A stretch of 26,980 nucleotides of DNA from IMG/VR virus record IMGVR_UViG_3300032356_000010, positions 1 to 26,980 of that record. One strand, 5' to 3'. Origin of the DNA: a virus. Within the stretch, counting starts at the first letter, position 1; each line of letters begins with the position of its first letter. The notes beneath the pieces are model-generated. The model was given only the letters and a program-made list of their open reading frames with translations, searched no databases and had not been told where the DNA came from. Below, piece after piece: positions 1 through 26,980 of this stretch. The position numbers were made by a program, and so were the translations under genes.

Positions 1-463
1 ACTTTACCTCCACCACCCCGTTGGTCTGGCTGCAGACGTACTTCACGCTGACCCAAGTCCAAGTGTTCTGAGGAATCCCGTCGGATGTGGTTCCAAGCAA
101 GGTGGAGCCACGGTACAAGCGCAGGACGTGCTTCAGCAGCACGTTGTCCCAGATCCGCCGCAGCTCGATCTGCACGACGTTGTTCTGCGCATCCAGGAAC
201 TGGATGAAGTTAAGTTCCGCAGTGCCCGGGGTGTTGATCAGGAAATGGAAACCCGTGAAGAAGATCGTGTACGGAGCGCCGGGAACGACCTTCCTCAAAA
301 TTACTTCATCGAAACTGTTGAACCTCAGGGATCTCCCGTAGTTGAACGGTGCGGCTGTGTTGGTGAACTGCGATGTGGAGCTGATCTCTCCCGCCGGAGT
401 GTACTTTTGGGCGGCGTCGCCGATCTCATCGAACCCGTCTATCCAAAGCATCGTGTATGCCAT
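1..463 (-). CDS. LamG-like fibre/receptor-binding protein, 3' end cut by window edge
   Basis: About 154 N-terminal residues are visible and the gene runs off the left edge. It starts MAYTMLWIDGFDEIG and contains YGRSLRF, GAPYTIFFTGFHF and LRLYRGSTLLG. The product aligns along its whole visible length with the next gene upstream (464-1474), so the two are tandem paralogues. The pattern (strand-rich, short 'WIDGFD' opening, 'LYRG' hairpin, 'W-x-V-S-V-K' strand) fits a concanavalin/LamG-type jelly roll as found in phage tail and receptor-binding proteins. The start ATG follows AGGAGGGTGTAA directly and lies next to the TAA of the upstream gene. No stop is visible inside the window. Role is inferred from fold resemblance only. 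Confidence 0.72.
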   Translation of the reverse strand, partial: MAYTMLWIDGFDEIGDAAQKYTPAGEISSTSQFTNTAAPFNYGRSLRFNSFDEVILRKVVPGAPYTIFFTGFHFLINTPGTAELNFIQFLDAQNNVVQIELRRIWDNVLLKHVLRLYRGSTLLGTTSDGIPQNTWTWVSVKYVCSQTNGVVEVK

Positions 464-1474
464 TTACACCCTCCTGTACCCGAATCCTGCATTGACCGCC
501 TCGGCTGGCGTCCACGGCAGACTGATCGCCGGGTTGTTCTGCCAGATGTGGCCGTAGCTGAAGTAGCTCGTCGTCGGCGACTTTGACGCGCCGTAGTAAT
601 CCGTATTTGACACCCGCACCAGGTTCTGGATCTGGTCGCCCGCATCTGCATACGCGCGGGCGTTGACGCGCACCGCCAGGATAGTGTCGCCGACCGACGC
701 CGGTGCTGCATGCGAGAACGCGTCCCGGTTTCCGGATACCGACGTGCTGTTGTAAGTGCTGTCGTTCGGCGGGATGCTGTTCACGGTTTGCCAGTTCTGC
801 CCCGAACTCGGCGTCCACTGCACGGCGACGTTGGCGTTCGGCATCAGAGCGCCGTAAACCCGTGTCACCGGCAGCAGAGGATCCGTCACGAGTCCCGTGG
901 CGATGATCCAGTTGTCCACGTTGACCCGGTCGTTGTTGGCCGTCATGTTCAGCCGGAACCTGTCCAACCTCGTGTTGGCCGTGTTCTGCGTGTTGCCGGT
1001 GAACGTGCCCTTGTCGACGCCGTTCACCGCAAGGGTCACGCTACCGGCAACCGGATTGACAAGGCACCGCAGGCTGACGTGCTGCCAGATCCCGTGCTGC
1101 AGAACGCCGGTCCAGGTGTAGAGCAGCGCCGCTCCCCTGTACAGCTGCAGATCGTAGCCCAAGGTCGTCTGATTCAGCGCGGTTCTCAGATAGCACTGCA
1201 CGGCTCCAGCCGCTTCGTCCCAGAACTCGAACTGCAGCTGCGTGACATCGTAGTTGTTGTACAGGATCACATCGAACGCAGAGAACAGCACGGTGAACGG
1301 AGCGCCGGAAAGCACCGGCGCGACCCAGTAGTTCTGCACCCGCAGCGATCTGCCGTAACCGTAGGCTGCGTTCAGCCCGGATGGTTGGCTGGCCGAGCGC
1401 TCGGAAGCGGAGTACTTCTGATCCGTGCCAGCAATCTCGTCGAAGCCGTCGATCCACAAGATGCTGATTGCCAT
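464..1474 (-). CDS. LamG-like jelly-roll fibre/receptor-binding protein
   Basis: 336 aa. Residues 1 to about 200 look like a LamG/concanavalin-like domain: WIDGFDEI opening, YGRSLRV, GAPFTVLFSAFDV, LYRGAALLYTW, WQHVSLRC, VTLAVNG and the DNWIIATG strand typical of phage LamG proteins. Residues about 205-336 form a second, beta-rich region (VAVQWTPSSGQNW, DTILAVRVNARAYAD, TSYFSYGHIW), reminiscent of a C-terminal tail-fibre module. A surface adhesin role is the natural inference. A GAGG element lies just upstream of the ATG. It forms a tandem paralogue pair with the partial gene at the left edge; duplicated fibre domains often reflect host-range diversification. Exact receptor and particle position are unknown. 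Confidence 0.75.
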   Translation of the reverse strand: MAISILWIDGFDEIAGTDQKYSASERSASQPSGLNAAYGYGRSLRVQNYWVAPVLSGAPFTVLFSAFDVILYNNYDVTQLQFEFWDEAAGAVQCYLRTALNQTTLGYDLQLYRGAALLYTWTGVLQHGIWQHVSLRCLVNPVAGSVTLAVNGVDKGTFTGNTQNTANTRLDRFRLNMTANNDRVNVDNWIIATGLVTDPLLPVTRVYGALMPNANVAVQWTPSSGQNWQTVNSIPPNDSTYNSTSVSGNRDAFSHAAPASVGDTILAVRVNARAYADAGDQIQNLVRVSNTDYYGASKSPTTSYFSYGHIWQNNPAISLPWTPAEAVNAGFGYRRV

Positions 1475-1481
1475 TGCATCC

Positions 1482-1886
1482 TCACAACCGGAAAATGAAC
1501 GTCGGCGGCCACTGCACCACGATGAAGTTCTGCCCGTCCGGCGTCACCGGCAGTCCTGGCGCGGTGTCGTACCAGACCAGCAGCTCGCTGGTGGCCGGGG
1601 TGCCTGTGTCCCGCCAGATGGCCATTCCATCCGCAGCCGGGCTTGCCGGCACGACGCCGAAGTTGACGTCATCGGCCTTGAAAACGCCGCCGGTGAAGGT
1701 TTTGCCCGTGAGCGCAGGCCCTTCGAAGATGATTGCCGCAGCAGGGATGATCGAGTAGAACTGATCGGTCTGCAGGTTCGGCGTGTAGCCCCCGGCGGTC
1801 CGGATCAGGCTTACCCGGATGGTGTTCCCGATGATGTTCGGGAAGCTGTATGCCTCGCACGCTTTCCGGTACAGTCCATTCGCCAT
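1482..1886 (-). CDS. Small phage structural protein of the widespread 'MAN-Y-K' family
   Basis: 134 aa. It closely matches the pattern of a small protein I recognise from many phages and prophages: a short helical opening (MANGLYRKACEAY), an 'IRVSLIRT' strand, 'D-FYSIIPAAAII', 'LTGKTFTGGVFKADDVNFG', 'LLVWYDTAPGLPVTPDGQ' and a final strand ending TFIFRL. These proteins sit among structural genes and are presumed virion or tail accessory proteins of beta-sandwich fold; I know of no proven biochemical role. It is encoded between the fibre gene and another beta-rich structural gene, with only 7-10 bases between genes, consistent with co-expression. GAGG lies ahead of the ATG. Recognition is from memory of the family pattern, not from a search. 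Confidence 0.75.
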   Translation of the reverse strand: MANGLYRKACEAYSFPNIIGNTIRVSLIRTAGGYTPNLQTDQFYSIIPAAAIIFEGPALTGKTFTGGVFKADDVNFGVVPASPAADGMAIWRDTGTPATSELLVWYDTAPGLPVTPDGQNFIVVQWPPTFIFRL

Positions 1887-1896
1887 CCCTCACACC

Positions 1897-2430
1897 TCAA
1901 GTCGTGGGATAATACCACCCGAAGCAACCGCAGATGATGCGGCCTCCGCTCAGGCTGCTTCCCGTAGCATGGTTTACCACGTAGCTGACCGCATCCCGGT
2001 CCCGCAACCGGATCCCGCTGCGGTAGATCTGGTAGGGCGACTGGAGGCTGCCGAGTTGCGTGATCATGTTTCCCATGTCCTCGGCCCAGCGGTCGCCGAT
2101 GCGGATGCGCCACTTCAGATCGCCGCTGCCGTCGACGAACCCCGTGCCCGTGTACTGCTGCACCAGCGAGCTGATGACGCCGTCGTAGCCCTGCGGAACG
2201 GTGAACTGCAATACGATCACGTCGTTTCCGTTCGCTGCAGGCAGCGCGATGGAGTTGAACTTCTGGAACGGAACCGCATTCGGCGGCATCACCAGCCACG
2301 GCGGCTGATCCTCGCGATAGCGGCTCGAACCGAACAGGCGCTCGCTGCGCCAGCGGGGCGTTTCCAACGTCAACGTCCACAGCATGCGATCCGCATCGTT
2401 CGCCTTCGGCACGTACTGCCCTTGCAGCAT
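1897..2430 (-). CDS. Beta-rich virion-like protein, unknown
   Basis: 177 aa with a textbook ribosome binding site (AAGGAGGGTTCG before ATG). I do not recognise the family. It is rich in predicted strands: IVLQFTVPQGYDGVISSL, LKWRIRIGDRW, and a C-terminal block SGIRLRDRDAVSYVV ending in GGRIICGCFGWYYPTT. The alternation of aromatic, Gly and hydrophobic residues and the location inside a run of structural genes suggest a capsid decoration, spike or fibre component. No signal peptide or membrane helix is seen. Two cysteines sit close together near the C-terminus (ICGC). Confidence 0.6.
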   Translation of the reverse strand: MLQGQYVPKANDADRMLWTLTLETPRWRSERLFGSSRYREDQPPWLVMPPNAVPFQKFNSIALPAANGNDVIVLQFTVPQGYDGVISSLVQQYTGTGFVDGSGDLKWRIRIGDRWAEDMGNMITQLGSLQSPYQIYRSGIRLRDRDAVSYVVNHATGSSLSGGRIICGCFGWYYPTT

Positions 2431-2440
2431 CGAACCCTCC

Positions 2441-2776
2441 TTACAGACCGTCCTTGCGGGCTTTCAGCTTGTTCACGATCCCGAAGTACACGCTGTCCAG
2501 CATCTTGGCCAACTTTGCGTCGGAAAGACGGTTCCTCAGGCTCTGGTAATCGCTCCGCGCCAGCTTGGCCCTCCGGAGCGTCTCGGCCTTGTTATCCGCA
2601 ATCTCTCTACGGTCGCGGGACGTGCGGTAGGCGTTGTAATAGCCCAGAGCCGCCGTCAGGTTTGCCAGCATGTTCCGCACATCCATCACAGGCAGCCCGG
2701 CGCGGACAAGCTGTTCGCCTTTCCGTTCCGCCACCCGCAAGTGGCGCACATCGGATCTCGTCAGATAAGCTTCCAT
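2441..2776 (-). CDS. Small basic all-helical protein, unknown
   Basis: 111 aa, strongly helical and rich in Lys/Arg with almost no aromatic core outside LGYYNAYR. Heptad-like spacing through LRRAKLARSDYQSLRNRLSD suggests a coiled-coil or helical hairpin. The ATG overlaps the end region of the upstream gene, whose TGA sits one base before it. It lies between two beta-rich structural genes, so a virion scaffold, linker or genome-contacting role is possible, but nothing in the sequence fixes it. No membrane segment, signal peptide or catalytic motif is seen. Confidence 0.55.
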   Translation of the reverse strand: MEAYLTRSDVRHLRVAERKGEQLVRAGLPVMDVRNMLANLTAALGYYNAYRTSRDRREIADNKAETLRRAKLARSDYQSLRNRLSDAKLAKMLDSVYFGIVNKLKARKDGL

Positions 2777-2777
2777 C

Positions 2778-3305
2778 TCACGCCTCCACCAGCTCGTACG
2801 GCTCCGCAGTGAACAGGACCAGGTTCCACTTGCGGGCCAGGTCCGTCAGATTGCATACGTCGACGTCCAGGTCGCCGGGATCGATGATCACTTTCGGCTC
2901 GCTCAGAAGGAAGAACTGAAGTCTGGACTCGTCGCCGAACCAGCACTGGTTGCACAGCGGCTGCGTCCGGCTGTGCTCGCTGAAGATCTGCGCCCCGCTG
3001 TAGGTCTCCGTGATCTGCACGCTCAGCACGGCCTTGTCCATCGCCAGCTCCGGCTGATCCAGAACATTGAGCACGGTCAGCTGCAACCCGTACAGCCAGC
3101 TGCCCGGCTTCAGATGCACCTGGTACTGGTAGCTGCCGTAGGCCGGGATCGTCTGGTTGTTCTCCGGCACGAGCACCCAGTACGGGCGGTAGGTCTTCGA
3201 CTGCCGCAGCAGCTCCAGTTGCGCCACCGCCATCGGCTCGTAGCGGCCCGGAATCTCGACCATCCCGGGATGCAGCGTGAATCCGTCCGCAATCGCGCTC
3301 AGCAT
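2778..3305 (-). CDS. Beta-sandwich structural protein, member of a local paralogous set
   Basis: 175 aa. The start at 3305 overlaps the stop of the upstream gene by 7 bases. The protein contains PAYGSYQYQVHLKPGSWLYG, then LSVQITETYSGAQIFS, LLSEPKVIIDPGDLDVDV and NLVLFTAEPYE. The last three blocks match, in order, the 'F-x-D-x-x-G', 'PEIVYPPAGQIRFNL' and 'LCFYGVKRF' blocks of the gene at 3299-4126 and the equivalent blocks at 4137-4565, so all three appear to share one fold. I infer capsid, vertex or spike proteins of jelly-roll type. Its lysine/arginine content is low and no export signal is visible. Confidence 0.6.
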   Translation of the reverse strand: MLSAIADGFTLHPGMVEIPGRYEPMAVAQLELLRQSKTYRPYWVLVPENNQTIPAYGSYQYQVHLKPGSWLYGLQLTVLNVLDQPELAMDKAVLSVQITETYSGAQIFSEHSRTQPLCNQCWFGDESRLQFFLLSEPKVIIDPGDLDVDVCNLTDLARKWNLVLFTAEPYELVEA

Positions 3306-4126
3306 CCGATCCTCCTTGCTCCGATCAGCGTGACCGGCACAACCGCAGGCAGCGTGTCCGCGTCCGTGTACCGGCTCATCCAGTCCAGCCGCAGGATGCC
3401 GTTGGCCGGGAAGAAGAGCGGCGAGGACGGGAAGCACGCCCATGGCCGGTGCGGACGCCATGCGAGGAACGATGACGGCACGAAATCGCTGGCCAGCTGG
3501 CGCGTCCCGCTCGAATCGTATGGCATCAGCAGCAGCTTGTTGGCGAGCAGGTCCGGTTCGCCCGCCAAAGCAAACCAGTCGTAGCCGTAGTTGTCCACCT
3601 CGACCCGGAGCTGCCGGGGAGCTTCCTCTTGCGTGAACCCGGGCGGGATATGGCTGTAGATGTTCACCGTCAGATCGTTGCGGATCTGGTAGGGGAAGTG
3701 CCGGAACTCCGCCGATGACTTCTGCTGATCGAGCATCGACCGCGCACGCCCTCCGGTGAACCGCTTCACGCCGTAAAAGCACAGTCGGCTGTAGTAGGCC
3801 TTCTGCGTTCCGGTGTAGTTGTGCGCCGCCCGCTGCACGTTCGACAGGTTGAACCGGATCTGCCCTGCGGGCGGATAGACGATCTCCGGCTGCACGAGCA
3901 GCGGCTGGCTGCCCGGGTGGATGAATCCGCGCGGCGTCACAGGGCGGCCCGAGCCGTCGTAGAAGTACAGCCCGCCGGAGCACACCAGGTTGATCCCGAA
4001 CACTGCACGCAGGCGGAACTCGGCGTCCCGGTCTACCGCGAGCGACAGTCCGTCGTAGCTCTGGCCGTTGGCCAGAACCGACGCATCGTAGACGTAGAAG
4101 AACGGCAGGTCGAAATAGTCTTCCAT
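3299..4126 (-). CDS. Beta-sandwich structural protein, largest of the local paralogous set
   Basis: 275 aa, with AGGAGGG ahead of the ATG. Residues about 30-125 carry the shared pattern: DAEFRLRAVFGIN, YFYDGSGRPVTPRGFI, VQPEIVYPPAGQIRFNL and SRLCFYGVKRF. These align with DFILRAVSVAS, FTDANGYALSNTLI, FPEVVFPKSSKISLN and FLLHGVMRA of the 4137-4565 product. A second strand-rich half (NDLTVNIYSHIPPG, LRVEVDNYGYDWFALAG, GILRLDWMSRYTD) may be a second copy or an added domain. Two stacked jelly rolls would fit a minor capsid, vertex or spike protein. No catalytic motif or membrane segment is seen. Function is inferred from context and duplication only. Confidence 0.62.
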   Translation of the reverse strand: MEDYFDLPFFYVYDASVLANGQSYDGLSLAVDRDAEFRLRAVFGINLVCSGGLYFYDGSGRPVTPRGFIHPGSQPLLVQPEIVYPPAGQIRFNLSNVQRAAHNYTGTQKAYYSRLCFYGVKRFTGGRARSMLDQQKSSAEFRHFPYQIRNDLTVNIYSHIPPGFTQEEAPRQLRVEVDNYGYDWFALAGEPDLLANKLLLMPYDSSGTRQLASDFVPSSFLAWRPHRPWACFPSSPLFFPANGILRLDWMSRYTDADTLPAVVPVTLIGARRIGC

Positions 4127-4136
4127 CGCCGCCCTC

Positions 4137-4565
4137 CTATCTCAGCGCCTGCGCCCGCATCACTCCATGCAGCAGGAACACCACCGTGTTGGCCGACGAT
4201 GTCAGGTTCAGGATGTTCAGGCTGATCTTGGACGACTTCGGGAAAACCACCTCGGGAAAGATCACGAACGGCACCGGGCTGTTGTTCGCCCCGAGGAAGG
4301 CGTAGTGGTTGATCAGCGTGTTCGACAGCGCGTAACCGTTGGCGTCGGTGAACTGCACGCTGAACGCGCCGGTGAACGACGCCACGCTCACCGCACGCAG
4401 GATGAAGTCGCCCTCATCGCTGAACTCGCTCGCCCTGTCGCGGATGAACTCGCTCGCGGCCAGATCCACCTGGATCCGGTGGAAGCGCGGAATGTCGATG
4501 TAGGCCTTGTCCTCGGCTTGGCCGAGGCCCCGGATGGCCGGTGGAGCGTAAGGGTTGTAGCGCAT
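4137..4565 (-). CDS. Single-domain beta-sandwich structural protein, paralogue of 3299-4126
   Basis: 142 aa, the most compact member of the paralogous set. After an N-terminal arm beginning MRYNPYAPPAIRGLG, it carries DFILRAVSVAS, FSVQFTDANGYALSN, a Gly-Asn loop, FPEVVFPKSSKISLNIL and VVFLLHGVMRAQ. The size suits a single jelly roll. It is translated next after the capsid-protein candidate, separated by a 71-base gap that contains a strong hairpin, so its level may differ from that of its upstream neighbour. GGAGATC precedes the ATG. I infer a minor capsid or spike subunit. Confidence 0.62.
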   Translation of the reverse strand: MRYNPYAPPAIRGLGQAEDKAYIDIPRFHRIQVDLAASEFIRDRASEFSDEGDFILRAVSVASFTGAFSVQFTDANGYALSNTLINHYAFLGANNSPVPFVIFPEVVFPKSSKISLNILNLTSSANTVVFLLHGVMRAQALR

Positions 4566-4591
4566 GATCTCCTCTCCTCAAGTTTGCAGCA

Positions 4592-4619
4592 GGGAGGGGG
4601 CTTTGGGAAGCCCCCTCCC
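4592..4619 (-). terminator. Perfect 12-bp GC-rich hairpin after the capsid candidate
   Basis: The arms at 4592-4603 and 4608-4619 are exact reverse complements with a 4-base loop. The hairpin lies in the only gap (4566-4636) between the 4637-5248 gene and the next gene downstream. There is no T-run after it on the minus strand, so it is not a classical intrinsic terminator. It could be a partial terminator, an RNA processing site, or a 3'-end stabiliser that raises the level of the upstream message. Confidence 0.5.
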
Positions 4620-4636
4620 CAGGCCAACGCCGGGCC

Positions 4637-5248
4637 TCACTGGACGCCGCGAGCGTAGAAGCCGTCCAGCAGAACCACGATGGACAGGCCCGTGCCGCCG
4701 TTGGCAGAAGTGGTCAGGGTGACAGGGCCGCCCACCAGCTGCGCCCAGAACGTCATCTGGTTCTCGATGACGACGGGCAGCGCGAGCTTGTGCATGCCTT
4801 CGCGGTACGGCATGCCGTTGGTCCAGGTCGTGATGGTCGTGGTCGCCGCCGTGGTCGCGGCCACGCCGTTGACACCGGCTCCGGCAGCGTAGTACCACAG
4901 CGGACCGAGGTTGTAGGACTTCTGCCCGAGGTAGAACTCGAGCGCGAAGTTGTCGAGCACCGAGATGAGATCCGCCAGCAGCACGTTGGGCCGCCAGTAG
5001 ACGCGGATGCCGAACACGCTGAAGGCCTCCGGCGCGGGCAGACGCCGCGACTGGGTCATGTTGGTTTTGGCCTTGTTCTTGCCCGAGCTGGGGCCGACGT
5101 TGGTGAACCACTGCGCGTTCAGCTCGTTGACGCTATCGCCCGCGTTCCACGAGACGGTGTCGTACAGCGGAGTGTGCTGCACGTCCATCCGGTTCTCGAC
5201 GTAGACCTGCGACTGGAACGCGTCGAGGATGATCTGCTCATTCGCCAT
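4637..5248 (-). CDS. Candidate major capsid protein
   Basis: 203 aa. Strong ribosome binding site (GAAGGAGAAAGAAGC before ATG). It has strand-rich segments and no membrane helix: FGIRVYWRPNVLLADLI, FALEFYLGQKSYNLGPLWYY, an Ala/Thr/Gly loop, LALPVVIENQMTFWAQLV and a C-terminal LSIVVLLDGFYARGVQ. Reasons to propose a capsid role: size of a single-jelly-roll subunit, high-quality translation signal, isolation by hairpins on both sides (as for highly expressed capsid genes), the adjacent gene for a very basic nucleic-acid-binding-like protein, and surrounding structural genes. I do not recognise a named capsid family, and a decoration or tail-tube subunit remains possible. Confidence 0.5.
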   Translation of the reverse strand: MANEQIILDAFQSQVYVENRMDVQHTPLYDTVSWNAGDSVNELNAQWFTNVGPSSGKNKAKTNMTQSRRLPAPEAFSVFGIRVYWRPNVLLADLISVLDNFALEFYLGQKSYNLGPLWYYAAGAGVNGVAATTAATTTITTWTNGMPYREGMHKLALPVVIENQMTFWAQLVGGPVTLTTSANGGTGLSIVVLLDGFYARGVQ

Positions 5249-5265
5249 TGCTTCTTTCTCCTTCG

Positions 5266-5332
5266 CCCGGCTGGGCCGGGATTTCGATTCTCTGTGGGTT
5301 GGTACCGGGGGCGGCGGACGCGCACCGCCCCC
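5266..5332 (-). promoter_or_regulatory. Two hairpins in the leader of the capsid candidate
   Basis: One hairpin has arms 5307-5314 and 5325-5332 (8 bp, GGGGGCGG/CCGCCCCC). A second has arms 5266-5271 and 5275-5280 (6 bp). They occupy the 91-base gap between the Arg-rich protein gene and the 4637-5248 gene. On the minus strand the second hairpin ends just before the ribosome binding site. Neither is followed by a T-run. Together with the hairpin at 4592-4619 they isolate the 4637-5248 message, which suggests segmental processing or protection of a highly expressed transcript. Confidence 0.4.
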
Positions 5333-5339
5333 TTGCAGA

Positions 5340-6083
5340 CTAGAACGCGGTGCCGAAGGCGCGGCTCAGACCGCTGGTGTTGACCCGCGTCTTGGCATCG
5401 GCGGGAGCCGGAAGAGCGATGGGCCGGATCGGGTTCTGCGGGATCGGGAACTGGCCCGGCACCAGAGCGCCGATGCCGAAGCCGTACTGCCGCAGCCCGG
5501 GCACGAAGGTGCTGATCGCCGTGGAGCCGACCAGCATCAATGCGCCGAACGGAACGCCGGCCTTGAATTCCCGCGCGGTTTCGCCGTTGCCGCCCATCTT
5601 GTCGGCAGCCCAGCTGACCAGCATGGCGCTGATGCCATCGCTCAGCAGCGGGGCGAACTGCCCGGCGAAGCCGAGCAGACCGGGCGGGATGATCTTCGAA
5701 ACCAGCCGCGTGGCGGCCACGCCGGTCAGACCGCCCAGCACCGCCGTGCCCTTCACTCCGCCGAACATCGGATTGCGGCGGCGGCGGCTGTAACGGCGGC
5801 GGTAGACGGCCAAGGCCGGATTCCGGCGGTACCGGCGGCGGTTGCGCCGGCGGCGCACCGGGGGAGCGATCAGGGAAACGAGCTTTCGCCGGGGATTCCG
5901 GCGGCGACGACGGGAACGAGCCATGGGATTCTTTCTCCTTTTCCTTCGGGGATTGACTGCGCCGAGCGTAAGCACGAGCGCGGGGTTGCGGCGCAGGATT
6001 CTCCTGCGCCTGATCGGATTCAGCCTGCGGCGAGCCTTCCTGCGCGGATTCGCCACTCGCCGCACCACTTTCACCACAGCCAT
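5340..6083 (-). CDS. Arg-rich RRNP-repeat protein with hydrophobic C-terminal half
   Basis: 247 aa from the ATG at 6083, preceded by AAAGGAGAACCAGA. The first ~110 residues are dominated by Arg with eight Asn-Pro dipeptides, mostly in the form RRNP/RKNP (for example RRLNPIRR, LRRNPAL, RRKNPMAR, RRRRRNPRRK, YRRNPAL, RRRRNPMF). The C-terminal half is Gly/Ala-rich with hydrophobic stretches (GTAVLGGLTGVAATRLV, LLSDGISAMLVSWAA, FGALMLVGSTAISTFVPG), which could be amphipathic or membrane-associated helices. The N-terminus should bind nucleic acid or another polyanion, so a genome-condensing core protein joined to a shell- or membrane-contacting domain is a reasonable inference. An in-frame ATG at 5924 also has an AGGAGA-like sequence upstream and could give a 194-aa form. 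Confidence 0.65.
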   Translation of the reverse strand: MAVVKVVRRVANPRRKARRRLNPIRRRRILRRNPALVLTLGAVNPRRKRRKNPMARSRRRRRNPRRKLVSLIAPPVRRRRNRRRYRRNPALAVYRRRYSRRRRNPMFGGVKGTAVLGGLTGVAATRLVSKIIPPGLLGFAGQFAPLLSDGISAMLVSWAADKMGGNGETAREFKAGVPFGALMLVGSTAISTFVPGLRQYGFGIGALVPGQFPIPQNPIRPIALPAPADAKTRVNTSGLSRAFGTAF

Positions 6084-6141
6084 TCTGGTTCTCCTTTCTG
6101 TGGTCTCCGCGCGATGGCGGATGTCAAGCATTCAGGGAGCA

Positions 6142-7497
6142 TCAGTTGACGATCCCCTCCCGCTTGATCTTGTACGAACCGCCGACCAGCTCGAGCTGTC
6201 TGTTGATCCGGTCGTAGACGACGGCGGGCTGGAATCCGCCCTCCTCGCCCAGCTCGTGCTCGTAGTCGATGGTTTCGAAATTGTCGAAGTCCTTCTCGGT
6301 GCGGTACACCAGCGTGTTCAGCACGCCGAGCAGCACCTTGTCCTTCTGCACGGCCTCCGTATCGCCGTCGAGGATCTGCGCCAGCGTCTCGTCGTCGATT
6401 GCCTGGTCGCCGCCGATGATGTACAGCTGGTTGCAGTCCGTGCTGGAGCACAGCAGCGGCTGATCGTCTTCGAACGCGATCCGGAACTTGACCTTCGCGG
6501 GCGAGGTCAGCGTCAGCTCCTCCAGAGCGCCGATGGCCGCCAGGTTTTCCCTCATGGCGACGGCCTCCTCGACGACGACCTCCTCCCCGCTCTCCCTGCC
6601 ATGGAAGGTCTCGTAGACCTTCTCGGCGTCCTCGTAGGCGTCCTTCAGCTCGGGTGCGTCCGCAGGCAGCTCCGACCAGGATTCCTCCACCGGCTCCTCT
6701 CCTTCGGGGTTCCGCTCCAGGCGGATCGACGGATTCTGCTGCGACTGCGCGGCATCGGGCGCGTCGTAGCCCCTCAGCGTGCCGTGATGCAGCGCGTAAT
6801 GCAGAGCATCGGCCAGAGGGTCCAGGTCGACGGAGTCGATGTAGCGGCTGTGGAAGCCCTCCCTCGGAGCGCCCCGGTGCAGCCGGTAAACCGGGCTTTC
6901 CGGCGTGCCCTCGGGCATCTCGGTCCAGATCGACAGCGCCAGGCCCAGCGCCGGATCGTACTTGTCCGCCCGCGCGGCGAAGAAGGCTCCCTTGCGGATA
7001 GGCACGCGGTGCTCCGGCTCCGTTGCGGGCGTCTCCTCCCAGGCGTCCTGCAGCTTCCGGAAGATGGTTTCCGCCAGGTAGCGGGACAATACGTCTTCTG
7101 TATCGCCTTCCGGGTTCCTCCGCCTGCCCTGCAGGCCGCGCTTCCGCAGCGATTCGCGGGTCGGGTAGGCGACCAGCTCGTAGCGCCCGCTGGGCATGCG
7201 GTAGACCGAGACGTGGACGAAGATGTTCGGATCCGACGTCGCCAGCAGCAAGCTCACCGTGCGGTCGTAGGGCACGGCGGTGTTGATGTAGTCGGCCATG
7301 CTCAAACCGGCCTGCGCCGCCGCGCGGTCCAGCAGGGAGTTGATCTCGGCCAGCGTCTCGAAGTAGCCCTTGCCGTGCCGGTCGAGGTAATCCATGATCT
7401 TGCGAACCTTGCGGTCCAGCTCGCGGCCCTCGCTGCTCGCCGGATTCTTCGCCGTGGGAACGCCGAGCCGACGGTAGAAGTCTTCCATTCTGCCCAT
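6142..7497 (-). CDS. Multidomain protein with basic-Asn-Pro linkers, unknown
   Basis: 451 aa; the start ATG overlaps the upstream TGA by one base. I do not recognise a family. The protein divides at Asn-Pro motifs: KNP at residues 17-19, RRRNP at 125-129 and ERNP at 261-264. Between them lie a mixed alpha/beta domain (helical hairpin 25-65, then strands NIFVHVSVYR and YELVAYP), a second domain with ALGLALSIWTEMP and HHGTLRGYD, and an acidic C-terminal region (about 265-310, rich in Glu) that leads into a last domain (VKFRIAFEDDQ, CSSTDCNQLYIIGGD, LVYRTEKDFDNFETIDYEHE). No membrane segment. The linker motif is shared with the neighbouring proteins and suggests common handling of these products. 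Confidence 0.6.
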   Translation of the reverse strand: MGRMEDFYRRLGVPTAKNPASSEGRELDRKVRKIMDYLDRHGKGYFETLAEINSLLDRAAAQAGLSMADYINTAVPYDRTVSLLLATSDPNIFVHVSVYRMPSGRYELVAYPTRESLRKRGLQGRRRNPEGDTEDVLSRYLAETIFRKLQDAWEETPATEPEHRVPIRKGAFFAARADKYDPALGLALSIWTEMPEGTPESPVYRLHRGAPREGFHSRYIDSVDLDPLADALHYALHHGTLRGYDAPDAAQSQQNPSIRLERNPEGEEPVEESWSELPADAPELKDAYEDAEKVYETFHGRESGEEVVVEEAVAMRENLAAIGALEELTLTSPAKVKFRIAFEDDQPLLCSSTDCNQLYIIGGDQAIDDETLAQILDGDTEAVQKDKVLLGVLNTLVYRTEKDFDNFETIDYEHELGEEGGFQPAVVYDRINRQLELVGGSYKIKREGIVN

Positions 7498-8714
7498 CAG
7501 TCTGCTGCTCCTTTCAGATCCTCGATGTTGATCAGCTGGGACACGGTCCGCTTCGCCTTGGGGTTGTTGCCCTGCCCGTGCGCGGCGAACGCAATCGCGC
7601 TCCGGGTCCGGTGCAGGAAGTCATCCCGCAGGCAGAGCTTGCACTCGAGGCACCAGACGCGCTCCAGCTTGTTGTTCTTCGCGGCGACCTCGTGCGGGCA
7701 GGGGATGAGGCGGAAACCGTTCTCCGCCATCATCGCCTTGCCCAGTGTGATGACCTGCTCGCCCATCTTCTTCTGCAGGTAATCCGGCACGACGACGCAT
7801 GTTCCGTAACCGCGCCGGTGCGCTTCCTCCAGGTCGTCCACGGTGTCGCAACTGGCCAGCACGCTGATCTCGCGGGGCCACGCCGAGCGCGGCACATCGC
7901 GCCAGCCGTGCGTGTAGTTCCACACGTTCCTGGCGTCCGGCGCTCCGCCCTCGCGCACGCCCGCGCCGGTCAGCCTGCCCTCGGCGAACAGTCTGACTGC
8001 GCTGCCGACGGTTCTGGCCGCAGTCGGAGTCACGCAGTCGCCGACGACATGCAGCCGGACGCCGTTGTTCAGCCGTAGCAGCTGCCAGAACGGGTGCGCC
8101 AGCCGGAGCACGGCGGCCTCGTCCTCGGCCACATCCTCCGGCGTGTAGCGGTTCTTCGACGGATCCTTGCCTATGGCCAGCCTGCTGATGCCCGCCGCTA
8201 CGTTCAGGTGCTTGGTGTGCGCAACCGCCTGAGTGCCTTCCTCGGCGTAGCAGCCCGAATCGTACAGCGGGCAGCGGAAGCCGCTCTCGTTGTTCCTGCC
8301 GTCCGGGCAGCTCGCCTGGGAAACATTGGTGCACATCGTCGGCCCGGTTTTCGAATTGCCGCTGTTGATGCTCGCGTTGGCCAGACGCCGTGGCGACCAC
8401 AGCACGATGGAAGCGATATCCCTCTTCGACTTCGACATGCCTGCATCAAGCAGCGCCTGCTTCAGCCCGTTGAAGCGGTCCTGCAGGTTGGAGGAACTGA
8501 TGAGGGCTTCCACCTTGGCCTTGGAGATGTTGTCCCACTTGGGGCCTTTGCTCTTCTCCTTGGGGTTGCGTGCGCGGAAGCCCAGCGCACGCAGCAGCTC
8601 GGCAGCCGCCTCGAAATCCAGATGCGCGACTTCCCCGCTATCCAGGGGGCGGCTGCCTCCGCGAGGCGTCCAGATCGCGGTGTCGCCGCCAGCTGTCCTC
8701 AGGTTGATCGCCAT
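7497..8714 (-). CDS. GP88/DUF7227-like cysteine-cluster protein
   Basis: 405 aa. A small N-terminal domain (1-46) is joined by RARNPKEKSKG to the main domain. There, four cysteines (C128, C136, C148, C155) lie in NSGNSKTGPTMCTN, ASCPDG, FRCPLYDSGCYAEEG. This is followed by RLHVVGDC, WNYTHGW, ISVLASCDTVDDLEEAHRRG and a C-terminal cluster C339, C355, C358, C361 ahead of IAFAAHG. The order CYA - 'R-h-GD' - 'YTH' - CxxCxxC - 'HG' is the pattern I associate with GP88/DUF7227-type phage proteins, whose function is, to my knowledge, unestablished. The cysteines probably hold zinc or an iron-sulfur cluster. GGAG lies upstream of the ATG. A nucleic-acid or small-molecule-modifying enzyme is possible. 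Confidence 0.6.
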   Translation of the reverse strand: MAINLRTAGGDTAIWTPRGGSRPLDSGEVAHLDFEAAAELLRALGFRARNPKEKSKGPKWDNISKAKVEALISSSNLQDRFNGLKQALLDAGMSKSKRDIASIVLWSPRRLANASINSGNSKTGPTMCTNVSQASCPDGRNNESGFRCPLYDSGCYAEEGTQAVAHTKHLNVAAGISRLAIGKDPSKNRYTPEDVAEDEAAVLRLAHPFWQLLRLNNGVRLHVVGDCVTPTAARTVGSAVRLFAEGRLTGAGVREGGAPDARNVWNYTHGWRDVPRSAWPREISVLASCDTVDDLEEAHRRGYGTCVVVPDYLQKKMGEQVITLGKAMMAENGFRLIPCPHEVAAKNNKLERVWCLECKLCLRDDFLHRTRSAIAFAAHGQGNNPKAKRTVSQLINIEDLKGAAD

Positions 8715-8717
8715 CGC

Positions 8718-9284
8718 CTATGCTGCTCCTTTCCGGGGCTTCCATTTGACGCCGCCGCGAGTGAACTGCTCCGCCCAGTAATCCTCGCCCATGCCGGACC
8801 GGAACTTGCCGCCCGCAATCTGCCTTCCATCGCGCCACAGCGCGAAATGCCCGGTGGAAACCGCGTCGGCGCGGGAGGCGTAGCGGGCCGAGTCGGCGAT
8901 GGACGCGGCATGCGCAGACTCGACGAGCTTCCCCCTGCCGTCGTGCAGGGTGACCATGTAAGGCAGCGCCTCAGCCGGGTTGCGCCTGCCAGCCGCAGCC
9001 ATCTTTTGGAAGCGCTCCTTGCCGTACTTGCGGCGTCCGATCCATGCAGCCAGGGCTTTCGGATCGTCCGCTCCCTTGCGCTTGATCGACTCGGCCAGTT
9101 TCCTGAAGCCCATGTACGGGTTCTTCAGCCGGTAGCCCGCCTTCAGGTAGCGCTGGATCTCGCTGCTGTAAGCAGGCACGATGCGCCGGGTCGAACTCTC
9201 GATCCGGCTGCGCTCTTCGTACACCTCCTGGCTCACCGGAGTGATCGTCTTCTGTCTTTCGTCGATCAGGTAGTAACCCGGCAT
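8718..9284 (-). CDS. Protein with KYG-type helical module between two RNP linkers
   Basis: 188 aa; GAAGGAG sits 6 bases ahead of the ATG. Three segments are separated by basic-Asn-Pro motifs (RLKNP at 52-56, GRRNP at 99-103). The central segment, KALAAWIGRRKYGKERFQ followed by KMAAAG, is a small helical module that I have the impression of seeing repeatedly in environmental phage proteins, often next to an RRNP. The C-terminal segment (LPYMVTLHDGRGKLVESA, SARYASRADAV, HFALWRDGRQIAGG) looks like a small alpha/beta domain. No catalytic residues are evident. The stop lies four bases before the next gene's ATG. Likely a virion-associated or assembly protein, by context only. Confidence 0.6.
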   Translation of the reverse strand: MPGYYLIDERQKTITPVSQEVYEERSRIESSTRRIVPAYSSEIQRYLKAGYRLKNPYMGFRKLAESIKRKGADDPKALAAWIGRRKYGKERFQKMAAAGRRNPAEALPYMVTLHDGRGKLVESAHAASIADSARYASRADAVSTGHFALWRDGRQIAGGKFRSGMGEDYWAEQFTRGGVKWKPRKGAA

Positions 9285-9295
9285 GGAGAACTCCT

Positions 9296-9826
9296 TCACT
9301 CTGCCGGAGCCGCCGGAGCGGGAGCCGGAGCCGGAGCCGGAGCCGCTGCCCGACGCCTGGATCGAATCAGCTCCACCGCACGCTGGCCAGCCGTCGAATG
9401 CTTCAGCCGCGCTTCCTGCAGGGCGCGGTAGTAGTCCGCCTTGGCCTGCAGTTTGGCCGCCTTGTAACCGGCGCGGTCCTTGCGCATGGTGATCAAAAAC
9501 AGAGCGCCGATGCCGATGACCAGCGCCCACTGCCCAAGCGTCCACCGCCCCGGGTTGGCCCACGAGGCCAATTCCGATCCCAGGTCGATTGCGCCAAGGC
9601 CCTGGATCACCGCTTTGCCCGACCGCTGGCCCGGCGGCAACCCGATGGTCGACAGCGCGTTGGCCAGCGGATTCTGCGGCAGCGTCCAGTTCGCGGCGAC
9701 CAGCTCGCCGACTCCGACCGTCCGCGCCACCGGCTGGCGCGGCTGGAACGGATTGTTCGGCACGACAAACCAGCCCGGGATCAGCTCCCCGAGGCCAGGC
9801 GCTGGATGAATGTTCAGGTGAGCCAT
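9296..9826 (-). CDS. Single-pass membrane protein with Ala-Pro tail, unknown
   Basis: 176 aa. An N-terminal region rich in Pro/Asn/Gly (GWFVVPNNPFQPRQP, NWTLPQNPLANAL) leads to a transmembrane helix at about 98-114 (LGQWALVIGIGALFLIT). A basic helix (MRKDRAGYKAAKLQAKADYY) and a C-terminal tail of alternating Ala-Pro follow. By the positive-inside rule the basic helix faces the cytoplasm or virion interior. The Pro-Ala tail is encoded by a GGAGCC-type tandem repeat. It is the last of the run of membrane proteins that begins at 16074. I infer a membrane-embedded virion or envelope-spanning component. Confidence 0.62.
   Translation of the reverse strand: MAHLNIHPAPGLGELIPGWFVVPNNPFQPRQPVARTVGVGELVAANWTLPQNPLANALSTIGLPPGQRSGKAVIQGLGAIDLGSELASWANPGRWTLGQWALVIGIGALFLITMRKDRAGYKAAKLQAKADYYRALQEARLKHSTAGQRAVELIRSRRRAAAPAPAPAPAPAAPAE
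9321..9345. repeat. GGAGCC tandem repeat
   Basis: About four copies of a 6-base unit inside the 9296-9826 gene. On the coding strand they encode the Ala-Pro dipeptide run near the C-terminus. The number of units could vary in frame by slippage. Confidence 0.7.
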
Positions 9827-9830
9827 AGCT

Positions 9831-10274
9831 TCATGCCCTCTTCGCCAAGATGATGACCGCCACCACTGCGGCGGCACCCACGACAAACCACAATCCCGGC
9901 CTGGACACGGCGTCCGCGACGGCCTCTCCGGCTTGGTAAACTCCGGACTGGAACTGGGCGATGCCGCCGGTCGCCTCCAGCCATGCATTGGTGAGCTGTT
10001 GCTGCTGCCGCCGAGTCTCCTGCGCCGATTCCTCCGGGTTCCATGACACCGGATTCCGAATCTGCTCCTCTGTCTTCGGCGCAGCGGGAGGCACAACGGG
10101 AACGCCCTTGCAGCCGATGCCGATCCACCTGCAGTGCCAAGGTTCTCCCATGTTGCACTCGTAGAGCGGACGCACTCCAATCGGCGTGGCGATGATCGAC
10201 GACCAGGTCCCCGTCGGGCACTTGGACGGATCGTCGACCACCTTCACCGTTACGGCTCCCAGTCCGATCATCAT
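9831..10274 (-). CDS. Tail-anchored small membrane protein with MMI N-terminus
   Basis: 147 aa from the ATG at 10274, which overlaps the upstream TGA (ATGA); a GTG three codons earlier is an alternative. It opens MMIGLGAVTVKVV, then has a small Cys region (DPSKCPTGT, LYECNMGEPWHC, GIGCKG) comparable to DPGECPLGT and VRYRC of the 13662-13946 protein. A linker contains IRNPVSWNPEE, then a Gln-rich helix. A C-terminal transmembrane segment (about 126-143, LWFVVGAAAVVAVIILA) ends in KRA. The bulk therefore lies on one side of a membrane with a three-residue tail on the other. Role in virion membrane or envelope complex inferred from the surrounding genes. Confidence 0.62.
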   Translation of the reverse strand: MMIGLGAVTVKVVDDPSKCPTGTWSSIIATPIGVRPLYECNMGEPWHCRWIGIGCKGVPVVPPAAPKTEEQIRNPVSWNPEESAQETRRQQQQLTNAWLEATGGIAQFQSGVYQAGEAVADAVSRPGLWFVVGAAAVVAVIILAKRA

Positions 10275-10606
10275 TGGACCCACTCCGCTTCCACAATCTC
10301 GGCCTTGCCATCGGCTGCGGTCACCGTCACTGCGGATCTGACGCAGCGAGCGCCTTTGCGGCTGCCAACCGCCTTCGGCTTCCGTCCCTTTGCCGTCTGC
10401 TGCATTCCCTTTGCCGTCTGCTGTTGTTGTCCCTCCGCCAGCGTCTGCACCGCGCGTCGCAGCCGGGGCGAGTCCAGCGGTTTCAGCATTTCACGCAGCT
10501 CCGGTTCGAACACCTGGTACACCGCTAGGCAGACAGGATCCCGGCTCGCGATCCGCTCGACGATGCCGAGCAGCAGCAGATCCAGGCGTCCTGTACGGTC
10601 AGCCAT
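10271..10606 (-). CDS. Small helical soluble protein with QQTAKG repeat
   Basis: 111 aa from ATG 10606, chosen because AGGTGA lies 5 bases upstream; a GTG at 10615 overlapping the previous stop is the alternative. It is one of only two genes without a membrane segment in the 9296-16074 stretch. The N-terminal half is helical (LDLLLLGIVERIAS, VYQVFEPELREML). The centre carries a duplicated QQTAKG (encoded by a direct DNA repeat at 10385-10402 and 10406-10423), then a basic stretch (KGRKPKAVGSRKGARC) and a C-terminal strand pair. The basic part could contact nucleic acid or lipid head groups. I do not recognise it. Confidence 0.55.
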   Translation of the reverse strand: MADRTGRLDLLLLGIVERIASRDPVCLAVYQVFEPELREMLKPLDSPRLRRAVQTLAEGQQQQTAKGMQQTAKGRKPKAVGSRKGARCVRSAVTVTAADGKAEIVEAEWVQ

Positions 10607-10611
10607 CGCGT

Positions 10612-10959
10612 TCACCTGTTGGCCAGAACCACTCCCAATACCGCTGCGCTGCCGATGACCACCCAGTTCGGCACGCCCTTGATGATGGTTTGCCCGGTCA
10701 GCGGGCTTTGCGGCGGGCTGGCCGTCCGCTTGATCCCGGCAGTCTCCAGCGGTTCAGGGCAATCCACCTCGAACAGCATGGTCGGATCGAGCATGCACAC
10801 ATTGAAACACTTGCCGTTCTCGGTGCTCTTCATGACCACCCACTGGGTGGCGTCCGTGCACGGACCGGTATAACGGTCAGTACCAGTGTCAGTAACAGTA
10901 GCAGTAGCAGTGTCAGTCAGGATCGCTCCCATGTCGCCAAGGCTAATCGGAATCATCAT
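10612..10959 (-). CDS. Tail-anchored small membrane protein with QSPLTGQ motif
   Basis: 115 aa; GGGAGGAAGCGAAG precedes the paired ATGATG. It opens MMIPISLGDMGAIL, then has a Thr-Asp-rich stretch (encoded by a 6-base-periodic repeat), a Cys-containing domain (TGPCTDATQWVVM, CFNVCM, FEVDCPEP), a linker with QSPLTGQ, and a C-terminal transmembrane helix (VPNWVVIGSAAVLGVVL) followed by only ANR. The QSPLTGQ block is identical in the 11127-11528 protein but encoded by different codons. Most of the protein is probably outside the cytoplasm or on the virion surface side, with the C-terminus buried. It overlaps the upstream gene by 17 bases. Confidence 0.62.
   Translation of the reverse strand: MMIPISLGDMGAILTDTATATVTDTGTDRYTGPCTDATQWVVMKSTENGKCFNVCMLDPTMLFEVDCPEPLETAGIKRTASPPQSPLTGQTIIKGVPNWVVIGSAAVLGVVLANR
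10876..10919. repeat. Short CAGT-type repeat inside a coding region
   Basis: Tandem, imperfect 6-base units (GTCAGT/AACAGT/AGCAGT). On the minus strand they encode the Thr-Asp/Ala-Thr run near the start of the 10612-10959 protein. In-frame unit, so copy-number change would alter only the length of the linker. Confidence 0.65.
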
Positions 10960-11113
10960 CTTCGCTTCCTCCCGAAAGCAGGATCAGCAGCAGCAACGCA
11001 GCGACCGCCAGCAGCAGCGGGTTGATCGAATCCTGCTGCTGCTGCTGCGGCTGGACATGCAGACTCCATCCCTCCGCTCCCGGCATGTTCGTCTGCGGCT
11101 GGCAAATCATCAT
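10943..11113 (-). CDS. 56-aa tail-anchored microprotein
   Basis: 56 aa: MMICQPQTNMPGAEG, a Gln run, then a long hydrophobic helix (INPLLLAVAALLLLILL) and a short, very acidic tail (GGSEDDDSD). The opening MMI matches three neighbours. TAGAGG from the upstream gene's stop lies about 10 bases before the start ATGATG. The small size and single helix recall the minor membrane proteins of membrane-containing phages and phage holins; the acidic rather than basic tail argues mildly against a classical holin. Its 3' end overlaps the next gene by 17 bases, implying coupled translation. Confidence 0.58.
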   Translation of the reverse strand: MMICQPQTNMPGAEGWSLHVQPQQQQQDSINPLLLAVAALLLLILLSGGSEDDDSD

Positions 11114-11126
11114 CGCGGCAAAACCT

Positions 11127-11528
11127 CTAGTCTGATGCGAGAAACAGACCCAATCCAATCGCGCCCGCGAGCAGCAGCATGCCGCCGGACGACGACGACT
11201 GCTGGCGCTGTGTGATGCTCGGCATATTCTGTCCGGTCAAAGGCGACTGCGCACCGGGTGTCCGCCACGCGCCGCCCGCCGCCTGCGCTCCGGTTTCCGG
11301 CAGCATGTAGCTCCACCAATCCGGCGGGTAGGCGTAGTCGATGTCCATATACGGCAAGCCGTAGCCCGATGTGTCTGAATACACATAATCCACTGGCTGC
11401 TGATGAAGCCTCCACCACTCGTAGCCGAAGTCGAAGTTCTCGTCGTAATCGGCGTCCTGAAGCGTGTAGCGGGACAGATCCGAGTAGACGTATTCGACTT
11501 GGCCCAGCGAGCCGGTGCGGATCATCAT
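11127..11528 (-). CDS. Tyr/Asp/Trp-rich tail-anchored protein with QSPLTGQ motif
   Basis: 133 aa; the ATG overlaps the upstream TGA (ATGA). After MMIRTGSLGQVEYV comes a region of about 60 residues dominated by Tyr, Asp and Trp (YVYSDLSRYTL, DENFDFGYEWW, YVYSDTSGYGLPY, DIDYAYPPDWWSYM), with an internal duplication of YVYSD-[LT]-S-[RG]-Y. A linker with QSPLTGQ and a Ser run leads to a C-terminal transmembrane helix (GGMLLLAGAIGLGLFL) and a three-residue tail ASD. The Tyr/Asp-rich part has little hydrophobic core, so it may be an extended adhesive or carbohydrate-binding arm. Composition differs sharply from the neighbours. Confidence 0.6.
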   Translation of the reverse strand: MMIRTGSLGQVEYVYSDLSRYTLQDADYDENFDFGYEWWRLHQQPVDYVYSDTSGYGLPYMDIDYAYPPDWWSYMLPETGAQAAGGAWRTPGAQSPLTGQNMPSITQRQQSSSSGGMLLLAGAIGLGLFLASD

Positions 11529-12019
11529 TGCCACGGCCTCCGGTACGCCTTGACGTAGCGCCACGTCATCCCGCTCATCCCGAGTTGGGACAGGTAGCCG
11601 TGGTACTCGCTCGCCGTCAGGCCCTGGTTGTCGGTCAGCCCGAAGCGCTCGCCGAGCACCGGCGCGTACTCCGCGCACGGAGGCGAGCACAAACCCGCTT
11701 CGATGGCCGCCTGCGCCCGGTAGTAGTTCCACGCGTGCCATCTGTAGCGCCACTCCCCGGTCAGCGACGCCTTCGACGGATCCAGCGCCGCCTGCTTGAG
11801 CACGTCATCCGGCGGCGGCGTGCCGACGCTTTCCGGCATCACGCCAGCAGCGTCGGCTGCAGGATTGCCGGTAGACGGAGCGCTGCTCCCGGTCGCCGGA
11901 GTCCCGCCGCCAGCCGCCGGTGTCCGCTGCTGGATCGCCAGCGTCGAGTTCGGCGTTCGCCGGTTGAGCAAGAGCAGCAGCACCGCCCCGCCGATCAGGA
12001 TCCAGCCCGCGTTGTTCAT
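11525..12019 (-). CDS. N-terminally anchored membrane protein with exposed C-terminal domain
   Basis: 164 aa with the opposite arrangement from its neighbours: MNNAGWILIGGAVLLLLL is an N-terminal signal-anchor followed by RR. A Pro/Ala/Thr/Ser linker (containing TPATGSS and APSTGNP) then leads to a C-terminal domain of about 90 residues (EWRYRWHAWNYYRAQAAIEA, CSPPCAEYAPVLGERFG, ASEYHGYLSQLGMSGMTW). The RR after the helix marks a cytoplasmic or interior side by the positive-inside rule, which would place the C-terminal domain inside; the short N-terminus makes this uncertain. Start overlaps the stop of the previous gene (ATGA). Confidence 0.6.
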   Translation of the reverse strand: MNNAGWILIGGAVLLLLLNRRTPNSTLAIQQRTPAAGGGTPATGSSAPSTGNPAADAAGVMPESVGTPPPDDVLKQAALDPSKASLTGEWRYRWHAWNYYRAQAAIEAGLCSPPCAEYAPVLGERFGLTDNQGLTASEYHGYLSQLGMSGMTWRYVKAYRRPWQ

Positions 12020-12468
12020 CGGTACAGCCTCCTCAACGGCTCAAAGTCATCCTTCCTGTTGTCATCCCGCAGCAGGAAGAACCAGACGGCGAGCGCGGCC
12101 AGAGCGAGCAGCAGCAGCTTGTTCCAGTCGGATGATGCAGCTGTCTGCACCGTCTGCGCAGTCCGGACTAGGACGCCGACGTCCTCGTGTCGGTAGACGT
12201 CCTCGGCAAGCACGTTTCCGCCGTAGAGCGCCTGCACCCGCACCTCATCTCCGGTCGCCAGCTGCTGCGGGAACGGCAGCCGCAAGCAGGTGGGCGTCGC
12301 CGGGCTGCCCGGACCCTCGTAAACCGCGCTGCCGCGAACGAACACCCGGAAGGTCACCTGCGACGGCTGAACGCCGGCAGTCGGCATGTAGCACGTCGAC
12401 AGGTAGCGCTCGGCTGTCGGCACGGTGGACAGCACGTTATGAGCCGAGACGATGCTTCCGGGTGCCAT
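12016..12468 (-). CDS. Tail-anchored beta-rich membrane protein
   Basis: 150 aa; GGAGG lies ahead of the ATG within the last codons of the upstream gene. Residues 1 to about 100 are beta-rich and include two cysteines (STCYMPTAG, TPTCLRLPF), SQVTFRVFVRGSAVY and GDEVRVQALYGGNVL, suggesting a small Ig-like domain exposed outside the cytoplasm. A C-terminal helix (NKLLLLALAALAVWFFLL) follows, then a 20-residue charged tail (RDDNRKDDFEPLRRLYR), the longest tail in the set. I infer a membrane-tethered spike or vertex-type subunit, or a component of an envelope-spanning complex. Confidence 0.6.
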   Translation of the reverse strand: MAPGSIVSAHNVLSTVPTAERYLSTCYMPTAGVQPSQVTFRVFVRGSAVYEGPGSPATPTCLRLPFPQQLATGDEVRVQALYGGNVLAEDVYRHEDVGVLVRTAQTVQTAASSDWNKLLLLALAALAVWFFLLRDDNRKDDFEPLRRLYR

Positions 12469-12471
12469 AAC

Positions 12472-13662
12472 CTACTTCCTCCCCCCGCCCGACATCGCAA
12501 ACAGCAGCGCCGCTGCGCCGCCGATCAGCAGCAGCATCGGGAGGCCGGTGCCGGCTGACTGGACGATGACTCCCGGCGTCTGGCCGCCGGTATCCGGAGT
12601 CCGGCTGCCGGGCTGAGGCGGCTGGTTCGCGGCGGGCAGCTCCGGCGTCTGCACACTGGCTCCAGGAATCTGTGTGCTGCTGCCAGGTGTCACGGTCACG
12701 TTGCCCGGCGGCTGCGACGGGTTCGCCAGCTCGAAGTCCAGCCTGCCGACAATCTCGCCGCCGACGTAGACGTTCTCCTGCCAGCGCCCGGCGTGCTCCG
12801 GCTGCCACGATCCGGAGATCTCGTAGTAGCCCTGAGCGTTGGTCGCGCCGTAGGCGGTCCTGCCATGGCTCTGGCCGTTCTGCCACGCCTCGATCTCCAC
12901 GGTTTGGTTCGGCAGGCCCCAGATCTTCAGCGTGAACCTGCCGCCAGTCTTGTAGCCGTCCGGCGCGAGCAACTGCACGTTGCGGCGGTAGGCGGTCGTG
13001 GTAGCGGCGGTGTTGGATGCCTGTGTCTGTGTCTGTGTCTGCGTCGCCGGTGCTGTCGCGTAGGCAAACTCCTGGGGCAACTGAACCTGAGCCGATGTGC
13101 CGGACGGCTGCACGAGCACGGACGTGTTGATCCCGGTGGAGTAGCCCTGCATCGGGGCGGCGTAGATGCCGAAAAGGTACGCGATATCGGATGCCTCTTC
13201 CTGCGGCGAGTTGTGGCGCACCGGGTTTCCGATGCTGGCATCCATGCTCTTGCCGTCCCTGGACAGCACAGCCTGGTACTGGAACAGACCGACGCAGCCC
13301 GCGCCGGGATCGCAGGACGAGCCGAGGATGTTGACCGAGAACCCGGCGCTCTGGAGCGCGGCCACCACGGCATCGGCATATTGCCTCGACTGCGCGAAGT
13401 AGATGTTGACCCACTGGGTCTTGGCCGCGAGATCCTGCACCGGATCGCCGAAGACGGATGGCGCGGGCGGAATCATCCCGCCCAGCCCGAGCAGGTAGCC
13501 GCGCACCTCGGGCATCCGCTGGCGGCCCCACTGCGGACTGCGGTTCTGCCTCGACCACTGGCTGCCGGGACGGAGCGCAGCCGCAGTCTGGCTTGGGCCA
13601 TATGCCGGACGCAGCGCCCAGCCCGGGTCTTCATCGAACTTTCCTTGCACGGGCAGCTGCAT
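12472..13662 (-). CDS. Large tail-anchored surface protein with Ig-like domain and PDTG motif
   Basis: 396 aa; AAAGGAGGAC within the upstream gene's end serves the ATG, which overlaps the upstream TGA. Residues about 75-205 form one domain (TQWVNIYFAQSRQYADAVV, FSVNILGSSCDPGAGCVG, DIAYLFGIYAAPMQGYST). A TQTQTQTQ run at about 207-214 leads to an Ig-like domain at 229-313 (FTLKIWGLPNQTVEIEAW, ATNAQGYYEISGSW, GRWQENVYVGGEIVG). A Pro/Thr/Gln-rich stalk containing TPDTGGQ at 355-361 is followed by a transmembrane helix at 374-390 and the tail SGGGRK. The Ig-like domain plus stalk plus C-terminal anchor is the layout of a membrane-tethered surface protein. No enzyme motif seen. Confidence 0.65.
   Translation of the reverse strand: MQLPVQGKFDEDPGWALRPAYGPSQTAAALRPGSQWSRQNRSPQWGRQRMPEVRGYLLGLGGMIPPAPSVFGDPVQDLAAKTQWVNIYFAQSRQYADAVVAALQSAGFSVNILGSSCDPGAGCVGLFQYQAVLSRDGKSMDASIGNPVRHNSPQEEASDIAYLFGIYAAPMQGYSTGINTSVLVQPSGTSAQVQLPQEFAYATAPATQTQTQTQASNTAATTTAYRRNVQLLAPDGYKTGGRFTLKIWGLPNQTVEIEAWQNGQSHGRTAYGATNAQGYYEISGSWQPEHAGRWQENVYVGGEIVGRLDFELANPSQPPGNVTVTPGSSTQIPGASVQTPELPAANQPPQPGSRTPDTGGQTPGVIVQSAGTGLPMLLLIGGAAALLFAMSGGGRK
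13021..13045. repeat. TGTGTC tandem repeat inside a coding region
   Basis: About four copies of a 6-base unit that, on the minus strand, encode alternating Thr-Gln in the linker between the two domains of the 12472-13662 protein. Confidence 0.7.
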
Positions 13663-13946
13663 CAGTCCTCCTTTCCGCCACTGAACAACCATAGCGCAGC
13701 CAGCGCCAGGCCGCCGATGAGAAGCCATCTCGGCGTGACGCCGAACCTCGCCAGCGCGGGCGATTCCGGAATGCATCGGTATCGGACCACCGTAATGGAT
13801 GTCGTGCCTGGCGCAGATCCCGGGTCGTAGATCTCCGCTTTCGTCCCCAGCGGGCATTCGCCGGGATCGGAGACGAGCTTCATGTCGCACGGGCAGGGCG
13901 GCGCGATGCATTGGCAATCCGCAGCGCCCAGTCGCACTATGGGCAT
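13662..13946 (-). CDS. Small Cys-rich tail-anchored protein
   Basis: 94 aa; two bases separate its ATG from the upstream stop. It opens MPIVRLGAADCQCIAPPCPC, continues with MKLVSDPGECPLGT and VRYRCIPESPALARFG, and ends with a transmembrane helix (PRWLLIGGLALAALWLF) and tail SGGKED. The six cysteines in the first ~58 residues suggest disulfides or metal binding on an exposed face. The DPGECPLGT-to-VRYRC segment resembles DPSKCPTGT-to-LYEC in the 9831-10274 protein, so the two are probably diverged relatives. The last codons (AAG GAG GAC) form the ribosome binding site of the following gene. Confidence 0.62.
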   Translation of the reverse strand: MPIVRLGAADCQCIAPPCPCDMKLVSDPGECPLGTKAEIYDPGSAPGTTSITVVRYRCIPESPALARFGVTPRWLLIGGLALAALWLFSGGKED

Positions 13947-13948
13947 GG

Positions 13949-14686
13949 CTAACCGTCCTCCTTCTTCATAAGCAGAAAGATCCCTGCGCCGGCCAGCAGC
14001 AGCGGCAGCAGCAGGCCGCTGCCGGACAACGGAACCAGAGCGCCGGTGACCGGATCGATGGTCGCATTCACAGGATCCGGGCGCGGCGCGTCCCTGGCGA
14101 TGGGGTCGCGGTACAGAGTGAAGTAGTCGCAACCGGTTCCCGTGGGGCACCACGGGGCGCTGCCGCCTCGCTGGCGCTCCTCGATGCACCGGCGGCCCGG
14201 GTCGCCGCCCACCGCCGCGCATCCCCGGATGATGTAATCCCACAGCGCGTCGAAGTTGGCCAGCGCCTGCCGCTGGCTGGAGACCGTGCGCGGCCCGTTC
14301 ATGTAGGCCTCCAGGTTCTCCTTCATCTTCGCCTCGGCCTCGTCTACCACTTTCGTCGCCTGCTCCTTGCGGATGTTGCTGATCCGGTTCCGCATGAGCC
14401 AGAAAGTGACCCCGGCCACCGCCGCCCCGATGACCGGGATTGCAATTGCTGCAGCGCTGCCGAACATGGCCGGTGCAGCCGCCGTCGCCGCAGCGCCCGC
14501 TGCGTTGACTGCGGTCACCGAGGGCGGAGCGCCGCTTGCCACGCCGGAGGCAAGGACGTTCGATGCGGCACCGGCGGCGCTCTGGTACGGGTTGTACCCG
14601 CCGGGGTAGCCGAGGATGACGACGTCGTCGACCGAGGGCGTGTAGCCGTCTCCGAGCGCCGCCAGTGCAGGATGGAGCATTGCCAT
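13949..14686 (-). CDS. Two-helix membrane protein with DPVTG motif
   Basis: 245 aa. Residues 1-75 are Ala/Gly/Ser-rich. A first hydrophobic helix at about 77-98 (AAIAIPVIGAAVAGVTFWLM) is followed by a basic-acidic helix (RNRISNIRKEQATKVVDEAE) and a conserved-looking central block (ANFDALWDYIIRGCAAVGG, DPGRRCIEERQRGG, CDYFTLYRDPI). A linker with DPVTGA at 211-216 precedes a second helix at 222-240 and the tail KKEDG. I have the impression of having seen the ANFDxxW / CIxxRQRGG / YRDPI pattern in environmental phages, where it is unassigned. Both ends probably lie on the same side or the first helix is amphipathic. A membrane-pore or penton-like role is conceivable but unproven. Confidence 0.62.
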   Translation of the reverse strand: MAMLHPALAALGDGYTPSVDDVVILGYPGGYNPYQSAAGAASNVLASGVASGAPPSVTAVNAAGAAATAAAPAMFGSAAAIAIPVIGAAVAGVTFWLMRNRISNIRKEQATKVVDEAEAKMKENLEAYMNGPRTVSSQRQALANFDALWDYIIRGCAAVGGDPGRRCIEERQRGGSAPWCPTGTGCDYFTLYRDPIARDAPRPDPVNATIDPVTGALVPLSGSGLLLPLLLAGAGIFLLMKKEDG

Positions 14687-14728
14687 GAGCCGCCTCAGAT
14701 CTCCAGTGCCATCGCCATTGCCGCCTGC

Positions 14729-15088
14729 TTACCGCAGCGGGAGAATCACCTTGAGATCCCCGCTCCTGGTGCGCTTGATCTTGGCCGTGACGTAGCGGTT
14801 GGTCGGAATCGGGTTCTTCTTCCGCTTGGTCGCTTCCTTCAGCGCCGATTCCGCCCGCTTCCTCGCGCCGGACGCGGTCTTCAGGGTCGTCCGGGCCTTG
14901 CGGCTGGCCTTGGCGATCTGCGCCGCCCGCTTGGCCTTCGACTTCGCGCCACGGCTGCCAGCCTTGGTTTTGTACTGGGCCGATTCGCCGACCCGGTCCG
15001 GGTCGTAGTCTCCGGAGGCGCGGATCGGATGGAAGACTCCGTTGCCGTCGTAGTAACCGGCGGCGATATTCTTCACTCGCAGTGGCAT
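14729..15088 (-). CDS. Small basic soluble protein with RKKNP linker
   Basis: 119 aa; GAAGGAGACTGACCC precedes the ATG. An N-terminal beta segment (MPLRVKNIAAGYYDGNGVFH, PIRASGDYDPDRVGE) leads to a Lys/Arg/Ala-rich helix (SKAKRAAQIAKASRKARTTL and on to ALKEATK). RKKNP then introduces a C-terminal strand pair (NRYVTAKIKRTRSGDLKVIL). I believe I have seen the 'AAGYYD-G-FHPIRAS-DYDP' opening in other uncultured-virus proteins. It has no membrane segment. The basic helix is likely to bind DNA, RNA or acidic lipid. Only 42 bases separate it from the next gene. Confidence 0.6.
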   Translation of the reverse strand: MPLRVKNIAAGYYDGNGVFHPIRASGDYDPDRVGESAQYKTKAGSRGAKSKAKRAAQIAKASRKARTTLKTASGARKRAESALKEATKRKKNPIPTNRYVTAKIKRTRSGDLKVILPLR

Positions 15089-15091
15089 GGG

Positions 15092-15400
15092 TCAGTCTCC
15101 TTCTCCTCGAAGCAAAAGAAACAGCGCGACGCCGCCCAGCAGCAGAAGCGATAATCCGGAGAAGCTGCTCCCGATGACGCGCTCCGGAGTAGATGGCTGA
15201 GATGGCAGCACCGCGCCCGGCGTGCCGGGTCCGGTCTGGTAAATCCGCGTTCCGCCAGCGCCTGTCTCCATGACCAGCGGCTGGTTCTGGTTCAGCAGGA
15301 TCTGCTGGCCGGTCTTGCTCCAGCCCTGGGTGATGGACTGGAACCAGTCGGTCCAGCTGCCCGACAGTCCGTTGCAGCATGGCTTGGCGGAGTACATCAT
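15092..15400 (-). CDS. Tail-anchored small membrane protein
   Basis: 102 aa; the ribosome binding site GGAGATAG is formed by the last codons of the transglutaminase-like gene, 9 bases ahead of the ATG. It opens MMYSAKPCCNG, has an aromatic helix (WTDWFQSITQGWSK), a Pro/Thr/Gly/Gln stalk (LVMETGAGGTRIYQTGPGT) and a C-terminal transmembrane helix (FSGLSLLLLGGVALFLLL) with tail RGEGD. The last codons contain GGAGAAGGAGAC, which acts as the ribosome binding site of the next gene. A membrane-anchored virion or envelope component by context. Confidence 0.6.
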   Translation of the reverse strand: MMYSAKPCCNGLSGSWTDWFQSITQGWSKTGQQILLNQNQPLVMETGAGGTRIYQTGPGTPGAVLPSQPSTPERVIGSSFSGLSLLLLGGVALFLLLRGEGD

Positions 15401-15405
15401 GGCGG

Positions 15406-16074
15406 CTATCTCCTCGACATCAGGACGGCGGCTCCGATCACGCCCAGCGCGATCAGGCCCGGTCGGATCTTGTCAATATCCAGGTTGAGGACCACGGGCT
15501 TGCGGATCGGCCACTCCGTCCTGCGGTAGACGCCTTGCACCTCCCACCCGGCGTAGGGTCCGTGGCTGGCGTCGATGGGAAACCTCTTTCCGTCGCGGTA
15601 GCTGGCGACGTAAACATGGCTGAACTGGGCCGGGTCGCGCTCGTCGGCGGCCACGGTGACATAGCTTGCCTGGATTCCCTGGGCGAGCAGCATGGACGCG
15701 GCGAGCATGGAGTAGTCGTCGCAGTCGCCCTGCGCCACCGGCACCGGCAGCGCGAGCAGGTCGCGGGGCCGGATCAGGGTTTCGACGATGTAGTCCTTGT
15801 ACCAGCGTTGGAACGGCTGGCTGAGGGCCTCATCATTGACGAACCGGATCCTGGCCCGGATGAAGCGGTAGATCTGTTCCTCGGGAGTCAGCCCAGGATA
15901 CATCCGCTGCGCCGCGGCGACGGCTTGCCGGACTTCCGGCGACTCGCTGTCCTCGGCGGCGTACTTCGACATCAAGCCGATGACGGCAGACGTCTGGCTG
16001 TCGCCGTACTCGGGGACCGGCGACAAGTCGTACCTCACCTTGCCGAAGCCGGGCAAGAAGGCGGTGCCGGGCAT
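15406..16074 (-). CDS. Membrane-anchored transglutaminase-fold cysteine enzyme
   Basis: 222 aa, first gene of the long minus-strand unit. A complete papain/transglutaminase-like triad is visible: C118 in VAQGDCDDYSML, H153 in QFSHVYVASY, D168 in RFPIDASHGPY. The helix carrying the cysteine and the spacing to His and Asp match the transglutaminase-like core. An N-terminal helical region (EVRQAVAAAQRMYPGLTPEE, YRFIRARIRF) precedes it and a single C-terminal helix (PGLIALGVIGAAVLM) ends in SRR. Family members are mostly proteases or amidases; true Gln-Lys cross-linkers exist. Cleavage or cross-linking of the neighbouring anchored proteins is an attractive inference. The start has no clear Shine-Dalgarno sequence; TTAAAAT lies just upstream, so the message could be nearly leaderless. 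Longer in-frame starts run back through the control region and are unlikely. Confidence 0.75.
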   Translation of the reverse strand: MPGTAFLPGFGKVRYDLSPVPEYGDSQTSAVIGLMSKYAAEDSESPEVRQAVAAAQRMYPGLTPEEQIYRFIRARIRFVNDEALSQPFQRWYKDYIVETLIRPRDLLALPVPVAQGDCDDYSMLAASMLLAQGIQASYVTVAADERDPAQFSHVYVASYRDGKRFPIDASHGPYAGWEVQGVYRRTEWPIRKPVVLNLDIDKIRPGLIALGVIGAAVLMSRR

Positions 16075-16222
16075 CTGCGGCGATTTTAACCGAAAATGCG
16101 AAAAACCCGCGCTAGGTACTCTATACAGTTTACTGTATACTATGCTCGAAGCAGGGAATTCCTGATTCCTGTCAGGCCTAATTAGGCAGATTCCCTGCCG
16201 AGTGCCTACGCCGAGGTGTATG
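16075..16222. promoter_or_regulatory. Divergent control region with nested palindromes
   Basis: The only sizeable divergent gap in the window and clearly more AT-rich than its surroundings. It holds: TATACAG-TTTA-CTGTATA (16122-16139, 7-bp arms); CCTGA/TCAGG arms (16161-16165, 16172-16176); a perfect 12-bp palindrome GCCTAATTAGGC (16176-16187); and GCAGGGAAT/ATTCCCTGC arms (16151-16159, 16190-16198) that enclose the last two. TATACT (16136-16141) could be a -10 element for the plus-strand unit, and TTAAAAT (complement of 16083-16089) one for the minus-strand unit. No convincing -35 elements are seen. The first palindrome would overlap the plus-strand -10, as an operator would. Confidence 0.6.
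16151..16198. repeat. Nested inverted repeat, potential cruciform or leader hairpin
   Basis: Outer arms of 9 bp (16151-16159 and 16190-16198) enclose a 5-bp-arm hairpin (16161-16176) and a 12-bp perfect palindrome (16176-16187) that share one base. If transcribed to the right it would fold in the leader of the 16223 gene. As DNA it could be a multimeric repressor site, a partition or replication-origin element, or a site for the ParB-like protein encoded at 21609-22373. Confidence 0.55.
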
Positions 16223-18118
16223 ATGCCCGATGCGAAACGAGCGCCAGAACCGGCCCCGCCGCCCGATCCGGCGGAGGCTATCCTGTTGGAACAACTGGAA
16301 AAGCAGCGCGAGCAGGAAGCCCAGCTGATCACCGAGGAGCAGGAGCAGGAAGAGGAGCAGAAGAAGGAAGTTCCTCCTCCGGTTCCGACCAACAAAGACT
16401 TGCGGAGGAAAAAAGCCAGGCTTATGCGCGGCCTGGACGAGGAGCAGAAGCTCCGGCCCCCGCTGAAGCTGTTTCCGGCCCCGTTCACAATGAACTTCCA
16501 CCCGGACCACAAGGATGCCCGGGGCCGTCCGCCCGCCTTCTGGGACTACTGGAAGCAGGTTTACGATGACCCGGCGCTGCGGGACCGCGTGGTCGTCTAC
16601 ATCTACCGGCTGTGGCCGGTCATGATCGACGGCAAGCGGCAGGTCACCAAAGCCTTCGCACCGTTCCCCTACGAAGACCTGCTGAAGCTTTACGGTTGCG
16701 GCGACTACTTCCTGAAGCTCAACGACGCCGCCGCCAACAAGAAGATGCGGCGCACCATCTGCAACTGCAAGGTGGCGATGGTCGGAAACTACAACCTGAC
16801 GGAGTACCCGCCGTTGCTGGACGTCGAAGGACTGGACGTCTCCAACCCGCACAACGAGCGGTACATCCTGTGGTGCGAGAGCCGGGGCATCAAGATCCCC
16901 GGCAAAGAGGAAGAGGCCAGGAAACAACAACAGCAGCAGAAAAAGAGCGAGGAGGACGATGTGTCCGAAGTAACCAGGATCCTGCTGGATCAGTACACGC
17001 AGCTCACCAACCGCATGATGCGGGACGACAACGGCGGCAAGAAGGCGGCGGTCGATCCGACGATGGCCGCCGTCGCGCCCATGGTCGCCGTCATCAAGAC
17101 GGCCACCGAAGGAGCCAACCAGATCATGCAGAAAGCCTACGAGCGGACTGCGCAGTTGCAGCAGCAGCAGCAGAACCCCACCAAGGCGATCACGGAAACC
17201 GTCACCGCTCTCAAGGAGCTGCTGCCGCAGAACGACGCCAACGCCTCCAAGATGGTGACCAGCTACCTGGAGGCGATGAAGGAGATGTCGAACGCCATCA
17301 CCAAGGTGAACAGCGAGTACGTCGATCGCATGGTGCAGATGACCAACCAGCGGCTGCACAGCCACGAGGAGCAGATGAAGGCGCTGCTCGAGGCCATCGC
17401 CAAGCGGCAGGAAGCGGCTCCCGCAGCCGCATCGGCAGCCGGACAATCGCAGTCGCTCAAGGACATGCTGCGCGAGATGGCCGAGTTCAGGGATCAGATG
17501 CGCGAGGTGCTGGGGGTCGATGACGACAAGCCGGCAAAGAGCAGCGGCTGGGCCGAGTACCTGCCGGACATTCTGAAAGCCGTCACTGTGCTCGGAACCA
17601 CCATCGCTGCAGCGATGCATAACTTCGCGGTCGCCAAGACCGGCCAAGGCCAGCCCTTGCCGGTGCAGCCGATGACTCCCTCGGCGGCACCTCCTCCGCC
17701 ACCGCCGGTGCAGGCGTCCGCAGAACAGCCAACACAGGAGCAGCAGCCTGACATGATGGCCCAATACCATAACCTGTTGTCGATGCTCAGGCCAAGCCTG
17801 CTGAAGTCGTTCATGGACGGGGAAAGCGGGGCCGATTACGCCGAGCGCCTCATCGAGCTGACCGATGCAGGCCTGTTCGGACCGACCTACAGCGGACGCC
17901 AGATCTATGACGCGATTCTCGAAGCGGGCGAGCTGAGCGTATCAACCGTGATCAAGACTTTCCCGCCAATCTGGGACGTGGTGAAGCAGACCCCGCAAAA
18001 GTGGGAGCGCTTCCTGCACGAGTTCTTCACGGCGGACGAGATCTGGGCGAAGGAGGACGCGGAAGCAGAGCAGCAGGCGATGCCGCATCCGGCTCTGGAC
18101 CGGAAAAAGAAAAACTGA
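16223..18118 (+). CDS. Large Q-rich coiled-coil protein with one globular domain, unknown
   Basis: 631 aa from ATG 16223 (GAGGTG at 16213-16218 gives good spacing; GTG 16202 and ATG 16220 are alternatives). Layout: acidic, Glu/Gln-rich helix (about 18-45); a globular domain at about 75-215 (AFWDYWKQVYDDPALRDRVV, YIYRLWPVMID, YEDLLKLYGCGDYFLKLND, CNCKVAMVGNYNLTEYPP); a long Gln/Met-rich helical region (about 235-430); a hydrophobic patch (ILKAVTVLGTTIAAAMHNFA); a Pro-rich linker; and a C-terminal helical domain (AQYHNLLSMLRPSLLKSFMD, YAERLIELTDAGLFGPTYSG, WERFLHEFFTADEIW). 'YGCGDYFLKL' recalls a 'YGGG-Y-L-L' strand I associate with other uncultured-virus proteins. First gene of its operon. A scaffold, tape-like or DNA-organising role is possible. 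Confidence 0.6.
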   Translation: MPDAKRAPEPAPPPDPAEAILLEQLEKQREQEAQLITEEQEQEEEQKKEVPPPVPTNKDLRRKKARLMRGLDEEQKLRPPLKLFPAPFTMNFHPDHKDARGRPPAFWDYWKQVYDDPALRDRVVVYIYRLWPVMIDGKRQVTKAFAPFPYEDLLKLYGCGDYFLKLNDAAANKKMRRTICNCKVAMVGNYNLTEYPPLLDVEGLDVSNPHNERYILWCESRGIKIPGKEEEARKQQQQQKKSEEDDVSEVTRILLDQYTQLTNRMMRDDNGGKKAAVDPTMAAVAPMVAVIKTATEGANQIMQKAYERTAQLQQQQQNPTKAITETVTALKELLPQNDANASKMVTSYLEAMKEMSNAITKVNSEYVDRMVQMTNQRLHSHEEQMKALLEAIAKRQEAAPAAASAAGQSQSLKDMLREMAEFRDQMREVLGVDDDKPAKSSGWAEYLPDILKAVTVLGTTIAAAMHNFAVAKTGQGQPLPVQPMTPSAAPPPPPPVQASAEQPTQEQQPDMMAQYHNLLSMLRPSLLKSFMDGESGADYAERLIELTDAGLFGPTYSGRQIYDAILEAGELSVSTVIKTFPPIWDVVKQTPQKWERFLHEFFTADEIWAKEDAEAEQQAMPHPALDRKKKN

Positions 18119-18134
18119 TGTATACTGGCCGCAG

Positions 18135-18332
18135 ATGCTGGCCCGGGCGACCGGCTCCGTCTATACCGTGCAGTACCGGTGCATCTACCGCGAGCACTGG
18201 TACGACGACAGCGACTACCCGTCGATAGAGGAAGCCGTCGCCCGGGCCTGGCAGCTTGCGGTTGAGGAAGACCGGACGGCCCGAGTCGTGGATCCGTACG
18301 GGCGGGTCGTCTACGCCACGGCGATGCCATGA
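18135..18332 (+). CDS. 65-aa protein, unknown
   Basis: Starts 16 bases after the preceding stop and ends in a TGA overlapping the next ATG. Strand-rich opening (GSVYTVQYRCIYREHWYDD), one helix (SIEEAVARAWQLAVEED) and a short strand pair (RTARVVDPYGRVVYAT). This beta-alpha-beta layout resembles small phage domains that wrap one helix against a sheet. No membrane helix or motif. The ribosome binding site is weak, so translation is probably coupled to the upstream gene. Confidence 0.55.
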   Translation: MLARATGSVYTVQYRCIYREHWYDDSDYPSIEEAVARAWQLAVEEDRTARVVDPYGRVVYATAMP

Positions 18333-18649
18333 GCGACGACGAGCTGATCGAGATCGGAGAAACGGCGGTTAGCGTCCTGGGCAAGGATGCGGCGGAAAAG
18401 CTGTCGGATATCGGGGATCTTCTGGACGAGTACAGCATCCCGGAGATCCGCGAGCGCCTGCAGCGGCTGGAGCAGCTGGAGGAGCGGATGGCCGACCTCG
18501 AGGAGTCGGTTGACTTCGACCGGCTCCGAGACATAGCGAAGCGGGCGAAGTCGGCGACTGCTGCTGCGGAGAAGCTCGAGAGCGCATTGTCAGACCTGGC
18601 CGACGACCTGCTCGAGTGGATGACCGATCTGCATGCGCGGTTGAGATGA
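18329..18649 (+). CDS. Acidic coiled-coil protein
   Basis: 106 aa, overlapping both neighbours by four bases (ATGA at each junction). Almost entirely helical and acidic, with clear heptads: IPEIRERLQRLEQLEERMAD and then LESALSDLADDLLEWMTDL. It should form a dimer or higher coiled coil. In phage operons proteins of this kind act as chaperones, scaffolds or assembly adaptors. Here a partner may be the coiled-coil protein encoded at 16223-18118. No further family recognised. Confidence 0.6.
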   Translation: MSDDELIEIGETAVSVLGKDAAEKLSDIGDLLDEYSIPEIRERLQRLEQLEERMADLEESVDFDRLRDIAKRAKSATAAAEKLESALSDLADDLLEWMTDLHARLR

Positions 18650-19002
18650 AGCACGCGGCCCTGGCTTTCCTGCTTGCAGTTCTGCTGACGGGCCAGACGC
18701 GCGTTCACGGGCCGACGCAGATCCGCTACCTGGCTTCGGGCAACGGCGCTGTTAGCTGGTACTACGGCAGCCTCAGCTTCGGCACCCTCGCCGCAGGCCA
18801 GTGCGCCGAGCTGAACTTCCCGGCACAAGGCGTCTCGCCCGGGCTGGCGCTCGCTCCGGGCTGGCCGCCCGATCTGCCCAAACCGGTTTCCGGCATCATG
18901 TATGCAGGGGCGGACGCGGTCGTCGTCCGGCTCTGCGCATCGCAGAACGTCAACGTCCCGCCGGGGCTGACCTACTCGGCGGCAGCGCTCGTATGGAGAT
19001 GA
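18646..19002 (+). CDS. Secreted protein with phage-spike-type beta domain
   Basis: 118 aa. The ATG at 18646 overlaps the upstream TGA. MKHAALAFLLAVLLTGQTRV is a good Sec signal peptide with cleavage probably near residue 20-22. The mature part, LSFGTLAAGQCAELNFPAQG to GADAVVVRLCASQNV, matches a small beta-sandwich pattern I recognise from phage tail and spike proteins ('AG-CAELT-G' then 'TVTVRLCN'). Two cysteines (C in GQCAE and in RLCAS) could form a disulfide after export. It is unusual for such a module to be exported on its own by a Sec signal; a periplasmic or outer-surface role (receptor masking, superinfection exclusion, envelope remodelling) is possible. Confidence 0.62.
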   Translation: MKHAALAFLLAVLLTGQTRVHGPTQIRYLASGNGAVSWYYGSLSFGTLAAGQCAELNFPAQGVSPGLALAPGWPPDLPKPVSGIMYAGADAVVVRLCASQNVNVPPGLTYSAAALVWR

Positions 19003-19006
19003 ACCC

Positions 19007-19447
19007 GTGAAGAAGATGCTCGTCTATTCCGCCTGCCTGCTGGCCGCCGCAGCGGTCGCCAGCCTGCCGGTCGTGACCGCCCAGACAAAGCCGTCTACCA
19101 GCCAGATCCGGGGTCCGGTGCTGACCGACGCCCGCGTCCTGGTTTTATCCAGCGGCAAGATCGGCTTTGCGGCGCTGGGCACCGGCGTCCAGCTCGTCCA
19201 GACGCCGGGCGGCTGGGAGCTGCAGGCCGTGCCGCAGCCGCAGCAGACTGCGGACGCCGTGCTGACGCGGGCCGCAGACGGCGGCTGGACCCTGCCCGCA
19301 TCCTGCTCTCTGCAGGCGGTCTACCGCAACGGCATCCGGCAGGTGCGCCCGCTCGACTACTCGGTCTCCGGCGGCGCGATCCGGTTCACCGACGGCACCG
19401 GCGACCCGTCGCAGGCCGACGACGTCGTGGTCGCGGTCTGCCGCTAG
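19007..19447 (+). CDS. Secreted protein with phage-tail-type C-terminal module
   Basis: 146 aa starting at GTG 19007, four bases after the previous stop. MKKMLVYSACLLAAAAVASL plus PVVTAQT is a clear Sec signal peptide. The C-terminal half, VYRNGIRQVRPLDYSVSGG then IRFTDGTGDPSQADDVVVAV, matches a module I know from phage tail and baseplate-like proteins ('VYRNG-RQ-P-DY-SG--I-F----DDV-V-Y'). Paired with the preceding exported protein, it likely acts in the periplasm or on the cell surface. It ends in TAG overlapping the stop of the convergent SNF2 gene by four bases; no terminator hairpin separates them. Confidence 0.65.
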   Translation: MKKMLVYSACLLAAAAVASLPVVTAQTKPSTSQIRGPVLTDARVLVLSSGKIGFAALGTGVQLVQTPGGWELQAVPQPQQTADAVLTRAADGGWTLPASCSLQAVYRNGIRQVRPLDYSVSGGAIRFTDGTGDPSQADDVVVAVCR

Positions 19448-21612
19448 ATGCCGCGCGACATCACCAGTTCATCCAGCTCATCCTCGCCGGTCTCCGGGTT
19501 GCGCTTCCGCGCGGCTGGCTGCGCTGAAGCCGATCCGGGACCGTACAGCTCTTCGTAGACCGCCGGCCCCAGGTGCTCCACGATCTGGCGGCGATACTTG
19601 CGGCAGATGGTTTTGGCCAGAGCCGCCATGCCGGGCGTCCACAGTTCGTCCGGCGTGTTGGCCAGCCGGTGGCCGATGGCCGCGTCCAGCTTGTTGAATC
19701 CGGCGTCGTCCAGCGTCCGGGCCTTGTCGCACAGCGCGGCGATGAACCGGATGATGCTGCGGGCCGCACGCTGCTGCGGCTCCGACATCGACTCGCCTTC
19801 CTGCTGCAGGCGCTGGCGCGGCGTGAGCACTGCGGCTGCTGCGGACGGCGCGGCATCGGTCCTGGCCAGCGCGGCGGGCACAATCGGCTCGTCGAGGAAC
19901 TCGGGCTTCTCCTCGGTGCCAGCGCCCTTGTTGTCGAGCGCCTTGCGGTTGGTCTCCTGCTTCTCCACGATGGCCTGGGCGATGCGTGCGGTGAGCGATC
20001 CTTCGAGCACCAGGTGCTGCACCAGCACCGGATCGCTCTGCCCGATGCGGTGGCAGCGGTCCTCGCCCTGCTCGATGTTGGCCGGAACCCAGTCCAGCTC
20101 GATGAAGATGACATGGGACGCAGCGGTCAGCGTGATGCCCACGCCCGCTGCAGTGATGGAACCGATGAAGACGTCCGCGCCGCCTTCCGTCTGCTGGAAG
20201 CTGTCGACGGCGGCCTGCTTGTCCGCCGCGCTCATGCCGCCGACGAGCTTGGCCACCTTGTAGCCCTTCTCGGACAGATGGTTTTCGATCAGCTCGATGA
20301 CGTCTCGGTGGTGGGCGAAGACGACCAGTTTGCGGGAGTTCTCCACGGCATCCTCGAGATAGCCCAGCGCAGCCTTGGCCGTCGCCAGGCCAACCTCGTG
20401 CCGGATCCGCGCCATCTCCTCGAAGGCGACCGAATGCGCCTGCCTGAGCTTTTTGACCGCCGCGCGGTAGGCCTCATCATCTCCGCTCGCCTTGGCGATC
20501 TCCATCTCGGCCTGCGCGGCCAGCAGCGAGTCCTGCTTCTTCCTGGCGTGCTCGTACTCGGCGCGGATCACCTCCGCCGCGCCGCTTGCGTCCAGTTCGA
20601 CAACCTGCCGGATCTTCGGAGGCAGCTCGGTGAGCACCTGCGACTTCAGCCGCCGGATCATCACATGCAGGCGCAACTGATGCTGCAGCTCGTCGAGGTT
20701 GTCCGGCCCCAGGAACTGCCAGCCGTAACGCGTCTGGGTGTAGCCTGCGTAGCGCATCCAGAACTTGCGCCGGGTCTGGAAGTGCTCGAAGCGGCTGAAG
20801 ATGGGCACGTTCAGCAGGCAGTAGTCAACTATGGTCCAGAGATCCTGCGGGCGGTTGTAGATGGGCGTGCCGGTCAGCATCAGCCGCCGCTTGGCCTGCA
20901 ACGGCGGAAGGTGGATGATCCACTGGCGACTGTCCGGATCCCACGTCTTGCTGCCGACGATCTGCACCGTGCGCTTGGCGTCCGGGTTCTTGATGTAATG
21001 CGCCTCGTCGATGATGGCGATGTCCCAGACGCGGCTGCGCAGCTCGCGGCTGAAGCGGACGAGCAGGTCGTAGTTGATGATGACGATGTCCGATTCCGGC
21101 CAGCCGGTTTTGCTGTCGACGATGCCGATGCTGCGGTCCCGGACGAGCCACTTCCTCAGTTCGCGCTGCCAGTTGATCTTGAGGCTCGCGGGGCAGACCA
21201 CTAGCACGTTGCGGCAATCCTGGCCCAAGTAGTTGATCAGGCCGATGGCCTGGATGGTTTTGCCCAGGCCCATCTCGTCCGCGATCAGCGTTCCCTCGCG
21301 CTCCAGCGCGTAGGCGACCCCCGCCTTCTGGTAGCCCAGGTAGCTGAGGTTCGGCGGAGCGGGGATGTCGATGTCGGCCTTGACGGCATGGCTCGCCTCG
21401 AGCTGCCTCTGCTGCTTGCGCCGCCAGTTGTTGATCTCGTCCGCCGCCGCCGCGTCGAAGTACTGCTGCAACTTTAGCGCCTTCTTGTAGTCGGCGGTCT
21501 GCCACTCCTTGGCATCGCGGTTCCACCACCAGCCCGCCTCGTTCGGGATCAGGCGCTTGTCGTAGGGTCCGCGCCAGCGGAACAGACCGCCGTAAAAAGT
21601 GACGTATCTCAT
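19444..21612 (-). CDS. SNF2-family DEAD/DEAH helicase-like ATPase
   Basis: 722 aa. A short N-terminal domain (GGLFRWRGPYDKRLIPNEAG, WWWNRDAKEW) precedes the SNF2 core: QxxGVAYALEREGTLIADEM, Walker A GLGKT at 115-119, Walker B DEAH at 202-205 (IIDEAHYIKNP), motif III LMLTGTPIYNR, and in the second RecA lobe GSITAAGVGITLTAASH and the arginine-finger region EDRCHRIGQ. This resembles the SMARCAL1-like helicases common in phages, which translocate on or anneal DNA using ATP. A C-terminal extension of about 160 residues contains SIIRFIAALCDKA and RKRNPETGEDELDELV. That RKRNP matches the linker motif of the left-hand structural proteins. The start overlaps the ParB-like stop (ATGA). Confidence 0.9.
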   Translation of the reverse strand: MRYVTFYGGLFRWRGPYDKRLIPNEAGWWWNRDAKEWQTADYKKALKLQQYFDAAAADEINNWRRKQQRQLEASHAVKADIDIPAPPNLSYLGYQKAGVAYALEREGTLIADEMGLGKTIQAIGLINYLGQDCRNVLVVCPASLKINWQRELRKWLVRDRSIGIVDSKTGWPESDIVIINYDLLVRFSRELRSRVWDIAIIDEAHYIKNPDAKRTVQIVGSKTWDPDSRQWIIHLPPLQAKRRLMLTGTPIYNRPQDLWTIVDYCLLNVPIFSRFEHFQTRRKFWMRYAGYTQTRYGWQFLGPDNLDELQHQLRLHVMIRRLKSQVLTELPPKIRQVVELDASGAAEVIRAEYEHARKKQDSLLAAQAEMEIAKASGDDEAYRAAVKKLRQAHSVAFEEMARIRHEVGLATAKAALGYLEDAVENSRKLVVFAHHRDVIELIENHLSEKGYKVAKLVGGMSAADKQAAVDSFQQTEGGADVFIGSITAAGVGITLTAASHVIFIELDWVPANIEQGEDRCHRIGQSDPVLVQHLVLEGSLTARIAQAIVEKQETNRKALDNKGAGTEEKPEFLDEPIVPAALARTDAAPSAAAAVLTPRQRLQQEGESMSEPQQRAARSIIRFIAALCDKARTLDDAGFNKLDAAIGHRLANTPDELWTPGMAALAKTICRKYRRQIVEHLGPAVYEELYGPGSASAQPAARKRNPETGEDELDELVMSRGI

Positions 21613-22373
21613 CTTTTCTTCAACGCCTCCGCGATTCTCTTTTCGGTTTCGTCTCCGTTTTTCTGCCCTTCGAGGTAGAGTATCAGGTTGTCTAATAGTT
21701 CACGCGCCTCGGGACACGCCTTCCTGAGCCGGGCGAGCATGCGGCTGACATCCCGACTGGTGGGCCGTTTCCTACGGACGGAACGGTTGGCGGATTCCGG
21801 CTTTCCGCCGAGCAGCCCCCTGACCCTTGCATCCCGCTCCCTGGAAGGCATCCTGGCCAGCAGGTAGCCGTCGTACGGACTGATGCGACTGCCCACGGCC
21901 TGCAGGATATCCGGCGGCAGGGATAGCAACGTCCGGCGCTGCGTCACCCAGCCCGGGCTGCGCCCGAAGATCCGGGCGACCTCCTCCACCGTCCGCCCTT
22001 CGTCCATCAGACTGCGGATCAGCTCTGCCTCCTCGACCGGCTTCAGGTTGCGTCGGGCGCTGTTTTCCCGGATCTGGACGACCAGCTCTTCCTCCGTGCT
22101 GGGCACCTCTATGGCCGATACCTGGTTGAGTGGGCTGCCTTCCGGCAGATCGCCGTTGCGCTTCAGCCAGAGCAGGCCTGCCACGCGCCGATGGCCGTAA
22201 ACCAGCCGCCAGCCGCCCCGGATCCGCCGCACGCCGACCGGCTGCAGCTGGCAGCCCGCTTCGAGCAGGTCCTGCGCCATCCTCCGGGCATCGTCTTCCG
22301 GGATCTCGCCCCGGATGTTGTCGCTCAGCTCGATCTCGGACGGATCGAGCAGCAGCAGCCTCGGTTTGGCCAT
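21609..22373 (-). CDS. ParB/Spo0J-like protein
   Basis: 254 aa. The N-terminal ParB-type domain has the CTPase-style motif GHRR (in LVYGHRRVAGLL) and ENSARRNLKPVEEAELI. The helix-turn-helix follows (TVEEVARIFGRSPGWVTQRR). The C-terminus is a charged helical tail. ParB proteins bind CTP, load on specific DNA sites and spread; in phages they serve partition, transcription control or packaging-related roles. No ParA is in the window, so a stand-alone regulator is plausible. The palindromes at 16122-16198 are candidate targets (inference). GGGAGGGGTG precedes the ATG. It overlaps the SNF2 start by four bases, implying coupled expression of two DNA-handling proteins. Confidence 0.85.
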   Translation of the reverse strand: MAKPRLLLLDPSEIELSDNIRGEIPEDDARRMAQDLLEAGCQLQPVGVRRIRGGWRLVYGHRRVAGLLWLKRNGDLPEGSPLNQVSAIEVPSTEEELVVQIRENSARRNLKPVEEAELIRSLMDEGRTVEEVARIFGRSPGWVTQRRTLLSLPPDILQAVGSRISPYDGYLLARMPSRERDARVRGLLGGKPESANRSVRRKRPTSRDVSRMLARLRKACPEARELLDNLILYLEGQKNGDETEKRIAEALKKR

Positions 22374-22549
22374 CACCCCTCCCTGACGGTCAGCAACTCG
22401 ACGATCTCCCGGATCCGGGCCTCGATGCGCTCGCGGTCGCGGGTCGACAGCACCTCGGCCAGCGGCCGGGTCTGCCATAGCGCCATTTCGATCTCGCATG
22501 CCAGCCGCTCCGGGCTGCACTTCAGCTTGTACTCCGGCTTCGTTTGCAT
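22373..22549 (-). CDS. 58-aa helical protein upstream of ParB-like gene
   Basis: 58 aa, starting MQTKPEYKLKCSPERLACEI and ending ELLTVREG. The ATG is preceded by AGAGGAGAACCGAC and the TGA overlaps the ParB-like ATG by one base. Two helices are likely (RLACEIEMALWQ; RERIEARIREIVELL). The position and coupling suggest an accessory to the ParB-like protein or a short regulator, but I recognise no family. The only intergenic room between this gene and the next is 15 bases. Confidence 0.6.
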   Translation of the reverse strand: MQTKPEYKLKCSPERLACEIEMALWQTRPLAEVLSTRDRERIEARIREIVELLTVREG

Positions 22550-22564
22550 TGTCGGTTCTCCTCT

Positions 22565-23203
22565 CTAAACGGCAAGTTCGGCCAACGCCACTTCGTTAGG
22601 AAACTTGTGCTTCAACGTACGCCAGACCGTTTCGACCATGACTGCTTCGGCACTCCTGGACAGCGGCGGCTTGTCGAATACGAAAACCGGCGTCTCCAGC
22701 AGATGCCGGAAATGCCAGCGTGCGTGGAGGTTGTCCTTGATGTGCTCGCGCAGCCGCCGGAGCGTCTCATCCACCGCATGCGCACGGCGGGATTGCACCG
22801 CCTCCGGGAAAACGTCCCCTTGCCCGCCCAGCGCCCCGATGCTCCAGTTGAACCCCCCTCCGTAGCTGGCCACATAGATTCGGTAGATCGGCACGTAAAA
22901 CCTGTCCGAGGACTTGACCAAGCGATCCGGCGTCTCGCGCCGGATGACATCCAGCACCTCGGTGTAGAGCATATGGTTGCTGTTTCCCAGCGTGGACAAT
23001 GCCATCTGCTCCACGCGTATGCTGTGGGCGTAGATGTACTCGATCCCGTGCGCCTGGTGCATGATGCCCAGCACGGATCCCATGAGATCGATGCCCGGCG
23101 ACAGCATCCGTATTGCCGGGAAGGAGTAAGGGTGCCGCGACGGCCTGCACCTCGAAAGATCCAGCAGAGGAGAGACAATATCAGCTAGCGGACGAGCTTT
23201 CAT
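22565..23203 (-). CDS. Paralogous protein B of a tandem pair, unknown
   Basis: 212 aa; GGAG in the upstream gene's last codons serves the ATG, which overlaps its TGA. It aligns along most of its length with the next upstream gene: SPGIDLMGSVLGIMHQAHGI versus SPDVDMLPATLDIIMQASGI; VPIYRIYVASYGGG versus VPIYCAYQAEFLGR; KPPLSRSAEAVMVETVWRTL versus RPPLSIDPAAVAAEAMWRTI; and an identical PNEVALAELA near the end. No membrane segments, cysteine clusters or nuclease motifs are seen. Mixed alpha/beta content. It sits between the VWA/metallopeptidase gene and the ParB-like gene, so a role in a protein complex with those products is possible. Confidence 0.6.
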   Translation of the reverse strand: MKARPLADIVSPLLDLSRCRPSRHPYSFPAIRMLSPGIDLMGSVLGIMHQAHGIEYIYAHSIRVEQMALSTLGNSNHMLYTEVLDVIRRETPDRLVKSSDRFYVPIYRIYVASYGGGFNWSIGALGGQGDVFPEAVQSRRAHAVDETLRRLREHIKDNLHARWHFRHLLETPVFVFDKPPLSRSAEAVMVETVWRTLKHKFPNEVALAELAV

Positions 23204-23862
23204 ATGGCCAGCTCCGCAAGGGCAACCTCGTTGGGGTATGCCTGTTTGATCGTGCGCCACATCGCCTCTGCGGCGACGGCTGCCGGGTCGATCGACAGCG
23301 GGGGCCGATGGAACCAGTGCACCTCGGGCGCGTCCGGATGCGCCAGCAACGCGCCTTCGCGGGGGGCGCTCCCGGCATTGCGCCGGTACTGCTCGATAAA
23401 GCGGGCCGCCTCCGCCACAGCTTCCTGCCGCTTCGCCCGGGCTGCGTTGCCGATGATGAACGGACCGGCCTTCAACCTCGACAAAGCCCAGCGCATGAGT
23501 CCTCTGCCCAGAAACTCCGCTTGGTAGGCGCAGTAGATCGGAACCCACACCATCTGTCTGCCGGTGAAGGACGGGGTCGACAGTCGCATGGCATCCCGGA
23601 ATTCCAGATAGGCCGGGTAGGACAGTCTGGCCAGCGACTCCACAGACATCTTGGGGAACCGGACCGCATGCGCCAGCATCCGCTTTATGCCGGACGCCTG
23701 CATAATGATGTCCAGCGTGGCCGGAAGCATGTCGACATCTGGCGACATCGCCGGAGCAGCCAGGCGGGATACCATCGTTGTGGGTTTGTACAGGGCGTCG
23801 GACAGGAACATCGGATCCCCGCGCTCCATGAAGTGGTCGCTTACAAATGGCCAGAATCCCAT
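23200..23862 (-). CDS. Paralogous protein A of a tandem pair, unknown
   Basis: 220 aa; GGAGG lies 7 bases before the ATG, which overlaps the upstream TAA. It starts MGFWPFVSDHFMERGDPMF and shares most of its length with the 22565-23203 product, including the C-terminal block WRTIKQAYPNEVALAELAI. It differs in having a helical insertion (AARAKRQEAVAEAARFIEQY). The two have diverged well below easy DNA-level similarity, so the duplication is old. The retained VPIY strand, PPLS and C-terminal block are the likely functional core. No known motif identified. Confidence 0.6.
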   Translation of the reverse strand: MGFWPFVSDHFMERGDPMFLSDALYKPTTMVSRLAAPAMSPDVDMLPATLDIIMQASGIKRMLAHAVRFPKMSVESLARLSYPAYLEFRDAMRLSTPSFTGRQMVWVPIYCAYQAEFLGRGLMRWALSRLKAGPFIIGNAARAKRQEAVAEAARFIEQYRRNAGSAPREGALLAHPDAPEVHWFHRPPLSIDPAAVAAEAMWRTIKQAYPNEVALAELAI

Positions 23863-24290
23863 TACGCAGCCTCCAGCTCGGCCAGCGTCAGCGCCGCTTG
23901 GCCGTCGAAACCCGGCTGCCGCTCCGGCCACTGCGACCAGTAGCAGATCAGCTCGGCGCAGATATCCGGCACGGACAGCGTGTTGCTGCCCAGGATCGCG
24001 TAATCCGGCGCGTACTCATCGATGACGCGCCGCATCTCGTCCATCAGTACTGCTTCCGCGTCCTCCGGCGAGTCGGGAAGGACGCTGTAAGCCGCCGGGC
24101 AGTAGTAACCCAGGTCGGTCAGATCGTAGATGTCGCAAGCGATGGCCGAATGGTTGCAAGCGCGGCAGACCGCAGCCACGCGGATGCTGGGGGGCACGCC
24201 CAGCGCGGCGGATCGGTGCAGGATGTAGTTGTGCACGATCCGTTCATGCTGATACATGCCCTGGATTCCAGACGCCGAGAAAATCCTCAT
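23862..24290 (-). CDS. Small protein with Cys/Asp-rich centre and ALxLAEL-type tail
   Basis: 142 aa; the ATG overlaps the upstream TGA. It opens MRIFSASGIQGMYQHERIVH, has a central segment with VAAVCRACNHSAIACDIYDL and GYYCPAAYSVLPDSP, then an acidic helix (DAEAVLMDEMRRVIDEYAPD) and ends QPGFDGQAALTLAELEAA. The three cysteines and the histidine in VCRACNHSAIAC could bind a metal. The start is poorly served by a Shine-Dalgarno sequence, so translation is probably coupled to the VWA gene. The C-terminal tail resembles those of the two paralogues downstream and of two proteins upstream. Confidence 0.6.
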   Translation of the reverse strand: MRIFSASGIQGMYQHERIVHNYILHRSAALGVPPSIRVAAVCRACNHSAIACDIYDLTDLGYYCPAAYSVLPDSPEDAEAVLMDEMRRVIDEYAPDYAILGSNTLSVPDICAELICYWSQWPERQPGFDGQAALTLAELEAA

Positions 24291-25774
24291 TGCTCGACCA
24301 CCACTTTCTTGGCCCAACTGGGCACCTGGACGTCCCCGGCCACGAGGCCGACGACGACCGGCACCGGAGGCGGGTTGTCCGGCCACGGCGTGTAGCCGTC
24401 GGTCAGCACGACGATCAACTCGGGCCGAGGCTTCAGTTTCAGCGCGGCGTCGATGCCGACACGCATGTCGGTTCCGCCGCCGCCGGTCAGCTCGATCCTG
24501 CGCAGCGTGCTGACCTTGCGCGTACGGTGCGCCTTGGCGTCCACGTCGATCAGCGTGATCTCCCTGACTCCGATGGAGCGCAGGATGCCCTGCACCTCGC
24601 TGACCGCAGCCGCCAGTTCCTTGTCGCCCATCGAGCCGCTGGTGTCCAGCACCACGGCGATGTTGGGATCCGGAGTGACCATGCCAGGCTGGATGATGCC
24701 CCGCGCGGCGGCGCGGTGGCTGATGCGCCGCAGCGAGTAGTCAGAACTGCCGTAGCGGGCGGCGGCGGCGCGGCGGATGTGTGCGGCAAGCAGTTTCCGC
24801 CAGTCGGTTTTCGAGGGCTGGACGAACTGGTCGGCCCAGCGCTTCAAGCTCGCCGGGACGCTGCCCCGCTCCCGCGCGTGCCGCTGGATCTCCTTTGCAA
24901 CCTCCGACATGATGACCTCGGCCTCGATCTGGCCGACGCCATCGACGCCGGACTCCGCCGGGCTGGGCAGCTCCCACTCCCGGCGAGGACCGCCTGCGCA
25001 GGATCCGCAGTTGCCTGCACCCGGCGCGGGGCTGCCGCCGCCTTGGGGCTGGCCGCCGGGGTCGGACGTCTGACTGCCGGAGCCTGACTGCTGCTTGCCG
25101 GATCCGGATTGCTGGCTGCCGGATCCGGATTGCTGGCTGCCGGAGCCGGACTTCTGCTTGCCGGAGCCGGAACCCTGCCCCTGCTTGCCGGAGCCTGATT
25201 GCTGCTTGCCGGCACCGGATCCCTGACCCTGTCCCTGCTTGCCCTGCGCTTGCCCTTGGCCTTGGCTTTGCTTGCCTTGCCCTTGGCCCTGCTGCTGCTG
25301 CTGCCCTTGGCCCTGCTGCTGTTGCTGCTGCTGCTGGAGCGCGTCCCAGTACTCCTCCGGCGTGCGCTTCGGCGGCAGGTTGAACTGCTCCGGCATCAGC
25401 ACCCAGTCCGGCAGCCGGACGCCCTCGGTATCCCAGCGCTCCTCGCGGATCTCGCTGTTGATGCTCAGGTCCGTGCAGATGTTGGCCAGCTGCGGGCTTT
25501 GCTCCGACATCCACGCCAGTCGGGTGGCGTGCTGGCGCAGGATGTGATGCACCTCGTGGTAAATGGCGATGATGGCTTCCTTGGGCGTCATCCGGGACTG
25601 GATGTCCGGGTCGTAGTAAAACCTCCACCAGCGGTCGACCGCAAGCGTACCGAGGCCCGGCGCGGGCACCGGCACCATGCGGAAGATGATGTGGGCCAGA
25701 TACGGGCGCTCCTTGAGCAGCCGCAATCGGGCGTACTGCAGGATCTCAGGCATTTGTTCCGGGTTCGTCTTCAT
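24287..25774 (-). CDS. VWA domain protein with N-terminal metallopeptidase-like domain (DUF2201 type)
   Basis: 495 aa; ACGGAGGGACTGCCG precedes the ATG. The N-terminal domain has HEVHHILRQH at residues 73-82 (HExxHxxxxH zinc site) and DLSINSEI at 102-109. Residues about 147-260 are a low-complexity Gln-Gly/Ser-Gly-Lys linker ending in CGSCAGG. The C-terminal VWA domain has an intact metal-ion-dependent adhesion site: D377-T-S379-G-S381, T435 in GGGGTDM, and D459 in VVLTDG. The layout matches DUF2201-type proteins, which often pair with MoxR-like AAA ATPases as remodelling modules; no such ATPase is in the window. It is unknown whether the domain is an active peptidase. Predicted soluble. Confidence 0.85.
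   Translation of the reverse strand: MKTNPEQMPEILQYARLRLLKERPYLAHIIFRMVPVPAPGLGTLAVDRWWRFYYDPDIQSRMTPKEAIIAIYHEVHHILRQHATRLAWMSEQSPQLANICTDLSINSEIREERWDTEGVRLPDWVLMPEQFNLPPKRTPEEYWDALQQQQQQQQGQGQQQQQGQGQGKQSQGQGQAQGKQGQGQGSGAGKQQSGSGKQGQGSGSGKQKSGSGSQQSGSGSQQSGSGKQQSGSGSQTSDPGGQPQGGGSPAPGAGNCGSCAGGPRREWELPSPAESGVDGVGQIEAEVIMSEVAKEIQRHARERGSVPASLKRWADQFVQPSKTDWRKLLAAHIRRAAAARYGSSDYSLRRISHRAAARGIIQPGMVTPDPNIAVVLDTSGSMGDKELAAAVSEVQGILRSIGVREITLIDVDAKAHRTRKVSTLRRIELTGGGGTDMRVGIDAALKLKPRPELIVVLTDGYTPWPDNPPPVPVVVGLVAGDVQVPSWAKKVVVEQ
25060..25345. repeat. Low-complexity repeat encoding Q/G/S/K linker
   Basis: Degenerate tandem repeats, including near-identical units around 25098-25150, encode GSGSQQS/GSGKQQS-type heptads. 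A CTGCTG-rich run (25291-25337) encodes Gln runs. All lies inside the VWA gene and stays in frame. This is a coding repeat; it has no CRISPR-type spacers. Confidence 0.75.
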
Positions 25775-25862
25775 CGGCAGTCCCTCCGTGGCACGGGCAA
25801 TCACATTGGCAATCGGGCGCGGGGAACTCGTGGTCCCCCTGCTCACAGTATGTACAGATCAT
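25746..25862 (-). CDS. 38-aa Cys-rich microprotein (zinc-ribbon-like)
   Basis: 38 aa starting MICTYCEQGDHEFPAPDCQC. Six cysteines (C3, C6, C18, C20, C22, C24) and two histidines (H11, H25) in the first 25 residues suggest a small metal-binding fold. The tail is acidic. TTGGAGAAAACAT places a good Shine-Dalgarno sequence ahead of the ATG. The 3' end overlaps the VWA start by 29 bases, which itself has a ribosome binding site, so both are plausible. It may be an adaptor for the VWA protein or a translational coupler. Confidence 0.5.
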   Translation of the reverse strand: MICTYCEQGDHEFPAPDCQCDCPCHGGTADEDEPGTNA

Positions 25863-25881
25863 ATGTTTTCTCCAATAGGCG

Positions 25882-26661
25882 TCAAACCAACTCCGACAAC
25901 ACATCGTAGCCGGGCCACCGCGCAACGGCGGCGTCCAGCACATCGTTCCAGTCGATCACGGCTCCTGCCAGGGGCGAATACCAGGGTCGGGCGCGGCGGC
26001 AATGGACTACGAGGCCCCGGTACTCCCACAAGCGCGGCTCGTCGGTGTAGTAGGCCCTTACCGGCTCGAAGCTCCGGCTGATGCAGCCGATGAGGCGGCG
26101 CAGCTCGGTGTGCTGGTAGGAGAGCGCGCGCATGGGGTTCCCCGAATCGATCATCGGCAGATCGGTTATATACATCCAGTCGCGCAGGGTAGCCGATGGA
26201 TCGGGGTGGATGTACGGGATGTTTGCGGTCCACATGCGCCACAACCGCCTGCCGTCGCGGTTCCTGGCCTGCGGCCAAATCAGATTCACCGGGAAAGACA
26301 GGGTCCTTCCGCCGCCTGTCTCTGCGCAGACCAGCGACAGCAACCGTAGCAGCCGCTTCTGCGCGGACAGCATCTGATTCATGCCCGCGATGGAGATCGG
26401 CTGCGGGCCATGCCACCGCCAGCCGGTTTCGCCGAGCGGCAGGACGCGCACGGAGAACCCGCTGGCGCAGCGCCTGCTGTCCGGCAGGTAGGCCACCGCC
26501 TCGATCTTGCGGCCAGAGTCCAGCTCGGGCAGCTCCACCTCGACGAAGCGCGGATGCTGGTAGTAATCCATCTCAATGCCCCGGATCCTGACGCTTTGGG
26601 CGAGTTTCTTTTCTCCGACGCGCTCCAGAGCGGCGGCGACTTCCTCTGGGGTGAGTATCAT
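25882..26661 (-). CDS. 259-aa protein of unknown function
   Basis: CTGGAGGAATTGGT precedes the ATG, which overlaps the upstream TGA. It starts MILTPEEVAAALERVGEKKL, a helix, followed by a mixed alpha/beta body: FVEVELPELDSGRKIEAVAY, ISIAGMNQMLSAQKRLLRLL, RTLSFPVNLIWPQARNRDG, YITDLPMIDSGNPMRALSYQ and WEYRGLVVHCRRARPWYSPL. It ends ARWPGYDVLSELV. No membrane helix or nucleotide-binding loop is visible. It precedes the Cys-rich microprotein and VWA gene in the same unit, so a shared process is likely. I do not recognise a family. Confidence 0.58.
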   Translation of the reverse strand: MILTPEEVAAALERVGEKKLAQSVRIRGIEMDYYQHPRFVEVELPELDSGRKIEAVAYLPDSRRCASGFSVRVLPLGETGWRWHGPQPISIAGMNQMLSAQKRLLRLLSLVCAETGGGRTLSFPVNLIWPQARNRDGRRLWRMWTANIPYIHPDPSATLRDWMYITDLPMIDSGNPMRALSYQHTELRRLIGCISRSFEPVRAYYTDEPRLWEYRGLVVHCRRARPWYSPLAGAVIDWNDVLDAAVARWPGYDVLSELV

Positions 26662-26980
26662 ACCAATTCCTCCAGCGCCTCGAGCGCCCGCAGCCGGTCG
26701 GGCAGCCACGGGCAGCGCTCGCGGATGACGGCGTGCCGCGCCAGGTGGCGCAGCAGCTTGGGCAGCGGCAGATGCATTTCGCGGCCCCGGTCGTAGGGCC
26801 GCAGGCCCGGCGGATCCGACGCCTGCGACAGCGCCTCGGCAAGCTCGCGCCGATCGCGGTTGGGGAAACTGGGGATCGAGTTCTCCTGCAGCTTGCCGTT
26901 GATGAACGATATCGTCACCTGATCGCCGAAGTACAGCCGCTGCCCGGTGCGAAGGCGGATGGAGGTGATCACCGGCACTC
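26658..26980 (-). CDS. Small protein, possibly truncated at its N-terminus by the window edge
   Basis: At least 106 residues; two GTG codons near the edge (26978 and 26972) could be starts, or the reading frame may continue beyond the window. The visible opening PVITSIRLRTGQRLYFGDQV is strand-rich, then come FPNRDRRELAEALSQASD and a helical C-terminus (LLRHLARHAVIRER, then LPDRLRALEALEELV). The terminal ALEELV is encoded by codons that also form the ribosome binding site of the next gene. The unit clearly continues to the right. Function unknown. Confidence 0.5.
   Translation of the reverse strand, partial: VPVITSIRLRTGQRLYFGDQVTISFINGKLQENSIPSFPNRDRRELAEALSQASDPPGLRPYDRGREMHLPLPKLLRHLARHAVIRERCPWLPDRLRALEALEELV

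Follow-up and report, generated by a model that had tools for sequence, protein, structure and literature searches.

A basic Asn-Pro signature at module edges in the proteins of one gene block of an uncultured virus group

Introduction

Linkers between protein domains can contain Asx-Pro turns or a capping Asn-Pro, and viral polyprotein or core-protein maturation sites are found in adenovirus pVII and mu and in asfarvirus pp220. EH domains bind arrays of NPF motifs (PMC12370899, PMC2238750), and further receptors of NPF have been described (PMC12808100). In phage lytic cassettes small domains are exchanged between phage proteins through linkers (PMC10630273). Here we analyze a basic-Asn-Pro motif in a viral sequence of 26,980 nucleotides (IMG/VR record IMGVR_UViG_3300032356_000010; hereafter the window, meaning this whole stretch) and in its related loci. 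A literature search found no paper describing the motif or the virus group.

Results

Genome features

Judged by gene content, the window appears to belong to a virus of prokaryotes, and the structural model of its capsid candidate points to an uncultured, putatively single-jelly-roll (tailless-type) family. The best match to the AF2 model of the 4637-5248 protein is SPV1 (6oj0, Z 8.8), followed by HHIV-2 and P23-77 VP17; against the HHIV-2/P23-77 VP16-VP17 complex it gives Z 6.7, with Foldseek E above 0.001. No cultured relative of the group was found in the phage collection searched. The features discussed below are collected in Table 1.

Table 1. Motif-bearing proteins, NP sites and associated features of the window.
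Feature	Coordinates (strand)	Remarks
Putative major capsid protein, single jelly-roll fold	4637..5248 (-)	No NP in window; AF2 pLDDT 78
Protein B: Arg/Lys-rich N-terminal RRxNP arm, membrane-type domain, C-terminal 'VPQNPI' peptide	5340..6083 (-)	
Shared peptide, copy in protein B	5421..5477 (-)	GIGALVPGQFPIPQNPIRP
Modular protein, three predicted domains with NP linkers between	6142..7497 (-)	C-terminal domain in all 25 loci
NP site ERNPEG, residue 263	6706..6711 (-)	Precedes conserved C-terminal domain
NP site QQNP, residue 255	6730..6735 (-)	pLDDT<50 stretch
NP site RRRNPEG, residue 128	7111..7116 (-)	RRNP kept in L003, L025, L026, L033; linker length varies
NP site AKNP, residue 18	7441..7446 (-)	pLDDT<50 stretch
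Modular protein: ~50 aa N-terminal module, RARNP junction, DUF7227-containing domain	7497..8714 (-)	Pfam PF23872
NP site RARNPKE, residue 50	8562..8567 (-)	RVRNP, KVRNP, KARNP, KSKNP in orthologues
Modular protein, three NP-delimited pieces	8718..9284 (-)	Middle piece is mobile module D (ALAAWIGRRKYG)
NP site GRRNPAEA, residue 102, module D end	8976..8981 (-)	
NP site RLKNPYMG, residue 55, module D start	9117..9122 (-)	
Protein A: small membrane protein, two copies of G-x-G-[DE]-L...NP peptide	9296..9826 (-)	
Shared peptide, copy 2 in protein A	9662..9715 (-)	GVGELVAANWTLPQNPLA
Shared peptide, copy 1 in protein A	9740..9796 (-)	GLGELIPGWFVVPNNPFQP
Small basic protein in which RKKNPIP separates a basic, helix-like region from C-terminal strands	14729..15088 (-)	NP at 14810-14815
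Transglutaminase-like cysteine protein, C-terminal hydrophobic segment	15406..16074 (-)	Pfam PF04473/PF01841
RKRNPETG, SNF2 C-terminal tail	19495..19500 (-)	RKRNPELA in close relative G001

Frequency and distribution of the motif

Among 41 curated ORFs of the window, NP occurs 38 times against 18.6 after shuffling and [RK].?NP 18 times against 3.7; the latter count is 12 against 3.3 when the 5340 protein is left out. Nine proteins bear the motif where 3.4 are expected (P ~0.005). Over the related loci, where family members are not independent and genes were called with a custom script, [RK]NP is 17-fold above shuffles in the modular proteins whose genes lie between two genes for membrane proteins (window 5340-9826; 24 related loci); the proteins encoded between the 9296 (protein A) and 5340 (protein B) families hold 73 copies against 6.9, the 6142, 7497 and 8718 families 62 against 3.6, the flanking membrane proteins 18 against 2.6, and all remaining genes of these viruses 18 against 17.7, which is background (1.0x). 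Every one of the 34 proteins in the 6142, 7497 and 8718 families has [RK].?NP (6.1 expected), and NP occurs 147 times in the modular proteins against 24.8 after shuffling. As an order control, [RK]NP was counted 109 times in 24 related loci, the same residues in other orders 15-51 times, and shuffles gave 25. Six control phages have 12 copies of [RK]NP against 11.7, with a mild NP excess (1.4x). Local shuffles of 26-residue segments gave 20 NP against 183 in the real sequences; the segments were centred on NP and the comparison is therefore biased, so we kept it out of the main evidence.

The sites listed in the initial annotation all exist in the window, and its suggestion that the motif is non-random holds for the modular proteins, where the frequency exceeds that of shuffles; the enrichment is confined to the block running from A to B. 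Of the seven motif proteins named there, 5340, 6142, 7497 and 8718 are robust and 14729 has a conserved copy (R/K-x-NPIP in 5/5 members), and two find no support: IRNP of the 9831 protein is absent from all four orthologues found, and the SNF2 tail site was found in the window and G001 only. A further SNF2 match, HYIKNP, lies within the helicase domain and is also in G001.

The three modular protein families

The AF2 model of the 6142-7497 protein (mean pLDDT 69) falls below 50 at residues 1-20, 114-132, 249-287 and 305-317, and in this one protein modelled all four NP sites are in such stretches between folded parts, although the low linker pLDDT partly reflects alignment gaps. Site 128 stands immediately before a predicted helix and the others are in coil. 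Equivalents of the ERNPEG site include RGMRNPESS in L027, PKRRNPEVT in L030 and KSNPEST in L032. A protein in G006 beginning 'MKSNPEST' was considered as a mature cleavage product and rejected; with better gene calls it is the end of the 634-aa L032 protein. No relatives of the C-terminal domain were found in cultured phages or plasmids, a fold search with the three-domain model returned only PUR-repeat-like matches (E 0.004 and above) that are not interpretable, and as to function, PHROGs and Pfam offered nothing for the modular proteins except DUF7227, DUF2314 and a weak match to SPOR.

[RK]xNP is retained in 5/5 orthologues of the 7497-8714 protein. In 8718-9284 the motif separates the pieces, as had been proposed, and the middle one is mobile. 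The start edge of module D has NP in 5/5 family copies read (the start being set by eye in three of them) compared with 1/36 copies in other viruses (Fisher P 8e-6; 0.005 for fused copies). Module D is widespread in other viruses, and its NP edges were gained only in this virus family.

Profile and placement of the sites

In the modular proteins the R/K frequency is 0.35, 0.39 and 0.42 at positions -3 to -1 against a background of 0.15, and falls to ~0.17 at -4 and 0.19 at +1. Asp and Glu are scarce upstream (0.03-0.06 from -7 to -1 compared with 0.13). A basic residue is present at -1 or -2 in 94 of 147 NP sites, leaving ~36% without; the consensus is loose, N-P alone being constant. Among orthologues NP identity is 92%, a value inflated by alignment anchoring, compared with ~50% in the flanks. 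The sites are mostly 30-115 aa apart, corresponding to one module per site, and NP-bounded modules recur in different orders and in different proteins. The placement between domains noted earlier is confirmed at homology breakpoints, 90 of 208 of which are within 12 aa of an NP where 52 are expected at random (z 6.1); the control pairs DP, SP, TP, GP, SG and RK-RK show no such association.

Membrane proteins A and B share a peptide

Protein B is present in 25 loci, with an N-terminal arm of 16-39% Arg+Lys that contains NP in every locus, most commonly as [RK]NP directly before the hydrophobic domain (RRRRNPMFG in the window lineage). The window copy had been credited with eight NP, mostly RRNP or RKNP; we count nine, of which six are preceded by a basic residue at -1 or -2. 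The peptide shared with protein A has the consensus G-x-G-D-[LF]-V-x-G-x-F-x-V-P-Q-N-P. The B copy is the part that aligns best, without gaps, with protein A of its own genome; the similarity of the peptide between A and B is 74.8 within genomes and 46.6 between them (0/20000 permutations), and it changes in concert within each genome. This points to a partner that A and B have in common, at the membrane or the capsid of the virus. The proposal of binding to one partner fits the A/B peptide, separately from the [RK]NP linkers; the initial annotation did not distinguish the two. An iterative profile merged the A and B families, which we treat as distinct proteins with a common peptide, and their membrane parts may be distantly homologous.

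Discussion

A basic-basic-basic-Asn-Pro signature marks, at the protein level, the edges of the ~30-115 aa modules in proteins of the A-to-B block. Asn-Pro is under selection while its surroundings change, and the modules it bounds are inserted and reordered between proteins. We put at roughly 50% the probability that [RK]NP acts as a module-junction hinge at the level of the protein. The positive charges would terminate the helix or other element that comes before, and Asn-Pro would form a rigid turn (an Asx-Pro turn, or a helix stop or cap) isolating the adjacent modules, so that exchanging or inserting one module would leave the folding of those beside it intact. The Arg/Lys-rich arm of protein B, which probably binds nucleic acid, would be interrupted by the element and would stop at it, immediately ahead of the membrane domain. 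An Asn/Pro hinge or helix cap, previously offered as the null view, accounts for the bulk of the data; capping of helices is not a general role, since upstream of NP the helix propensity is elevated at -15 to -9 and at -3 to -1 alone. A hinge by itself explains neither the absence of the motif from the other multi-domain proteins of these viruses nor the sharp stop of the basic residues at -3.

The directional profile, the strong NP conservation and the spacing of one module per site would also suit processing, in which a membrane-anchored, transglutaminase-like viral peptidase would cut at basic-Asn-Pro and so turn precursors, namely the modular proteins and the arm of B, into separate small proteins and basic DNA-condensing peptides, much as in adenovirus core maturation. 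The RRxNP arrays in the basic arm are in keeping with this, as is a conserved Cys-His-Asp protein whose gene is a few genes distant in every member checked (C123, H158 and D173 are invariant in eight). That 15406-16074 protein is, from its sequence, the sole candidate for such a peptidase, and a putative one. We nevertheless consider processing unlikely. The conserved C-terminal domain of L034 and L035 contains an insertion with an NP on either side, and cutting there would split the domain; about a third of the modular-protein sites lack the basic residue, and the constancy of N-P alone falls short of a strict site consensus. Most peptidases cut poorly where Pro occupies P1', and the transglutaminase-like family is equally compatible with crosslinking or structural roles. 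The fuller version, in which the A-to-B block encodes modular precursors and this peptidase has a new Asn-Pro specificity that supplies the particle with freed, shuffled modules and with Arg-rich peptides that bind DNA, is a little less probable again. Cleavage by this protein is not favoured, and a cleavage tag, as suggested earlier, is the less likely reading.

The sharply conserved core within disordered linkers of low conservation is a typical trait of short linear motifs, and the [RK]xNP arrays could instead be docking peptides for one conserved receptor, viral or from the host, that would gather protein B and the modular proteins at a single place of assembly. The confinement of the motif to proteins encoded side by side agrees with this, and NPF arrays bound by EH domains provide a precedent (PMC12370899, PMC2238750). 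However, the linker sites have no clear genome-specific sequence (P 0.07), unlike the A/B peptide, so that a single co-evolving viral partner for [RK]NP is not borne out; there is no invariant residue beyond N-P, and docking has no need for placement at module edges. We judge it as doubtful as processing. Chance occurrence of NP in Arg-, Asn- and Pro-rich linkers is far less credible: the linkers are basic and the control phages have their mild NP excess, but the order control, the conservation of NP and the background frequency elsewhere in the genome contradict it. Least probable of all is a recombination or packaging site in the DNA that incidentally encodes R-N-P. Modules do shuffle at NP places, but all eight Asn-Pro codon pairs (AAY-CCN) are in use, so the signature is not a DNA element, and Arg and Pro codons match the genome background.

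If the hinge reading is correct, it would show how the multi-domain proteins of a virus can recombine rapidly and still fold, and it would provide a rule for locating module boundaries in proteins without known relatives. As in interdomain linkers with Asx-Pro turns or a capping Asn-Pro, NP here is between folded domains and in regions of low predicted order, and may mark helix ends or turns; unlike such linkers in general, one signature occupies nearly all junctions of one gene block, is better conserved than its flanks, and does not exceed background in the rest of the genome. The adenovirus and asfarvirus maturation sites are similar in that a short site recurs in several proteins beside a viral putative cysteine peptidase, with Arg-rich products possible, and differ in that the consensus here is loose and two genomes have sites within a domain that is otherwise intact. 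NPF arrays have in common an N-P core repeated in disordered regions, but here basic residues precede N-P, no fixed residue follows it, and the virus is, judged by its genes, one of prokaryotes. For the phage lytic cassettes, the abstract of the account (PMC10630273) mentions no common junction signature, whereas one is present here.

Excess and confinement of the motif

The initial annotation proposed that Asn-Pro (NP) preceded at -1 or -2 by a basic residue ([RK].?NP) marks linkers in at least seven proteins; the motif does exceed chance, but within one gene block. The window has 18 [RK].?NP sites where shuffles yield 3.7, and when the Arg-rich 5340 protein is left out the counts are 12 and 3.3. 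NP is likewise in excess, and in an order control across 24 loci [RK]NP occurs 109 times, compared with 15–51 for the same three residues in other orders. Genes lying between those of families A (9296) and B (5340) encode 73 [RK]NP sites versus 6.9 expected, with 18 versus 2.6 in A and B themselves; all remaining genes (18 versus 17.7) and the phages lambda, Mu, PRD1, P23-77, Tunturi_1 and Mvi-JY20 pooled (12 versus 11.7) have no excess. The motif is therefore not typical of the virus as a whole, and it does not simply come with an Arg-rich genome. Four of the seven proteins originally named lie in the A-to-B block and the 14729 protein also stands, with RKxNPIP kept in five members, but orthologues of the 9831 protein lack its site, and of the SNF2 sites one is inside the helicase domain and that in the tail is known from two close genomes only.

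The motif was profiled in the modular proteins of the 6142, 8718 and 7497 families; these 34 proteins contain 147 NP dipeptides versus 24.8 expected, and all of them have [RK].?NP. Basic residues occupy positions -3, -2 and -1 in 35, 39 and 42% of sites (background 15%), whereas their share at -4 and +1 is close to background. Upstream of NP, acidic residues make up 3–6%, a depletion not seen downstream. Distances between consecutive sites peak at ~50–85 residues. Orthologue comparisons give 92% identity at N-P, a value somewhat inflated by alignment anchoring, and ~50% in the flanks. All eight Asn-Pro codon pairs are in use, so selection acts on the protein.

Placement at module edges

[RK]NP marks module edges, in agreement with the proposed domain-boundary preference. 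Of 208 internal homology breakpoints, 90 are no more than 12 residues from an NP, versus 52 at random, and the same test on DP, SP, TP, GP, PG, SG and RK-RK shows no effect. When proteins are split at NP, recurring modules emerge in varying order in different proteins. In the predicted structure of the 6142 protein all four NPs are in stretches with pLDDT <50 between folded parts (models were built on 14–15 sequences). Two loci (L034, L035) have an insertion within a conserved C-terminal domain with NP at both its ends, and other members lack NP there.

Module D (ALAAWIGRRKYG), the middle piece of the 8718 protein, is present in many other viral contigs (L058–L110), mostly as a small stand-alone protein of 60–110 aa. 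In the same search, NP is at an edge in one of 36 copies from other viruses and directly at the N-terminal edge in all five unique copies from the window virus family, one of which (L059) has a capsid gene that confirms its membership (Fisher P 8e-6; 0.005 for fused copies only; both optimistic because the five are related).

Features bearing NP elements and neighbouring proteins
Feature	Locus	Coordinates	Sequence
Shared peptide, protein A	Window	9662-9796	
Shared peptide, protein B	Window	5421-5477	
Shared peptide, equivalents	L003-L050		
Insertion edges	L034, L035		VNNPHKQSNP ... MNPRKSSNP; KEQNPQKRK ... VNPRKMNP
Jelly-roll-like protein, N-terminus	Window and relatives	4137-4565	MRYNPYAPP, MTNPIAP, VRIINPYAPP
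Putative capsid protein	Window	4637-5248	
Transglutaminase-like protein	Window	15406-16074	
DUF7227-matching protein	Window	7497-8714	
Tandem paralogues	Window	22565-24386	
45-residue repeat protein	L039	13492-16011	VVDVTNPAAPV

A second NP element shared by proteins A and B

A peptide of ~17–20 residues (G-x-G-D-[LF]-[VI]-x-G-x-F-x-V-P-Q-N-P-[ILV]) is present in two or three copies in membrane protein A and once, near the C-terminus, in a second membrane protein, B. A and B copies score on average 74.8 within a genome versus 46.6 between genomes (0 of 20,000 permutations). In L049 an identical 19-residue copy is present in both, every L036 copy has FPEP[YH]NPIY, all copies in L043, L047 and L041 have turned PGLPFWPS-type, mostly without NP, and joint change recurs in L042, L029, L037 and L035. 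Such concerted change is what would be expected from a shared binding partner or from repeat homogenisation. Genome-specific likeness of this kind was not seen at the [RK]NP linker sites (P 0.07), and the earlier idea of one partner thus suits the A/B peptide, not the linkers.

A third element, N-terminal NP[YI]APP, is conserved in the jelly-roll-like protein of many family members, and family member L039 encodes several near-identical repeats. The C-terminal part of the 7497 protein matches Pfam DUF7227 and Tunturiibacter phage proteins annotated as DNA methyltransferase. Elsewhere, the 22565 and 23200 paralogues adjoin the 23862 gene, with more paralogues in the close relative G001.

Relatives of the virus

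The window, a virus record of 26,980 bases, has no cultured relative among 50,697 phage records, in which its putative capsid protein has no match; with the transglutaminase-like protein, the capsid protein located relatives in ~25 environmental contigs, many of 45–63 kb. Gene calls are our own, the majority of loci are 20-kb pieces, and the family members compared have common ancestry. Structure prediction gives the capsid protein a single jelly-roll fold (pLDDT 78), with archaeal virus SPV1 nearest (Z 8.8), followed by HHIV-2 and the P23-77 VP16-VP17 complex. A close 49-kb relative encodes a family A DNA polymerase, helicases, an integrase and a Sak4-like protein; terminase, portal and tail families had no match among proteins scanned. 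A 3.6-kb contig (L038; CAJBIA010000097.1) with a 53% identical capsid gene is binned with a Methylophilaceae genome, a weak host hint as the binning may be wrong.

Possible roles of the motif

The best reading of [RK]NP is a junction hinge, in which basic residues would terminate the preceding element, Asn-Pro would form a turn or cap, and modules would remain independent of each other, perhaps to the benefit of recombination. The strongest rival is processing at NP sites by the transglutaminase-like protein, a putative peptidase with Cys, His and Asp fully conserved across eight members; however, the consensus is loose and the NP-bounded insertions of L034 and L035 lie inside a domain. This protein, which also has a C-terminal hydrophobic segment, is conserved throughout the virus family. 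What a plain hinge explains least well is the restriction of the motif to one block. [RK]NP may also dock onto a conserved, putative receptor, by analogy with NPF motifs and EH domains, which provide a docking precedent (PMC12370899).

Follow-up and report, generated by a model that had tools for sequence, protein, structure and literature searches.

SSIP-1 is a tailless phage with an internal membrane and a large circular genome (43.8 kb), and its capsid proteins have been placed in the vertical single beta-barrel group. It was reportedly described in 2012 and is said to be unclassified. It encodes C-tail-anchored proteins, a virion protein with a transglutaminase fold (gp34), a C-tail-anchored transglycosylase (gp54) and a predicted packaging ATPase (gp40, AAA_25) that is annotated as structural, as well as a DNA primase, and its methyltransferase gene is very long. 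Its genome has hardly any similarity to sequences in GenBank, according to a 2019 review (PMC6356626).

PM2 (Corticoviridae) and PRD1 (Tectiviridae) also have an internal membrane and many small virion membrane proteins, with a double jelly-roll capsid protein, a genome of 10–15 kb and a dedicated packaging ATPase. P23-77, the Simuloviridae and the Sphaerolipoviridae combine an internal membrane with the capsid protein fold predicted below; they have a packaging ATPase, the genomes of P23-77 and the Simuloviridae are 16–19 kb, and C-tail proteins of P23-77 adjoin its capsid genes. Sulfolobus polyhedral virus 1 (SPV1, Portogloboviridae) is an archaeal virus with an internal membrane, membrane- and capsid-spanning proteins and a circular dsDNA genome of 20 kb without a DNA polymerase, and no packaging ATPase is listed among its assigned functions. 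SPV1, P23-77 and the viruses HCIV-1, HHIV-2 and SH1 are all tailless and contain an internal membrane.

Here we consider a dense array of small membrane-protein genes in a viral window of 26,980 nucleotides (the whole stretch of DNA that was analysed). We propose, with a probability of roughly 0.85, that the array encodes membrane-associated virion proteins of a large (44–62 kb), tailless, internal-membrane bacteriophage whose genome is probably circular and whose lineage is a distant relation of SSIP-1.

Related genomes and gene order

Fourteen related records of 41–62 kb in IMG/VR represent the lineage of which the window is a fragment. Direct terminal repeats are found in 11 of these, which are apparently complete. 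One gene order is kept in all: g27 (reversed), g26, the remaining array, g13, g10, g09 and the capsid genes, with the array within the virion gene block throughout. In the 13 genomes with g27, its strand is always opposite to that of g08. The features of the window are listed in Table 1. A further homologue adjoins g01 in one relative (G001), g03 occurs in relatives as extra copies and as a domain within larger fibre-like proteins, and g06 is a duplication of the g07 type, the two belonging to one HMM family that is found in 26 loci and in 13 of the 14 related genomes. The HMM of g09 has matches in all 14 genomes and covers g13-like proteins too. A [KR]NP motif was considered as a general sorting signal and rejected, since its enrichment is confined to certain genomes and stems largely from g09.

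No match to the lineage was found among 50,697 phage records, searches of phages and plasmids with the capsid and g26 proteins returned nothing useful, and no earlier description was found in the literature searched. The single hint of a host, a 3.6-kb contig in a Methylophilaceae MAG (the only MAG contig found), is too little for the host to be named. With their seemingly circular genomes and their ParB-like and integrase genes, these records could be read as mobile elements of non-viral nature (plasmids or vesicle-making elements) that have capsid-like genes. We find this scarcely credible, given that 72,556 plasmids held no match and that capsid, fibre-like and lysis-type genes are kept together across the lineage.

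Table 1. Features of the window, with positions, strand and supporting evidence.
Gene	Feature	Positions	Strand	Evidence or occurrence
g01	Probable receptor-binding/fibre-like virion protein	464..1474	-	PHROG 2448/6368 (function unknown)
g03	Beta-rich virion protein	1897..2430	-	Kept in 14/14 genomes
g05	Beta-rich, probable capsid/vertex part	2778..3305	-	14/14 genomes, position fixed
g06	Jelly-roll domain present twice in tandem; probably a second capsid or a vertex protein	3299..4126	-	AlphaFold2
g07	Single-domain g06 relative, probable capsid/penton protein	4137..4565	-	HMM family
g08	Predicted major capsid protein, vertical single jelly roll	4637..5248	-	14/14 genomes
g09	Arg-rich N-terminus, hydrophobic C-terminal part; probable major membrane/DNA-contact protein	5340..6083	-	
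g10	Virion-module protein, function unknown	6142..7497	-	14/14 genomes
g13	Internal membrane helix; VPGxFVVPQNP-type motif in common with g09	9296..9826	-	14/14 genomes
g14	C-terminal anchor, tail 3	9831..10274	-	Hydropathy
g15	No helix	10271..10606	-	Hydropathy
g16	C-terminal anchor, tail 2	10612..10959	-	Hydropathy
g17	56 aa, C-terminal anchor, tail 9	10943..11113	-	Hydropathy
g18	Tyr/Asp-rich, C-terminal anchor, tail 2	11127..11528	-	Hydropathy
g19	N-terminal anchor	11525..12019	-	Hydropathy; 14/14 genomes
g20	Near-C-terminal anchor, tail 17	12016..12468	-	Hydropathy
g21	~397 aa, C-terminal anchor, tail 6	12472..13665	-	Hydropathy
g22	Cys-rich, C-terminal anchor, tail 6	13662..13946	-	Hydropathy
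g23	Internal helix and C-terminal anchor, tail 5	13949..14686	-	14/14 genomes
g24	Basic, no helix	14729..15088	-	Hydropathy
g25	C-terminal anchor, tail 5	15092..15400	-	Hydropathy
g26	Transglutaminase-fold cysteine hydrolase, C-terminal anchor, tail 2	15406..16074	-	Pfam; 12/14 genomes
g27	Coiled-coil-like, borders array	16202..18118	+	13/14 genomes

The array of membrane-anchored proteins

Helices were called where the Kyte-Doolittle (at least 1.5) and Wimley-White octanol scales agreed over a 19-residue window. By these hydropathy scales alone, 12 of the 14 consecutive genes g13–g26 (9296–16074) encode a membrane helix, and the two-scale call found none in g15 or g24. The helix lies at the extreme C-terminus in nine, with tails of two to nine residues, and the other positions are near the C-terminus, internal and N-terminal (one gene each). 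These counts bear out those made by eye in an earlier note on this DNA, almost exactly; the note had given tails of 2–10 residues for the nine and a tail of 20 residues for one further protein, where the present count has g20 with a near-C-terminal anchor and a tail of 17. The weakest helix is that of g26 (KD 1.51, octanol +1.5), which is clearer in the relatives G001 and G004, and the two-helix layout of g23 is kept in its relatives.

The array is real and lies far above controls. When the residues of its proteins were shuffled (2000 trials), C-terminal helices averaged 0.27 of 14 with a maximum of 3, and helices of any kind averaged 2.8 with a maximum of 8. Among 32 control viral loci, fetched with an SNF2 helicase (801 genes), there were 5 C-tail proteins overall and never more than 1 per 14 consecutive genes; phage lambda has none. 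The membrane-containing phages P23-77 and PM2 reach 4 and 3 per 14 consecutive genes, respectively, and in both the C-tail genes lie mostly inside the structural block.

The exposed domains had been described as unrelated and as Cys-rich, Ig-like, Tyr/Asp-rich and transglutaminase-fold. Clustering agrees that they are unrelated in sequence (178 C-tail proteins from 16 records fall into 96 clusters). The transglutaminase fold is the only named domain that was confirmed. This is g26, which matches Pfam Transglut_core/DUF553 above the cut-off and aligns with SSIP-1 gp34 (hhalign 96.8%, E 3e-10), the sole match among 1165 hhalign comparisons of the gene families with SSIP-1 proteins. On this profile evidence g26 is homologous to gp34, which is annotated as structural and is itself C-tail anchored, although the domain belongs to a widespread superfamily. 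C-tail-anchored peptidoglycan hydrolases are found in G006 and, as gp54, in SSIP-1, and there is likely one in G004.

Predicted capsid fold

The most conserved structural gene is g08. Its AlphaFold2 model, built from 14 sequences, is of moderate confidence (pLDDT 75.7), and its best solved match is SPV1 VP4 (VIA Z 9.2, rmsd 3.2, 133 aligned), followed by HCIV-1, HHIV-2 and SH1 (Z 7.4–7.6) and P23-77 VP17 (Z 7.2). The score of 9.2 is a modest margin over the Z of 7–8 obtained with models that lack clear relatives. In BFVD, the best match is I1ZBH9 (211 aa, E 1.8e-4, TM 0.49), and I1ZBI0 (256 aa) ranks fifth; from their lengths and consecutive numbers, we infer that these are SSIP-1 gp46 and gp47. 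The model of g06 is more confident (pLDDT 86.9), contains two jelly rolls and matches both SPV1 VP4 and I1ZBI0. In sequence, the g08 profile found nothing useful in the PDB, and hhalign gave no capsid homology to gp46 or gp47 (probabilities of 2.2% and 0.3%). The g08 product is thus predicted, from a moderate-confidence model, to be a vertical single jelly-roll major capsid protein. Viruses of the vertical single jelly-roll group (Halopanivirales / SSIP-1 group) are characterised by two major capsid proteins in pseudohexamers; g06 and g07 are additional jelly-roll proteins adjoining g08, for which there are no capsomer data.

A lipid-free, tailless jelly-roll virus could instead keep the array outside the virion, where it would build an organelle of the host envelope for exit or delivery, for instance a pyramid or a complex of secretion type. 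Archaeal viruses are known to make exit structures from membrane proteins, and proteins with such diverse domains could act in the host envelope too. This remains very unlikely in the face of the structural annotation of the g26 homologue in SSIP-1, closest capsid folds that belong to internal-membrane viruses, the position of the array, which every genome has within its block of virion genes, and the similar placing of C-tail genes in PM2 and P23-77.

Terminase, portal, tail and packaging ATPase

The terminase large subunit (PF03237) was detected in 9 control genomes and in none of the 14 related records, even at E<=1, and no terminase was among the families shown by PHROGs scans. The one portal family searched (PF04860) was likewise absent from all 14, and PHROGs scans found no tail cassette in the relatives. 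The earlier note had held that a standard portal, terminase and tail-tube cassette in the flanks, with clear homology of the array genes to known tail parts, would refute its reading of the array; with no terminase or portal match in any of the 14 records, this did not occur.

Such genes might be too divergent to recognise in a tailed phage, in which the array would be an unusual set of membrane proteins for the tail or for host takeover. We consider this highly improbable: 11 of the records without matches are apparently complete, the modelled g08 and g06 (the only folds examined for this question) are jelly rolls and not HK97-like, and lambda lacks C-tail proteins. What could be cited for a tail is the match of g01 to PHROG families, whose function is unknown, and that of a G004 protein to a tape-measure PHROG. 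The latter match spans just 78 residues and was traced to a lysozyme-like stretch; the protein, a C-tail protein of 197 aa, has an endolysin family among its matches too.

A packaging ATPase in the flanks, which the note had suggested looking for, was not found in a form common to the lineage. HerA/FtsK (PF01580) gave no match above cut-off in the 14 records, and a P-loop scan of the complete genomes yielded replication-type or MoxR proteins only. The HerA-like DUF87 proteins were rejected as candidates, being confined to 3 of 14 genomes (G010, G014 and G016), of two types, with one duplicated and truncated. AAA_24 (Sak4-like), weighed for its membership of the superfamily to which SSIP-1 gp40 belongs, was rejected as well: it is absent from 4 of 14 genomes and lies among replication genes. 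Judged from these searches, a packaging ATPase of HerA/FtsK type appears not to be universal in the lineage, unlike in most PRD1-type viruses.

Relationships and proposed role of the array

The array, its fixed place beside the jelly-roll capsid genes in 14 genomes and the lack of a recognised terminase or portal are direct observations. The best reading, in the absence of virion, lipid or proteomic data, is an undescribed lineage of family or higher rank. SSIP-1, rather than PRD1, PM2 or FLiP, is its nearest known relative, a distant cousin to which g26 is the only sequence link. Large size, C-tail anchors, the transglutaminase-fold and C-tail-anchored hydrolase proteins and, as inferred for the present lineage, the tailless internal-membrane form and single-barrel capsid proteins liken the two; gene order, the gp40 ATPase, primase and methyltransferase gene of SSIP-1, and the family A polymerase of this lineage set them apart. 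SPV1, the best solved fold match for g08 and g06, has no sequence match, and the small polymerase-free genome (~20 kb) typical of Portogloboviridae contrasts with the 44–62 kb and family A DNA polymerase seen here; other marks of that family are an archaeal (Saccharolobus) host and a VP1 nucleoprotein with A-form DNA. The earlier proposal of an internal-membrane virion is therefore supported by the predicted fold, the lack of recognised tail genes and the likeness to SSIP-1. Its 'undescribed lineage' holds for the group itself, but the group has a described distant cousin, and its alternative, an organelle for delivery or exit, can be dispensed with, even if the delivery proteins may well be among those of the array.

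For the preferred internal-membrane phage, an assembly route can be inferred. Most array proteins are inferred to lack an N-terminal signal and would insert into the membrane through the C-terminal helix after synthesis, which would leave the soluble domain on the cytoplasmic side; the topology is untested. By analogy with PRD1-type assembly, a shell of g08 with g06/g07 may then form over a membrane patch, on its cytoplasmic face, so that the soluble domains would end up between membrane and capsid. There they might hold the two layers together and bear enzymes used in membrane-mediated genome delivery, such as the g26 hydrolase or the C-tail-anchored peptidoglycan hydrolase of relatives. A probable role for g09, as an Arg-rich membrane protein, is to contact or condense DNA. 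A bolder version, which we regard as speculative and rather unlikely, is a new high-rank lineage in which 44–62 kb of dsDNA is packaged without a dedicated motor, condensed on g09 inside the growing shell, and in which g26, itself anchored in the membrane, matures the membrane-anchored virion proteins through an N-terminal G[LMF]G site.

Nearly isolated since 2012, SSIP-1 is now joined by at least 14 genomes, of which 11 seem to be complete. This would make the large tailless membrane phages of its kind a diverse group that phage collections have missed. The genomes of this lineage are about 3–4 times the size of those of PRD1 or P23-77 and encode their own DNA polymerase but no common packaging ATPase, and this combination makes the question of how such a shell is filled directly testable.

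Lineage and genome size

The window is a complete IMG/VR record yet a fragment of a genome, without a terminal repeat. A search with g08, the predicted major capsid protein, returned 29 viral loci, matched at 87 to 35% identity along most of the protein in nearly every case, and no convincing match among 50,697 phage or 72,556 plasmid records. Fourteen related records of 41–62 kb were read end to end, 11 of which carry direct terminal repeats (52–253 bases, often 97–127 bases; 97–100% identical), a mark of circular assemblies, and hence the genome size of the lineage is likely 44–62 kb. The gene order g27(reverse)-g26-g23-g19-g13-g10-g09-g08-g07/g06-g05-g03, with only small gaps, is retained in essentially all related records.

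Features of the window and of related genomes
Feature	Record	Position	Strand	Remark
Membrane-protein array, g13–g26 (14 genes)	window	9296-16074	minus	genes re-called from sequence
g08	window	4637-5248		capsid protein by predicted fold
g09	window	5340-6083		upstream of g08
g16	window	10612-10959
g18	window	11127-11528
DUF7227 protein	window	7497-8714
Adjacent pair with similar ends	window	22565-23188, 23200-23865
Tandem genes like this pair	G001	10915-13461
DUF2201 metallopeptidase/VWA protein	window	24287-25846
DUF2201 metallopeptidase/VWA protein, with MoxR-type partner	G001	5079-6170
Glycosylase-exonuclease fusion	G001	445-1980
Polymerase gene	G001	2475-3884
Polymerase/reverse transcriptase-like protein	G004	L101:2820-4160
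HerA-like DUF87 ATPases	G010	39072-40133, 40454-40825	opposite to capsid gene
HerA-like DUF87 ATPase	G016	33950-35077	opposite to capsid gene

The membrane-protein array

Genes for small membrane proteins, mostly anchored by a C-terminal helix, had been described by eye in the earlier note, and two hydropathy scales, shuffles and control loci bear this description out. A helix is found in 12 of the 14 array proteins, lying at the C-terminal end in nine, before a 17-residue tail in one, internally in one and at the N-terminus in one. Shuffled array proteins gave a mean of 0.27 C-terminal helices, and control loci no more than one per 14 genes (32 viral loci, 801 genes). Proteins with such an anchor (C-tail proteins) number nine per 14 genes in the window vs 7–8 in the four relatives examined, and across 16 records their soluble parts fall into 96 sequence clusters. 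The string QSPLTGQ precedes the helix in both g16 and g18, which are otherwise unrelated.

In the related genomes, G[LMF]G occurs in the first 70 residues of 60/177 C-tail proteins vs 18.5 in shuffles (about threefold), and in 29/96 clusters vs 9.1 expected, with little excess in other proteins (70/979 vs 56). The C-tail proteins sharing it are otherwise unrelated. It may mark a site of maturation or of docking; this is only a hypothesis, as the motif was noticed during exploration.

Relationship to SSIP-1

SSIP-1 is a tailless, membrane-containing phage with two types of capsid protein and almost no known relatives (PMC6356626; PMC5332951). The C-tail proteins among its 57 annotated genes include gp4, gp30, gp34, gp39, gp50, gp53 and gp54. 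Like g26, gp34 (annotated as structural) has a transglutaminase fold (Pfam) and a C-terminal anchor, and the two are homologous (E 3e-10). By eye, the fold's Cys, His and Asp lie in GDCDDYS, SHVYV and DASHG in g26 and its relatives, and in DCDG, DHVYV and DPT in gp34. A C-tail anchor is likewise shared by gp54, a weak transglycosylase SLT match, and an SLT protein of one relative (G006).

The capsid genes of the lineage and of SSIP-1 show no sequence homology, and here the evidence is structural. An AlphaFold2 model of g08 with its relatives (14 sequences, pLDDT 75.7) best matched SPV1 VP4 among solved structures (Z 9.2), followed by HCIV-1, HHIV-2, SH1 and P23-77 VP17, all of which come from tailless, internal-membrane viruses (PMC8459092; PMC5332951). 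Unrelated enzymes (PHM) reached Z 7.0, and therefore only the SPV1 match clearly exceeds background; the succession of capsid proteins at the top of the list nonetheless adds weight to the capsid reading of this predicted fold. Against predicted viral structures, I1ZBH9 (211 aa) ranks first and I1ZBI0 (256 aa) fifth; from their lengths and consecutive numbers we infer that these are SSIP-1 gp46 and gp47, both of which carry structural annotation. The g06 model (pLDDT 86.9) has two jelly-roll domains and matches SPV1 VP4, I1ZBI0 and double-jelly-roll capsid proteins; g06 belongs to one sequence family with the single-domain g07.

Tail genes and packaging

A standard portal, terminase and tail cassette would have refuted an internal-membrane virion. 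Neither terminase (PF03237) nor portal (PF04860) was found in any of the 14 related records (0/14 each), and with nearly all G001 and G004 proteins searched against PHROGs, replication genes were present and no head-tail cassette appeared among the top 25 families listed. On these searches, the lineage is very probably not one of tailed phages. The sole tail match falls on a lysozyme-like stretch within a 197-aa C-tail protein.

A packaging ATPase, also sought, was not found as a universal gene. No FtsK-type ATPase exceeded the cut-off in any genome of the lineage. HerA-like DUF87 proteins occur in three genomes in two unlike forms, those of G010 (duplicated and truncated) and G016 lying ~7–11 kb from the capsid gene. 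AAA_24 (Sak4-like), the commonest P-loop protein, is missing from at least four genomes; the predicted SSIP-1 packaging ATPase, gp40, is AAA_25, of the same broad superfamily (PMC4124505). With FtsK below cut-off, DUF87 confined to three genomes and AAA_24 patchy, no packaging motor common to the whole lineage can be recognised. Either a highly divergent one escaped detection, or the DNA is condensed and enclosed by other means. Several relatives share with the window an Arg-rich N-terminus of g09, whose hydrophobic part is conserved; we infer that these features would suit a membrane protein contacting DNA.

The motif [KR]NP has 12 copies in seven window proteins vs 1.7 by shuffling, most strongly in g09 and also in g10, g11, g12, g24 and the helicase; it is weak or absent in some relatives.

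Other genes

One relative (G004) encodes a protein with matches to both the polymerase (1.8e-23) and the reverse transcriptase (5e-9) families of PHROGs. In G001, a uracil-DNA glycosylase domain is fused to the 3'-5' exonuclease-like part of a family A polymerase, separate from the polymerase gene, and a MoxR-type AAA ATPase partners the DUF2201/VWA protein, forming a MoxR-VWA pair within a phage genome. The DUF7227 protein (Pfam 5.6e-14) has a Cys-rich motif and homologues in few lineage members. Two adjacent window proteins have similar ends (FPNEVALAELAV / YPNEVALAELAI), and G001 has a tandem series of such genes.

Implications for the virion

We infer that the C-tail proteins would insert into the membrane via the C-terminal helix, their soluble domains facing the cytoplasm and hence sitting between membrane and shell once assembled, and that the array enzymes may act at entry. 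The first interpretation of the earlier note, an internal-membrane virion of an undescribed lineage, is supported by what has been demonstrated: the array, synteny, predicted fold, g26 homology and absence of a terminase or portal match. These are very probably large, tailless internal-membrane phages, distantly SSIP-1-like and lacking a recognisable universal packaging ATPase, of a lineage that has apparently not been described before.

Follow-up and report, generated by a model that had tools for sequence, protein, structure and literature searches.

A short C-terminal tail shared by divergent proteins around a putative MoxR–VWA-metallopeptidase pair in two related viruses

A viral gene block surrounding a putative MoxR–VWA-metallopeptidase chaperone pair, a complex predicted from its genes, encodes several proteins with dissimilar bodies that end in the same short tail. 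We tentatively read this tail as a C-terminal docking element that would join these satellite proteins to the MoxR-like AAA+ protein and its VWA-metallopeptidase (DUF2201) partner, at a probability somewhat short of even. The window, the whole stretch of DNA analyzed here, comprises positions 1–26,980 of the uncultured viral record IMGVR_UViG_3300032356_000010, with all five of its tail genes on the minus strand. Re-reading the DNA recovered the five C termini (VALAELAV, VALAELAI, LTLAELEAA, DVLSELV, and ALEALEELV) where an earlier sequence-only reading had placed them. The genes of the block are as follows:

21609–22373, minus strand: ParB-like protein, forming the border of the tail block opposite the MoxR-like gene; tail-less
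22373–22549, minus strand: 58-aa protein between A and the ParB-like gene; tail-less
22565–23203, minus strand: protein A, 212 aa, ending VALAELAV (tail 22568–22591); paralog of B
23200–23862, minus strand: protein B, 220 aa, ending VALAELAI (tail 23203–23226)
23862–24290, minus strand: protein C, 142 aa, ending LTLAELEAA (tail 23865–23891)
24287–25774, minus strand: protein D, VWA with an N-terminal metallopeptidase-like domain (DUF2201_N + DUF2201; phrog_1314); tail-less, ending KKVVVEQ
25746–25862, minus strand: small Cys-rich peptide, 38 aa, encoded between E and D and found in the related virus G001 too; tail-less
25882–26661, minus strand: protein E, 259 aa, ending RWPGYDVLSELV (tail 25885–25905)
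26658–26980, minus strand: protein F, C-terminal 106 aa visible, tail ALEALEELV (26661–26687)

The contig end cuts protein F at its N terminus, and its true start is not in the window; VPVITS, with which the visible part begins, aligns within the G001 ortholog, predicted to have about 45 further N-terminal residues.

The consensus tail consists of an aliphatic residue, any residue, L-[A/S/E]-E-[L/I/M], and then zero to three mostly small or hydrophobic residues before the free C terminus. Defined strictly as L[ASE]E[LIM] with at most three residues to the C terminus (L[ASE]E[LIM].{0,3}$), it is present on 14 of 147 predicted proteins from the window, the related virus G001 (IMG/VR 3300043178_000159; near copy L005/L027), and contig G002, which is probably the remainder of the window's own virus. 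All 14 fall between the MoxR-like AAA+ gene and the ParB-like gene, a segment of 20 proteins as counted, with a tail-less 21st lying one base beyond the counting bound. Since the 14 include orthologs and paralogs, the number of independent families is five. The sequence-only reading had proposed looking for such tails beyond the original five, and the relatives indeed yielded further carriers, one with a new body: an unrelated G002 protein ending ITLEELEEL. The motif Glu is found in all 14 tails (partly by definition of the pattern) and is kept in every ortholog of the five window proteins. The strict tail is absent from three small genes predicted close to the MoxR-like gene in G001, one of which ends LVLGDLT, and a 151-aa G001 protein has an Asp at a position like that of the tail Glu.

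A score matrix trained solely on the five window tails ranked the nine tail proteins of the relatives 1–5, 7, 8, 10, and 12 of 107, with 0.46% of random truncations passing the score at rank 9. A Pro and an aromatic residue had been said to precede every tail. This stands firmly for the 22565/23200 and 25882 families, which have in common a longer form, [FYW]P[NG]xxxL[AS]E[LM], at the same spacing; its seven occurrences in 30,856 residues are all at the C terminus of a tail protein. As a general feature it is weak, with a Pro and an aromatic residue in a comparable stretch of 38 of 151 proteins, about one quarter, and the spacing before the motif differs in C, F, and X1.

The tails persist while the bodies diverge. 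Every G001 ortholog of the five window proteins retains its tail at body identities of 33–69% (E 33%, F 46%, C 49%, A 53%, B 69%), in place of the variation among homologs that the sequence-only reading had named as contrary evidence; D, the ParB-like protein, SNF2, and the MoxR-like protein are 78–80% identical between the viruses. The tail of the protein C ortholog, LTLAELEVA, belongs to a C terminus in which 10 of the last 12 residues are identical, eight of these with changed codons, and silent codon differences beneath the tail (GAG/GAA, CTG/TTG) show that the residues, not the DNA alone, are kept. By plain identity of the last 12 residues, however, the tails of A, E, and F are not exceptionally kept, as body windows at least as identical number 98 of 200, 61 of 232, and 75 of 95, respectively. 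G001 has three extra tail-protein copies, all with the tail. Copy number and gene content of the tail proteins differ between the two viruses. Matches of SNF2 to PADLOC defense helicases reflect generic helicase similarity and were not used.

Scans of IMG/VR with E, B, the A/B alignment, D, C, the MoxR-like protein (alone and aligned), and the ParB-like protein returned only G001, its near copy, and G002; two virus lineages are known to carry the tail block. No match was obtained by tblastn of B or of E against 50,697 phage records, and none of 43 pattern matches on GTDB contigs was confirmed with the A/B alignment; a GTDB match to the D alignment was set aside, being confined to the low-complexity repeat region at D residues 169–262. 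For comparison, 12 other MoxR/VWA loci were drawn from the 101 phage and 71 plasmid records with a match to D. Not one of their 180 complete annotated proteins (those cut by stretch ends were left out) carries the strict tail, which rules out the tail as a general trait of such machines.

The main rival to docking is common descent of the C-terminal helix: a single tandemly duplicated family, or a common helix-kink-helix subdomain, of which the tail would be a structural remnant. A, B, and two of the extra G001 copies are clear paralogs, and the identical spacing of the longer form in A/B and E is what such descent would leave. When the A/B and E profiles were aligned without guidance, the best alignment was exactly the last 16 residues, although it is not significant (hhalign E = 0.24). 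The remaining comparisons (E = 0.13 and 0.48) did not align the tails, with the C and F profiles matching A/B outside the tail. In the AlphaFold model of B, the C-terminal helix (193–208) is followed by a second at 210–219 (pLDDT about 71–80), so that the tail amounts to no more than the final helix; the model of E also ends helix-kink-helix, albeit at low confidence (mean pLDDT 56.8, too poor for a fold search). Fold searching with B turned up nothing in PDB or BFVD at E ≤ 0.001 and a VIA-align Z never above 3.4, which does not imply a novel fold. Against common descent, the four families compared (A/B, C, E, and F) have no significant similarity to one another, tail HMMs of each did not recover the others at significance, and C, F, and X1 differ in spacing. 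Protein F and its second G001 copy share CPWLP...LEE, yet their bodies align poorly, a point in favor of an exchangeable end. We thus regard common descent as a serious but somewhat unlikely explanation. Given the failure of the tail HMMs, we likewise do not claim the tails as one homologous module. Searches against known families gave no match near the curated cut-off, or none, in Pfam (window and G001 tail proteins), PHROGs (window tail proteins), and NCBIfam and PADLOC (A, B, C, and E of the window, F1 of G001, and X1).

Two further explanations keep the tail as a functional element while changing its partner. The proteins could build one complex, the tails binding one another or a common scaffold other than the MoxR/VWA pair, as might be expected of co-directional genes, often with 4-base overlaps, whose products carry one tail on several different bodies. 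We consider this improbable, since a scaffold candidate was not found and the differing copy number and gene content would be unusual for a fixed complex. Alternatively, as the sequence-only reading had also suggested, the tail could be a controlled degradation signal for short-lived early proteins, recognized by a host AAA+ protease. Its small or hydrophobic ends loosely resemble C-terminal degrons, but it is confined to one block, and ssrA-like degrons are not known to carry an invariant Glu at two to five residues from their terminus; we judge this quite improbable.

The overlapping gene arrangement offers a simpler source for the Glu. In eight of the 14 tails, its codon lies inside a GGAG-like ribosome-binding site for the next gene. 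In the other six, which belong to three families (A with G001 A4, and C and E from both viruses), the motif Glu coincides with no such site. For the tails of 22565–23203 and 25882–26661, the sequence-only reading had excluded embedded sites, and this was borne out: the tail Glu of protein A is encoded by GAA, and a separate site past the stop codon serves the next gene, as is also the case for the gene downstream of protein E. The tail of 23862–24290 escapes likewise, the site there falling on the next Glu codon along while the motif Glu is GAG in the window and GAA in the relative. The tail occurs in nine of 50 overlap-coupled genes and in none of the other 41 (the gene call missed the B-to-A overlap), and never in overlap-coupled genes elsewhere in these viruses. 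Ribosome-binding sites cannot be the whole cause of the tail, and a mere by-product of translational coupling, with GGAG sites forcing the Glu and chance supplying the remainder, is the least probable reading and already largely refuted by the six site-free tails, the 41 tail-less coupled genes, and the wobble changes that keep the amino acids.

Docking to the MoxR/VWA pair is the reading we prefer, and protein D is a credible partner on the evidence of its sequence and gene context. It matches DUF2201_N (E = 1.9e-36) and DUF2201 (E = 9.8e-22), its MIDAS is complete (DxSxS...T...D: D377, S379, S381, T435, and D459, invariant in D and its ortholog), and both proteins have the metallopeptidase HExxH motif (HEVHH, 73–77 in both). 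Both relatives have a MoxR-like AAA+ gene upstream in the same block, one at L003 4165–5256 (AAA_5, E = 7.8e-07; phrog_1297) and the other encoding a 78% identical protein in G002; it is outside the window, whose end falls inside F. The best solved relative of its product is midasin (E = 9e-7). Unlike at plasmid loci, this gene is not immediately adjacent to D, as tail-protein genes lie between.

In the docking reading, the satellites would be several rapidly diverging, sometimes duplicated proteins of the MoxR/VWA pair. The variable body of each would most likely bind or constitute the client, and the constant tail would join it to the machine. Contact might run through the invariant Glu, which would complete the Mg2+-binding MIDAS of the VWA protein, or through the hydrophobic C terminus, which would bind the AAA+ ring. 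From conservation and gene context we infer the binding of the tail, the surface bound, and the role of the bodies as adaptors or clients. The sequence-only interpretation is partly supported, in that tails persist, have more carriers, and are not wholly caused by ribosome-binding sites; the profiles do not reveal one homologous module in the five tails. L-x-E-L is also ordinary helix composition, which speaks against docking, and we count on the same side the eight Glu codons in ribosome-binding sites, the tail-less comparison loci, the unexceptional identity of the A, E, and F tails, the final-helix position of the tail in the B model, the three small G001 genes without the strict tail, and the restriction to two known lineages. 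A more specific version, in which the machine takes plug-in, interchangeable adaptors, with at least five kinds of fast-evolving body gained, lost, and duplicated between related viruses and directed to the machine by a single C-terminal LxE[LIM] tag, its Glu serving as the MIDAS ligand, we hold to be unlikely. For client recognition by MoxR-VWA machines, a portable C-terminal tag on several neighboring proteins, if real, would name partners at once and supply a short peptide for binding tests; the block would then stand out as a site of adaptor exchange among viruses, possibly directed against host factors.

In the literature within reach, which excluded most subscription papers, no C-terminal motif is reported at phage MoxR loci or for DUF2201, and the portions available assign no substrate to phage MoxR-VWA versions. 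VMAP and other MoxR-vWA ternary conflict systems place a third component beside MoxR and vWA (PMC7159879); among the tail proteins, no Pfam match to such a component (VMAP, iSTAND, FtsH, beta-propeller) was found, although weak families may be missed. The closest arrangement is the pair of Agrobacterium phage Atu_ph07 (ASV44729.1/ASV44728.2; PMC7824862), which like the present one combines a MoxR-like ATPase with a VWA protein bearing an N-terminal metallopeptidase and includes a protein region matched by D. For this jumbo-phage type a role in virion assembly has been proposed only (PMC7824862). The Atu_ph07 locus (L011) and the 11 others have no LxEL-tailed neighbors; in the present viruses, tail genes separate the MoxR and VWA genes. 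Acidianus two-tailed virus likewise encodes a MoxR-VWA pair, p618 and p892, and its p618 binds several further viral proteins (PMC4124505); unlike for D, a peptidase domain is not reported for that pair in the accessible part of PMC7824862.

Both proposed modes of contact have a counterpart. In CbbQO and Rea1/midasin, an AAA+ ring works with a VWA domain that grips an acidic target residue by its MIDAS: the CbbO VWA depends on its MIDAS together with an acidic residue of rubisco (PMC4660213), and the Rea1-MIDAS is bound via a ligand Glu (PMC6624252). There, however, a folded target domain supplies the acidic residue, rather than a C-terminal tail common to many proteins. In NorQD, the hydrophobic C terminus of NorD docks on the MoxR ring of NorQ, as proposed for the tails here, and loss of its last two residues abolishes co-purification (PMC13036017). 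That docking end is the VWA partner's own, whereas in the present viruses the VWA protein is tail-less and the satellites carry the tails.

The tail, a short Leu-x-Glu-Leu-like motif at the C-terminus, is real; it is conserved, and its occurrence is confined to one block of genes. Re-reading the DNA of the window, an IMG/VR virus sequence of 26,980 bases without an attached host genome, places all five tails noticed in the sequence-only reading on the minus strand at the positions claimed for them.

Tail proteins and neighbors in the window
22565-23203, minus strand: protein A, with tail
23200-23862, minus strand: protein B, with tail
23862-24290, minus strand: protein C, with tail
24287-25774, minus strand: protein D, VWA protein, without tail
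25746-25862, minus strand: Cys-rich peptide of 38 aa (MICTYCEQGDHEFPAPDCQCDCPCH...), between E and the VWA gene, nearly identical in the related virus G001
25882-26661, minus strand: protein E, with tail
26658-26980, minus strand: protein F, with tail, N-terminal side lost at the contig end

The contig end cuts protein F: the residues seen first in the window align to an internal part of an orthologue that is longer. Protein D combines a DUF2201_N metallopeptidase-like domain with a DUF2201 VWA domain, and its HEVHH motif and all five residues of the MIDAS (the Mg2+ site of the VWA domain) are conserved. Elsewhere on the minus strand, the window encodes an Arg-very-rich protein with repeated RRNP/RRRNP stretches (5340-6083), conserved in G001; a run of small proteins (9831-15400), several with an apparent single hydrophobic segment near the C-terminus, which are possible virion membrane proteins; and a transglutaminase-like protein (DUF553, Transglut_core; 15406-16074) whose C-terminal segment is hydrophobic.

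G001 (IMGVR_UViG_3300043178_000159, 49,288 bases) is the single full relative found, L005 being its near copy; scans of IMG/VR and GTDB returned no relatives beyond these two and the contig G002 (IMGVR_UViG_3300032356_000013, 23,445 bases). The G001 block runs from a MoxR-like AAA+ gene (4165-5256 of L003, a stretch of this virus) through three small predicted genes, F1, F2, E, a small Cys-rich peptide, D, C, B, A, A3, A4 and a 59-aa gene to ParB-like and SNF2 helicase genes. Its eight tails read LEEIS, LEEIS, LAEMM, LAELEVA, LAELAI, LSELSA, LAELSV and LAEML. A 151-aa protein inside the block (L003 6042-6497) has the C-terminus RPELRAEAESALVLGDLT; its LVLGDLT end is possibly a divergent tail with Asp replacing Glu. 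G002 has a MoxR-like gene, whose product is 78% identical to that of G001; after it come the gene for X1, a new protein of 135 aa with the C-terminus ITLEELEEL, and a truncated gene. Aligned to G001, G002 starts about 410 bases past the left end of the window, inside the same gene, and its other end falls between F and the MoxR-like gene; G002 and the window therefore probably come from a single virus of about 50 kb, G002 supplying what the window lacks. Gene content differs between the viruses in A3, A4, F2 and X1.

A search beyond the window, as the sequence-only reading had advised, thus finds such tails in G001 and G002 proteins, including the new body X1. Of the 147 complete proteins predicted in the window, G001 and G002, 14 end in the pattern L[ASE]E[LIM] with no more than three residues after it. 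Every one of these 14 is encoded in the segment from the MoxR-like to the ParB-like gene, where 20 proteins were counted (21 with the tailless 59-aa gene of G001, whose end lies one base outside the bound); orthologues and paralogues inflate these counts, the independent tail-bearing bodies being five (A/B, C, E, F and X1). Because this pattern had been sharpened with G001 already known, a score matrix was trained on the five window tails only. Among 107 G001 and G002 proteins it places nine tail proteins at ranks 1-5, 7, 8, 10 and 12, and the other places in the top twelve go to the 151-aa protein of the block and to two proteins that are unrelated. The rank-9 score is reached by 110 of 23,753 random truncation points and by 54 of 2,131 random truncations with an aliphatic end and Glu. 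In the window and G001, which have 23,744 residues together, the four-residue core is found 16 times, and 13 of these occurrences are in the tails. Among 180 proteins at 12 further MoxR/VWA loci, of phages or plasmids, the strict tail is absent and a loose one is found in two. Directly before the VWA gene of Synechococcus phage MinM2 (L010 4513-5539) stand three tandem small genes whose C-termini resemble one another (roughly IRxAVFATLYAH); this may be a similar case with a different tail.

The motif Glu codon falls within a GGAG-like site of the overlapping next gene in wB, wF, gB, gA, gA3, gF1, gF2 and X1 (w, window; g, G001), and of 50 overlap-coupled genes (by a gene call that missed the B-to-A overlap) tails end 9 and none of the remaining 41. 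The codon lies outside any such site in wA, wC, wE, gC, gE and gA4, which bears out the earlier argument that embedded ribosome-binding sites cannot explain the A and E tails. In C, the window and G001 agree at 10 of the 12 C-terminal residues, and the codons of 8 of these 10 have changed. Tails without a site at the Glu, the 41 tailless coupled genes and these codon changes together show that the tail is kept as protein. The comparison of tail ends among homologues, also suggested from sequence, cautions against reading too much into this: Leu, Glu and hydrophobic positions, and only these, are fixed, and in A, E and F the 12 C-terminal residues match no better than much of the body.

The main alternative to a docking function is common descent of the C-terminal helix. 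A/B and E have [FYW]P[NG]xxxL[AS]E[LM] in common, which occurs 7 times in 30,856 residues, always at C-termini of these two families; the same stretch is their best unguided profile alignment, which is not significant (E 0.24). Among the six A/B proteins (five at 25-69% identity to the first, B), only 11 columns are invariant, including the tail Asn, Leu and Glu. The B model has helices at 193-208 and 210-219 that meet at a kink close to the Pro; its pLDDT is about 71-80 in this part and averages 67.3 overall. The E model has similar elements at low confidence. C, F and X1 have just the core in common, F and F2 align poorly in their bodies and have CPWLP and LEE in common, and HMMs of the tails found no link between families. 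Docking and common descent may both be true.

Docking, as first proposed from the sequence, is suggested by a constant end on variable bodies next to the AAA+/VWA pair. The bodies change quickly, identity between the window and G001 being 33% for E, 46% for F, 49% for C, 53% for A and 69% for B; the partners are held at 78-80%. Plausibly, the constant tail would dock these variable bodies on the pair. The fixed tail Glu could be gripped by the VWA MIDAS, or the hydrophobic C-terminus could bind the AAA+ ring; the tail has both features, so we do not choose between the two surfaces. The first contact would resemble CbbO (PMC4660213) and Rea1 (PMC6624252), whose VWA domains are described as gripping an acidic residue of the target via the MIDAS, and the nearest solved relative of the MoxR-like protein is midasin. 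The second would resemble NorD, whose hydrophobic end is reported to hold the NorQ ring (PMC13036017). Jumbo phages are described as encoding the same MoxR/VWA-metallopeptidase pair, for which a role in virion assembly has been proposed (PMC7824862), and in ATV such a pair is reported to be used with several viral partners (PMC4124505).
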